From Antedon mediterranea (taxonomy: Eukaryota; Echinodermata; Crinoidea; Comatulida; Antedonidae), in contig NC_092670.1 in assembly GCF_964355755.1 (NCBI RefSeq), positions 34,399,795-34,463,794 of the forward strand: DNA of 64,000 nucleotides. Reading direction: 5' to 3'. A model generated the notes under the pieces. The model was given only the letters and a program-made list of their open reading frames with translations. It was not told where the DNA came from and made no database searches. Shown in pieces: positions 1 to 64,000 of the stretch. The translations under genes were made by a program, and so were the position numbers. How positions within the stretch are numbered: the stretch's first letter is position 1; the number at the start of each line of letters is the position of its first letter.

Positions 1-466
1 TAATACTTCTTTATAAACGTTTACTATGCGATTGTTTTTTTAATTACTATTTTTTGGTCGGTCTATTGTAGAATATCGAAAAATCGAGATCAGTAGCCTA
101 TACACTATAGGATGTGTGCAAACTTCAAGTTAGCAAACTACTTTACTTGTGTTGACTTATATAAACTTGTTTTCTGCACTTTGCCGAAGTTAGTCAACAG
201 CTGAACAAAGTTAGCTCAAGTTTGCAAACAATCGTTACAGGCTATGCTATAATACTGATAAAATCAAGTCACATCATCAGATGATTTCGACTAATTCGAC
301 CATCAGATGATTTCGACCATATGATTTCGAAAACCTTTTAGTTTAGTTGTGTAGGGGTTGTAACCTAATATTATTGCAAATGGCAGCGGCCTATACTACA
401 CTTGAGCAAGTCAACGGAAATCTTTTGGTGTCTCTACCAAATCATCATAATCTTATCTGGACTTAC

Positions 467-612
467 CTCAGCCGGATAATGTTGTCCATCAACTGTGTGC
501 TCAGAGCCTTGACTATCAATCGAGCCCCAATGAAAGTGAATTTGAGCTGCGTGGTACGCATCCGGTAGGCCACCACCACTGATATTATAGTCGCCTTCGA
601 AAGCCAGTTGGA
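467..612 (-). CDS. carbonic anhydrase exon 4 (zinc ligands)
   Basis: 146 bases between a CTACTTCAG acceptor and a GTAAGT donor, leaving phase 0. Contains HFHW, with two of the three zinc-binding histidines, and GSEHTVDG. The next exon is not seen in bases 1-466, which look like intron. Confidence 0.92.
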
Positions 613-3600
613 CTGAAGTAGGTTTTTAATAATAGAAACAAAAAAGAAGAATAGGTATTATTAGTAACTATATCCAGAACATGAAGATTATTCGGTTACT
701 ATTGCACAATTGAAAGACACCATTCCACATACTAATTTCATTATTTCAAGAGGATTTAGTGAATATAAGATTCTATGAATATAAAGTATCTTTAGGCCTA
801 CATACGTAAGACTTTCCTTCGATGACAGTGTTTATAAAGTGTCATTCAAACCTCCTTCCGGAGTGGTACTTCAAGATGTTATTATAGGCCTAGTATGCAC
901 TAATTTACAATTTACTCTGATAAGCTGTCAGTTCTGTTTATCTTTTTTTACTATTCGTGGTACTAGACGACCATTTATATATACAGTATATATTATACAG
1001 TATTTCTTTTACAAGAATATTTCTATAAGTATAATAAATCATAATGAACGGAAAACGTAGCCTATTTGATACAAAACCGGTTTGCAATGAGCCGAAGCTC
1101 TTAAACACATTACCCTATAATACCGTATCTAATTAGCAAATAAAACAATAAAAGTACAAATAAAAAGTAACAAAAGTGAACCCTACATGAGTGATTATTT
1201 ATTTATTAATAGTTGTATTTCCTTTTTAAAATTTCCAATTTTAGTTTCACACTTTTTGTTTTCAAGCAAACGGTTCCAAATATTTGCCCCTCTTTTTAGA
1301 GCAATACGGAAATCACTCTTCTTCCTCGTACCATACACGTATACAAATTCCATTTTTGTAAAATGGAACTGGTAAATTGCCCATACGGAATTGAAACATA
1401 AATACAGCAGTGTACTGATAAAAAAGTCAAAAATAGGTTTTTGTTATAAAATAAATTTGCTGATGTATGCTGATAATGCACTTTACATATAATTCTGATC
1501 GCTCATTTTGAAGTATGTATATTCGCTGTAACTTCGTTTCCCCCGAAACGCCCCAAATAGGTATTGCAAATATTATAAGGTAAAATTAACGAGTTGTACA
1601 TTATTAACAGAACATGTGAATATATTTAGGCTTGTGCAATACACCAATGACCCTTGCAGTTTTCATAGTAATGGTATCTATAGGGGTCCGGGACCGCGAC
1701 AGAATGACAACGGATGGGGACCCTCCAAAGAAATTGCATTTTATTTGCCAGGAATTTGTATGATTTATTTCTTTTTTATTTTTAAATGCGCCTTGAGCAC
1801 TCTGGAGTGGTATGTGCGCTATAAAAATCTTATTATTATTATTATTATTATTATATGATCATGGAATGTTATAAACTCATCAATAATGACACCTATAAGA
1901 ACTTGAGTTTACTAACTCCGACTTTCAATTTCAACATCATTAATGAATAAAGTATAGTTATTGGTATCTTTTTTCTTATACATGCTTCTAAATCCAACAC
2001 AACTTGGTGTCTTCTTTGTATTCAGACTCAATTTTTTTGCAGTAAACCAATCACTTAATTTACTTAATTCTATATTTAAAGTGTTAATTAAAAGATTTAT
2101 ATCAGCAAAAATGACAAATTCTAAATATTTACTACTTTCAAAAATGTCATTTTGTACAGATTATAAATAGTAACGGCCCAAGAATTGAGCCCTGTGGTAC
2201 TCGACCATATTCAATCAGTTTTAATTCTGATTTACAGTTTCCCATGTGAACATATTGTTGTCTTATATATAAGTAGCTCTTAAACCTTTCAAGAACAATG
2301 CCCCAAATACCATAAAATTTGAGTTTTTGTAAGACTCTCACGATCTATCGTTAAGGATCGGTAAGCAGTATTTCAAAGAAGAAGAAGAAATGCCTTAAAA
2401 AGGGTTTAGGAAGACGTCGATACTTGTGTGTTCATCTATTGCTGAAGTAATTTTTTGTATTGTTTGTGAAAGTGTATGGCTCGTAGAGTGGTGTTTTTTG
2501 CGAAAACCAAACCGTGATTTATTAGGCCTAATGAGGTTAAGTTTGTCAAGTTATTGAGTCGTTCGATCATACACAACCCTTTCATAAATGTTTAAAAGGT
2601 ACACTACAGGTATGTCATTTTTATCGCAATCGTTAATTCATCTTAAGGGTGAATTCCCCTTGCACATGGCCTAGCAAAACTTAGGACGTGTCGGCATCAC
2701 GTTTTAGGTTATGTAAAGGGAGTGCTATATATGGAGGGTCTTGCCACTGTGGCTGATCAGGTTTCAAGATCTAGCCACCACTCTTTTAACAGGACACGCA
2801 CTCATTCTATTTACTACTACATCATAGATTCTCCTAACGCACGTAACCACCCCCCCCCCCCCCCCCCCCTCATCAGCCAGTTTTCCCCACCCTTCTCGTG
2901 ACTTACCTGTGTGACCATTGTTAACCAAGGTTTGTGCAACAGATTCATCATCGTATCCAGCTATAACAAACTCGTCAAATGCTTTATACTCTGCTTCGTC
3001 AGATTCGACATCAATGGGAGATTGCCGTGAGCCAGCACAGCTTTCCGGAAATAATGTCGGCCACTCATTAACTAAAATGTAAAAAAAATATACATATCCG
3101 ATTAACCTACGTCAATACTGAACAAGATTATAGTCTAATGGTCGGGTGAAAAATCATATATTGGAAGATAAAGTCGTTCACTATTCAGGATATCATACAT
3201 TGTGCGATTGAAAAACACAGCTCGGTGTTTTCTCCGGCGGCCATCGGACAGAATTTAAGCTCAATGGGAACTTTTTACTGGGGAGGATGTACAGCTTTTT
3301 TACTGTGGTAAAAGTATATCAAGTAAAAGACTTACCGTTATCATATGTGTATACAGCTGTGAAATATAAAAGAGAAAAGAAGAAAATTAAACAAATTTAA
3401 GTAGACTACATTTATTGTTATGTTTGTATTTTTTCTTTGGATAAACCATAAAAATATACTGATTTTTAATTTTTGCTACGTTTCCGCTACTAGCATCCTT
3501 GTTTACGCGAGAAAAGTCTGTCTACACTATATCAAACTAGTTTGACAAAAAAAAATGTGAAAATACATACATAAAGGTTGATAGTATAGACAAGGCTTTG

Positions 3601-6600
3601 TGTTGATGTATTTTCACACACACAAACATATTTGAAACCAGATGAATTGTTCGAGTATTTTATTGTCCGTCAGTATAAAGAATACATATCTATCTATCTA
3701 TTTGGTCGATTAAACGACGAGGCGTACAGTCGTCAGGAGAGGCCAAATTGTAGGCGTATCACTGATATCAACCTTAGGCCTACTTGTAGGCGTTGTTAAT
3801 CACTGGTATCAACCTTAATCATTTGCTTTAAAAATAAATATAAAGTAATTTAATCCGAGATTATAATTGGATTTGATGTATTTTACGTGTTTTTTGTGAC
3901 CGGGAAGTAATGAATTCAGTTAACCATATCCAGATTACTGTATTGCCTATTGTGTACGAATTTTGTCCTTTCTATTATTGTACTTTCACATTTACGCTCT
4001 GTAGGTGAAGCCTGCAGGTTATTAGGATAGGGGTGCCGCTAACCGTAGTCATAAGGTTCAAGGCCCTCCTTGACCACTGATGATGCCGGTGGTCCAGTGT
4101 ATTTTATAAAGAACCCATGTGTATCCTTCGTAATGGCATAGACCTATTTATAGGTCCTTAGTAAGAGCAGGGGATATTGTGAATAAGAATTAGTTCTAGT
4201 AAAGAATATAAACATCTATCTAGTTATTGGAACTTGTAAGAAAAATTTAAATAATGAGGGAGTATGTAGAGGTCATTTAAAAATAGTTTGTATTCTTTTA
4301 TATCGTGTCAAAATACAATTATTCTATTTTTCATCGGTCTAGCAGCCACCGACAGCAAAGATTCCATAAACGGTACTGTATTTATTAACTCGTGCATTGC
4401 TTAATTGTATCTTGTACTTGTACTTTTTCTTGCATTGTTCTGGTGGAATTTGATTTTGACAATGAAAGAAAGAATATACATCTCGAAAAAAAACCCACCT
4501 ACTTAAAAATTGTATTTTTGTCACAAATATGGCAGGTAATGTTTAAAAAAAATTTAAGTAATCTTGCCCATCTCGAAAAGAAACTCATCTTCAAAAGAAG
4601 CCCACCCAAGAATACTAAATACTAAAAAAAGAAGCTCATGGGCTTCTTTTCTAGGCTTACGGTATGCCTATTATAGTATCTTCCTTACAGTACCGTATAA
4701 TATACGGCCTACCATTCTTTCAGTTTTGATATCGTTATGACAAATACTAATAGAATAATAAGCTCTTTATCTTTATCTCTTTATCAAAACGATAACTTTT
4801 CTCATCAAATTATGCATCTCAATTTCATAATCTGCCAGTCTGCCAGTATAAATAAAATATTTTATTTCATATTTCATTTCACATTTTTACCGTCCGACTG
4901 TAAAAAACAAAGTGGCCAAACTTGGTCATCCTTTTCCATTTTTAAACTACAGTACTTTCTTTTAGCTTTTGTTGTGAAACATTCATTATAATTTCTTACC
5001 AGCTGTTTTAAACTAGTCTTTCAATATTAATTCCTTTTAATTTTAGATTAAAAACATATTCTATCGCAAATTGTTATAATGTAATGTATTTTGTATATGT
5101 ATATTTTATTTTGTATTTAAATTAGTTAATAGATGTTTATATTTATCATTTTATAGAGATCAGCTGGCGCGGCCTGCGTTATTGATAGGCCTAAACCAGT
5201 TACTTAACCAGCGCTCTCTTGCTAATTCTCAACTTCATTATCAACCAGGAAGCCACTAGTGTCTTTACACTAGCAGGTCTGAAAATAACACTAAAGTGGT
5301 CCAGAATTGGAACCGTGGCCCGGATTCCTCCAATGGAGTGGTCCTAACAAACAAACAAACCTCCTTACATACCTCTTCGGTGGAGGTAAATTAATCAGTA
5401 TAGTACTGTATTAAAACATAATTTATCCTCACAACATATTAGTCCTATAAGACAAAAACCTTTGATTTTTTTATTCCATGAAAGACAAATGAATTGAATA
5501 GAAGAATAGGTTTACTAAAATTAGCATAATACAATTGGTGGTTGAAGTCGGTGGAGACGTTTTGTTAATACTGTACCACAATGGGAATTAGATTACAAAC
5601 CAGAGTTTTAAAAAAAGACCATTGAAACGTTATATCACTGTTCCGCCGGCCATGATACAAGAAAAGAGTATGGATTAATTGTTATTTATTCAGGTAAAAT
5701 CTTAATTATGTAGATAAGGAATAATTGATCTTTCGCTTGACGAGTTGTTTCGAATACTGTAATATGCATTAGGTCTCCCAGACTATTTAGCCTACTTTGT
5801 ATCATCGGTAGGCCTAGCATTAGACCTAATTATAGTGAATCTAAATCTAATTTAGTAAAACTAAACTCAAAACTCATCTCTTCAGAGAAGCATAATCACA
5901 CGCTACTACTTGCACAGATCTTGGAAAACACAGCGCTTTGAAACCTTTGTCTCTTGCGCTTTATAAATGTTATTTATTATTATTATTATTTATTATTTAA
6001 ATAAAAGGGTTAGAATTTAATTATGTAATGAACCTTTATAAACTCTTTCTTTGTATGAACCCGGATGTACTTGATCTATCGTGGTTATTTGACAAAACCA
6101 TAATGGTTTTGATTGATTTATGACATTTATTACAATTCAGTGGGAGGCTTAGGTTAATTTTTCAGCAGACAAGGTGTAATCGTCGGTGCAGACAGGGGTT
6201 GTTAACTTATTTTATACTATTATATTGTTATTTAAAATTGGTGACAAGGTTAAAATACATCATAATTCATTATTAACGTTTAACGCACTGCTAATTTTGT
6301 TCCGGTTGACTTAATGAACATGTGGAGTCTGGTCCTACTTATTTTAACATGAAATCCCCAACGACTGTCTTTTCATGATCGGTCTATACCTACTCAGACA
6401 CTGAATTTGATGGATACCGCAGGCCTAGGCTACTATACTTCTGAAACTCATGCACATTAGATAGACCAAATGTTATTCACCTCCTCGAATTTTTAAGCCG
6501 CAGATTTCAGTTACCATTTTTGTAGTCGAACGACGGTCATAAGTGTCAAAAATCAAATAAAACAAAATCGATAAATTGTCAAGCTTTCGTGATCATCAAG

Positions 6601-8827
6601 GTAAACCGCCATGACATGATCATATAATTCCTCACGAAAAACAAATTTCAAAATGTTTGGCTAATTTAAAGATGTATTGTCCCTTTGAGTAATTCCGCCC
6701 CCCCCCCCCCCAATTTTTTTTTAATATTTCGAAAAAAAGTGTCTCATTTTGAAGTATCATGATAGTTATTAACTTTCACCAAAAATTTGTTGAAAACAAA
6801 ATAATTTAACCGAAATACTGACGACGTTTTTTTGTTCAAACTTTGACTTCCAGTCAAAGTTTTTGATCAAAACATATTCATAATGCAATGCGCTTGTTTG
6901 GCTATACTCTGTATGCATAATCATAAAACTTTCTCGCGATCTGTGTGAAAACACCTTCTCAACCGCGACGAGTTGTAAACAATCCTAATTAGCATCATGC
7001 ATAATGCATACTCGTGGTTTGAAATCTTTGTTTACTTTCGCTCGTGACGATTTTCCAGATGAAATGTAATCAAATTTATTTACCTATTAATTACGCAAAC
7101 TTGTTGTTTTTGCCTCGAATTTTCGACTTAAAGTGAATAACTTTAATATTACTTTGATATGGCCAATTTAAATTTAGAATAATTTTTTTTCCATTTTTTG
7201 TGTTTCAAGGGACAATACATCTTTAATTGATATAGGCTACTCATTTGCGCTTCTTTTTTAAAATGATACGTTGTTCTTTCTCCTACATAGTACGCTCTTT
7301 GGAATGCGAAACCAGATGTCGATATAAATGTTGCGGTACACCACGTATATTAGTTTTGAGGCGGATCAAAGCACATTGATCGAAACGTCAAGAATCTCAA
7401 CAGTTCTTCTCAGAACCAATATACGTGGTGTACCGCAAAATTCATATCAAATTATAGTAATCTTTCTGTTGATCGAGTTTGTTCCGTAATAGACCGTAAA
7501 TATATAGAGTTATATAGCTCACTTGCCAGCCCACCCTACCGAAATGAGTCCTCCTATTTGCATAACAACGCATGGCTTACCAATCTGTGTCGTACACAAC
7601 TACGATGATATATACATTCTCTAAACACGTAACGAAGAGAATTATCAAATCTCATCTAAGTCCCCAAACCCCATACAACAACAAACGAAAACAAAATATT
7701 TGTTTTAAATATTTATCATGTTTATCTTGGACGGTGGCCCGGCAGCGATTTTTGTTTTCGTACATAAGTTGGGGACCCCCTCATGAAACGTCACAAAATA
7801 AACATGAATAATTCATCAGTTAAATTTTCTTGTTCCGTGTGCACCCAAGCGTATAGCAACAAGAAGTGATTACACGAACAACTGCGATACGATTCTTTCT
7901 ACAGTAGGCCTAGGATTCTAGGTCAATTCACGTGATTGCCTTCGCGCACTATTCTTCACACAAAATGTGTCGAGTCGAGGCTAATCGACAGCTAGGCAAG
8001 ACATTAAACTAAGTAGTAATTCATTGGACATAGCCCAAAAATAAAGAATGTGTATAATTTGTGTACTGTATTTTTTTAATTCTGCTATTTTATTATCAAA
8101 CAATATGCATGAACTCAAAGGAACTTTAAAAATGCGCGTATATGAACACATGAGATGGGAAGATTAGACCCACGAGAATAAAACATGTATTTTTGTGTAA
8201 TGTTTAATTTTGCTGACTTATTACTCGGATTGTGTCATACCTAACACACACACGTCACACACATACACACCGTACCCACACAGCTACTACTAGAATAGAC
8301 ATGGGTTTAGAGACTAAAATTAGGCCTATAGTATTAATAGAAACTATAATTTTAACACGTAATTCTTTAGTAATAAATTATATTAAAAACACCATAAACA
8401 AAGGCTGATTATTTCGACAATCCACACAAAACGCCGCTATTCTTCTATGAAATCGCACGCCGCAACAACAGCGGAGATAGGCCTAGAATCGTACCGCACT
8501 AATTGTGTAATCACTTCTTGTTGGTATACGCTTGGGTGCACACGGAACAAGAAAATTTAACTGATGAATTATTCATGTTTATTTTGTGACGTTTCATGAG
8601 GGGGTCCCCAACTTATGTACGAAAAAAAAAATCGCGGCCCGGCAACACACGCCCGACGCTTCGGAGGTAGTTTTGTTCGTCGGGCGTGTTTTGTTCGACG
8701 GTTCGTCGGGCATCGTCGTACAACGCTATCCGAGTTGATAAAATACATTAAAAAAATACTCACAACTGCCGGCAAACACACTGTTGAAAAGAAGGCACAC
8801 AGTGACTAAATTTAAATACAGCTTCAT
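467..8827 (-). CDS. secreted alpha-carbonic anhydrase, 5' half of gene (partial)
   Basis: Four minus-strand exons (8764-8827, 3336-3356, 2907-3071, 467-612) join with consistent phases into 132 codons; the rest lies beyond the left edge. Alpha-carbonic anhydrases interconvert CO2 and bicarbonate using zinc held by three histidines. Seen here: a signal peptide in exon 1 (residues 1-20, hydrophobic, ending VFAGS), then the family motifs [28 protein letters not shown] and GSEHTVDG. Two zinc histidines (HFH) are present; the third would lie in an exon outside the window. The cysteine before QSPI is the one that forms a disulfide in secreted members. Introns are 5.4 kb, 264 bp and 2.3 kb and full of repeats. 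A TATA-like box lies 113 bp upstream of the ATG. Extracellular CO2 or mineralisation work is an inference. None of the exons is a long ORF. Confidence 0.88.
1185..2560 (-). mobile_element. decayed LINE (non-LTR retrotransposon) fragment
   Basis: In several broken minus-strand frames one can read reverse transcriptase pieces: [13 protein letters not shown] near 2,150-2,210, a damaged FADD box (FADINLLI) near 2,110, and a C-terminal piece with a [20 protein letters not shown] pattern near 1,250-1,350. Many stops and frameshifts show it is long dead. It lies inside a carbonic anhydrase intron. Confidence 0.7.
2640..2900. other. intron sequence with possible tRNA-derived SINE and poly-C tract
   Basis: A B-box-like string (GGTTTCAAGATCT) near 2,758 with upstream TGGCCTAGCA suggests a degenerate tRNA-derived SINE. 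A poly-C run at about 2,850-2,869 follows. Weak evidence. Confidence 0.25.
2907..3071 (-). CDS. carbonic anhydrase exon 3
   Basis: 165 bases after a TTACATTTTAG acceptor, ending at GTAAGT. Encodes [10 protein letters not shown], the QSPID motif and NNGHT, all hallmarks of the N-terminal part of the alpha-carbonic anhydrase domain. Confidence 0.9.
3336..3356 (-). CDS. carbonic anhydrase micro-exon 2
   Basis: Only 21 bases, between a TTTCACAG acceptor and a GTAAGT donor. It encodes VYTYDN plus split codons at both ends (phase 1 in, phase 1 out), matching the W/Y-x-Y-x-N start of the carbonic anhydrase fold. Confidence 0.72.
3513..3598. mobile_element. MITE of the TCTACACTATCAAACTAG family
   Basis: Terminal inverted repeats: GTCTACACTATATCAA at the left and TTGATAGTATAGAC at the right. 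The same ends occur near 18.4, 22.2, 25.7 and 26.6-27.0 kb. Confidence 0.6.
4008..4215 (+). mobile_element. possible tRNA-derived SINE
   Basis: GGTTCAAGGCC near 4,047 matches the RNA polymerase III B-box consensus exactly, but no convincing A box is seen and the boundaries are uncertain. The flanking 3.6-5.2 kb shows no gene. Confidence 0.3.
5160..6660. other. carbonic anhydrase intron sequence, no gene seen
   Basis: A minus-strand string resembling a B box (GGTTCCAATTC) near 5,310 may belong to another old SINE. Otherwise AT-rich sequence with no coding potential. Confidence 0.4.
6666..7226. mobile_element. TTAA-flanked MITE, 553 bp
   Basis: TTAA at 6666-6669 and 7223-7226 flank exactly inverted ends AGATGTATTGTCCC / GGGACAATACATCT. 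TTAA target duplication is typical of piggyBac-type transposases. No ORF inside. The same end occurs near 40,340 and 49,620. Confidence 0.75.
7331..7438. mobile_element. 108-bp MITE with 21-bp inverted ends
   Basis: Ends TTGCGGTACACCACGTATAT and its reverse complement enclose a short middle. A partial relative (TTGCGGTACACCACATATAT) lies at 24,794 in the DIDO1-like gene. Confidence 0.7.
7733..8645. mobile_element. foldback-type element with ~160-bp inverted arms
   Basis: The stretch 7,733-7,895 returns as near-perfect reverse complement at 8,485-8,645; for example the string around GGGGACCCCCTCATGAAACG appears in both. The 590-bp middle has no ORF. Immediately right of it, 8,645-8,692 holds a small hairpin (ACACGCCCGACG / CGTCGGGCGTGT). 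Confidence 0.75.
8764..8827 (-). CDS. carbonic anhydrase exon 1 (signal peptide)
   Basis: ATG (complement of 8825-8827) opens a 21-residue leader with a Lys near the start and a Leu/Val/Phe core. The exon ends at a GTGAGT donor in phase 1, which fits the next exon. Confidence 0.8.
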
Positions 8828-8939
8828 TTTATCTGTATGTGTTTGCAAGTTTCCTTCTTAGAGAGTACAGAAAGCCTTTCTGATTCTACCGCTGTACTTC
8901 AATGAAGGAATGAATTGTGCTAAACGGTGAACGATGTGC

Positions 8940-8949
8940 TTATATATAT
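8940..8949 (-). promoter_or_regulatory. TATA-like box of the carbonic anhydrase gene
   Basis: On the minus strand ATATATATAA lies 113 bp before the start codon, leaving room for a leader of about 80 bases. Position and sequence only; not tested. Confidence 0.4.
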
Positions 8950-9198
8950 GCAAATTGAAAGCGTTTCAAAAACCGCTGATTGGTTAATAGTTGTTTCTTA
9001 TCTCGTTCCCTTTTTTTGTATTGAACGATGTAACAATAAACCATTCACAGCCTTATATATGGCAATGCGGTGCGGTTACTATACAATGATACACAATTCA
9101 AGAAATTTCTTAAAATCTTTATGACATATAGATCAGAAAAAAAAGTACGTTGTTTATTGATCGCATTCGTAAAGGTTACTGAAAGTGAAATGTTTACC

Positions 9199-9306
<108 letters not shown>

Positions 9307-9321
9307 GTGACATTACTGTAA

Positions 9322-11280
9322 TTTGTTTTATATTTAAGTTACGTATATCCAGTAACTAATTTACTTTAATATTTATTATAATTATAAATCAATCTAAGAA
9401 CGAGATATAAAAGCTCATTTGAACTTTGAAGCATTGTGGTACAGGAGAAAAACAAGACTATAGATAAAGATCCATATCTCATCATACTGTGAAGGGTTCA
9501 CAGTATAGTGATAATTATATTATCTGTAAAAATTTCGAGGAAGCGATATCGAGCTTTGTAATATCGATAGAGGGCGATTTTTTTTAGTCACCGAATTGCA
9601 CCGAGCTACGTAAACATCCAAAAAACAAGGCACTTTTTTGTAGTAGGCCTAAGTCTATGCCCAGTGTTTTTAGATTGTTTTATGTGAATTTTGGGTTAAT
9701 AGCATGGTGAATCAAGAAAGATAATTTTAAGGTAACTTCCTTTGTGTTTTAATTGTACTGCTTCTATTGAATTGGAGATAAGATCGCATTTTCTGGCTGC
9801 AGTGTAGTGTTGTTCGTGTGGTGTGGTTTAGCTAGGCCTGCCCATTCTATTCATCGGTTTTCTTTACTGGTGGTAGAACGCGCGCGCACGAGGTATCCAC
9901 CTTTCAGCGGGTCTAGGCCTTGGCCTACTGTATGTGTCGTCGCCTAGTGCAGGTAATACAGTGAATATGATAGAGGTTTAGGCCTAATCAGGTATACGAA
10001 AAAGCTCTGATTTTAATATTATCTCATCATACTTAATTAATTGTAGGGCCTAGAGGCCTAATATATGATGATACAATTTGTGGTGTCTGTGTGTGACACT
10101 TCTTTACAGTTATTAATTTGAAACAATATTAATATTAATAAATAGTGTATAAAATAAGGCCTAGAATATGAAATGAATTTACAGTATTGATTAGCCCTAG
10201 CCTAGTACTACTACTAGGCCTAGTAGACCTAGCCTACTCTAAGTTATTATATAATATAGAGACTAAATGCATGTCAATTGTATGACCCACTATATGACCA
10301 CCGGGAAAGGTGAGACATTTCCAAATAATTGTTGGGTGCATAAAAAAACTCACTACAGTAGACTAGACATTGCTCCGGTTGCCTAATAAATAACCCATCT
10401 TCAACTCTCAATTGCTAATCTATAGCTAAAAATTTCTCTACATACCATGTCACACAGCCTACACTTCCATTACTTTGAAATAAAATATTAATTCAATTCA
10501 ATATTCATGGAATCTGTTCCATGGAAAATATATATTATATACTTATAATAATATTACCTTTAAATTAATACAAATTTAAAAGAAAGTATGAGACTGAGTG
10601 TATTTATTATTGTATTGTATGGTTTTTATTTTGATTATAATGGAATAAAAATGTCGATTATTGAAGCAAACATGCTCTCATCTCAGATGCTATTCCATAT
10701 GGAGAGCATCTTTGACTCATATAAGGTAATTGTCAATCAACTATACATTATATATATATACAGTATATTATAATGTAAATTTTTCGTTTTTTTTAAATAA
10801 AAGTACAATTGTATTTTCCAAAATTGTGTATATATTTTAAGATTCTTAATATTTTAAATTTTAGTGAATAATTGTGAAATTTTGTAATTGTATATTCCGA
10901 ATTTATTTTTGTAGTTTTTATAGATTTCATTTCAATATTTTTTATTGTAATACAAACGTTATTAGCTATGTGCTATTGTTTTTGTAATTTTATATACTGT
11001 ATACCGTAATAAATAAATAAATAAATAAATAAATAAATATTATCAATGGTATACAGTACAAACAAAAATATGCTAATATAAAATGAAAAAATACCGGTAA
11101 TTAAACTCGATGTAAAACATGCGCAGTCGATCATGTGACGACAAGCAATAGCTTAGCGCTTCATGTACGTGGTACGCGGTAAAGTGTTTGCTGGAGAAAT
11201 ACAGACAACTTAACCGGCGGTAAAGACGTGTCTGGAAATACAGACACTCTATCGAATACGGCGCCTAAACAAGGGGGGAA
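9322..11280. other. intergenic region, no gene seen
   Basis: AT-rich sequence between the two main left-hand genes. Holds several TAGGCCTA palindromes (9.6-10.2 kb) and an (AAAT)n run at about 11,008-11,039. The more GC-rich 9.55-9.95 and 11.1-11.28 kb could hold the promoter or non-coding first exon of the DIDO1-like gene, but nothing proves it. Confidence 0.5.
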
Positions 11281-11346
11281 GGCCAACTCAGACAGCGTCG
11301 TACGACGCTGACTCAGACAGCGTCGTACGACGCTGTCTGAGTTGGC
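11281..11346. repeat. 66-bp palindrome with internal duplication
   Basis: GGCCAACTCAGACAGCGTCG reads into its own reverse complement at the right end, with the core GTCGTACGAC present twice. It can form a long hairpin or cruciform. Confidence 0.9.
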
Positions 11347-11439
11347 CTCATCATGAAAGCGTTAAGTTCTGGTGTCCATCGTTCAACTAGCCCAAGCCAC
11401 AACAGAGAGTCTTAAATCAGTCTTTAGAACGTCAAATAA

Positions 11440-11530
11440 GGCAAATTTTGGATCCTGACCGGGGGCCCTTGGCGGCCCCCTGGCCCCCAGCCATTGTTGC
11501 TCGCTTTGCTCGCACCCCCCCCCCCCCCAT
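11440..11530 (-). mobile_element. fragment of the hAT-like element seen at 58.9 kb
   Basis: The reverse complement (GCTGGGGGCCAGGGGGCCGC, GGGCCCCCGGTC and a preceding GCGAGCAAAGCGAGC) matches 58,945-59,010 closely. It ends in a poly-C run. Confidence 0.65.
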
Positions 11531-11635
11531 TATAAATGCTGCATACGGGCCTGATGCTAGAGTATAAACGTAACTATGAAATGATGAATATAAGTATGCT
11601 TTATTGTAATATCGAGAATTGTTTAATCACAGAAA

Positions 11636-11794
11636 ATGGAAGAAAACAAAGAAATAGCACCAGATGGAGAGGCAGACTCTGCTGCCATTGCAGAGGTTGT
11701 CATCAGCGAATCAAAAAATGTTGTTGTACAGCGCTTGAGTATTGGCACCCCTATTTGGAATCTAACCGGAAGTTCAAGTGAAAGCTTAATCGAG
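11636..11794 (+). CDS. DIDO1: DIDO1-like exon 1 (first coding)
   Basis: 53 codons ending LIE before a GTAGGG donor, phase 0. The N-terminus is acidic. Confidence 0.75.
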
Positions 11795-14700
11795 GTAGGG
11801 AATGAAAAAGCTGTTATCATCGATACATCTGGATGGCCTTGGGTTTGTGACCTTATGTCCTTATCTAAAACTGTTCAAAATCTTTCACTTTTTTCATTTT
11901 AAAGTTTAGTTTTTATAAACTGTCTTTTAACATTTCAAATTTGTACAGTATTCTTTTCGAAATCAAATTTTCGTTTTTCGTGAAGGTGAAAATAAACGTT
12001 GAAACTTACCAACGTTTCGTGTGTTAGCATCGCACTTTTTCAAGGTAGTGGTAAGTTTCAACGTTTATTTTCACCTTCATGAAAAACAAAAATTTGATTT
12101 CAAAAATATTTTGGGAAGGAAATGAATTTTTTCAATAGTATTCTTTTCTTTTTGCTAATTCATACTAAATAGTAGACGAGACTAAATAACAGAGTTAAGA
12201 AAATTGTTGTAAATTAATTGAATGGCCTACTCTGGTACAGGTTAGTTAGTACTTTTCGAGTCCATTGGATACTATGATTTTGGTGTTAGAACAAGTATAA
12301 GGACTTAAAATTAAAAACATCTGGCTTGTGTGTAAAGATCCTAGTGCATCTTTCGGAAGAGTAGGGAGTTTTCCGATGTACCGGTCCATTCCAGCCCCCT
12401 CTCATTGTCAACAGACAAATCAGCACTTGACACAACATTCTTCTATGAGTTGAATATTCCTTCTGATGTTTGTTACAAGTTTTAAAAATGGATCATAACA
12501 AGATTAAAACAATTTATACTTTTCCTTACGTTTTATGTTTGTTTTTTGTTCTATTTATTGAATTTAATTATTTTAAAATAAATTTTCAGTATCATGACAT
12601 TTAAAGGTCACTTTTTTTATTACTAATTGTTTAGTTCAAATGTGTTTTTTTATTGCCATAAATAAGTAGTGGAAAAAATAATTGATTCATGCAATCGGAT
12701 TTCAACACCAGATTCCCATGAAACAGGAATTTGATTTAATCATTTGTAATGTAAGACAAATTTATTTCATATTCTCACTCTTAATAAGTGTACAGTAATT
12801 TCTCAACCAAAAAAAAACAAAAACAAATAATTTTTTTTTTGATGAAATAGTTTAATGGCATGTAAATTATTAAATGAATTTTGAAAAACAAATTTTAGAT
12901 TAGAATAGTTACAGTAACTTCTATTTATCTTTTTTCTTATACCGGTATTAATTGAATAGCTAATATTTTTAATTTATTCTTTGTGTTTATAATTCTTTTT
13001 AAACCTGTTTATTATTTGCAAATTCTTTTTTGTTGTTTGTGTTTTTTTAATTAAAATAAAGTACAGTAACTTTTTTTGTGATATTTTTAGGAAGGAGTTG
13101 CTAATATGAGTGCTCTCGGTAGCCAAACTCTTTTATCAGACGCTCAGCTAGAAGCTATCGGTAAAGCTATGTCATCTGATGAAATGGACCAAGTGTTGAT
13201 TGTGCAAGCACCCTACCAATCACAATCAATTACATCAGAAGGAGAAGAGTTCTGCCTTGGTGATGATCTCTACATTGATGGAAAACCCATGACTTTGGAA
13301 ACGGATCCTTTCATAAACACATCAGCTACAGTTGAAGTCAGCTCTACAGATGAGTCTGCTAACCTTTCAAATGCTCTTAGTGGTGAGAGCAGGATACCTC
13401 ATTCAGCAAGCAGCCAGCTTGTACCAACCAGTGATGATGCTGATGTGTCGAACAATGAAAGCAAGGACCCTAAGCAGCTTGGAAGAAAACACATGGCAAG
13501 ACGCTCATCTCGTTTAGCAAGGAACCTTAGCCTAAAGTCAGAAGATTCCACTGAATCAGAGAAAGATGAAAGATCTTCTAAAGAAAAAAAAGATGTAAAG
13601 AAGGATGTTGTTAATAAAAAGCATAAAGAAAAACATGATGCTGCTGAAATACAAAAGATGTTTAAGAGTATTTACAATGAGAAAGCTGCAGGTATTAAGA
13701 AAGAGGAATCTGATCCAGAAGAAGGAGTGAAGAAGCATAAGTTGAAGAAGGAAGAGCAGGATGAGATCAGACGACAGATTCTGCAACATGGTTTACGAAA
13801 AGTCAGAGAATCAACCAAAACTAACTCTCCATTACCAAATCTAAAAGAAAAAGCTTTAGTTAACAAACCAAAGCCTGAAAAAGCACAGAAGTCATATAAA
13901 AGAGAGTCTTCAGAAGAGGTTGTGCAGCAGTACATCGTCACTGTAAGGAAAGATGCTAAAGGCCAGACCAAAAAGGTCAAGGTTGATGTTGAAAAATTTT
14001 ATGCAGCTCAGTTATTAGATTCCAAAGTACAGGCATCTAAGAAATTAAAATCTGAGCACATAGAGGAAGGTACTCAGAAACTTGGCAAAGAGAAGTTAAT
14101 GGCAGATATAAAGAAAGAAAAACAAAGAGAACGCTTAGACCGGGTTAAACAATGGAAACAGAGTATTAACAATAATGAACAAAAGGTGGACTTAACCAGC
14201 TTAAAAGACAAACAGAAATCTGAAGGAGAATTGAAAGAGCTGTCTGAAAAGATGGAAATTGGGGAACAAAGAGAAAAAAGAGTTCGTAAAGAGAGAAAAT
14301 TTTCCACTAATAGCGAAGGTTTGTTTGTTTCAATAACACTTTGATTAACATTTACGTTTAAGATGATCATGGTTTTTCTTTTACAAAATAACAAATCTTC
14401 ATTTGATCGCAAATTTTAGAATTTAGTGACCAATCGGACGATCTAATAGAGGATGAAGATGATAACATCAGCTGGACAAGCAGTGATGACCCGGACCGCC
14501 TCTGGTGTATCTGTCAGAAACCCCATGGCAACAGGTTTGTATTAAAGTTGATTGGGTTTCTCTATATTTTCTTTTCTGGTATCTGAAAGGTTACTTCTAG
14601 GGAACTACACTTTATAGTCAGTGTGCAGATTTAGTATGGTCTCTTCAAAGACATTTCTACAAGACTCCTCTAAATTCAATAATACTTAATGATGTTATAC

Positions 14701-17700
14701 TAACTGCCAGTGACTGATATGACTGAACAGCTTTGTGTGAACAATTGGACAAATCTTTCTTTTTCGAGAAGATTGCAGTTTTGGCATTTTTAAAAAACCT
14801 TGTCAAATTACTCAACATTGAAAAAAATCGTTAATTGGTCAATTCAATGGAGATGGTATCAGTAGTGTGTACAGTAGTTTGTTTCTTTCATTAAAAATGT
14901 TATTTATAAAAGCTCTGTCAAAATGTATGTCAGATATATGTATTGCAGATGTAGAACAGCATAATCTTTCCTCAGATGTCTTGTATCTTTCTATAAGGAA
15001 CACTTTCTATGTTTAAAGATAGCACAACAACTATGCAGCTCTGACAAAAAAAAAGAAAAAGTGCAATTTAATACATGATCAAAATATTTGTACAACTTTC
15101 ATATCAAAGTAGTTTGGTGGAGTTTGAGTTGCACTAACCAAACATCGCGGTAAATGATGTACGACTGAAGACTTCTGCATTTCGATTTTTTTTAAACGGT
15201 CTTGCCTATTTTATTGTTTTTATGGTACTTTTTTTTAAAGTCCATAATATAGTGCAATTAACGGCAATAAACATCGTCTACCTTCTACTTTGGACAAATA
15301 GTATTTAAACGGAATTTAAAGTAGGGGCCTACAATTAATATACAGTACTTGCTTTTTTTAAACCTGGACATTTATCATCTACTTCGATGATCTTTCTATT
15401 GATGATTTGTTTATGATGATTGGTAAATCGCAAACGGAAATAGTAGGCTACTACAAAAGTGAAAAGGTAATTAAAAAGTTAGGCTACTGTCAATCAAGAT
15501 ACCTAACAATGGCAAGTTCCCTCATAACTATTCTGGTCTGGTAGAATAGTATTTATAAATGATTTTTTTTCATCGAGATTAATCGAAAACAAGTATTCAA
15601 AACGTACTCTGACATTATATTATAGAAGGGCAGCTGAGGGTTGCTTCCTACCAATAGTAATTTGTTTTTAAACTTTTATAGCCTCATGCCTCATACTGAG
15701 TGGATTAACTTTTAGGTGGAGTTGTTGTCATTAGAGAGGTTTCGCAATCTTACGAATACGAAAACGGATACGTCACGCACACGTATTCGTTTTCGTAAGC
15801 CAATAGGGAGGTTTCGCAACCTTACGAAAACGGATAAAGTAATTTACTAAAATGCCAGGTCAATTTTGATAAATAGCAGTTTTTAAAGTCCTCACTCGCT
15901 TTATGTTACGCTAGGCCTAGGCAGCCAAGCACCAAGCAACACGTACCTGCGCTTCACTCAAATTTACCGCATAACGTTTAACGTCATATTTAGGACGCGC
16001 CTCAATATTTCGTTGCCATGCGATTGCGAAACAGATTTTTACTGGATTGCGAAAAACGAATACGTGTGCGCGACGTATCCGTTTTCGTTATCGTATTCGT
16101 AAGATTGCGAAACTTCTCTATAAAAAAATCTGTCATGACAACGAAATGTCGAGGCGCGTCTAAAATATGACTGCGGTAAATTTGAGCGAAGCGCAGGTAC
16201 GTGTTGCTTGGTGCTTGGCCAGCTGCCTAGGCCTAGCGTAACATAAAAGCGAGTGAGGACTTTAATAACTGCTATTTATCTAAATTGACCTGGCATTTTA
16301 GTAAATTACTTTAGTATTACTTTCAATAAATCTATAATTATATTATAATCATGAATCATTCCTAATTCAAATGCAAAATAGATCAAAAACTATACTCGTT
16401 TTGTAGTTACGAATATGACTGGTGATATTCGTCAACACGAATACGCTTTACGAATATGAAATGGGGATCAGCTCAAAAGTTTCGCAAATGTGTGACGTAT
16501 CCGTTTTCGTTATCGTATTCGTATGGTTGCGAAACCTCCATAATAATGCATGACTACGCATGGAATAGCTAATAATTAATTTTCTAAACTAATAAAATTG
16601 ATCACGTCTTTTTATGGGCCTACATCGCCATAAGGACATGCCACGTGGTGGTACAGTACCTGGCCTACAGTACTTACTGGTAGGCCTACGGACTATATAG
16701 TCTCTGTCTATAAATTATTAATTAAATCAATGTATAAGGAATACATGCGTTTCTATTAGTTTGTAAGCAAAAGATTGAGTTATTGGTACAATTCTAATAT
16801 CGGTTTTTTTTTAAAAAGTGATACAATCTGTAGGCCTAATTTGCATGTGGTTGACTATATAGAGGGCGGGCTGTAAGTAAATAAAATAAATCCCCAGCAC
16901 AGTAAGTTCGTGAGAGCTGAGCACGTACCAGAACAATAACAATCTGTGCAAAGATTGCTGCTAGAAAATCAAACTTTCCGATTAATAATGGTAAGAATAT
17001 TGTCTTGGTTTAGCATTTAGTTTAGGTAGTCATACATTTCAACTTTCACGTGATTCTATCATAGTAGGAGCTATATAGTGCACTTCTTGCTTCACAGATA
17101 GGATTATGCCTAACCATACCATGCTCGGAGGGTCACACAGTCAACAATGAATGGGGCTTATAATTGCCGATTTATTCTGTTGTTTATGCTGTATATGTAT
17201 ACAAATTGTTTAATAGACTAGAGTAATTCATCTCAATTTAAATATTACAATATACGAAATCAAAATAGACCAGTTTACTCTGAATTACAATAAAATTTAA
17301 AATACTTGCCTCTTTCATAAAAATACTATTGTACTAGTTGTGGTGTTGAAAAACGTGTGCGAGTTACAGGTTCATGTCCTATTGAAAGTCTACATGATAT
17401 AGATTTCGTATTGAAAGTTAGTGGTTCAGATTTACGACTACTCTAAATTGGGCGTGTCAGTACAAAATGCCCTTATATATATATGCCCAATAGGCCTATG
17501 TCTATATTATTGTACGTCAATGATATATGCCTAGATTAGTATGATGCACATTTATTAGATATGTTATATATTTTATTTGTTTTCTCCAACAAATTGGAGA
17601 AGGGGTGGCTATTACCATATAGTAGTAGGAGGTGCGGGTGGCGGCATATATAAAACAGTAATTTCATGCACACAGAATTGTTTTTGGATGCTGCTAGCTG

Positions 17701-20700
17701 TCTTATAATTAGACTGAAAATATTAAAGGTTGTGTCATCGTCCACCCTCGCCACAATTACATTCATGTTATCGTGTTGAATTGTGAATGATGTCAGTCGA
17801 AATATGCATGAATTGCGGTGGCATTCTGTGGTATTTGCTCTTTTTACTTACAGTATTTTGATTTTTTCAGGTTTATGATAAGCTGTGATACATGTAGCGA
17901 TTGGTTTCATGGGACCTGTGTAGGCGTTACGAAAAAGGAAAGTGAATCGCTTGAGACCTGGTTTTGTCCTCCTTGTTCAGGTAACAATATTAGAACACGC
18001 AATCACTGCTTACAATTGAACTTACCTATTTTAAAATCTTATCTTTAAAATGCTGTTGTGGTAAAGCTAAAATGTACCGTGCCCAAGTATTGTAGTGATA
18101 TGCTTAAATATCATAGTGGTATGCTTAAATATGGTAGTGATATGCTTTTTTTTAACCATATTTTAATGAGCGTTATCCATCCAGAAATTGCTGATCATTA
18201 GGGACCCTCAGAGGTTCACAAGACAAACATATACACAAGATGCTCTACATAAACAAAGTCTTATTACATTACAAGTCTTTGGGAGTGGAGTTGTAATTTT
18301 GTAAATCCTGGCATGTGACGGGACTTGAACCAAGGACCCTTGGAGTGGTAGCCAAGCATCATAACCACCAAGCCACAACTCCACTCCATGCTTAAATATG
18401 GTAGTGATATGACATCATCATGTTCATTTATGAGCACATCATATTTTGTTGTCACATAAAGTTTGATAGTGTAGACATAGCTTAAGTGAAGGCAGGGTTC
18501 TGAGGTTTGCCTGTGCCATTCCTTGTGAGTGGATTTATTTTGTCCACACCTAAACCCCCTAAATAATCTATTCAACACAACAGAATTGTTTTACGAGTTG
18601 TAGACAATGGATAACAGTTGAGGACAAAATTTACTACAGGTATTTGCCAAAGAATAAGTGTATACTTGTTATGCTGCCGTGGACCACGCCTACCAAAATC
18701 TTACTGTTTTTCTAGACTAACTGTAATATGTGTTATGATTAAGATTCGATTATGATTTTGTTTTATTCAGAAAACGAGAAGAACGGAGTTAGTAAGAGTC
18801 AAAGTGAAAAGGAGGAAAAGGTCGCAAACAGTAGGGTTGTTGCACGGGAGAAAATGGCAGAGTTTATAAAGGTTAGTTAGTTACAGGTGCAGCTCATTGA
18901 AAAATTACTATAATCGGATAATTTCAAATCATTTGGAATATTCATTTCGACATCGTCATAGTTTGAATGTATTTTATTTTTATTTTTGTACTAAGATAAT
19001 ACAGATAAATACACCATTTTCTAGTTCAGAATATTTACCATACTTTCACTGCTGATCTGTAGTATGATACGGACAAAAAAGGGATGGGGTTCGTTTGTTC
19101 GTTCCTGGCTATGGGCTCGTATTGAAGATGAGGGCCTCGGTACACTGTGTGTAAAAACCGTTTTCTGGAGAAATAAAGACAAAATATTTAGAATTCTATA
19201 AGTCTGTATTTCATTACTAGCATATATACGCCACTTTTAAACAAAATTGTATGGAATTTTTTTTTCCTCTTTGGTGAGTTTGTACATTTATTCTTTTCAT
19301 AAAATACATAAAGTTCTTAGTACACAATTTGTGACCTGACCTGACCATTGCCTTTACCTGTTCCGATCTCTCCCGATAAAATGTAAGGTCATTTTGGTTT
19401 TACAGGGAATGAGAAAGAGAAAGGACAGCAAGTCGGAAGCTCCGACAAGCCCAACTAAGAAGACTTACACTACAGTCAAAGTAAAACCTACTGACAAAAA
19501 GTGTTGCCAAAGTTTTCTGTTAATTAACATTAATCACCAAAATAATCCTATTTAATGCACATTTTTCCTTTTAATATCGAATGCATAATTGTTTTTAAAA
19601 AATGTCACAATTCAACTGAATCTGGAATCGATTTCTTTGTTACCTTCTCTTAAAATGTATCGTGAAAATTAAACCGATCTCAGTTTTATTGGGTTGCCAA
19701 TGGTACTTGGTTGGTTGTTGTATAAAACACCAACATTGGAAAATTGCGTAAAGAAAATTATGATTCATTTGTTAAGTATTTTACTACCATAAGAGTATTT
19801 TGGCAGCATGTGATGAATGATTGTTTGTATTCTAGCATGGGTTGTTGTTTAATGCATATTATGGCATGTAACACGTGTACCATATGGTAAACTATTTGTA
19901 TTGTAGCTGTATTCCATTCAATAACACAATTATCATTTTGAAATGTTCCAACTCTATCTTGACCCACCTCCGCTCTACTCTGTCTTACTTCCTCCCTAGT
20001 CTGTGTGTCCTACTTCCACTTTACCCTGTCCTACTTCCACCTTGCTCTGTCCTACTTCCATTTTACTCTGCCCTACTTCCACCTCACTCTATCCTACTTC
20101 CACATTCCTCGGTCCTACTTCCACCTTACTCTGTCCTACTTCCACCTTGCTCTGTCCTACTTTCACCTTAATCTGTCCTACTTCTACCTTAATCTGTCCT
20201 ACTTCTACCTTAATCTGTCTTACTTCCACTTTACTCTGTCCTACTTCCACCTTGCTCAAACCTACTTCCACCTTGCTCTGTCCTACTTCCACCTTACTCT
20301 GTCCTACTTCCACCTTAATCTGTCCTACTTTCACCTTAATCTGCCCTACTTCCACCTTAATCTGTCCTACTTCCAGCTTACACTTGTCCTACGTCCACCC
20401 AACTCTGTCCTTCTTACACCTTGCTCTGTCCTACTTTCACCTTAATCTATCCTACTTCCACCTTACTCTGTCCTACTTCCACCTTACTCTGTCCTACTTC
20501 CACCCTACTCTGTCCTACGTCCATCTTAATCTGTCCTACTTCCAGCTTACTCTGTCCTTCATCCACTTTACTCTGCCCTACTTCCTCCACAATCTGCCCT
20601 ACGCCCACTTTACTCAGATATCCTTCCACCCTCTGTCCTATGTTCAGCTTAATCTGTCCTACTTTCCAACCTACTCTGCCCTATTTCCACCCTCCTAACT

Positions 20701-23700
20701 GTCCTACTTTCTCCCTAGTCTGTCCTACTTCCACCCTTCTCTGTCTGTCCTACTTCCACCCTACTCTGTCCTATTTCCACCTACCACTGGCCTACCAGCT
20801 GCACCCTCATCTTTATTGAACCAGCTTTAAACCTACATCCCGTAATTGTCCAAACAAATAATGATGTTTGCATTCCGTAATTCATCACATTGTATGATTA
20901 TTTACTTTTTATTAAACATCTATATTATTAATGCATTTATTAGTTATTTTAGTTTTCCATAAATTGTATCATTTTTATATTATTGGAGTGGATTTTGTCT
21001 TTCTGTCATACTATCCTTATTCTTCACTTTTTATTAAAGTATGTAATATTCAGGTGTTTATGCAAATAAGTTTGCATATATTCAAATTATAAATGTATGT
21101 ATATCTCACAAAGTAGTGTTTGTATCCCGTATGCAAATTACTAAGTACACATATAATCATTTCTTATGGAATCTATTGCTTAAATTCGGCAGGTGCTCAA
21201 ATATAGTATGTAGATATTGTATGCAAATTAATAACAGTCAAATGTAGCATGCAAATTGGTATTGCTCGTCTGTATGCATAGTAACTGTTGTAAATATTGG
21301 AATAAATAGTAATGTAGATATTATTTTTGCTCATATATTTTTGGATACTTTTCTACTAGTGTAGTTTAATATTCAGTTAAAATATTAATGTCATTGCATA
21401 AACCACGTCAATTTTTAATAATTCTTAATCTTTTTAATTTTCATATTGTTAGCTACCACCACCACCCAAACAAGCCTGCGTAAACTCAACGTGTGACAGA
21501 ACAGCAAAACCTGGTACAGTTTACTGCAGTAACGAATGCATCGTTGAACACGCAAAAGAATCTATGCGTCTAATACGCCATGAACGTAATCGTGCAGGGT
21601 TAAAGGTCAAATCAGAATCTCCAGGTTCTTCAAAATCATCAGTGAGTTTATTTTCTAAATGATAATTATGTTTACAGACCTGTTGTATATAATGCACTGG
21701 TATTTTAAAGTTAAAAATCACTACTAATTCTGTTGATTGTTTTTTTTATTTTTTTATTCGACTTCTCACTAACTCAGTTAGTGAAGGATCTGGACCAACA
21801 GGTGGTAAACACCTCTAAAACGGTCCAGTCCCAATTTGCACAGTGGCTGTGTGTGACAGTGGCTGTGTTTGTGTGGACTAGTACACCGGGGCAACCCCCT
21901 ACTCGTCTCGAAAGATGTACTAGGTTCTTTAAAGTGCGCATGAGCTATGTGTACACTGGACCTACGGTTTATAGTCCTTATCCGAGAAGACTCGTTTACC
22001 ACCAGAACCATGGAGCGAGTGAGCCACGAACCCTTGCCGATGTTATGGCTACGTAATTATGGTTCCACTGTCTTGATGATATATGTATACTGATTTGTGT
22101 TTGTGAAATTGGTCTATTTTACATACTGGATTGATGTTAAGTTGGGATATAAGACAATACATTTTGGCTAAGAAATGGTTTCACCCAGACGTAGGGAGGT
22201 AAATTAGTAAATATATAATTGAGTCCAAGGTTTATTTGTTAAGCTCTGTCTACACTATCACTTTATGTGACAAATAAATGATGTGCCGATATATGGACAT
22301 TATGATTTCATATCACTACCATGGGCACATCACACTATTTTTCATTATGTGTCAATTGTTTTGTGTACATTTCAGCACGACTCGGAAGATTCTAGCTCTA
22401 AGGATCGCATTCCAGTTATTGAAAAGCACACTGGTAGAATAAGGAAGGGTGAGACTGCACCAAATAACAACAACCTGTTGGAATGGCTCACCAAACATCC
22501 AACATATGAGGTGATCAAACCAAAGGTCAGAAGTCATTCATCAGGCTCATTTTACAAGAAGTCCCTTGAAGGTAAGGAGTGATTACAACACTACTTATGT
22601 CACACGCATTAATAATTAGAATAATAACAATAGTAGTCTATAGCGATAAGATTTTCTAATATAACCAAAAAAAAAAGAGGAATGGCAGAAGAACCATTTA
22701 CACCGCTCCATTCTCCAGCACTTTGAAGCTCCCATATGAGAACTCGCCTCAACAGTATTCACAGGAGCTCGAGTGAAAAAGGCATCTGTCTATCCTATCC
22801 TACCAGAGTCATGGCATGAAATACTGCAACCCACTGAGGTCTAACCCAATCATCTTCATTTTTTCCTGGTTGACTAGTTTAAATGTAATTGGATAACCTA
22901 TTCAAATTACCAGAAGATTCTGTTTGACTAGAATAGTTTAAACTCAATTACATGGTGATATTACAGTACAAGAATTTCATTGATAGTAATTTTGTAAATG
23001 TAAATTTTTGATGTGTGATTTCGACTAAATTGAGCTCAGAGTATGCTATCTTCCAAAATCATTCTGTTAACCATAGTGCTTTTCTTTCTACAGAAATGAC
23101 TAAAGAGACAGCTAAGATAGTCCCTAAAGAGGCACCAAAACCAACACCAAAACCAACACCAAAACCAACCCCAAAAGATCAGAAGCAGCCGGTCAAGAAG
23201 GGACCACCAAAACCGAGTGAAGATGAACTAAGACTAAGTGTCCGCAAAGCTTTACTCGATGCATTTCTTACAAGGTAATTTTCTCTCTTCTAATTCTGTT
23301 ATTCTTTTTTTTTCTCTCTTTCAATTCTCTAATTTGTTCTTTCTTTCAATTCTCTAATTTTCTCTAATTTGTTCTCTCTTTTAATTCTCTAATTTGTTCT
23401 TTCAACGTTATTCAAACCGTTAAATTATTTGGATGTATACAGATCCAATTGGGAGGGGATCTTTTAATGATTGGTCATAGGGTCACAAAATAGAAAGCTA
23501 CCTATTATTTACTGTCAATATGATTCACATTCACAAACCTCTCAAAACTCCCAGAAAATTCCCAAACCAGATTATTTCTTTTTCTTAACACTTTCACCGC
23601 CAAAGACGGAAATCTCCGTCTTCCGATGCCCAGCGCCAGACCGCCAAAGACGGAAATTTCCGTCTTTGGCTTTTTATTGCAGAATTTGTTAGATCAGGTA

Positions 23701-26700
23701 TATATGGACCGCATGTAGAAATTTCAACATCCAAATCGATCTGGACCGCAAATATTTTGATACTTTATTAACCCCGTCTTTGGCTTTTTATTGCAGAATT
23801 TGTTAGATCAGGTATATATGGACCGCATGTAGAAATTTCAACATCCAAATCGATCTGGACCGCAAATATTTTGATACTTTATTAACCCCTAGTGCCATTG
23901 ACCCAGCTGGTCTACATCGTGTCCTATCTGTAAACAACATAAAGTGCTTACTGCGGACGAAGCAATTGCAGAAATATTTGCCAACTCTGACTCTGAAAAT
24001 GAGTATTTATTATCCCCAGATGATGAAGGTATATTTGTACCTAAATCTGGTTTATAAAATGTAATAAATAATTGGAGATAATTTAGCTAGCCTGGCCTAG
24101 GCTAGTTTGTAGAATAGGTTGAGAATCGTGACACTGACAGACGGTGCAGCCAGGCTAAAAACCTCATTATCTCTGCTTTGTTCTCCGATTGAGCCTAAAG
24201 TACATTGAGTAATGTGGTATTACAGTTTTATTTCAATAAAGTGTTTGGTACCATTGGAAAGTTTATTTCTATCTCATTATTTGAGTGTATATTGCATGTT
24301 ATTCTGATTACAAACACCTTTGCTATGAGCTTTGAAAAACAGGTAAATTTATCTAAAATGGCTGGCGGTGAGGGGTACTTCCTTTATTGAATGCCTGGCG
24401 GTGAAAGTGTTAATAATGTCAATTGAGATTAATTTTAAATTGTTAAGAAATGTACCAAATAAATAATATAATATTTAATGATCCATTTGCCTATCTTCCA
24501 AATTTAACTTAATGTTTTTTGGGGGTTTTTTTTCAGGTTGGCTGAAGCTAAAGATCTTCCATATGATAAATCATATGTGAAGAAAACGTGTGTAAAGATT
24601 GAGGAAAACTTATTCAAAGTACACAGAGATGTAAGCACAAAGTATAAAACCAAATACCGCACATTGGTGTTCAACATCAAAGACTCCAAAAACCAGGTAT
24701 GTTCTAACCCTTATTTGAACTGAAAAGACAACTACTTTTTCCTTTATAGTTCAATAATTCATTGGTACAATTACTTATGTTGTTATATAAATTTTGCGGT
24801 ACACCACATATATTTAGTTCTGCAAAGAACTGTTGAGGTTCTTGACGTTTCGATCAATATGCTTTGAAGAGTGAGAATTTAGAAAGTCCAGCCAACTGGG
24901 AATATAATTTATATTGTTTGAAGGTTTTGCATGGCGAAATCAAATGTTGATATAAAGTTTGTGGTTTTGAAAAGTTTCTCTCTTGGTGTATCCAAATTTT
25001 TTATCAATAATTAAAATTGTTGAAATTGGGAGTGTGAAAGCTAAAACAATAGCAAGGTTCACAGTGGGAGGGATTGAAACTAGCTATAGAAGAGCATTGT
25101 TTCTCATGAACAATGGTGAATGGAAACTAGCATAGAATAGCATTGTTTCTGGGAGGTGTGAACAGCCAAGTGAGACAAGCTAAATAGCCTACTGTAGGTA
25201 TAGTTTATTTAAACCTTGGTGTCTTTTTTTCTGTAGGGACTGTTTCGTAGGATTCTCAACAAAGACTTGACCGCTAAGAAGCTAGTGACAATGACGTCAG
25301 AAGAGTTAGCCTCGAAAGAATTGTTGGAATGGAGGGAACGAGAAAGTAAACATGTAAGCAATGTATTGAGGGTAATTTCTGGATTGTGGATGAATAAATT
25401 TGACCTTTCACCTTTACCAAATGAATTGTTCTTTTTCTTCCTCAGACATTGGATATGATAAAGCAAGAAGAAGAATCAAGAAAGTCTGCTCCACAGTTGA
25501 CCAAGAAAACACACAAAGGAGAGGTAGAGATAGAGGATGAGAATTACACTGCACTGGAGGTGAGTTTAATGACCTTAGAGACCAATTTTTAGGTTGAAAA
25601 GGATCATCGCAATTTTTTTCTAATACATTCTGTATATAGCAGTACATTTACTCATGTCATGTACAGTAAACTAATATGAATCCTCTTGTTTTTCCATCCT
25701 AAATGTAAATTATCAAACTTCATGTGACAACAAAAATGTGATGTGCCCATATATGGATATATTTGGGCACATCACACTTCTTTTGTCAAACTAGTTGATA
25801 GTATAGACAGAGCTTTACATAACCTTTACCTAATTGTCACTTTTATTTTTATATCTTACTGTCTATCTGTCTTATTGTAACAAATGTGAATTACAAATTA
25901 AATGGGTTTGCTTTTCTAAATTTTTTCTCTGTATAACAATACTCAGTAAGCATGTGTTGTTATACTGACAAAAAATATGTAACATGTTAATTTTTTTTTA
26001 AGTCAACAATTGAAAAATCATCACCAAAAACCAAAAAAGAAACCATCGTTAAAGAAACAGAGACGTTTGACCCCCTATCTACTTTACTCGACGACACAAC
26101 ATCGCAGCACAGGGCCCATCTGTTTGATTCTAACTGTAAGATATGTACCGGTAAAATGGCGCCCCCTAAAGAAGAAGTGTCGCCTGTGAAAAAGACTAAA
26201 GTTGTACATCGAAAGAGCTCCGAGGACAGGCAGCATACGGTGCAGAGTGATAGTTCATACGATGAAGAAATTCTGGAGAAACTGGCTGAAAGAACGAACA
26301 AGTCAAAAGAGAAAGAAAAAGAAGAGATGATGGAAGATGAGGAATATGATCCGACAGAAACAAGGTATATGCAATAAATGGCTCTGAAACCAGCCGATGG
26401 ATTAAAATCACACTTTGTTCATTTTGTTTCCATTCTTAAGGCCCTTTTTTTGTTCACCATAACTACCCCTGTGAGATGTTATTTATTTCATATTCATTAA
26501 TCAAATTAATCAAATTAAACCTTCAGTGAGTCTATTGAATCAATGTCCAGTTGCTCTACTAAAAAATTGTTTTGGTTCCAATTGTTTAATTTAACTCAAC
26601 AAACATTTATTTCTTCCAATACCATAATAATTCAGAGCATAAATCCTTGTCTATACTATCAAGCTTTATGTGACAAAAAAAATGTGATATGCCCATATAT

Positions 26701-29700
26701 GGACATAATGATGTCATATCACTATTATTATTATTATTTATTGCCAAAAACCAGTTACAAACAAAAACACAGAAACTAAGGGAGTAGGCAGGAACCTAAA
26801 AGTGAACCTAATCACTATAACAAGAGTTCAGGTTCCGTACTCCCAAAGTAACAACAATGATATATAATAAACTATATAAAAATATTTAAATAACAAATAG
26901 ACGAATCAACAGTGTCAATATAAAATAAACGGATAAATACCATATTTGGGCATATCACCACCATATTTGTGCACATCACACTTTTTTTGTCAAACTAGTT
27001 TTATAGTGTAAACAGCTTTGAATGAGGACCAACCTCAAGGTAAACTTGTCTCAGTTGGCCCTTCAACATGGATGCAAAATATGAAGTAATAATACATAAT
27101 AAGAAATTGATAAAAATGTTTGATTTCTTTTATAATAATAGGAAGCTTGTTCCATTGTTGTAATAATATGAAAGAATAATCTGTATTAATAACAACTGTA
27201 TTCAAATCTTTTAGTAGTTTTTCACCTTCAACCAGTAAAGTCCCTGACCCAGTTAGTGCTGCACCAGCACCTGTACCAAAACCAACGCATGTTTGGAAGG
27301 GTAGTGTCTTTATGCCAGATGTTGCAAAGTTCAACTCTGCTGCCTTCCAGGTTTCAGGAAACACCAAACATTTATCAGGCGTAAGATGTTGGTTTATTAT
27401 ATTTTAGATGGCTTTAGCATGAGTGGCCGAGCGGTTAAGACAATGGAACCGTAATTACATAGCCATAACATTGGCAAGGGTCCGAGGCTCACTCGCTCCA
27501 TGGTTCTGGTGGTAGAATGAATCTTCTCGGATAAGGACTATAAACAGTACGTCCAGTGTACATCAAAACAACATTTATGCAACATCAACAGATAGTTTAC
27601 ATAATTTATGGTCAAGACACACAGAAATCAAAGTGGCTTGTCTTTGTAGTCCCTGAGCATAAAACATAAATCATAGACGGACGCATTACTATTACAAATA
27701 ATGAAAAAAAAAAAATATGTATATACAAAGTAAGATCAAGCTTAATAGAAATATAAAGCATAGCTCATGTGCACTTAAGAACCTAGTACATCTTTCGAGA
27801 CGAGTAGGGGGGTTACCCTGGTGTACTAGAACATCGCAGCCACTGATCACAACTGGGCTCTCTGGGAGAGACCAGTTTTTGACTGAAGAGGTCACCCAGT
27901 ATAAATAATACTGAAATGCTTTATTTGTCCATCATCATCATAAAATAAAAACATAAATTCTTCTTGAAGATTGACAATTATTAGTACAATAATAAATAGA
28001 TATACAACATAATATATTATATACACACACATAATTGCACAAAAAATATAAGTTATGAAACACGGTGTAAAAATGACTAGGTATTAATATTGAATAGGAT
28101 TCAGGAGATTAAAATAGTTTAAAACAGCTTTAAAAGGATTAAAAACAGCTTTAAAAGGATTCAAACCATTAGAATGTTCCTAAAACCTTTACAATTTATA
28201 AGTTGCTAAAATTTCAAATAGATAGAAATAAATAATAACAAACAATAATACATATTTTTTTAAGATGATTTGATTTAATACATTTACACATTTAATCGGA
28301 GAGCTTATTGTTAGGATTGAAATTGCAAACCATCTATTTTCTTTACAGAGTCTTGGAAATCAAATTCACATTTGTGGTCGGATACCAAAAGAAGCAGTTT
28401 GGGATTATTTCAAGAAACTGAGTATGGCCAGCACGACAGAACTTATCGTCATACGATTACACGTCGCTGATGACAATGACAAATCCGGGTACATAGCCTT
28501 ATACCAGTACTTTCAGACTCGTAACCGTATCGGCGTGGTTGGTAGTGCAAAATCACCGGTTAAGGATATGTATATTTTACCGTTGCCATCGACGGAGGAG
28601 TTGCACTCATCGATTGGGAAACTATCTTCACCTGGTGAGTATAAAAAGATGAGCTGATAACTGATCAATCGAGAAAAAGTACTATTAAACGACCACTTTT
28701 TTAAATAACTCTAAACATTTTGTTTTGTAGGTTTGGAGAAAATAAGGCCACATCTTCTTCTAGGACTTGTAGTACGTTACAGAGAATCACCACAATGGGG
28801 CCCAAGTTCTTCATCTTCTGGCAAAGTCCGTCCTAGTCGTCAAACAATGTCGTCATCTCAGCGCCGTTCAATAGACGGTTACCAAGGTAGCGTGTCGAGG
28901 AAAGAGCGCAGATCTGTTAAGGAAGGACCAGAAGAAAAAAAAGCCAAAAGGTCGATGTCGTTACCAGATTCAGATTATTTTATACAGGGCAAGCAAATGG
29001 AAGATCCCATCGTGGCAGAATATACCTGCGCTGATCGGTCCAAACTTCTTGAGGATGTCATGGAAGCTTATTCACCGTCGCAAGAGGAACGAGAGGCACC
29101 GTACGATCCTTCAGACGTACTTGATGACATTCCTCAACCGGTTTCTAAAACCGTTCCTGAAGCATCGACAAGTGGAAAGGTCGATGCAGGTAAGCTGACC
29201 TCGCTCCTTCAGAACGTTTCGCAAACCATACCACAAATTGGCACTGTAGATGATGTGCCATCGGAAGTGAAATCAAATTTATTAAAGACATTTGACTCTG
29301 ATTCTACAATGACTGAACAACAGCAACTTTTAATAATGTTAACTAAACAGGTTGAGGACGCAAAGAAAGCTCTTCTGGATAAGCAGATCGAGTCTTTACA
29401 ATCAAAGATAAATAATACGGTGTCTGAAGCTACCGAAGACGAGGCGTATGATCCTACGGCAGTTACTCCTTCACATATGACTCCGTCTTCTAGTGATGCC
29501 AAGACGGTAATGCAGGCATCCCCAGATTCCACTGTTACTCAACCCAAGTACAGTTACACGCCAGAGTATCAAGTTGGTAAAGGACCATACAAAGATCGTA
29601 ATCTAGAATATGTTGAAAACACGCACAAGTACACGCCATCTCCGGTGTCTTCCCCAAGACCGCCAGCCCAGAGGTCATCTCCAGCCCAATCGAACCAAGA

Positions 29701-29920
29701 TCCAAGAGATGCTAATAGATATACACAGGGTAACTACACAGAAAATGCTCCCTATCAACCTTCTCACCAAAGGTACCCGGACCACCATCCTTCTTCGCAC
29801 CGACGTCAGTTCAGGGAGGAACCATATGCGAGAGATCGTGATTACAGACGAGATCAGTGGCAAGATTCATACAGAGGACAGGGTTATAGGGGTCAGCGAG
29901 GTCGTCCGCAATACAAATGA
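11636..29920 (+). CDS. DIDO1: DIDO1/PHF3-like transcription regulator (PHD, TFIIS-M, SPOC)
   Basis: Sixteen exons (11636-11794, 13091-14318, 14420-14534, 17871-17980, 18771-18871, 19406-19480, 21453-21641, 22376-22571, 23094-23274, 24537-24696, 25237-25353, 25446-25559, 26003-26364, 27215-27380, 28349-28634, 28731-29920) join in phase to 4,749 bases, about 1,582 residues. Domains in order: acidic and Lys-rich N-terminus; PHD finger at about 491-536, a fold that in DIDO proteins reads H3K4 methylation; a Cys/His cluster (C605, C610, C621, C625, H629) as in DIDO1; TFIIS-like central domain about 765-877; a conserved SQHRAHLFDSNCKIC box at 949-963; SPOC domain about 1061-1205, which in PHF3 binds phosphorylated RNA polymerase II tail; then a disordered Arg/Gly/Tyr-rich tail. 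Invertebrates usually have one gene for the DIDO1/PHF3/SPOCD1 group, so the symbol means the group. The ATG at 11636 sits just after a possible acceptor (TTAATCACAG), so a non-coding exon may lie upstream. Confidence 0.93.
11959..12101. mobile_element. 143-bp MITE, ~53-bp inverted ends
   Basis: GAAATCAAATTTTCGTTTTT and the following bases return as reverse complement at the right end (the AACGTTGAAACTTACCA arm), leaving a short loop. In intron 1 of the DIDO1-like gene. Confidence 0.8.
12102..13090. other. rest of intron 1, with SINE scrap
   Basis: 12,336-12,400 holds a worn piece of the SINE family seen at 21.8 and 27.4 kb (ATCCTAGTGCATCTTTCGG). The remainder is AT-rich intron. Confidence 0.5.
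13091..14318 (+). CDS. DIDO1: DIDO1-like exon 2 (long charged N-terminal region)
   Basis: Acceptor ATATTTTTAG; in frame with exon 1 through EGVANMSAL. Encodes residues 54-462: Ser-rich, then long Lys/Glu-rich predicted helices and RRSSRLARN. Donor GTTTGT, phase 1. Confidence 0.9.
14420..14534 (+). CDS. DIDO1: DIDO1-like exon 3 (first half of PHD finger)
   Basis: Ends WCICQKPHGN, giving the first two zinc cysteines (C492, C494). Donor after ACAG, phase 2. Confidence 0.9.
14535..17870. other. intron 3 of the DIDO1-like gene
   Basis: 3.3 kb splitting the PHD finger. Apart from the foldback cluster at 15.7-16.5 kb no gene is seen. Confidence 0.7.
15735..16541. mobile_element. nested foldback element with TTTCGCAATCTTACGAATACG ends
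   Basis: The end sequence GGTTTCGCAATCTTACGAA plus AACGGATACG occurs near 15,737 and 15,813 and, inverted, near 16,070-16,115 and 16,490-16,540. The middle, 15,838-16,030, is repeated inverted at 16,128-16,320 (both carry CACTCGCTTTATGTTACGC or its complement). This looks like one element inserted into or copied onto another. Confidence 0.75.
17871..17980 (+). CDS. DIDO1: DIDO1-like exon 4 (second half of PHD finger)
   Basis: Acceptor ATTTTTTCAG. Encodes FMISCDTCSDWFHGTC through WFCPPC, completing the Cys4-His-Cys3 set (C506, C509, H514, C517, C533, C536). The Trp after CDTCSD is a normal part of the methyl-lysine cage. Confidence 0.93.
18145..18387 (-). mobile_element. tRNA-derived SINE with target-site duplication
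   Basis: On the minus strand: a tRNA-like head with B box GGTTCAAGTCC and an A-box-like TGGCTTGGTGG, and an A-run tail at 18,145. A 24-bp direct repeat flanks it at 18,121-18,144 and 18,388-18,411 (TTAAATATGGTAGTGATATG inside both), as expected for LINE-driven insertion. In intron 4. Confidence 0.8.
18771..18871 (+). CDS. DIDO1: DIDO1-like exon 5
   Basis: Acceptor TTTTATTCAG, donor GTTAGT. Encodes a charged linker (ENEKNGVSK through EKMAEFIK), phase 1 to 0. Confidence 0.85.
19406..19480 (+). CDS. DIDO1: DIDO1-like exon 6
   Basis: 25 codons, GMRKRKDSKS through KKTYTTVK, basic and nuclear-localisation-like. Acceptor TTTTACAG, donor GTAAAA. Confidence 0.75.
19968..20800. repeat. 21-bp minisatellite, about 39 units, in intron 6
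   Basis: Units vary around TCTGTCCTACTTCCACCTT. As 21 is a multiple of three, open frames appear in several phases on both strands; these encode only repeats and are not genes. Confidence 0.97.
20801..21452. other. end of intron 6, nothing recognised
   Basis: AT-rich sequence with no gene or clear repeat before the exon 7 acceptor. Confidence 0.6.
21453..21641 (+). CDS. DIDO1: DIDO1-like exon 7 (Cys/His cluster)
   Basis: Encodes QACVNSTC, then VYCSNECIVEHAKESM, a zinc-type cluster typical of DIDO1. Acceptor TATTGTTAG, donor GTGAGT, phase 0 to 0. Confidence 0.9.
21778..22072 (-). mobile_element. SINE with tRNA-like head
   Basis: Minus-strand head: AATTACGTAGCCATAACATC then AAGGGTTCGTGGCTC (B-box-like). 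The body matches the copy at 27.4-27.9 kb (TACATCTTTCGAGACGAGTA). In intron 7. Confidence 0.7.
22241..22358. mobile_element. MITE of the TCTACACTATCA family
   Basis: Left end GCTCTGTCTACACTATCA; inner palindromic arms ATGTGCC and GGGCACATCACAC. Ends under 20 bp from the exon 8 acceptor. Confidence 0.6.
22376..22571 (+). CDS. DIDO1: DIDO1-like exon 8
   Basis: Acceptor TACATTTCAG, donor GTAAGG. Encodes a linker with NNLLEWLTKHPTYEVIKPK. A MITE ends just upstream of the acceptor. Confidence 0.85.
23094..23274 (+). CDS. DIDO1: DIDO1-like exon 9 (start of TFIIS-like domain)
   Basis: Holds a short Pro-Lys-Pro-Thr repeat and then DELRLSVRKALLDAFLTR, the opening helix of the TFIIS central domain. 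Phase 1 to 2. Confidence 0.9.
23585..24413 (+). mobile_element. piggyBac-like element, 821 bp, with transposase N-terminus remnant
   Basis: TTAA at 23585-23588 and 24410-24413 flank inverted ends CACTTTCACCGCC / GGCGGTGAAAGTG. Inside, near 23,945-24,057, a frame reads DEAIAEIFANSDSENEYLLS, the acidic start typical of piggyBac transposases, then stops. A 117-bp segment (GGCTTTTTATTGCAGAATTT...) is tandemly repeated at about 23,660-23,888. It lies in intron 9 and cannot move by itself. Confidence 0.8.
24537..24696 (+). CDS. DIDO1: DIDO1-like exon 10 (TFIIS-like domain core)
   Basis: Encodes IEENLFKVHRDVSTKYKTKY and VFNIKDSKNQ, diagnostic for the TFIIS-M fold of DIDO1/PHF3. Confidence 0.94.
25237..25353 (+). 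CDS. DIDO1: DIDO1-like exon 11 (end of TFIIS-like domain)
   Basis: Encodes GLFRRILNKDLTAKKLV and SEELASKELLEWRERE. Acceptor TTCTGTAG, donor GTAAGC. Confidence 0.94.
25446..25559 (+). CDS. DIDO1: DIDO1-like exon 12
   Basis: Acceptor TTCTTCCTCAG, only 92 bp after exon 11; donor GTGAGT. Charged linker, TLDMIKQEEE through NYTALE. Confidence 0.9.
25716..25815. mobile_element. MITE of the TCTACACTATCA family
   Basis: Contains GTGATGTGCCCATATATGG and the right end TTGATAGTATAGACAGAGC. In intron 12. Confidence 0.6.
26003..26364 (+). CDS. DIDO1: DIDO1-like exon 13 (conserved Cys box)
   Basis: Encodes LLDDTTSQHRAHLFDSNCKI plus CTG, nearly the same as the DIDO1 box between TFIIS-M and SPOC. Ends with the acidic EDEEYDPTET, a motif that returns in exon 16. 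Confidence 0.93.
26645..27019. mobile_element. MITE of the TCTACACTATCA family, split by another insertion
   Basis: The left half ends near 26,722 and the right half resumes near 26,938. Between them lies about 215 bp of unrelated repeat starting in a (TTA)n run. In intron 13. Confidence 0.6.
27215..27380 (+). CDS. DIDO1: DIDO1-like exon 14 (start of SPOC domain)
   Basis: Encodes HVWKGSVFMPDVAKFNSAAF, the first strand region of SPOC. Phase 2 to 0. Confidence 0.9.
27414..27900 (+). mobile_element. SINE with tRNA-like head, interrupted
   Basis: The head GAGTGGCCGAGCGGTTAAGA is a good tRNA Leu/Ser-type A-box region. The body continues to about 27,566, then resumes at about 27,763 (CTAGTACATCTTTCGAGACG), with roughly 196 bp inserted between. 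Same family as 21.8 kb. In intron 14. Confidence 0.7.
28349..28634 (+). CDS. DIDO1: DIDO1-like exon 15 (SPOC core)
   Basis: Encodes IHICGRIPKEAVWDYFKKL, QYFQTRNRIGVVG and VKDMYILPL, the core of the SPOC fold. Phase 0 to 1. Confidence 0.95.
28731..29920 (+). CDS. DIDO1: DIDO1-like exon 16 (SPOC end and disordered tail)
   Basis: Finishes SPOC with RPHLLLGLVVRYRE. The rest is disordered: two more Glu-x-x-Tyr-Asp-Pro motifs (APYDPSD, EAYDPTA) and a C-terminus rich in Arg, Tyr and Gly that suggests RNA or condensate contacts. Stop TGA at 29918-29920. Confidence 0.95.
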
Positions 29921-30001
29921 GCAATCGTATCTTCATATAGAACCATTCAGTAATTTTTAACTTTTTTTTAAAATCATGACCATGCCTACATTTGCTGTTA
30001 C

Positions 30002-30007
30002 AATAAA
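30002..30007 (+). promoter_or_regulatory. candidate poly(A) signal of the DIDO1-like gene
   Basis: AATAAA 82 bp after the stop codon. Later signals are also possible. Confidence 0.4.
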
Positions 30008-30164
30008 ACCCCTCCATTTGGTCCCCTCTATTTGGGGACACCCCTATTAAGACACCCCTATTAAGACACTTTCCCATGAAATGGGAATATAGGTTTTAAC
30101 ACAATGACTAACTGTAATTCAGGGACACCATGATATGGACTAGGGACACTACAACAAACTTCTA

Positions 30165-30455
30165 ATCCTGGAGCACCCTATTAAAATGGGGGTGGCAGAA
30201 ACACCCTATTAAAATGGGGAGAAACACCCTATTAAAATTGGGGAGGGAGAAACAGCCTATTAAAATGGGAGAAGGAGAAACACCCTATTAAAATGGAGGA
30301 GGGAGAAACATCCTATTAAAATAGGGGAGGGAGAAACACCCTATTAAAATAGGGGAGGGAGAAACACCCTATTAAAATAGGGGAGGGAGAAACACCCTAT
30401 TAAAATGGGGGAGGGAGAAACACCCTATTAAAATGGGGGAGGGAGAAACACTCTA
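30165..30455. repeat. ~28-bp minisatellite just after the DIDO1-like gene
   Basis: About ten units of AAACACCCTATTAAAATGGG followed by a purine run. Possibly in the 3' UTR if a distal poly(A) site is used. Confidence 0.95.
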
Positions 30456-31450
30456 TTGTGTTCTACTGTTTTGGTATAAGTGTCTGTGTATATTAGTACC
30501 ACAAATGATCAGAGAAGTATGTAGGCAATAACAGTGTTATGGACATTGTTTTTTTATATAGCACTGCAACACAAATCTAGTCATTTATGGTAAATCAATA
30601 TTGTGCTGAGATACTTTTAAACCGAATGTGACTTATTTCATTATTGTAATGGTTCTATTTTCTGTTTATTTATATATGAAGTATATATATAAAATTTGAA
30701 ATTAAAGTATATATATATTGGGGCGACTTTTTCTCATTCTCACAGATTTCCTCATCTTTATCGTTTCAAATTAATTAATTAAATTTCAGTATATCACCGG
30801 GCGGTTTAGAATTAATGTTCATTGCCTGATGTGTTTATATATATGTATATATTCTGTACTTACAAACTGAACATAGATGTATGGAATTAACTTGCTTTTC
30901 GCATGCTTGTTCTATTATATGAATTTAAATGGTTTTATTTAAGGTTTAATATACATTTTTTTGCATTGTTTTAGAAATGCATGCATGTCATATCCAGTGA
31001 GTCAATCATTTTAAATATTCAGTGTGTTAAGAACTAGTGCCGTTCCACTGTACGACATTGAAAGATCCATTTAGTAGCAAACTCAGTTTTAACTAATATA
31101 AATTATGTTGTCAGTATAATTCCTATAAAACAATAGTCGCTTGCCTGAAATGACTGCTTGTCTCAGAATGTAACCATTTAAAAAGAAAAACAATTCTGAT
31201 TTTGTAAGAGCTTTCAACATTCTGGGGAGTTTTCAGATTAGTAGAAATCAGGGTTTCACTCCTTGTTAGGCCTAGCAACGATCGTTTTATGATTTTAGTC
31301 CGTAAGAGTACAGTTTGTGTATCTTATCTCCAAATGATATTTTAATTTATTTTACATGAAAATGACAAATTAAATGTTGTGTTTAACATTAAAATATTTT
31401 TTATGTAATGTATATTACTAATTGTATGATGTACTGTAATATTGCGTTTT
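30456..31450. other. region downstream of DIDO1-like gene, no gene seen
   Basis: AT-rich; may be distal 3' UTR. No coding frame or repeat family recognised. Confidence 0.5.
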
Positions 31451-31934
31451 TGTTATGCTATTCTGCACATGTCACATGATTATAATATAGTAATGACACT
31501 TGGCTATTTCTCGTAAATTCCTTGTACTATAGTACAGGAATTTTTTTTCGAAAAATTACCGAAATATTTCCTTTTTAAGATATGTTGAGGTACCGTAAAT
31601 CTTCTAATTGTAACCGTGGGTTATTATTCTTTGATTGTTTTTTAGGGTGGGTTACTATTAGAGTAGTTGGTTTTATTACTAATCTTAAATTAGGCACCTG
31701 AAAATAGTAACCCACCGCAACTTTTCCGGTCAGAAAATCATAGCAAAATAATAAAACAGTTTAAGAAAACACTCAATCCTCCCCACTCCTGAGATCAACA
31801 TGCATTATCTCCTTCTTTTCAAAATACATCATAAACGACCAATCTTCATAAATGTCATTTTGTCAATAGTTTTTGTGACTCTAATATTAACCCCCATGGG
31901 TTATTACTGTATTATAGATTATCATTGACTTATA

Positions 31935-32860
31935 AGGTGGTTACTATTAGAAGGAGGGGGAGTTAATATTAGAAGGGGAGTTAATATTAGAAGGGGAGTT
32001 ACTATTAGAAGGGGGAGTTACTATTAGAAGGGGGAGTTACTATTAGAAGGGGGAGTTACTATTAGAAGGGGGAGTTACTATTAGAGGGGGAGTTACTATT
32101 AGAGGGGGGAGTTACTATTTGAAGGGTGGGGGATTACTATTAGAAGGGGATGGTTACTATTAGAAGGGGGTGGTTACTATTAGAAGGGGGAGTTACTATT
32201 AGAAGGGGAGTTACTATTAGAAGGGGAGTTACTATTAGAAGGGGGGGGGGGGGGTTACTATTAGAAGGGGGGGGGGGGTTACTATTAGAAGGGGTGGTTA
32301 CTATTAGAAGGGGGTGGTTACTATTAGAAGGGGGTTACTATTAGAAGGCGGGGGGGGGGGGTTACTATTAGAAGGGGTGGTTACTATTAGAAGGGGGTTA
32401 CTATTAGAAGGGTGGGTGGTTACTATTAGAAGGGGGTGGTTACTATTAGAAGGAGGGGGAGTTACTATTAGAAGGGGGTTACTATTAGAAGGGGGTTACT
32501 ATTAGAAGGGGGTTATTATTAGAAGGGGTTACTATTAGAAGGGGGTGGTTACTATTAGAAGGGGGGGGGGTGTTACTATTAGAAGGGGGGGGGTTACTAT
32601 TAGAAGGGGGAGTGGTTACTATTAGAAGGGGGAGTGGTTACTATTAGAAGGGGGAGTGGTTACTATTAGAAGGGGTTTACTATTAGAAGAGGGGGGGGGG
32701 TACTATTAGAAGGGTTTACTATTAGAAGGGTGGGTGGTTACTATTAGAAGGGGGTGGTTACTATTAGAAGGGGGTTTACTATTAGAAGGTGGTGGGGGTG
32801 ACTATTAGAAGGGAGGTGGGGGGTTACTATTAGAGTGTGGGTTAATATTAGAAGATTTAC
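31935..32860. repeat. G-rich minisatellite (GTTACTATTAGAAGGGGG)n
   Basis: More than 40 units of 18-25 bp; the G run varies from 3 to about 12. It is embedded in a copy of the satellite that follows it. Confidence 0.97.
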
Positions 32861-35725
32861 GGTAACATGCCCAGACCACATTATGTGGTTCTGCGCATGA
32901 CATTATATCAAAAAAGGGTCGAAAAATGGCCAAAATATCCACTTTTTAAAATAAGTTGAGGTAACATGCGCAGACGACATTATGTGTGATTCTGCGCATT
33001 CCAGTAAGTAAATAAACAAAAGGGTCGAAATTTGGATATTTATCGTTAATTGCCCAAGTTTCCAAGTTCCCAAAATAATTAATTAATTTCCCTGTACTAT
33101 GGTACTGTACAGGGATTTTTTCTAAAAGTTGACAAAATATCGACTTTCTAAAATAAGTTAGGGTAACATTCTCAGACAAAATTATGTGATTCTGCGCATT
33201 CCAGTAAGTCAATAATCAAAATGGTCCAAATTTGGATATTTATCGTTAATTGCCCAAGTTTCCAAGTTCCCAAAATAATTAATTAATTTTCCTGTACTAT
33301 GGTACAGAGTTTTTTTTTTTATAAAAATTACCAAAATATCTACTTTTAGAAATAATAGGAGGTAACATGCGCAGACGACATTATGTGTAATTCTGCGCAT
33401 TCCAGTAAGTAAATAAACAAAATGGTCAACATTTGGCTAAATTTTCCTGTACAGGAACTTTTTCGAAAAATGGCCAAAATATCCACTTTTTAAAATAAGT
33501 TAAGGTAACATGCGGAGACAACACTATGTGATTCTGCGCATTCCAGTAAGTCAATAAACAAAGGAGGTCGAAATTTGGCTATTTTTCGTAATTTCCCTGT
33601 ACTATAATAGTACAGGGATTTTTTCTAAAAGTTGCCAAAATATTGATAGTCCATGGGCTGGAGGGGGTTACCGTGCACCCCCCCCCCCCCCCTCCACAGT
33701 TAAACTTCTTTGGTATCATTTTCTTCCCACGGACAATAAATATAGGGATGCATTGTATGTACTTGCGTCATTTGTAATGATCATCAGTGTTTTATCTTCA
33801 AATATTTTTTGGGGTAGGGGGTAACATTTATCCTAATAACCCAAGAATTCAACATCTAATTAGTATTATCTTAGTAACATTGTGTAGCATACATCTTTTA
33901 AAATCTTTTAAAATTTAAATAAAATTAATCGGAAGATTATTAAGGTCAGTAGAGGTCAAAAGGTCATTGACCTTTGGCAAAATGCAAATTTTTCCCAAAA
34001 TATAGATAAATTTCAATATCGTATCTACAATTTTCAATATTTTGTATCTTAATTGTGTTTTACTTGTGCTTACTGACAAATTGAATAAGAAAATATATGT
34101 TAACAAGATAAAAATTGCAGTTCATTATATACAAATTGTTATTTTTTATTGTTAAAAATTGTAATAAAAATACATTTTTTGGGGTAGGGGGTAATAATAA
34201 TAGCAATAACCCAAGAATCAAACATCTAATTAGTATGGTCTTGGTGTCGTTGTGTAGTATTCGTGTTTTTTAATCATATGGAATTTTAATACAATTAATT
34301 GAACCATTTTTAAGGTCAGTAGAGGTCAAATAGGTCACTGACCTTTTGCAAAATTGAAAATATTTGCCATAATGAGATACATTTCAATATCAAATCTCTA
34401 ATTTTTTCAATACTTTTCATTTTAATTGTGTTTTACTTGTGTTTACTGACATTGAATAACAAAATATGTGTTAACATGAAAAAAATTGCAGTGCATTAAT
34501 ACCATTGTCATGTAATTTTATTATTCTTCAAAATTGCAATAAAAAGACATTTTTGGGGTAGCGGGATTTTTTCTAAAAATTGCCAAAATATCATTTTAAT
34601 AATAGGAGGTAACATGCGCAGACCACATTATGTGATTCTGCGCATTCCAGTAAGTCAATAAACAAAAGGGTCGAAATTTTGCTATTTTTGTTAATTTCCC
34701 TGTACTATGGTACAGGGATTTTTTTCTAAAAATTGCCAAAATATCTACTTTTTAAAATAAGTTAAGGTAATATGCTCAGACGTAAAATAAGTCAATAATC
34801 AAAAGGGTCAAAATTTGGATATTTATCGTTAATTTATAGTACAGGGATTTTTTTTCTAAAAGTTGCCAAAATATCGACTTTTAAAAATAAGTTGAGGTAA
34901 CATGCGAAGACCACATTATGTGATTCTGCGCATTCCAGTAAAGTCAGTAAACAATAGGGTCGAAATTTGGCTATATTTCGTTAATTTCCAAAATATCGAC
35001 TTTTAAAAATAAGTTGAGGTAACATGCGCAGACCACATTATGTAATTCTGCGCATGCGATTATGTAAACAAATATGGGTTGAAAAAAAATCCAAAATCGT
35101 ATATTTAATGTGAATCTTGAAGGCAATGTTATGTTCAAAATGTCTTTATTTATCAATGTAAAACTATTACATTTTTATCACAGTATTTAGATAAACCACA
35201 ATCTTATAATACAATATATCATTTTATCATAGGCCTACCTAATATCAATTTTTAATGCAAAATGTTAATCTTTATACCGTTTTAGGCTCTGTAATATATA
35301 TTTTCTCTGTATACTTAATTGTTTTATCATATTTATATTTTAACATATTTTATATAATCTATTATGTATTGAAGTAACATGCGCAGACCGCATTATGTTA
35401 TTCTGCGCATATCATGTGTTTTATATAACACCTAAATAAATTCCTGTCATTTGATTAGACGATTGTGGGTCATATGGCGTGCAATAGTATACAAATAATG
35501 AATGTTTATGAGTGTAATGGTACAAATAATGGCATGAGGTGAATGATAAGAGGTTATATTAACCAATTATGTCAAAAAACAACAACAAAGTTGAAATGTG
35601 AATTGTGATAATTTCCCACTACTGTACAGGGATTTTTTTCGAAAAAATTCCAAAATATTTTTACTGTAATTAGATAAATTGTGCAGACCATATAATGTGA
35701 TTCTACGCATGTCACATCATGATAT
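32860..35725. repeat. palindrome-rich satellite
   Basis: Irregular units carry two palindromes: a ~30-bp one opening TGCGCAGA and closing TCTGCGCA (near 32,867, 32,967, 33,165, 33,367, 33,511, 34,614, 34,902, 35,025, 35,378), and a 20-bp one, CCCTGTACTATGGTACAGGG. A worn unit also lies at 31,450-31,600. Small ORFs here are repeat-derived. Confidence 0.85.
33812..34555. repeat. ~370-bp tandem duplication with AGGTCA clusters
   Basis: Two diverged copies (33,812-34,184 and 34,185-34,555) each carry three AGGTCA half-sites and an inverted TGACCT, at 33,942-33,972 and 34,312-34,343. Confidence 0.8.
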
Positions 35726-35937
35726 GGTAACCAGTTATGTAAACAGATATTTATTAATTTTATTTCTAATAAAATTGCCAATTTTTTGACAATATATTAT
35801 ATTATATTATATATAATGCGCATATAAATTAGATGCAAGAATTATAATGATAAAGAAATTATAACGAAATAAAATTATCGAAATTTGCTATTTTTTTACA
35901 AAATCTCAATATACAGTAATCCATAGAATCATAATTG

Positions 35938-36525
35938 TTAATCATGGTTACTTACATACTCATAAACATTATTATTGTCATTTGCAGGTCTACTATATAT
36001 TCTATTACTATCTATCATCTGCGGTGGTCCGATGGGCTGAATATAGTCCGACTTCTTTTCATTTTGTTCGGATTCATTGGTCAAATTGAAGCTACTGTAG
36101 CAATCATTTGTAAATAGCTCAATATGTTCCGTTTTATTTGTATGCATACTATCTAGGCCTACATTTTGTGAGAGAGGTTTCTTATCTGCTTTCTTTGCTC
36201 CCAATGCCTCTATTTGTATTCTTGTGGAAGGCTGATCTTCATCTTTAATGCCGTCTTTTCGTTGTTTGTCTGTTTTGTCATTTTTCATTTCAGTTTTTGA
36301 CTTATAAACGTGGAATCTTGTCAGTACATACAGCAATACAATAATAACAACTAGCAACAGGATTCCAAGTGTTATGATGCTTAAATCTTTAAAATCTTGA
36401 TTGTAGTTAAGGTTCAGCTGTTGAGATACATCGTTTGATGAAATACATTTTGTTGGTCCAGTATATGTTCGATAATTGCTGGTTACCGTTTTCTGTGTTG
36501 ACATACGAAGCTCGGCAGAGCTCAT
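35938..36525 (-). CDS. R1: headless receptor-like membrane protein, 195 aa
   Basis: Not a named family. Starting at the ATG at 36525: a short outer stalk (about 42 residues, no signal peptide), one membrane span (LSIITLGILLLVVIIVLL and following), and a basic then acidic tail with ELFTNDCY, SDYIQPI, NRIYSRP and NVYEYV. Tail and span match the longer receptors at 46.7-57.4 kb, but the Ig-like part is absent. Its nearest relative is the gene at 58.5-60.4 kb. The tyrosine boxes suggest SH2-type signalling (inferred). Without a signal peptide it could insert as a signal-anchor protein, or be a remnant, or use an upstream exon that I cannot see. Confidence 0.7.
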   Translation of the reverse strand: MSSAELRMSTQKTVTSNYRTYTGPTKCISSNDVSQQLNLNYNQDFKDLSIITLGILLLVVIIVLLYVLTRFHVYKSKTEMKNDKTDKQRKDGIKDEDQPSTRIQIEALGAKKADKKPLSQNVGLDSMHTNKTEHIELFTNDCYSSFNLTNESEQNEKKSDYIQPIGPPQMIDSNRIYSRPANDNNNVYEYVSNHD

Positions 36526-36878
36526 TTTTGTTGGCACTTAGACCTACTTGAAATGTTACTAAATCGGAAGTATGCTAATTTCTTTTACTTAACCAACCAC
36601 TTGGATGCTACAATTAGTGTATCTTACTGTAAAAACTCACAATGTTTCTTTTCCAATTAACATCCAATAAGTCTTGATCAACTCCAACGAAACACACAAT
36701 AATTATGTTAAACTCATGATTACATTGGATCATATCTATCAAATTGTTATGCAGAGTCACAGTCCACAGCCGATGTACATGAGCTTGCATTCAGTTTTAA
36801 ATTCCTCTTCTAAATTCTCTACACATACTATCCCAATCAAGGTACTGTATGTAACACAATATTCTTCTTCCGTATATG

Positions 36879-37709
36879 TGTAACAGGGTAACAGGTATGC
36901 TTATACCCAAATACTTGAATGATTTATCTGCTGAATCTGACTTGAATCTGAGAAACCTTGTGGGACCCATTAAAGTAAAAGCTGGAATGATAAGTGACCA
37001 TGCTATAAATAGATGAGTCACCTCATCCAAGTGGCGGGAAAATGGTCATGAATATTTAGTGTATAATGTTTCAGTATGGGTCAGTTCATAAATGGACAAG
37101 GGATTTTGTTAATTGATTTGCATTTTTAATAGTTTCTTTTTTTGTATAACCGAACTTTAAATTGATAATTACATGTGTATGACTCGAGTTACAATACAAT
37201 CGTTCTGTAAACTATGAAATAACGTTATGGTAAATGTATGTACCATCGGTTAAAAATTGTCATAGTACCCAACTGGGAATGGATGACACTTACTAGTGCC
37301 TAGCCCAAAGTGAAGGTTTTCATCTCCTTCCGACTGGTTACTAGGTAAGCATCTATATTTTTATCTCTCTTAATTTTAGAATTGTTTTACTATAGTTAAT
37401 ATAGTTGATTAGTTATTTGATGTTATACTATAGTTAATATAGTTGATTAGTTAATTGATTGTTACACTAGACACAACGCAATAGTAGCCTATACTGTCGT
37501 TAATGATACGATCACTGATGTTATCTTAAATAGTAACACTGTTTTTGTTATATCTCCTTCCGACTGGTTACTAGCTTCAATAAAAGAATTTAACTTTTCC
37601 AAACCAAGAACTGTCTCTGTGGATGATTTTATTGTGTTTGTGCCAGTGCTGCAGCTCCTGAAAATACTACGCGATAAAGCTACGACGCTAGTAGTACGAA
37701 CCTGTTACA
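36879..37709 (+). repeat. 5' LTR
   Basis: 831 bp, TG...CA ends. It carries an internal near-duplicate ACTATAGTTAATATAGTTGA. Confidence 0.92.
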
Positions 37710-38766
37710 TTTGGTGCCGTGACCAGGATTTGCTGTTCAGCCAGGAAGGGATCACTCTCAAGAAAGACTACGATAAGTGCTGATTAGTCTTTTCTTGAGT
37801 TTTAACCAGCCATTTGGAAAGATGTGGATCTTACTCAACCTTACGTCCCTGAAGCTGCAGTACCAGAATCTGCTAATACAATATCCATAGAACAATAAGA
37901 AACACCATCTATCAACCCTGCTTCTGCCCAGGCATCTGTGGAACCGTCAGAAACTTCTCCTTCAACTGAGCATGATATCACTCCCGTCGCAGTCGTCATG
38001 GATCATACTGATGATGATAACTCCTCAGGAGAAACACGTTCAGAACCAACCTTAAGTCTCCGACGTTCGAAACGTGTAATTAAACCGCCAGACCGATACG
38101 GCTTTATTTCTAAGTGGCTCTGGGGAACCCCTGCACTAACATTCCATGTGGGTTGTTTAGATGTTTGATTGTTTAAACTGTATTAATTTTGCTTGACACT
38201 TAACTTGTTTTTTTATATAATTATGTCTGAGAGAAGACAATTTTACTTGATTTTAATTTTAATCTCAATAGTTTAATTTGTTACCTTTATTGTATACTGT
38301 ATCTTTTGTATGATCATGTTTTTTTAACATACTTGTTTGCCATGTGTATGGCTTGTGTTATGTTGGTACATCACCTTGTGTTGGGTGGGATTGAACCTTC
38401 GAGTAGTAATCGCAGGATTTCGAGAAACTTGTGAAGTGTAAACGGGCACTTCTGTACACCGACTATTGTGGGGATGGCCATCCTTCAATAGTTTATCCAT
38501 TTGGATAAATTTTTATTGGTTGTTTCTAATAATTCTGCATAACTTCTCTCATTGGTTCAATCAGGTACAGGTATGCTGTTGTGATACAACAGTTTGGTTT
38601 TTTTTATAAATGCCATTTAGTTAAGTTTTTTTATTTTTAGTTTTTTTATGTAATTCCCTATGATGTCATTTTCATTGTATAAATCGTGACTAATGTACCA
38701 AGGTATTTAGGTTTAGGTTAATGAATTTGTATATCACTGAGATTTAGCAGATAAATGGGGGGTGAG

Positions 38767-39598
38767 TGTAACAGGGTAACAGGTATGCTTATACCCAAAT
38801 ACTTGAATGATTTATCTGCTGAATCTGACTTGAATCTGAGAAACCTTGTGGGACCCATTAAAGTAAAAGCTGGAATGATAAGTGACCATGCTATAAATAG
38901 ATGAGTCACCTCATCCAAGTGGCGGGAAAATGGTCATGAATATTTAGTGTATAATGTTTCAGTATGGGTCAGTTCATAAATGGACAAGGGATTTTGTTAA
39001 TTGATTTGCATTTTTAATAGTTTCTTTTTTTTGTATAACCGAACTTTAAATTGATAATTACATGTGTATGACTCGAGTTACAATACAATCGTTCTGTAAA
39101 CTATGAAATAACGTTATGGTAAATGTATGTACCATCGGTTAAAAATTGTCATAGTACCCAACTGGGAATGGATGACACTTACTAGTGCCTAGCCCAAAGT
39201 GAAGGTTTTCATCTCCTTCCGACTGGTTACTAGGTAAGCATCTATATTTTTATCTCTCTTAATTTTAGAATTGTTTTACTATAGTTAATATAGTTGATTA
39301 GTTATTTGATGTTATACTATAGTTAATATAGTTGATTAGTTAATTGATTGTTACACTAGACACAACGCAATAGTAGCCTATACTGTCGTTAATGATACGA
39401 TCACTGATGTTATCTTAAATAGTAACACTGTTTTTGTTATATCTCCTTCCGACTGGTTACTAGCTTCAATAAAAGAATTTAACTTTTCCAAACCAAGAAC
39501 TGTCTCTGTGGATGATTTTATTGTGTTTGTGCCAGTGCTGCAGCTCCTGAAAATACTACGCGATAAAGCTACGACGCTAGTAGTACGAACCTGTTACA
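38767..39598 (+). repeat. 3' LTR
   Basis: 832 bp, almost identical to the left LTR, preceded by the polypurine tract. Confidence 0.92.
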
Positions 39599-39602
39599 TA
39601 TG

Positions 39603-41890
39603 ACACCACATAAAATCATAAGTGGTAATTAAAATAAAATTAGCTTTTCCTTCCTATTGTTCTTATAAGATAACTTTCTACTTTTGGGGGTTTTTGTATT
39701 CAGAAACATACTTCTTTGTATCTGTTGTTGCACTGGTTCTCGGGTTTTTTTCTAAGAGATGTTGCAACACTTTTCCAGCATTCGTCTTAAGTGCATCTCC
39801 TCCATCCATTTTTTATCTTCTTTTTTTAAAAATTGTATTGTATTGTGTAATGGTATTGGTGCGGAGCTAACAGCATTTATATCTTAAAACTGTGTACGTT
39901 ATATTATAGATGATATATTATGTACTACATTGCTGCTCACAGGTGATCATACGTAAAACACGTCATACTATTTGTAGAATCATTAATATTTATTTCTTAA
40001 TAGCTTTTAAAATAAATTTGCTGTTGTTAAGAAAACATTAATTTAGCAATACATAGTAATTCCTTGGCTCCATAGTATCAGAAATAGTACATATAGAAAA
40101 GTTTTGTTTTTACAGAATTAGTTATGATTTTAAAAGTCATTTGTAGAGGCATTACTATTTCTTTTAGTAGTTTTAAAAACTAAACTTATGACAAACAAAA
40201 TCATACACTACTTACTTTTAACCATTTATTATGTTATTTTAAAAGTGAAAACATTATTTTTTTTCGGTTTTTCCCCTATGGCAATGAATAACCTATTCAA
40301 AATCTGATTTAATCAATCTTCATTTTCCATGTTTTTGGGGGACAATACATCTTTAAGACAAGCTGTTCTAAAATTCACTGTGTTCATCAACGTCATAAGT
40401 ATTTAAAACAAGTATAGAAAAATGGGTAGCTTTAAGAAATACTATTATGCTAATATAATTTCTAATTTGATACGATTTATCAGAAAAGGAATTACTGTGA
40501 TACGAGTTACAGGTGGTACTGATCTATTATGATTTTTATTTCGTTTTATCTTGTATATAAATACATTGTATAATTCGAGTTGTAAAATGAAAACAAACAA
40601 ATGAAAATGAAAATCTCACAAATCCTTTACATATAAATATTTTAAAACGAGATAGATGATAATGATGATCATTGTCAAGTGTATAGAAAAATATAAGAAA
40701 ATTAATGAAAAAAGAAGGTGACACGGAATTCATAAATGTAAAAATGTTACTGATGAATTATAATGACATTTAGAATTAACAAAAATGTGTTAAATTATAT
40801 TATTTTATGTAATGACATGAGATAATATGAATGTGAATAAAAGTGGTGTTTGCGCCACAAAAAAGAGAAAAAAAAAGTATTAAAATAAAACAGTTTCAAA
40901 AAGTGGAGAGTGGAGTATTAAAACATTTATATAATAAAGATGACATTTTATAGCTTAGAGGTCTTTTTTATGTCTCCAAATATTAATACTTCATTTGGGT
41001 TATTGACAATTTTATAATTATCTAAGGAAACCTAATTTGGCTACCTAAATTAAATACATTGTTACATGCAGTTTATAATTCAGAAACTATTTTTAGTTTG
41101 TTATGTAACCCAATATGTTCTTCCGTATATGACAAATAAAGCACTCATATGTACGAAAGCAGGCCTACTAGAAATCATAAACGTTAATTACCATCATCCA
41201 TTTCCGTCATTATTTTCATTGTAACATAACTCTAGATTTTTGTGTTTGTGTAAAGTTTTATTCAGAAATAATTTCCTTGGATAATTGTATTAAAATCATA
41301 TTTTAGTCAATAATACTACTAATAATTAGTTTATTGATTTATTATATACATTACCGTTTTGTAATATGCGTTTTTCAATAATTGAAAATATATTGAATAA
41401 GTTCAAATTCAAATTCAAATTCAAAAAGACATTTATTTTCCTCCATAGCAATACAATACAAAATAATAAACAGAAATGGTAAGGTATATTAAAAATGAAA
41501 TAGATGATTGTTGGATATACAAAAGAAAAGTGAATTTAGATCCATTGATTTGTTAAAAGTCCTATTTTCAACAGTTTATAGACTTGTCCCAAGTCTGTAT
41601 TTAATTTGTCTTTTTTATATTAGTTCACCAGTCGATGTTTCGATTTTTGTCTGAAAAATATACAGCTCGGGTATTATCGTATGAAACGCCATGTGGGTCA
41701 AAATATTTATCTTTTTTCTAATTTTATATTAAAATACAGTCTAGAAACTATACTGGGGATAAAGTACGGTACTAATTAAAGGATTCTGGTTCAGAATAGA
41801 AACGAACTAGGAATGCCTAGGTAGGCAGGCCTACAAGACGCATTTCTACATTCTAGCTATGAGTTTATTATCATTATGTTATAATATATC
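39603..41890. other. receptor-array spacer, paralogous to 48.2-49.6 kb
   Basis: From ACACCACATAAAATCATAAG onward the sequence follows 48,219-49,630 with many small differences, ending at the MITE end GGGGACAATACATCT near 40,340. After that no gene or repeat is recognised until a (TTCAAA)n run at about 41,402. Confidence 0.75.
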
Positions 41891-42756
41891 GGTATATCTT
41901 TATTCAAATGACACAAATAGCCAATGGCTGAAACCGTAGTCGTACAATATTAAAAACAATCATGATAAAAACAGGTAAAAAAAAATAAAAATAAAGCAGA
42001 TAATCAAAATAACATTACAAAACATTATTTAACAGTCTAGCCATAGTAGGAACAGGTGATTTCTTAAATCGCTCAGTTCTGCCAAACGGAATACGAAGGA
42101 GGGGGCGAGACCGAAGGCCGACACCGAAGGCCGACATCATATTCGCGACAATGAGGGAACATATTCCGAAATATGTCAGCAGAGGCAAGAAGTTTCTCAC
42201 CAAAAGACAACACCAGACCCACCCTCCTCGTCACAAGCGATGGGAGACCGACGATCTCGCACGCCTCTTCATACATGTGATCAGTCCCTAGTATAATTCG
42301 AAGAGCTCGTTTCTGGATTCTCTCAATAGCACGAGACTTCTCCCCAGTTAGGTAACCATGCCACACAGGACAAGCATATTCTAACAAAGGTCTAATATAA
42401 GCTAAGTAAACATTAATAAGGTCATTCATTGGTGCATTGGCCTTTTTTAGAATGCATAATGTGAACAATTTTCTTGAAGCCCTACGTACGATATCATTAA
42501 CATGGAGATTCCATCTTAAGTCATTACTAATAGTAACACCTAGGAGTTTCATATGACCAACCACCTCAAGATCAACACCATTGATGGAGAAATTGGGAGG
42601 AGGAACATCACGACGAAGGAAACTAATTTGCATAGAATTGCACTTAGGTAACATGTTATTATTGTTACTCCATTCGTTAAAGTCATCTAGTAAAGACTGC
42701 ATATTTGAATTATCACCAATTCTATTCATCTCACTTAAAGTTAAATCATCCACTTA
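41890..42756 (-). mobile_element. LINE 3' part (reverse transcriptase C-terminus)
   Basis: Minus-strand frame 42073-42753 begins at the catalytic VDDLTL box and includes KLLGVTISNDLRWNLHV, YIRPLLEYACPVWHG and RIQKRALRIILG, all typical of APE-type LINEs. A frameshift near 42.1-42.2 kb moves the C-terminus (RSRPLLRIPFGRTERF) to another frame. The 3' end with AATAAAG is near 41,895. Confidence 0.85.
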
Positions 42757-43344
42757 TTTCCACCGTCTGCAGCTTTCTAAACAAGCATCATTAATCAGGA
42801 CTAGATGCCCTCTATTTTATTGGTTTACATAGCGACGATCTTAAGAATCATTTTAATTGACTAGATGGTTCTCGAATACATAATAATTTCAGCGTTAAAA
42901 AAACTGGCGATTTCAAATGTACGTACCGCAGGACAATAATACATGTCGTTTACAGGAACGAATAAATAGACAGTGATTTATGTACTCAACTAAAATTAGC
43001 ACCCTGGGAATTACTTTCGAAAGAGAAACTTGTCACAAAATGAGACCAATTGTTTAAGTCAAATTTAAACAAACTTAATTTGTGTTTTGTATGTAATATT
43101 AGGGTTGAGGGATGGGGAAGAGGATGGGTGCAAAGAGGAACAATTTTTAAATATATTCTTTATCCATTTAGTAACGAAATATTAATTGTTTTCATGTTTT
43201 ACAAATAATATACCACTAAACACAGTAAAACATTGCGATGTAATACTTTGTTGAAACTATCACCGTCCAAGTCGATTGAAATAGTACAGTACATGTAACG
43301 ATACATCACTACGACGTGTATATGTTTATATAATGTAAAACAAT

Positions 43345-44115
43345 TTGTGAAAACCACCTCTATTCGGGGAAAATCATAAATTCGATTTAATCGTCAATAA
43401 ATATTAAATTATCTAACTCAACTTAATTAGTAGGCCTAATGGTTTTCAATTGTTTCTTAGAGCCAATTCATACTTAAGTTGGTTCCTACCCTACCCACCA
43501 AAGTTGTTCTGCGTTTAGGGCATGTGATGTACCGTAGGCCTATTCTCTACTGGTTTTACAACCTTGAGGGAAGGGTGATGATGTGGGTGGTTTAACTGCA
43601 ATAATAAAGATTTGTACATAATATACGGCGAGTGAAAACGCTAACTCATTATTCGTTTAAAAAAAATTATATCCAACCTCTGCAGCACAGATTGAAAACA
43701 AAAATTGATCGAATTTCGAGTATACAGTACTGTACTTGCCTTTACGACGCCTGAGGGAATAGACACTTGTGGAACAGAGATTGGAATGTTCCATTCATCG
43801 CAAATCAATAAATTTGTATAAACGTATATTAAATCTATCAAAATAGTATTTTTTAAAGAAAATCGGCCTGTCTTCAACATTATGATGCTGTACTCGAGCT
43901 GTTCAACCGGTTTTCAGCCATTAAAAACAATTATCGTAGGAGGAGATAGGAAAATGCGAAGCATCCTCGTATATTGTCTGCGGGTATTTTTCAAGACGGA
44001 CATCCATTAGACAGTGTATACCACGATCGAAAAACACCCCTATTTGGGGCAAATCGTTGAACCTAAATTCGTTTTAATCGTCAATAACTAATTATCTAAC
44101 TTAATTTAATTAGTA
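43345..44115. repeat. diverged direct duplication
   Basis: 43,345-43,430 and 44,030-44,115 are about 80% alike by eye (shared TTTAATCGTCAATAA and AATTATCTAACT). The sequence between holds no gene. Confidence 0.6.
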
Positions 44116-44234
44116 AACAGGGTTACCATCAGGTGGTTAAAATCAGTACCGAAAGTAGGAACCAACTTTATATACCATCGAGTACAAATTCTAGAAGTAA
44201 GGCGCGATTTACCGAATTTTGCCCTTACGTAAAT

Positions 44235-46660
44235 TTATATATAGATGAGGAAAAGAATAGGGCCTAATTTAGTTCCTTGAGGGACGCCGCAAGTAATTTG
44301 GGCAATAGAAGAAACTGAATTGTCGTGCTTGGTGTTGATAGTACGGTTAGTAAGAAAGCTGCAGACGGTGGGAATAATGGATCGTCTAACACCAATATCT
44401 ATCATTTTACGAATAAGTACAGAATGATCTACATGATCGAAAGCCTTAGTGAAGTCGATGGTGCAAAGATTAACATACTTATTGCCCCCTCAAGGTCTTT
44501 AACAATCGAGTCAATCATGCTGACCAAGTAGTGGGTCGTTGATGCACCTTTTCTACTTCCAAACTGTTTTGAATCCAGTTTACCACTGGTATCTTCAACG
44601 ATCCATTTCACAAGAAACGATTCGAAAACGCGTGCAAAAATGGGGGTCAATGAGATAGGTCTTAAATTATTACAACTACTAGCAGATTTAGTCTTAGGTA
44701 AAGGGATAATCGTCGCAGTCTTCCATGGGTCTGGGAATAATCCTTCTTTCAAAGCGAAATTAAATACACTGGTTAAAGGTGGAGCAATCTCAAATGCAAA
44801 CTGTTTGATGAGCCTCAACGGTAAGTCATCTGGGTGTCCTGACTTACTAACAATCAACTTGTTGAGTTCTGCTTGCACTTGACCAACATAAATAATTGAA
44901 GGTTCGGCTGATGGTAAATATGCAGGTAGAGTTTTCCTGTCAAGGGATGAAAGTTGACGACAAACACTGGCAAAGTGAGCGTTGATTTCCTCCACTGTAT
45001 CACGTGGTCCAAGACCAGGTATCTTAAATTGTGGTTTAGGTTTAAGATTACATAATTTCTGGATTGCACGATGCCAGCCAGACGGGTTATTACTTTTCAG
45101 GTTAGCAATCGAGCTCTCATAAAAATTAACTTTCGAACTTGTAGGCCTAATTGCTCTTTGTGCAGCATTGCGAAGTGGTATCCATTCATCATTTTTTCCA
45201 TACTTAATAAATACTTCTTGACGCTTGTCCAGGACGTTCTTAACACTCTGTGTTGTTAACCACGACGGTTCAGATACTCTCCTGCGCTTAGTAGAGGTCG
45301 GGAACGCTTTCGAAAATTCACCTTTAAGTATGGAGTGAAGTTCGTCGGCTTTACTAGAACAATCATCCGCATTATACACTTGGAGCCAATCATACTGTGT
45401 GATCCATTCACCAAACTTCCTAACAGACGATTCTTTAAAGGGTCTCGTGGTAATTTTGTAATGCGTTTTTTGTGGCAAACAAATCCGAGGTTCTAATAAA
45501 ACAGAATCGTGGTCACTACGTCCCAGAGGCGGTAAACGCTTAGGCTCGTGGAACAAATCAAGGTAATTCACAAACACTTTATCCAATATAGCATCATCGC
45601 GTGTAGCAAAATTGACGACTTGGGTCATTCCCAGTAAAATGGTAAAATCCTCAGTTTGTAAATCATTAAAATCTCCAAGTACCAATATAGGCGCAGTAGG
45701 CTTAATAGTGCGTATTGAGTCAATAGTATCAACTATGTGAGCTAAAAGATCACCACTGCCTGCAGCGGAAGGTGGGTAGTAAATAGCCCCAACATAGAGT
45801 ACCGGATATTTACATACACAAGGCATTGTAATCCTTGTCCACAAACATTCAAAACAACACGGTCTATGCTTGATTGGCACTTGCGTTGTGAGATGCTCAT
45901 TTACATAAATCGCGACACCTCCGCCTCGTCTATCAGTTCTGTTCTTAGCAATACATGTAAATCTGGGAATCTGTGCTATGCATTCATTGATCTCATTAAG
46001 CCACGATTCAGTTATCACAGCTATGTCAACACGATGTTTTAAAATTGTAGCTTGAAATTCATTAATTTTATTAACAATTGACCGAGCATTACTGAGAAAA
46101 AATTTAGGAAGTCCCGTGCTACTATAATATTGCACCGAGTACTTGTATTTATCAAGTTATCAGCGTTAATCCCGCGTCCAATTGAAACACCATTAGTGTT
46201 CCTGTGCCTACTGCTAATACGTACAGAAATATTCCTTCTAAGTTTCTTGCCCGCTCGTTTACCACGGCGTCTTTTTTTTACTTTAAAGTTATCAATACAG
46301 CACGGCTGATTACAATTTAAATCATACTCACTAAGACATGTAAAATATGCCTTCGTTGTATCATAATCGACCATACGTGGTTGGGTCAATCGCGGGTAGA
46401 ACCCTGGATCTCATCGCGAGCACCGAGTCACAATCGATCCAAAACGGCCTACGATTATGTTCAATCAAAAAGACATCAAAACACCTCAGAAACACAAAAG
46501 TTATCAAAATTCCACTAAACATGTATACAAACAGCAGAACAGTTCCCCAAAAAAAGCACAAAACTGAACAAAATCCGGTAAAATCAGCAATTAAGCGGGA
46601 CAAATCCGCGAGGTCCAGCAGGTGTACGTCTGCGCCTCCTAATATGTTCTGCATGTTACT
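44235..46660 (-). mobile_element. LINE 5' part (endonuclease and reverse transcriptase N-terminus)
   Basis: Frame 44429-46135 (568 aa) carries a full AP-type endonuclease (FLSNARSIVNKINE, ITESWL, GGGVAIYV, LGDFND, RSDHDSV) and the start of the reverse transcriptase. A frameshift near 44.49 kb puts the catalytic region (TIDFTKAFDHVDH, then GVPQGTKLGPILFL) in another frame. It breaks off at about 44,240, just before the DD box. A short basic ORF at 46,039-46,389 probably belongs to its 5' end. CR1/L2/Jockey-type by eye. Confidence 0.88.
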
Positions 46661-46713
46661 TTATTTCTAAGCAACCATATCCAATGTCAGCGGTACTCTG
46701 TATTACACTGCTA

Positions 46714-47949
46714 TTATACGTGCGCTTTAGTAATAGGCTGGAGATAGTCGTCCACTCTATCGTCCGATATTACATTCAAGCTACGGCCATAACATTCATT
46801 TGAAAATAGTTCAACATGTTCCATTTTAGTTATAGGCTTATTAGGTTTCTTATCTTGGTTTGCCCTTACTGTTGCACCGTGCCTACTTGTGGAAGGTTGG
46901 GCACAATAATCTTCAATGTCATGGTATACATGTTCAACTTGTTGCATGTTTGTACTCTTCTTCATAGATTGTGACAAGTTATTATCAGTTTGTTTGGCTC
47001 TCTCTACTTTCGTCTGTCTACCCGTAGGTGGTTTTACAAGTGTATTTTTCTTGCAAGATTCATCTGCTGACTTTGGTTTCACTGACTCTGGTTGTTTTTT
47101 TGTTGAATGTTGATCTGCATCATTGATAGACTGTTTTCTTTTAAGTTCATACAACAACAAAAGAAGAACAAATAGCAGCAGGATTCCAGTTGTAGTTGCA
47201 AGGATTATAATGACCAAATGTGATGTGTTCCATTTCGTTGGTAGATCATCCTTTAAAATTATTGCAGAACATATTTTTTCTGAAAGATTGGAATCATATG
47301 TGGGATATAAAAAACAATAAAAGAATATACCATCTCCTGATTGAAAGCCTATAAAACTTTGATTAAAACTCATTGTGACCGAGGAATTAGGCAAATAGTA
47401 AGAACGTGTAATGTTATGTGATCCTTGAATCCATCCAATTGTGATTTCAGTTGCAAAGTTGTTGTCGTCCACACGATTTGAACTATAATATTGCAGCTTA
47501 CATGGGATTGTTATTTTTTGTCCCTCTATAATGTTATCAACAAAGTCTTCACAGAGAAAATCCCATCCACTGTGAACCGTGTGTGTTCCATACACGCTAC
47601 CTGAAGTAATCATGAAGTGTTGATTATCCTCGTCCTGACATGTGAATATTCCTGAATCATTGTTATTATTGAAAGATAGAAAGTATTGACAGTCTGCTTG
47701 AAAGTTTTGTACATAAACTGTTTTGTAGAAATATGATAGACCTACTGTAGAGCTTTCGGCGATGTTTCTTAAAACATTTAAGCTGTACGTTTTATGTGAT
47801 TCTATGATGTATATTGGTTGTCTGTCTCTCACAAAGTCCGTAAAGAAAAAATCAAACTCAACAAACTGTTCTTTTGCAGTTACATACCTGATACACATCA
47901 AACTGATCACAATAAGACACAGATTAAAACACGGCATAGTGCGAACCAT
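46714..47949 (-). CDS. R2: two-Ig-domain type I receptor, 411 aa, intronless
   Basis: Signal peptide 1-25. First Ig-like domain with C87 and DSGIFTC (C104); second with C150, W173 and SGDGIFFYC (C212). Membrane span about 244-267 (IIILATTTGILLLFVLLLLLY). The tail of about 144 residues has EHVYHDIED, HVELFSNECYG and VDDYLQPI. Compared with its neighbours the third Ig domain and most tail repeats are missing: the segment CSAIILK joins almost directly to the membrane span. Several N-glycosylation sites (NIT, NSS, NQS, NLS). A poly(A) signal lies near 46,665, close to the 5' end of the LINE. Role inferred: surface recognition with tyrosine-based signalling. Confidence 0.85.
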   Translation of the reverse strand: MVRTMPCFNLCLIVISLMCIRYVTAKEQFVEFDFFFTDFVRDRQPIYIIESHKTYSLNVLRNIAESSTVGLSYFYKTVYVQNFQADCQYFLSFNNNNDSGIFTCQDEDNQHFMITSGSVYGTHTVHSGWDFLCEDFVDNIIEGQKITIPCKLQYYSSNRVDDNNFATEITIGWIQGSHNITRSYYLPNSSVTMSFNQSFIGFQSGDGIFFYCFLYPTYDSNLSEKICSAIILKDDLPTKWNTSHLVIIILATTTGILLLFVLLLLLYELKRKQSINDADQHSTKKQPESVKPKSADESCKKNTLVKPPTGRQTKVERAKQTDNNLSQSMKKSTNMQQVEHVYHDIEDYCAQPSTSRHGATVRANQDKKPNKPITKMEHVELFSNECYGRSLNVISDDRVDDYLQPITKAHV

Positions 47950-48003
47950 TACACTTCTGAGCAGTATCTGAAAAACTTATAAAATGAGACCTACATACGT
48001 AAT

Positions 48004-48016
48004 TGTTACGAAAGCT
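48004..48016 (-). promoter_or_regulatory. conserved upstream box of R2
   Basis: TGTTACGAAAGCT on the plus strand, 55 bp before the start codon. The same box precedes R3 and R4 and, changed by one base, R5. Confidence 0.5.
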
Positions 48017-48079
48017 GGTAATAAATCAAACAACAGGCTCTCCCGATAGAATGAAGTGTGAAAACAGTAAGATTGTAAT

Positions 48080-49635
48080 TTTACATTGGATCTATCCAAT
48101 TGTTATGCACAGTCACAGTCCACAGCCGATGTACATGAGCTTGCGTTCAGTTTTAAATTCTCTACACATACTATCCCAATCAAGGTACTATATGTAACAC
48201 AATATTCTTCTTCCGTATGACACCACATAAAATCATAAGTGCTAATTAAAATAAAATTAGCCTTTCCTTCCCTTCCTATTGTTTTTATAAGATAACTTTC
48301 TATTTTGGGGGGTTTTGTATTCCGAAACTTGCTTCTTTGTATCTGTTGTTTATTGTAAAAGATGTTGCAACACTTCTTCAGCATTCGCCTTAAGTGCATC
48401 TCCTCCATTCATTTTCTGTTTAATTTTTTAAAATTTTATTGTATTGTGTAATGGTATTAGTGCGGAGCTAACAGCATGTATATCTTAAAACTGTGTACGT
48501 TGTATTATAAATGGTATATTATGTAATACATTGCTGTTCACGCGTGATCATACACACATTAAAACACGTCATACTATTTGTAGAATCATTAATATTTATT
48601 TCTTAACAGCTTTTAAAATAAATTTGCTGTTGTTAAGAAAACATTCATTAAGCAATATATAGTAATTCCCTGGTATCTGAAAAAGTACGTATAAAAGTTT
48701 TGTTTTTACAGAATTAGTTATTATTTTAGAACTATATTGTTTGTAGAGACATTACTATTTCTTTTAGTAGTTTTTAAAACTAAACTTATGATAACAAAAT
48801 CATACACTACGTACTGTCATTACAAAAGTTTGTAATAATACATAATACTTTCTTGGCTCCAGTCTATCAGAAAAACGAAGTGTAGAAGTTTTGTTTTTAC
48901 AAATTTAGTTTAGTGATTTTAAACGGTACATATTGTTTGTAGAAGCACTGTTACAAATCTAGTTAATTTTTTTTTTTTACATTTCCATTATACAATACAA
49001 ACTATTATTACATTCGTTCTATACATTAGATTGATTATTAAACAGGAATAGAAACATATTTTCACTAAATTATCAGAAAGAGATAATATTAATTATCAGA
49101 AAGTGGTAACATTATCAAATATCAAATCAATATTTTAAAACATATTAGTGGACGATCAAGTCCAACAACAAACACGTTGTACACCATACAATAACACGTA
49201 CACAACAAATAAAAATACACAATTTGTGTTACATGTATTTGCAAAAACCTAAATAGAATAAATATATTATTTTAAGTAATACTAATACATGTTATATATT
49301 ATATTGCCATAAGTTAACTTAGCTATATTGTCCCCCTTAAAAAATGTTTTCTTACATTTTTTTTAATGTCACATAATAGTCATTCACTTTGACCAAAAAT
49401 TGGATCGAACAAAAAAGTTCTTAAAAAAAACCTGTAATTTAAAGCAAAAAAATAGTTTAATTGCCAATGGGTTTTTGGTTAATTTTAACCATTTATTTTA
49501 TCATTTTATAAGTGAAAAAATTAATAATTTCCATTTTTTTCTTATGGAAGTGATTAAAACTACAAAATAATCTATTCAAAGTCTGATTTTATTAATCTTT
49601 ATTTTTCATGTTTTTGGGGGACAATACATCTTTAA
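48080..49635. other. receptor-array spacer with empty LTR site and MITE
   Basis: Matches 36,710-36,878 plus 39,599-40,356. At 48,216-48,219 the TATG target is unoccupied. A TTAA-type MITE (TATTGTCCCCC ... GGGGGACAATACATCT) lies at about 49,320-49,631. A block with TTCTTGGCTCCA and AGTTTTGTTTTTACA occurs twice (48.67 and 48.85 kb), so an extra promoter-like copy may survive here. Confidence 0.7.
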
Positions 49636-50210
49636 TAGTTCGGATGTGCTTGCAAATCTTTTAAACGTTTAAACATTATGACATTATGACATTTGTTTGA
49701 ATTGTCTTATACAATATCCAATTTTGTATTCGATTTTAATTAATCTAGTCAATATTTCTTGTACTGTATCCATGAACACTTTTCTTTTCAGTGTAGATAT
49801 TAAGTATCAATGACATATAAGTTTTAAGTTTCATATCAGATCGTAAACATACTTTTAAGTATGTTTACAAATTTTGTTTTAAACAAGTTAATTTTGATTG
49901 ATTTAATATAATAATAATGGCATTAGAAGAAATATAATTTGGCATATGTCACTGTACAGTATATGATTCATGCGAATATTAAGGGTTGTTTTTTTATTGT
50001 TTTTTTTAATGCTTTTGGGTCATTTTCTTTTATTTACCAAGATTATATGATTGCAGCTCTAACGATACAAGCATATTTTGTCTGTTTACATTTATTAAAT
50101 TATGCATTTTAAATTTCCAATGCAATCACTATTTTTAAGATATTATTTCTAAGTAACCATCGTCATTTTCATCGGCACTGTATATTTTATTGCTGTGCAA
50201 CTGTGTTGTT

Positions 50211-51941
50211 TTAATGGGCTGAAGGCAGTCGTCCACTGTCGGATTTCTTTTTTTCATTGGTCATGTTGTTAAAGTTATAGCCATAACATTCATTTGTAAA
50301 AAGCTCCTTTATATTTGTAGGCCTAATATTTACCTTTTGTGGTTCCGTATCTGCTTGCTTCGCTCTAACAACTACTTTCCCTTGTCTACTTGTTTCAAGT
50401 TGTTTTACTGTTGTGTTCCATTTCGTAAATTTAGACAATTCTTCGTCTGGACTCACAGCTGCTACCTGTCTTCTCCTGGGACGATGATCATGATCCAGTT
50501 TAATACTATAATATATATCCTCAGGTTGTTCCACTTTTGTATCTTTCTTTGTAGATTTGGAGGATTCATTTTCTGCTGACTTTAGCTTCATATTCTCAGT
50601 CTGTCTACTCCGGGGTCTACTCACAGAAGGTTGATCGTCGTTAATGCTGTAATATATGTCTTCAAATTGTGTTACTTTTGTATTTTTCTTCGTAGATTTG
50701 AATGGTTCATTATCTGCTGACTTTTCTCTCATTTCTTCTACCTTTCTACTTGTTGAAGGTTGGTCATCTTTAATGTCATGTACGTCAGGTGTTTTCTCAT
50801 TTTGAATTACAGTGTTTGACATTTTTGACCTTTTATGTATGTAAAGTAATAAAAATGCAGCAAACAGAAAGAGAATTCCAGTTGTAGTTGCAAGAATTTG
50901 AATGATTACATCTTTATCGTAGTTGACTTGGTTGTAATTTCTCGGTACAGCATCTGTTTGGTCGTTGAAAATGACTGTTTTATCCAGTGGCACATCATTT
51001 ACTGTGAATTCTACAGACTCTGAGGTATGTTGATTGTCACTACTCACCAGACATTGCACAGTGTAATGACCAGCGGACAATCCTTTAAAGCACATCTCAG
51101 TGCCAGTAGCATCCATGTTACCCTTTCCATTCAATTTCCAGTTGTAAGTCTTTTTACCAACTCCAACCGTAGCTAAACAATAAAAACAGTGTTCGTCATC
51201 AGTATCATTGTTCAAAGTCTTGATTTTTGCCATTAATTGTGGGTAAACCTTTAGAATTATAGCACTGCACTCATTTCTATAATACCACATTCCCACTCGA
51301 AAAATACAATAAAAGAAAATACCATCTCCCGATTGGAAGCCTTCTAATGTGTAGTTTAACCTTACGGTCTCTGAGGCATTGTATACATAATAATACTGTG
51401 TAATTTTGTGTGATCCTTGGATCCATCCACTTGTTATTTCATGTGCGTTGTCGTCGTACGACCACGACCACGTACGTATCAGCGTACACGCAGTTATTAC
51501 TTCTTCGCCCTCTATAATATACGGTTTTAAATCTTCACAGGCAATTTCCCAGTTGAGAAATTCTTGAGATGTACCTCCATATTTGTCACTTGAAGTAATC
51601 ATAAAGTGTTGATTATCCTTATTTTGACATGTGTATATTCCTTCATCATTTTTCTTATTGAAAGATAGAAAGTACTGACAGTTTACTGTCAAGTTTTGTT
51701 CGTGAAATAGTTTGTAGTAATATGCTGATGTATAGCTACTAACGATGTAATTTAAAACGTGTCCAGTTAAGTTGTACGTTATTTGTGATGGTATTATATT
51801 TAGTACATGTTGCGGATGACTATAAGATGAAATGTAAAAATCAAACTTAATAATCTCTTCTTCTGCAGTTACATATTTCAATATTAGCATACAGATCGCA
51901 GGAAGACACAGATTAAAACACGACATAGTTTGGACAACCAT
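50211..51941 (-). CDS. R3: three-Ig-domain type I receptor, 576 aa, intronless
   Basis: Signal peptide 1-26. Ig-like domain 1 with C88 and DEGIYTC (C105); domain 2 with C152, W173 and SGDGIFFYC (C212); domain 3 with C252, W268 and YTVQC (C297). Span about 345-368 (IIQILATTTGILFLF). The tail of about 208 residues carries two copies of a ~45-residue module ending EDIYYSI (429-433, 476-480) and ELFTNECYG at 546-554. The last 12 residues (SDSGRLPSAH end) appear out of frame: the adjacent frame reads VDDCLQPIKTT, the box that closes the related proteins. So a late one-base shift has removed the final tyrosine box; here the tyrosine is also a cysteine. Otherwise intact. Confidence 0.88.
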   Translation of the reverse strand: MVVQTMSCFNLCLPAICMLILKYVTAEEEIIKFDFYISSYSHPQHVLNIIPSQITYNLTGHVLNYIVSSYTSAYYYKLFHEQNLTVNCQYFLSFNKKNDEGIYTCQNKDNQHFMITSSDKYGGTSQEFLNWEIACEDLKPYIIEGEEVITACTLIRTWSWSYDDNAHEITSGWIQGSHKITQYYYVYNASETVRLNYTLEGFQSGDGIFFYCIFRVGMWYYRNECSAIILKVYPQLMAKIKTLNNDTDDEHCFYCLATVGVGKKTYNWKLNGKGNMDATGTEMCFKGLSAGHYTVQCLVSSDNQHTSESVEFTVNDVPLDKTVIFNDQTDAVPRNYNQVNYDKDVIIQILATTTGILFLFAAFLLLYIHKRSKMSNTVIQNEKTPDVHDIKDDQPSTSRKVEEMREKSADNEPFKSTKKNTKVTQFEDIYYSINDDQPSVSRPRSRQTENMKLKSAENESSKSTKKDTKVEQPEDIYYSIKLDHDHRPRRRQVAAVSPDEELSKFTKWNTTVKQLETSRQGKVVVRAKQADTEPQKVNIRPTNIKELFTNECYGYNFNNMTNEKKKSDSGRLPSAH

Positions 51942-51980
51942 TACAACTTATAAGTAGAAACTAAACTTGTGAAAAACATA

Positions 51981-52060
51981 CGTACTGTTGTTACGAAAGC
52001 TTGTTTTGGCTCCATGGTGTCAGAAAAAGAAAAAGAAAGTAAATAAGTTTTGTTTTTAGG
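51981..52060 (-). promoter_or_regulatory. conserved upstream block of R3
   Basis: Plus-strand order ACATACGTACTG, TTACGAAAGCTT, GGCTCCATGGTGTCAGAAA, AGTTTTGTTTTTA. R4 has the same boxes in the same order, 40-140 bp upstream of its ATG. Confidence 0.55.
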
Positions 52061-52099
52061 CTACACATTCAGTTTTGAATTTTGATTTTTTTTCAACTT

Positions 52100-52685
52100 C
52101 TATAATCAATGCCGTCACTCACAGCCAATCAGACTGGTTGTTAAACAAGTAGGCTCATTGTATAAGCTTATACATTTTACTCTTGGATTAATATAGTAAT
52201 GGGTATAAGAAAAACAGCCACTATTGACCAAATATCTTTTTAAAGAAGTTTTCTTTTAAGTACATTTGTCAGTTATTAGAGTAAGATACATCTTATTACT
52301 CGAACTGATTACAAAAAATCAGTAATGCATATATATATATATATATATAGTCTTACTATAGCACCACATTTTTCTAAATATCAATGCGTCGAAATTTATA
52401 TTTTAAAAAGCGCAACAATATTCTTATATTTTTTCACATAATGTAACATATGAAATGCAATGGGGACTTCATCAATATTCAGGGTATGTAATTTGAATCA
52501 AGCTTTAAAAATGCCAACTCACCCACCGAGATACGGTAGTTTGCTCAAAACAAACTTTTGGGTGATAACACAAATTTAATTATGATTCCTTCCAACTCAT
52601 ACGCACAAATATTTATTTAAAAAAAGAAAAATAACAATGCTACTAACCATACATTATAGTGACCAATGCAATTGTCATCGGCACT
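52100..52685. other. spacer between R3 and R4, no gene seen
   Basis: AT-rich, with a (TA)n run at about 52,327-52,348. Confidence 0.6.
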
Positions 52686-54513
52686 TTATATCTTATTGCA
52701 ATATAATCGTGTTGCTTTGATGGGCTGGAGATAATCATCCACTTCTGATTTTTCATCTTCTGATATTATTTCTAAGTAACCATCATAATTGTCATTAGCT
52801 TTATATATTTTATCGCTATATAGCTGTACTGTTTTGATATGCTGGAGGTAATCATCCACCTTATCTTCTAGTTTCTCTGTTCCATGTGTTTGGGATTCAT
52901 TGATCACATTGAAGCTACACCCATAGCATTCATTTGTAAACATCTCACTGTGCTGTGTGTTATTTGTATGCCTATCATATACTGTGGATATGTGATGTTC
53001 GTTTTGTAGGCCTACTTGCTTTGCTCTCACTATTCTCATAAGTCTCCTGGTTAAAGGTTTATTCACATCGTCTTCAATGCTATGATATACGTCTTCCGGT
53101 TGTCCAACGTTTGCAATTTTCTTCGTAGACTGAAATGGTTTTGTATCTGTTTGCTTAGACCTCACCACTTCCATTTGTATACTTGTTGATGCTTTTCCAT
53201 TTTTCTTTTCAAATTTGCATGGTTCATCTCTTGTCTTAGTAGGTCTCACGTCCTCTCCATCTCTAATTGTTGAACGTTGATCATCTGTAATTTCATGTAC
53301 ATTTACTGTTCTTTCATTTTTCATTACAGTTTTTGACAGTTTACCTCTGATTGTTTTCAGTATATAAAACAATAAAAGTAAAACAAATATCAGCATCATT
53401 CCAGTTGTAGTTGCAAGTATCATAATGATTAAATCTTTATCGTGGTTGGCTTTTTTGAACTTCTGAGATGTATCCAGTGTTGAATTTGTTGGTACAGCAT
53501 CTATTCGATCGTTTTCCGTTGTCGCTTCGTCTGTTGTTGGTATACCGTTATCACAGGAACTCGTGTTTGTCTCTGTTGGAATGATAACATGTACTTCAAA
53601 TTCTACAGAATCTGAGGTATGTTGATTGTCACTACTCACCAGACATTGCACAGTGTAATTACCAGCGGACAATCCATTAAAGCACATCTCAGTCCCAGTA
53701 TCATCCATGTTGCTTTTCCCATTCAGTGTTCCAGTTGTAAGTCTTTTTACCAACTCCAACTGTAGCTACACAATAAAAACATTGTTGTTCTCCACCAGTA
53801 TCTTTTTTCGAAGTCTTGAGTGTTGCTTTTAATTTTGGATAAACCTTCAAAATGATTGTATAGCACTCACTTTTAATTGAACTAGGATATTCAATATCGG
53901 CAAAACAATAAATGAATATACCATCTCTTGGTTGAAAACCTTTAAAAGTTTGTTTATGATACATTGTTGTCACAGTGGTATTGAGATTATAAGACTGTGT
54001 GATCTTGTGTGACCCTTGGATCCATCCAAATGTTATTTCATATGAAGAGTCGTCAAAGGAATACCTACGTTTCAGTTTGCATGTAGTTATGTTTTCATCT
54101 CCCTCTATAATGTACTCTGCTAAATTTTCACAACCAATTTCTATATTGTTAGTTAAATAATTGGGTGTAATTACATGTATATCACCTGAAGTAATCATAA
54201 AATGTTGATTATCCTTATCTTGACATGTGTATATTCCTTCATCATTGTTGTTATTGAAAGATAGAAAGTAATGACAGTCTACGGCTTTTTGATCGGAAAT
54301 TCGTTTGTAGTAATATGATAATGTTTGGGTATTAACGATATAGCTTAAAACTTGTCCAGTTAGGCTGCAAGTTTTGTTTGATAGTATGATATTTAGAGGT
54401 TGATCCCCAGAATCCCAAAAATGTAAATCAAACACAACAAGATTTTCTTCAGTAATAAAATTTCTGACAATCAGCAAACTGATAATCACAAGATAAAGAT
54501 TCAAACACAACAT
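52686..54513 (-). pseudogene. R4: three-Ig-domain receptor broken by a one-base frameshift
   Basis: Two overlapping minus-strand frames make one receptor: 53701-54513 (signal peptide, Ig domains 1 and 2, start of 3) and 52686-53759 (rest of domain 3, stalk, membrane span MILATTTGMMLIFVLLLLFY, tail). The break is at about 53,725-53,740, just after TYNW in the third Ig domain, where one extra base shifts the frame relative to R3 and R5. The tail has EDVYHSIED, HSEMFTNECYG and two DDYLQxI boxes (QHI, QPI) separated by NYDGYLEI. As everything else is intact, the shift is recent, or a sequencing error, or a segregating variant. Confidence 0.8.
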
Positions 54514-54570
54514 CGTGTTCGTAGAACAATTACAACGTATGAGCAGTTTATATTTTAAAAACTTGGATAA

Positions 54571-54660
54571 ACATACGTACTGTTACGAAAGCTTTTAATA
54601 TACAATAATTTCTTGGCTTCATGGTATCAGAAATAGAAAGTACAGCAGTTTTGTTTTTAC
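54571..54660 (-). promoter_or_regulatory. conserved upstream block of R4
   Basis: Same box order as for R3: ACATACGTAC, TGTTACGAAAGCTT, TTCTTGGCTTCATGGTATCA, AGTTTTGTTTTTACA. Confidence 0.55.
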
Positions 54661-54705
54661 AAATTTGGTTATTATTTTACACATAAAGCCTGTTTGCTTG
54701 GGTCT

Positions 54706-54826
54706 CACTACTATTACGGCCATAACTGCGTTGAAACATCGGTTCTCGTAAAAGCACCGAAGTTAAGCTTGGACCCGGTTGCGTTCTGGATGGGAGACCG
54801 TCTGGGAATCGCGGCGGGTGCTGTAT
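54706..54826 (+). rRNA. 5S rRNA-like sequence, probably a pseudogene or 5S-derived SINE head
   Basis: About 120 bp, the length of 5S rRNA. The internal promoter parts are kept: AGTTAAGC (box A), GGATGGGAGACC (box C), and the 3' part CTGGGAATCGCGGCGGGTGC. The ATCGGTTCTCG and CACCGAAG segments recall echinoderm 5S. The closing stem between the two ends looks poorly paired and no T-run terminator follows directly, so a functional gene is doubtful. It lies between R4 and R5. Confidence 0.65.
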
Positions 54827-55144
54827 ATACCACAGAGTTATGGTATAATGATAATATCGGACAAGCATACCAAAACTATCAATATGCCTATAATCCGAAA
54901 TTCCTCAGTTTCCAGTTAAGCTTGAGGACCAGAATAAACACATTTTTTTTAACTACTTTCGTCAGTATACTTTCATTAATACTGGTATATACATCTTCAG
55001 TCTGTTCTATATTAAGTTCTATCGGAAATTATGACTTTGGTGTAACAGCTTTTGCCTTTTTATTTGTTAAAGGTTGTCACAGATGTTTTTTTATGGTTAG
55101 TTAATTTTGTATATTCTATCGCATATGGTACACTACTGGTCAGT

Positions 55145-57415
55145 TTATACTCTCGTCTCGTATATTTTATTGCTATAAAGCATTGTTGTTTTGATGGGCT
55201 GGATGTAGTCATCCACTCTACAGTCGGATTTCTCATGTTCGCATAATTGAGATTCATTTGTTATATTGCCACAGCCATGAAATTCACTTTTAAGTAGCTC
55301 ATGTTTCCGGATTTTATTTTTACTAGTTACTTTTTGCAGGTTAGGTCGCTCATCTGATACCGTAGCCACTTTGCAACATGGTTGATCATCTTCATATTTA
55401 ATGCTGTAATTGTATACGTGTTCAAGTTGTTCTACTTTTATATTTTTCTTCGTATATTTAGACGATTCAATATTTGCTAGGTCGTCCATTACCACTTCCG
55501 TCTGCCTACTTGTTGAACATTCATAACTCTCGTCCTCGTCTTCAGATTCTATGTTTGTATTTATCTTGTGAAATGTGGATGATTTGTTAATTGGCTTCAG
55601 CCTCACAGTCTGTCTAAATTTTGAATTTTCATCATCTTCAATGCTGTAATAGATTTCTTCGTGTTCTACTACTTTCAAATTTTTCTTCGTAGATTTAGAC
55701 GAATCATTATTCGCTTGTTTTGGTTTTACAACCTCTCCTTGTCTAATTGATGATGTCTGATTATCATCATCTTTAATGCTATAATATATATCTTCACATT
55801 CTTCTATTTTAGTATTTTCCGTCGTAGACTCATTATCTGATGAGCTTAGCCTCATATCCAGTCTACTCGATGAATGTTCATTATCTGTTTGATTAGTTCT
55901 CACGAATTTCGCTTGTCTATTTGTTGAACGATGATGATCATCATCATCTTTAATGGCATGTAGTACGTTTGTGTGTTGATTTACCTTTGTTTTGTCATTT
56001 TGCATTACAGCGATTGACTTTTCCTCATGAAATCGTTTCAGTACAAAAAGTAATACACACAAAACAGATAGCAACAAGATTCCAAGAATTATGATGCTTA
56101 AATCTTTTAAATAGTGATCACAATTGACTTCGCTGAAATGCCGAGATGTATCCGTTCGATGGTTAACAGTTATCGTTTTGTCTGTTGCCATACCGTCATC
56201 TCCAGAGCTCGTTTGTGTCTTTGTTGTATCCCTTACTTCATCTTCCACAGTATTTGATGTACGGTGGTTGCCAGTTTCGGTTTTTGTTGTTGCTATACCG
56301 TAATTCCTAAAGCTCGTTGGTTTTCTTGTTATATCATTTACTCGAACTTCCACAGTATTCGTTGTGTGCGAATTTGAAGTACGATGCTTGTCTGTTGCTG
56401 TTTCCTCTGTTGCCATTGCATAATCCCATGAAGTAGTTGTTCTCTCTGTTTGTATAATATTATTGGTTACTTTAAATTCTACAAACTCAGATGTATGATG
56501 ATTTGCAGTAATCGCAAGACATGTAACAATGTAATTACCAGGAGACAGTCCATTAAAGCACATTTTGGTGCCAGTATTATCCACTATGCCCTTTCCATTT
56601 AAAGTCCAGATATACGTTGGTCTATTTTGGCCAACTCTAACCGTTGCTACACACGAAAAGCATTGTTCGTCGCCGGTGTCCAAAGACTTGATATTTACGA
56701 CTAATTGTGGGTAAACCTTTAAAATTATTGCATAGCACTTTTTACTTGTACGGTACTTGGATGAAGGATAACAATAAAAGAATATACCATCTCCAGATCG
56801 AAAGCCTATAAAACTTTGATTAAAACTCACTGTGACCGAGGTATTATGCAAATAGTAAGAACGTGTAATGTTATGTGATCCTTGAATCCATCCAATTGTG
56901 ATTTCAGTTGCAAGGTTGTTGTCGTTCACACGATATGAACTATAATATTGCAGCTTACATGTGATTGTTATTTTTTGTCCCTCTATAATGTTATCAACAA
57001 AGTCTTCACAGAGAATTTCCCATTCATTGTGAATCAAATTTATTGTTCCATACACGTTACCTAAAGTAATCATAAAGTGTTGATTATCCTCATTCTGACA
57101 TGTGTATATTCCTTTATCATTGTTATTATTGAAAGATATAAAGTATTGACAGTCTACAGCTTGAAAGTTTTCTTCATAAAATGTTTTGTAGAAATATAAT
57201 AGGCCTTCTGTATAACTTTTAACGATATAGCTTAAAACTTGTCCATTTAAGCTGTACGTTTTATGTGATTGTATGATATTTATTCGTCTGTCTATTCCAG
57301 AGTTCATAAAATGCAAATCAAACTTAACAAGCTGTTCTTTGGAAGTTACATACTCGATACACATTAAACTGATCACAAGAAGACACAAATTAAAATACGA
57401 CATGGTTCGAATCAT
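55145..57415 (-). CDS. R5: three-Ig-domain type I receptor with long tail, 756 aa, intronless
   Basis: Signal peptide 1-25. Ig-like domain 1 with C89 and KGIYTC (C106); domain 2 with C153, W176 and SGDGIFFYC (C215); domain 3 with C252, W270 and YIVTC (C299). A Thr/Ser-rich stalk (about 326-437) has three worn repeats, each ending near HRT. Span 438-460 (LSIIILGILLLSVLCVLLFVL). The tail of almost 300 residues carries EDIYYSI (543-547), EEIYYSI (588-592), EHVYNYSI (668-672) and, at the end, DDYIQPI and NKIYE. The expected ELFTNECYG box is worn (HELLKSEFHG). The largest and most complete member. Its span resembles R1 and R6 rather than R2-R4. Confidence 0.9.
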   Translation of the reverse strand: MIRTMSYFNLCLLVISLMCIEYVTSKEQLVKFDLHFMNSGIDRRINIIQSHKTYSLNGQVLSYIVKSYTEGLLYFYKTFYEENFQAVDCQYFISFNNNNDKGIYTCQNEDNQHFMITLGNVYGTINLIHNEWEILCEDFVDNIIEGQKITITCKLQYYSSYRVNDNNLATEITIGWIQGSHNITRSYYLHNTSVTVSFNQSFIGFRSGDGIFFYCYPSSKYRTSKKCYAIILKVYPQLVVNIKSLDTGDEQCFSCVATVRVGQNRPTYIWTLNGKGIVDNTGTKMCFNGLSPGNYIVTCLAITANHHTSEFVEFKVTNNIIQTERTTTSWDYAMATEETATDKHRTSNSHTTNTVEVRVNDITRKPTSFRNYGIATTKTETGNHRTSNTVEDEVRDTTKTQTSSGDDGMATDKTITVNHRTDTSRHFSEVNCDHYLKDLSIIILGILLLSVLCVLLFVLKRFHEEKSIAVMQNDKTKVNQHTNVLHAIKDDDDHHRSTNRQAKFVRTNQTDNEHSSSRLDMRLSSSDNESTTENTKIEECEDIYYSIKDDDNQTSSIRQGEVVKPKQANNDSSKSTKKNLKVVEHEEIYYSIEDDENSKFRQTVRLKPINKSSTFHKINTNIESEDEDESYECSTSRQTEVVMDDLANIESSKYTKKNIKVEQLEHVYNYSIKYEDDQPCCKVATVSDERPNLQKVTSKNKIRKHELLKSEFHGCGNITNESQLCEHEKSDCRVDDYIQPIKTTMLYSNKIYETRV

Positions 57416-57440
57416 TATAACTCGTTAGCCGTTCCAAAAA

Positions 57441-57456
57441 ATTGTTACCAAAGCTT
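57441..57456 (-). promoter_or_regulatory. upstream box of R5
   Basis: ATTGTTACCAAAGCTT, one base off the box before R2-R4, about 30 bp before the start codon. Confidence 0.4.
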
Positions 57457-58462
57457 ACGTGATGATTCCTTTTCGTGTTCATCGTTAGATATGAAAGTAC
57501 GCTTCTAAACTACTTTAACTATATTGGCTTAAATTTCACATGATAAGCAATCAGAAATAGAAAGTAGTCATGTTTACAGATCTTTTATCTTTATTCATAT
57601 ACTGTTATTGTCTTAAATCAAAATAAAAAATCTACTAAATTATACAGTATTATCATATGTATATAGATAACTGTACAGGTGGCGCTATATTGTGTTCAAA
57701 ATAGAGAAACAATCTGTAGAGAGAAATTCGGATTTGTCCAAACTGTAAAAAATTCTGTCCAGGATGCCATAGTAAACTTAAACAGTCATGTAAATACAAA
57801 AGGATCGATATTTGCAAATTCTTTTGACAAAATCACTGGCCAAAACATTACTTTTTTAAAATTCGATTATTATCGTCAAAAAGAATAAGTTCGAAGTGTG
57901 TCCATTTTTTGACAAAATATTGATTGTTATGCGCTAACATTGCATCATCAATTTATGATGCCATAGTAACTAATTGCTATAACCTAGAAGGTGGGATAAG
58001 GTGTGTAGTTCAGATAGATTATACTGTACATGATTACTAAATATCCAGAGAGGTTTAGGACAATTCTTAGGGGAGGGGGAAATAGCAATTGTATACACAT
58101 GCCTGGATGATGGTAATCAGCACTTATTAACATTCAGTGTTACATACGGTACATGATTACTAAATATCCAGAGAAGTTTAGGAACATTCTTAGGGGAGGA
58201 GGAAATAGCAATTGTATACAAACCGTAGAATGTAAGAGTTTGTGTACCATACTGGTGAATCATTCTAAAGGTTTACCAACAATTTGAAACTTTGAAAAGA
58301 CACTGATGGTAGCGAACATTGCAGTGTGGCGGTTAGAGAATTTGATAAAAGACGTCTAATTTGAATGGAAATGGAAATGAAAAGATACGTTATAGTGTCT
58401 GATGAATTTGTACAACTTTTAATAAACTTAATTTCTTTCGAATTTTAAAAGTAAAAACAACA
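57457..58462. other. spacer between divergent R5 and R6
   Basis: About 1 kb without a gene. A ~121-bp tandem duplication lies at 58,021-58,230 (both copies hold ACATGATTACTAAATATCCA and GAAATAGCAATTGTATACA). The promoters of R5 and R6 must both lie here. Confidence 0.6.
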
Positions 58463-60377
58463 ATGAACTCTAGTGATGTTGGCGTGTCAACAGAGAACAT
58501 GGTGACCGGCACTTATCGAACAAAATGTAACTCGTCAAACGATATATTGAGCATATTCAATTACGATGAATATTTAAAAGATGTTGTCATTATAATACTT
58601 GGAATCCTGTTGCTGGTTGTTATTATTGTATTGCTTGGTGTACTGAAAATATTCTACAATAATAAATCAAAAATGGGAATCAAGAACAAAACAAAAGTCA
58701 AACACCGAAGAGACGGCTTTACAGCAGATGATGAAGATCAACCTTCTCTAAGGAAACATAGGCCTACAGAAGCATTGCGATTAAAGCAAACAAATAAGAA
58801 ACCTCTCTCACAGAAAGTAGGCCTAAATAGTAGGCATATAAATCAAACAGAACAAGTTGAGCTATTTACAAATGATTGTTACGGCCACAGAGGCGCAGCC
58901 AGCAAAGAATTAAAGGGGGGGTCAACCAAATATGTGAGTATTTTGCGAGCGAAGCGAGCAACCATGGGCTGGGGGCCAGGGGGCCGCCAAGGGCCCCCGG
59001 TCGGGGTCCAGGGTCCAAGCTTTGGCGGTCTAGCGCAATCTAGATCATTTGAATCGGTTTACGCACACACAAATATGACAATGTTAACACTAATAAACTG
59101 AAACAAAGAAAACAAAAAACAACTCTCATTTTCATTACAGAAAATTTTTATATTCCAGGCTGCCACAGACAAACACTTTTTTTCTTGCTTGTTTGTTGAT
59201 TTGTGTAGAGAGGCTGTAAACTCAGAGGAGGAATTATTTGAATTCCTCCCTTTTCACCATACAAAAGTTGCATGAAATGAACGTAGAGTTACAAAAGTTT
59301 GAAAAAATAAATTAGAATGATAGCATGGAGTGATATTATTAAATGAGAACCGTAAGTTTAGAGTTCATACACTGTGCAAGTCCAAGAAGCTATCTTGGCT
59401 CCGTGTGTATGTGAGACGCTTATCATACCCAGTACATACAATATTTTGTTTAAAAATATACCTATTTTGTTCGAATGTATAGTATAGGTGATAGCTTATA
59501 CATAATTGTAATAACTAACTTCTAAATTATTATCATACATTTTACGTTAGTTACTATAACGGCGCTCTAGACATCGCGTGATGCATCTTTAAACACATAA
59601 GTTTGGAACATTCTTCTTGGCTTGGAGACAGAATTCGCGAATGACATTCTCTGTATTAATGTTCATGTTAAAGTGTATGTTCATGAGGCACAGTCCCGAA
59701 AGCTGCTCATAAGACATGTGATTTCGCAAACAGGTTTTCGTTCTCCACAACGTCGAAAAACTCCACTCAGCTTCAGCAGACGTTACGGGCATAGGCCTAC
59801 GCGATTAGAAGAAGTGCACGCACATTCGGGAACACATCTGGATCCGCTAATTTTACACAGTCGCTTCCATCACTGAAGCTCGGAATGAAGATGTTCGTGT
59901 CTTGGCAGATCATCGTACCAAATTCAAGTTCCTTGAAGACTTCTTCAACATTACACTTCACGATAGACTCGGGTGCTACGCCAAATATTTTAAAGCATGG
60001 CCTGTTATCGGCAGAAAAACGGGTTTTTAACTCGGTTTGTAAATGATCAAGAAGTTGATTTGGTAATACTGCTCGGTAGTAATCTTCCACAGTATCTCCA
60101 GGATGATTTGATCTGTATTGTTGTCTCATGTTTTTATTTATTTTTTTCTTTAAAAAAAGGGAGGGTCAGGACCCCGTGACCCCCCCCCCCCCTCCCCCCA
60201 CTTGCTGCGCCCCTGGGCCACACTAGTTTCAATGTAACCAATGAATCTCAAATAAATGAAAAGGAGTCGGACTACATGCAACACATTGAAAGAACGCAGA
60301 GAAATAACAATATAATATATAGTACAGATGACAACAACGATGATGATTATGATTATGTAAATATAAATATGGCCTAA
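58463..60377 (+). pseudogene. R6: headless receptor-like protein split by a hAT-like insertion
   Basis: The original frame runs 58463-58887 and resumes at 60221-60377; together 194 codons with stop, almost the size of R1 (195 aa). It has a short stalk beginning MNSSDVG, a span (VVIIILGILLLVVIIVLLGVL) and a tail with QVELFTNDCYGH, then after the insertion SDYMQHI, NIIYST and DYDYVNI (YVNI fits the YxN Grb2-SH2 pattern). The frame is in phase across the insertion, so the gene was intact until then. As it stands, the ORF runs into transposon sequence and would end in about 70 foreign residues at 59,101. Confidence 0.82.
58883..60220 (-). mobile_element. hAT-like DNA transposon, decayed, inside R6
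   Basis: Ends CAGAGGCGCAGC at 58,888 and GCTGCGCCCCTG at 60,215 are inverted. GGCCA flanks both sides (58,883-58,887; 60,216-60,220), shorter than the 8 bp usual for hAT. Minus-strand remnants 59,797-60,129 and 59,589-59,792 include TSAEAEWSFSTLWRTKTCLR and MSYEQLSGLCLMNIH, the hAT dimerisation motif. Both frames are broken and no full transposase remains. Confidence 0.82.
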
Positions 60378-60553
60378 TCATGATTATGGTATGCAGTCTA
60401 TCTATTATATTTGAAAGTGAATTAGCACATCTTTTAAGAGTAGGCATCGGCGAAGATAATTCTCGCAAGTGCAAGAAAAATAGTAGATTCAATTGTATAC
60501 TTTCACATTAAACTAAACAATACAACAATTTGTGAAGTTCTTTAATTAATCGC

Positions 60554-60561
60554 TATATAAA
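60554..60561 (+). promoter_or_regulatory. TATA box of the lectin exon
   Basis: TATATAAA, 115 bp upstream of the ATG at 60,676. Confidence 0.5.
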
Positions 60562-60675
60562 CCATTCTCAATTTTGACGCAAGAAATCGTTTAAAATATA
60601 TAATATAAATAATATTACGTCAGTATTATTTTGATACATATTACATTTTTATATTTCATACAGTAAACGTAAACA

Positions 60676-60857
60676 ATGAAGATTGTGTTTTTAGCTTTAA
60701 CAATAGCTGTATTGTCTATTGGTACTGAGTCATATCCAGTAGGTTTATGTCCCCCATTCTGGACTCATTTTCAAAGCAGTTGCTATCGAATCTTCGGGAC
60801 CAAGCTAACATGGTCTGAAGCAGACAAAAGCTGTAACACTAGTAGTAATATATACAG
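60676..60857 (+). CDS. C-type lectin first exon (signal peptide and start of lectin domain)
   Basis: ATG at 60,676 gives a signal peptide (about 1-19, IVFLALTIAVLSIGTES), then CPPFWTHFQSSCYRIF and LTWSEADKSC, the usual opening of a C-type lectin-like domain (first disulfide pair and the WxxA helix). A donor GTACAG follows ATACAG in phase 2. C-type lectins bind sugars or other ligands outside the cell. No further lectin exon is recognised up to 64,000, so the gene either continues far away or is a stranded fragment. Confidence 0.75.
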
Positions 60858-61450
60858 GTACAGCCCCCGTAGAGGGCGTTTGAGGGGATGACATTAGTTA
60901 ATCCTATTATAATTAATACAATGGTAAACAATGGTAAGGAAGTAAAACAATGGAGATGTTATTTAATTTGAAAAAGACAATGGTTAACGATGCTAAGGAA
61001 GTAAGACAATAGAGTTGTTTGGTTTTGGAAGTTAATCAATGACAACAATAAAAAGACAAGAATATAATGAAGTGATATTTAAGTATGTCTTGATTGAACT
61101 ATACCAACATGTACTTAATTTCTTCCGGAATTTTAACAATGGAGCTTCGCAATGAAAGATTGGTGTAACGTGAAGCAAGATGTTAAGTTTCACTATTTTT
61201 CAAAAAATGCAACAATAATAATAATAATAATAATAACACTAATAATAATAATAATAATAAGCTTTATTTAATCACCGATACTTAACTCAACTAAAAGTTG
61301 TTTTTCAGTAAGACCGTGCTCAAAGGAAAACACCAACAATAATAAATGTAAAAAGCAGATATCAAATCAAATAATAAAACAATTACAGAAGCAAAAAACA
61401 AAAGCAGATAATAAAACAATTACAATGAAATAAAATGAAACAAGGATATG
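60858..61450. other. AT-rich spacer with microsatellite
   Basis: (AAT)n-type repeats at about 61,214-61,260, followed by a sequence resembling a minus-strand retroelement 3' end (AAGCTTTATTTAATCACC). No gene. Confidence 0.5.
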
Positions 61451-61910
61451 ACAATGACAATTGGCTGAAAAAAATTGAGTAAATGCCGAATGTAATCCTT
61501 TGACTGTATATAACTCTCGAATATTTTGTCATCTTTACCTCATTCCACAACGCTACAGCCTGACAGACTTAGCATATTCAACCAAAAACCAACAACTAGT
61601 TACTATGGGTTCCGTGATTGATCTTACTATGGACTGTGTGGGGAAGCTACTTAATGAAACAAAAGATACACGGCGCTTCGACACAATGTTCCGACAGGAA
61701 ATACAACAATGACAATTGGCTGAAACAAATTCAGTAAATGCCGAATGTAATCCTTTGACTGTATATAACTCTCGAATATTTTGTCATCTTTACCTCATTC
61801 CACAACGCTACAGCCTGACAGACTTAGCATATTCAACCAAAAACCAACAACTAGTTACTATGGGTTCCGTGATTGAAATCATTGATCTTACTATGGACTC
61901 TGATGTCGAA
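61451..61910 (+). repeat. 255-bp tandem duplication of a promoter and gene start
   Basis: ACAATGACAATTGGCTGAA begins copies at 61,451 and 61,706. Both carry a TATATAA box (61,507 and 61,762) and the start MGSVI. Copy 1 then runs into different sequence and stops (61,712). Copy 2 leads into the full ORF. Confidence 0.9.
61762..61768 (+). promoter_or_regulatory. TATA-like box
   Basis: TATATAA 92 bp before the ATG at 61,860. This favours that start over the earlier ATG at 61,716. Confidence 0.45.
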
Positions 61911-62312
61911 GAAGAAGTTATAGATATAACCAATGATTCAGAATCTGAAGACGAAGACATACCAGCTATGACTGGTGCCTATTTTACAGCAGAGGAGGAG
62001 GAAGAGATGGAGGATATGACGTGTTTACTGACGATTCAACCCCCACCTCCAATGAACGTTGATTTAAATAATGTATCTATTATGTATACTGAAGAAGACG
62101 ATCATTATAGATCGAGAATAATTTCTGACGAGGAGAGGATTGTATATGGTGACACGTCATCGGTAGGTGACTACCACCTATTTTTGGCAAGAAAAGCAGA
62201 TGTAAAAGATGAGGTAGAAGATGAGGTGTTTAAGGAAGAGTACCTGAACCCTGTGCTGGAGGCGGAAATTAAGAAAGAAACTATACTACCGAACTTAAGT
62301 ACAAAGAAATAA
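61860..62312 (+). CDS. acidic protein with two SUMO-interaction-like motifs, 150 aa
   Basis: Family not recognised. From the preferred ATG at 61,860 (an earlier in-frame ATG at 61,716 lies before the TATA box), the N-terminus reads VIEIIDLTMDSD and then EEEVIDITNDSESEDED: two hydrophobic cores of the V/I-D-L/I-T type followed by acidic residues, the known shape of SUMO-interacting motifs. The rest is acidic and probably disordered, ending basic. The stop TAA overlaps the next ATG. A Polinton-type integrase remnant 500 bp downstream suggests this is a cargo gene of a virus-like Maverick/Polinton element (inferred). Confidence 0.6.
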   Translation: MGSVIEIIDLTMDSDVEEEVIDITNDSESEDEDIPAMTGAYFTAEEEEEMEDMTCLLTIQPPPPMNVDLNNVSIMYTEEDDHYRSRIISDEERIVYGDTSSVGDYHLFLARKADVKDEVEDEVFKEEYLNPVLEAEIKKETILPNLSTKK

Positions 62313-62584
62313 TGAGAACAATTGAGGTTTTCATAGAAGAATTAATATTCATTCTGAATGACATGGTTGAATGTTATAACTTTCACGGCTCAAGATATGA
62401 GCAACTCCTAACATTTTTTCGACCAATTCTGGCATTGAAACTTGTGGACAATAGCGCTACCCATTTTGAATTGGCGCTAAACTACTTTCATTTACGTTGT
62501 ATCAATGTTGATGCGTTCGATAAAGCCATAAAGTTGATTACAAATGATTCAGAACTGTTTAATAAGATTCTTAACCAATTGTAA
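62312..62584 (+). CDS. small helical protein, 90 aa, overlapping the previous ORF
   Basis: Starts inside the stop codon of the previous ORF (TAATG, one shared base), an arrangement normal for compact viral genomes and rare in animal genes. Predicted mostly helical, with no known motif. A poly(A) signal AATAAA at 62,714-62,719 could serve both ORFs. Confidence 0.5.
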   Translation: MRTIEVFIEELIFILNDMVECYNFHGSRYEQLLTFFRPILALKLVDNSATHFELALNYFHLRCINVDAFDKAIKLITNDSELFNKILNQL

Positions 62585-62713
62585 TTTGTACAAATTTAAA
62601 TATTATCTTAACACTTTTAATTAATGTTATATATTTTTATAATTCTTATTTCTTTTTTGGTAAATTTATTATTATTATGGTTGTAAAATATATTGAAATA
62701 GAATGTGTGTTAA

Positions 62714-62719
62714 AATAAA
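62714..62719 (+). promoter_or_regulatory. candidate poly(A) signal
   Basis: AATAAA, 130 bp after the second ORF. Confidence 0.45.
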
Positions 62720-62831
62720 GGTTGTGTTTTTTTTTAAAGCAACAACGAAAATGAAATTTGATCTTTACGTGTTATTTAAGTATTTGATTTATTTTTTTAA
62801 ATTTTCATTTGGGTGAATGAGGGTAATGAGT

Positions 62832-63060
62832 ATGGATGAGTACATAAGAAAAGTATATTACGATCCTAAACATCCTGATAGTTTTGGTGGTGTGGACCGA
62901 CTTTATCAAAATGTAAAAGACGATTTAAATATTACCAAGAGACAAGTTCAAGACTGACTGAACAAGCAAGATACATATACATTACACAAATCCATTCAAC
63001 GTAAATTCAAACGAAACTGGGTACTTGTAAGTGCTATTGATGAACAATGAGAACTGGATT
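62832..63060 (+). pseudogene. N-terminal remnant of a Polinton/Maverick-type integrase
   Basis: The frame from the ATG at 62,832 contains VYYDPKHPDSFGGVDRLY and, after a stop, LNKQDTYTLHK and IDEQ, in the order usual at the start of Polinton integrases (retroviral-type DDE integrases of virus-like DNA elements). TGA stops at 62,955-62,957 and 63,048-63,050 and loss of similarity after that show it is dead. No catalytic core is seen in the window. Confidence 0.65.
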
Positions 63061-64000
63061 TGGAAAAATAACGTGTATAAATTTTGATTCAGACAAACTG
63101 TTTGCAAAATCAAAGGTTTGACTTTAAATTTCCCAAAATCAAAGGAAGTCAATTTTGAAATAGTTGGTAGCATGGTACGAGGAATCGGACTGGAAAAAAT
63201 AACAACTAATCCTAACAAAATAACCCGTAAACCAAAATCTCGCTTAATATTTATTTTATATTATAAATTTGTTAAAGTAGTTACCCTATTTTAATTCATG
63301 GTAAATTTATTTTTCGAATTAATTTAATTTGTTTTCTTTTCTGTTGAATTTTTATTATTATTATTATGTTTTGTAAAGTGTATTACAATAGAATGTGTAT
63401 TTCAATACATTTTGTTTTTAACATCAACAACAAAAATGAAATTTTATCTTTGCGTGTTGTTTAATTTGTGTATGATGTTTTTCTAATTTATTTATACAAA
63501 AAAAAATATTGACTTTAAATTTCAAAAATTCAAAGGAAGTCAATTTTGAAATAGTTAGTAGCATAGTACAATGAATCGGCACGGAAAAAATAACAACAAC
63601 TAATTTAATTTAATTCTTCTTTTCTGTTGAATTATTATTATTATTATGTTTGTGAAGTGTATTGCAATAGATTTGTTTAATGAAATAAGTTAATTATGTT
63701 TTGACTTATTTTATGTCAGTGTAAATTTGTAAAAGTAGTTTTCCTATTTTAATTCATGGTAAATTTATTTCTTGACTTAATTTAATTAGTTTTCTTTTCT
63801 GTTGAAATATTATTATGTTTTGTAAAGTGTAGTGCAATAGAATGTGTATTGAAATAAATTTTGTTTTTAACAGCAACAATAAAAATGAAATTTGATCTTT
63901 GCGTGTTATTTAACTCCTGTATGATGTTTTTCTAATTTATTTCTACAAAAAGAAAACAAGTTTTTGAATTTGTTAAATGTAATTGCAAACACACATAATA

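Follow-up and report, generated by a model that had tools for sequence, protein, structure and literature searches.

Near-identical ectodomains on unlike tails in a family of intron-free, Ig-like receptor genes of the crinoid Antedon mediterranea

The window analyzed here is a stretch of 64,000 nucleotides of contig C1 (34,399,795-34,463,794) in the Antedon mediterranea genome (354 Mb, 18 contigs). A sequence-only reading had described it as holding a tandem array of six related genes, R1 to R6, and all six open reading frames are found at their given places, five of them (R1-R5) on the minus strand, with R6 alone on the plus strand. Their relatedness lies far beyond chance, with tblastn matches among the window genes down to E 4e-107 (R2 vs R5). 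The domain counts likewise stand as first read: D1 and D2 in R2, D1, D2 and D3 in R3-R5, and none of these in R1 and R6.

R5 (55145..57424, minus strand) is a complete gene of 759 amino acids. It encodes, all on the minus strand, three extracellular domains, namely D1 (residues 29-137; 57014..57340), D2 (residues 138-236; 56717..57013) and D3 (residues 237-322; 56459..56716), followed by a long stalk (residues 323-441; 56102..56458), a membrane span (residues 442-466; 56027..56101) and a tail with tyrosine boxes (residues 467-759; 55148..56026). R2 (46714..47976, minus strand) encodes a signal peptide, D1, D2, span and tail; its D1-D2 are of the R5 type and its span is of the R4 type. R3 (50211..51947, minus strand) comprises a signal peptide, D1-D3, a span and a tail with two EDIYYSI boxes. 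Its frame ends at SGRLPSAH, and the expected C-terminal tail segment (about 50138..50254, minus strand) adjoins in another frame. Because R4 (52686..54582, minus strand) is read in two frames, 53701-54582 and 52686-53765, that overlap inside D3, it contains a frameshift as sequenced. R1 (35938..36537, minus strand; 199 amino acids as an open frame, 195 from its methionine) consists of stalk, span and tail, without signal peptide or Ig domain. A LINE lies between R1 and R2. R6 (58406..58885, plus strand) is also tail-only; its frame is homologous to R1 up to VELFTNDCYG, where the tail breaks off, and after ~1.3 kb of other sequence the tail resumes at 60219..60323 (plus strand), homologous to R1 residues 147-182.

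The proposal that the extracellular domains are Ig-like is borne out for D3 by fold and for D2 by pattern. The predicted structure of D3 matches Ig-type beta sandwiches. D2 appears Ig-like from its Cys-Trp-Cys pattern, its model being weak: blocks of it stand at pLDDT 40-58, and structural alignments enter it from residue 106 with an rmsd of several angstroms. The conserved cysteines and tryptophans noticed earlier form a Cys-Trp-Cys core in both domains. In the alignment of family ectodomains, Cys126 of D2 is kept in 90% or more and Trp142 and Cys179 are invariant; in D3, which R2 lacks, Cys220/223, Trp237 and Cys270 are each kept in 90% or more. D1 carries a DxGIYTC motif and invariant cysteines 17 apart, and its predicted model is weak (pLDDT <50). 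Mean pLDDT was 43.7 in the first structure prediction and 51.8 in the second.

As far as our searches go, no named family fits these proteins and the family appears undescribed, in keeping with its having been called unrecognised. For the seven window proteins, no Pfam family exceeded its curated cut-off; the sole Ig model listed was Ig_3 on R5, at 15.5 bits against a cut-off of 30, and the listing, which ran to E 10, contained no sushi domain. Sequence searches of the PDB and searches of the protein database likewise matched no named receptor family. A profile of 31 ectodomains retrieved two database proteins, both annotated ‘uncharacterized protein [Antedon mediterranea]’; compared by eye, the database protein P0001 (499 amino acids) equals frame L020:2786-4312 from its methionine. 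Relatives in other species were found neither with R3 as query (2814 candidates, E up to 0.01) nor with the 31 ectodomains (1044 candidates, E up to 0.01, the two Antedon proteins only), nor, outside Antedon, with 29 full-length queries (7987 candidates, E up to 1); this species restriction is weak evidence, because the search depends on common 5-letter words and restricts sequence length, and because its coverage of other echinoderms was uncontrolled. Judged by titles and the starts of abstracts, with subscription journals mostly outside its scope, the literature yielded no work on a crinoid Ig receptor family.

The family extends well beyond the window, and the tandem arrangement first noted is borne out. 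Two genome searches, once merged, gave at least 100 loci, an approximate and probably low count, in 16 groups on five contigs (C1, C2, C3, C7 and C10); three of the groups are single genes. The search with R5 yielded 64 matches from the best 59 of 205 candidates, and the search with the L032 ectodomain yielded 129 matches from the best 135 of 147. We merged 179 of the 193 matches, with a joining distance of 800 bases and grouping at 100-kb linkage, and left out six second gene pieces (five from the R5 search, one from the L032 search) and eight short C2 repeats. Merging fuses R4 with R5, and one locus, C1:34489531, was matched by stalk, span and tail alone. A GWIQG codon pattern occurred 178 times, a number inflated by tandem repeats, against 10 in the reversed control. 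An open frame of at least 300 amino acids is present in 84 of the 100 listed loci; some listed loci contain stops.

An iterated profile matched 57 frames of 100 amino acids or more in 216 kb around the loci and in the window, and 41 were retained, being at least 320 amino acids long or kept alongside those that were. By simple rules of our own, 34 of these 41 contain signal peptide, D2, D3, span, tail and stop codon in a single open reading frame; R2 fails this rule only because D3 is absent. One gene, L027, has four extracellular domains. The intron-free reading is thus a family-wide trait, which goes beyond what had been seen in the window. Since introns are usual between the Ig exons of IgSF genes, a retrocopy origin is possible, and the family may have started in this way.

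The main new result is that near-identical ectodomains are joined to unlike spans and tails. In the 3.75-Mb cluster on C1, L009:2335 and L009:5381 share 97% identity over the stretch that runs from the 5' flank through the end of D3 and then diverge; beyond D3 their likeness is limited to 83 bases at 74%, over the span. Across the tail and 3' flank, L009:2335 is 91% identical to a different gene, L010:4609. In this cluster the trees of the two halves conflict: the tail half rejects an ectodomain clade of four genes (support 100/100; p-AU 7e-105), the ectodomain half rejects a tail clade of three genes (support 100/100; p-AU 4.5e-5), and the same two tests in the 32.2-Mb cluster on C1 gave p-AU 2e-51 and 2e-49; these p-values are optimistic, because the clades were named after the pairwise identities had been seen. 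Nineteen pairs are more than 70% identical. Eight, from three clusters, combine like heads with unlike span and tail, in another eight head and tail stay coupled, the two members of the L018 pair part only beyond the span, and two are unjudgeable, the tail being missing or outside the comparison. The window contains a mosaic of its own: the synonymous difference between R2 and R5 is 18% in D1-D2 and 63% thereafter, and the R2 span is 82% identical to that of R4. The family thereby displays one feature of paired receptors, near-identical ectodomains on different tails within one cluster. In the swapped pairs compared, both tails carry tyrosine boxes, except for two short L032 tails that have few.

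Tyrosine-rich tails with recurrent boxes had been noted in the window, and counts against shuffled sequences support them. Motifs were counted in 42 tails, from R1, R6 and 40 frames (L019:6118, which has no span, was dropped); these tails hold 246 tyrosines in 5,386 residues, and the expectation was taken from shuffles. The acidic half-ITAM (hemITAM) consensus, [DE]xxYxx[LI], occurs 34 times in 25 of the 42 tails, with several copies in some, vs 3.9+-1.9 in shuffles. Further excesses are seen for [DE]xYYxI (18 vs 0.1) and for [LVI]F[TS]N[ED]CY (8 vs 0), DY[LIM]QP (6 vs 0) and Y[FY]xL at the C-terminus (8 vs 0), with the reservation that the tails share descent, so that shuffles overstate the significance. 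Judged by motif, the tails are enriched in an acidic, half-ITAM-like YxxI/L box. A classical ITIM or ITAM receptor is ruled out by the same counts: in the 42 tails, neither the ITIM [SIVLT]xYxx[LIV] (10 observed, 11.7 expected) nor ITAM spacing, that is two YxxL/I/V boxes 6-12 apart (1 vs 1.5 expected), is enriched. The same holds there for YxN (22 vs 20.9), YxxP (10 vs 9.0), NPxY (1 vs 0.7) and PxxP (3 vs 8.4 expected). One tail-bearing gene, L018:5050-7479, repeats EYVN boxes. In the window itself, the IYYSI, DDYLQPI and ELFTNECYG boxes first picked out are present, but their sequence varies among genes. IYYSI occurs twice in R3 and twice in R5 and reads VYHSI in R4 and VYHDI in R2; ELF[TS]NECYG is found in R2 and R3, as EMFTNECYG in R4, as ELFTNDCY[SG] in R1 and R6, and in degenerate form in R5; and a DY[LI]QP box is present in R1, R2, R4 and R5. 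The membrane spans that precede the tails have no charged residue in their core in 38 of 40 cases.

Pooled over nine close pairs, dN/dS was 0.45 for D1, 0.77 for D2 and 0.59 for D3. For the tail it was 0.67 over six pairs, the L014, L018 and L019 pairs being left out for tails that were unlike or missing. All pooled ratios being below 1, there is no net positive selection, and the frames seem to be held under weak constraint. The nine pooled pairs gave no sign of positive selection on the head, and the description of the genes as fast-changing holds only in part. Single-pair ratios for D2 exceed 1 in L022/L023 (4.0), L032:3120/5278 (1.45) and L032:861/3120 (1.52), each with few changes.

By the features tested, the architecture is paired-receptor-like and is not that of an FcoR, ITAM or ITIM member. 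The fester co-receptors (FcoR) of Botryllus are described as clustered type I IgSF receptors of 520-610 amino acids, with 53 loci so far, whose ectodomain combines V-type Ig, sushi and two C2-type Ig domains, whose long tails carry hemITAM, ITIM or core YxxI/L/V motifs, and which pair with fester genes (PMC12065747). Clustered type I IgSF receptors with tyrosine-motif tails are common to both; as far as that account extends, the Antedon family differs in the absence of a listed sushi match in the window proteins, in its single-frame genes and in its lack of ITIM enrichment. In vertebrate paired receptors such as CD300A and CD300C, gene conversion keeps the ectodomains similar on tails that differ, and CD300C combines a span charged for adaptor contact with a motif-free tail (PMC12447643). 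Alike ectodomains on different tails recur in Antedon; unlike CD300C as portrayed there, its spans are mostly uncharged (38 of 40), and tyrosine boxes stand, mostly, on both swapped tails. The oyster CgIgIT2 is presented as an IgSF receptor with an ITAM tail and reported microbe recognition (PMC11999971). It resembles the Antedon proteins as an invertebrate IgSF receptor with a tyrosine-motif tail, but on that description carries a classical ITAM and five Ig domains, whereas the Antedon proteins have two or three domains, or four in L027, their tails show no excess of ITAM spacing, and the family counts ~100 loci. The amphioxus IgVJ-C2 and the Antedon ectodomain are 12% identical, and since many other Ig chains tie with IgVJ-C2, this reflects a common fold only.

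Taken together, we consider it rather likely that the family encodes a large set of germline-encoded, intron-free type I recognition receptors with their own tyrosine signalling and a paired-receptor build. The two or three extracellular domains would bind ligand. Because most spans are uncharged, the receptors would lack the usual handle for a signalling adaptor, and signalling would pass through the receptor’s own tail. Upon receptor clustering, a Src-type kinase would phosphorylate the acidic YxxI/L boxes and the DY[LIM]QP boxes, as well as the YVN boxes that some genes have, and the phosphorylated boxes would then dock SH2 proteins of the Syk and Grb2 types. Recombination near the stalk would have repeatedly coupled like promoters and ectodomains to different tails, so that one recognition head could feed different outputs, as in paired receptors. 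Gene structure, gene number, motif enrichment and head/tail mosaicism are observed directly; ligand binding, phosphorylation, partners, an immune role as first proposed and tail-specific outputs we infer, and a recognition role of the family is what the data best suggest.

Other explanations fare less well. Improbable, in our judgment, is a role in adhesion, development or gamete recognition (cell sorting, arm regeneration, nerve wiring, fertilisation) with no immune part: the fold matches do include the adhesion proteins NCAM, contactins and nectin-like chains, but a common fold proves no function, and a birth-and-death repertoire accounts better for the copy number, the broken copies and the exchange of tails. 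Allorecognition or self-recognition, in which own tissue is told from that of other members of the species or of competitors, as in Botryllus and Hydractinia, seems quite improbable, as crinoids, to our knowledge, form no fusing colonies, and the family sits in 16 groups on five contigs rather than at one locus. Botryllus does use clustered IgSF receptors with YxxI/L tails in this manner (PMC12065747). Very unlikely is a set of mostly inactive copies, a retrocopy spread by tandem duplication in which mosaics are a by-product of unequal crossing-over and the different tails are functionless, for although the missing introns, the frameshifts of R3 and R4, the interrupted R6, loci with stops, dN/dS up to 0.77 and the mere two family proteins found in the database would suit it, the open frames of at least 300 amino acids in 84 of 100 listed loci, dN/dS below 1 in every pooled domain and tail boxes far above shuffles speak against it.

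Extending the reading as recognition receptors, we tentatively propose, as a possibility on the doubtful side, an intron-free modular system in which neighbouring genes swap two cassettes at the stalk, the 5' one comprising promoter, signal peptide and D1-D3, the 3' one span, tail and 3' flank. In the resulting germline sets, one head would report via several tails, and R1-type genes would donate tails or serve as signalling partners. Such a system would mean that paired receptors evolved independently in an echinoderm class that branched early, crinoids being sister to the other living echinoderms. If true, ~100 intron-free Ig-like receptors with exchanged tails would offer a further means of coupling one head to several outputs, and an independent origin of paired signalling, where germline receptors face changing ligands, would become testable.

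R1 and R6 fall into a small subtype of putative tail-only genes. Both start at an aligned methionine, within what is stalk in R5, and two more tail-only copies lie in the same region, at L026:2110-2619 and L025:8005-8340. R1 and R6 may be mere 5'-truncated leftovers, as the L025 copy would suggest, its start codon changed to ACG and its frame interrupted; against this, R6 and the L026 copy have a common start codon and 5' flank, and both R1 and the L026 copy are open through the tail end. Between R1 and R6, dN/dS is 0.76.

Between R1, a tail-only gene, and R2 lies a non-LTR retrotransposon (window 42073-46156, minus strand) that comprises an endonuclease ORF, which matches the Pfam family Exo_endo_phos (44432-46156, minus strand), and reverse-transcriptase-like frames. 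By eye, we spotted the latter at 42076-42753 and 44235-44489. Immediately upstream of R1, two direct repeats (36878-37436 and 38766-39325), spaced about 1.9 kb apart and 100% identical over two blocks, resemble the termini of an LTR-type element that inserted recently. R6 is interrupted, and a piece of its frame past the break (residues 182-202) has a second copy at 11448-11510 on the minus strand. Because this piece recurs, the interrupting sequence is probably a repeat element.

Ahead of the array, a plus-strand frame at 28274-28654 matches the SPOC domain (E 8.6e-21); it probably belongs to a conserved gene that precedes the receptors. Overlapping low-complexity frames with CPTSTLL repeats (19963-20816, plus strand) sit within a stretch whose GC skew is strongly negative at 20-24 kb of the window.

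Elsewhere in the genome, we also noted two family members. In the receptor at L018:5050-7479 (plus strand; L018 and L027 are stretches fetched around family loci), the tail bears a repeat unit of roughly 43 residues with EYVN or EYVD boxes, which resemble Grb2-type docking sites. The member at L027:2397-4232 (minus strand) has a duplicated D3, the third extracellular domain, and thus four extracellular domains. On contig C2, the genome search returned eight short matches at 17551978-17553417, all to the same D3 piece; their steps are multiples of 84 bases, which suggests a tandem array made from part of D3.
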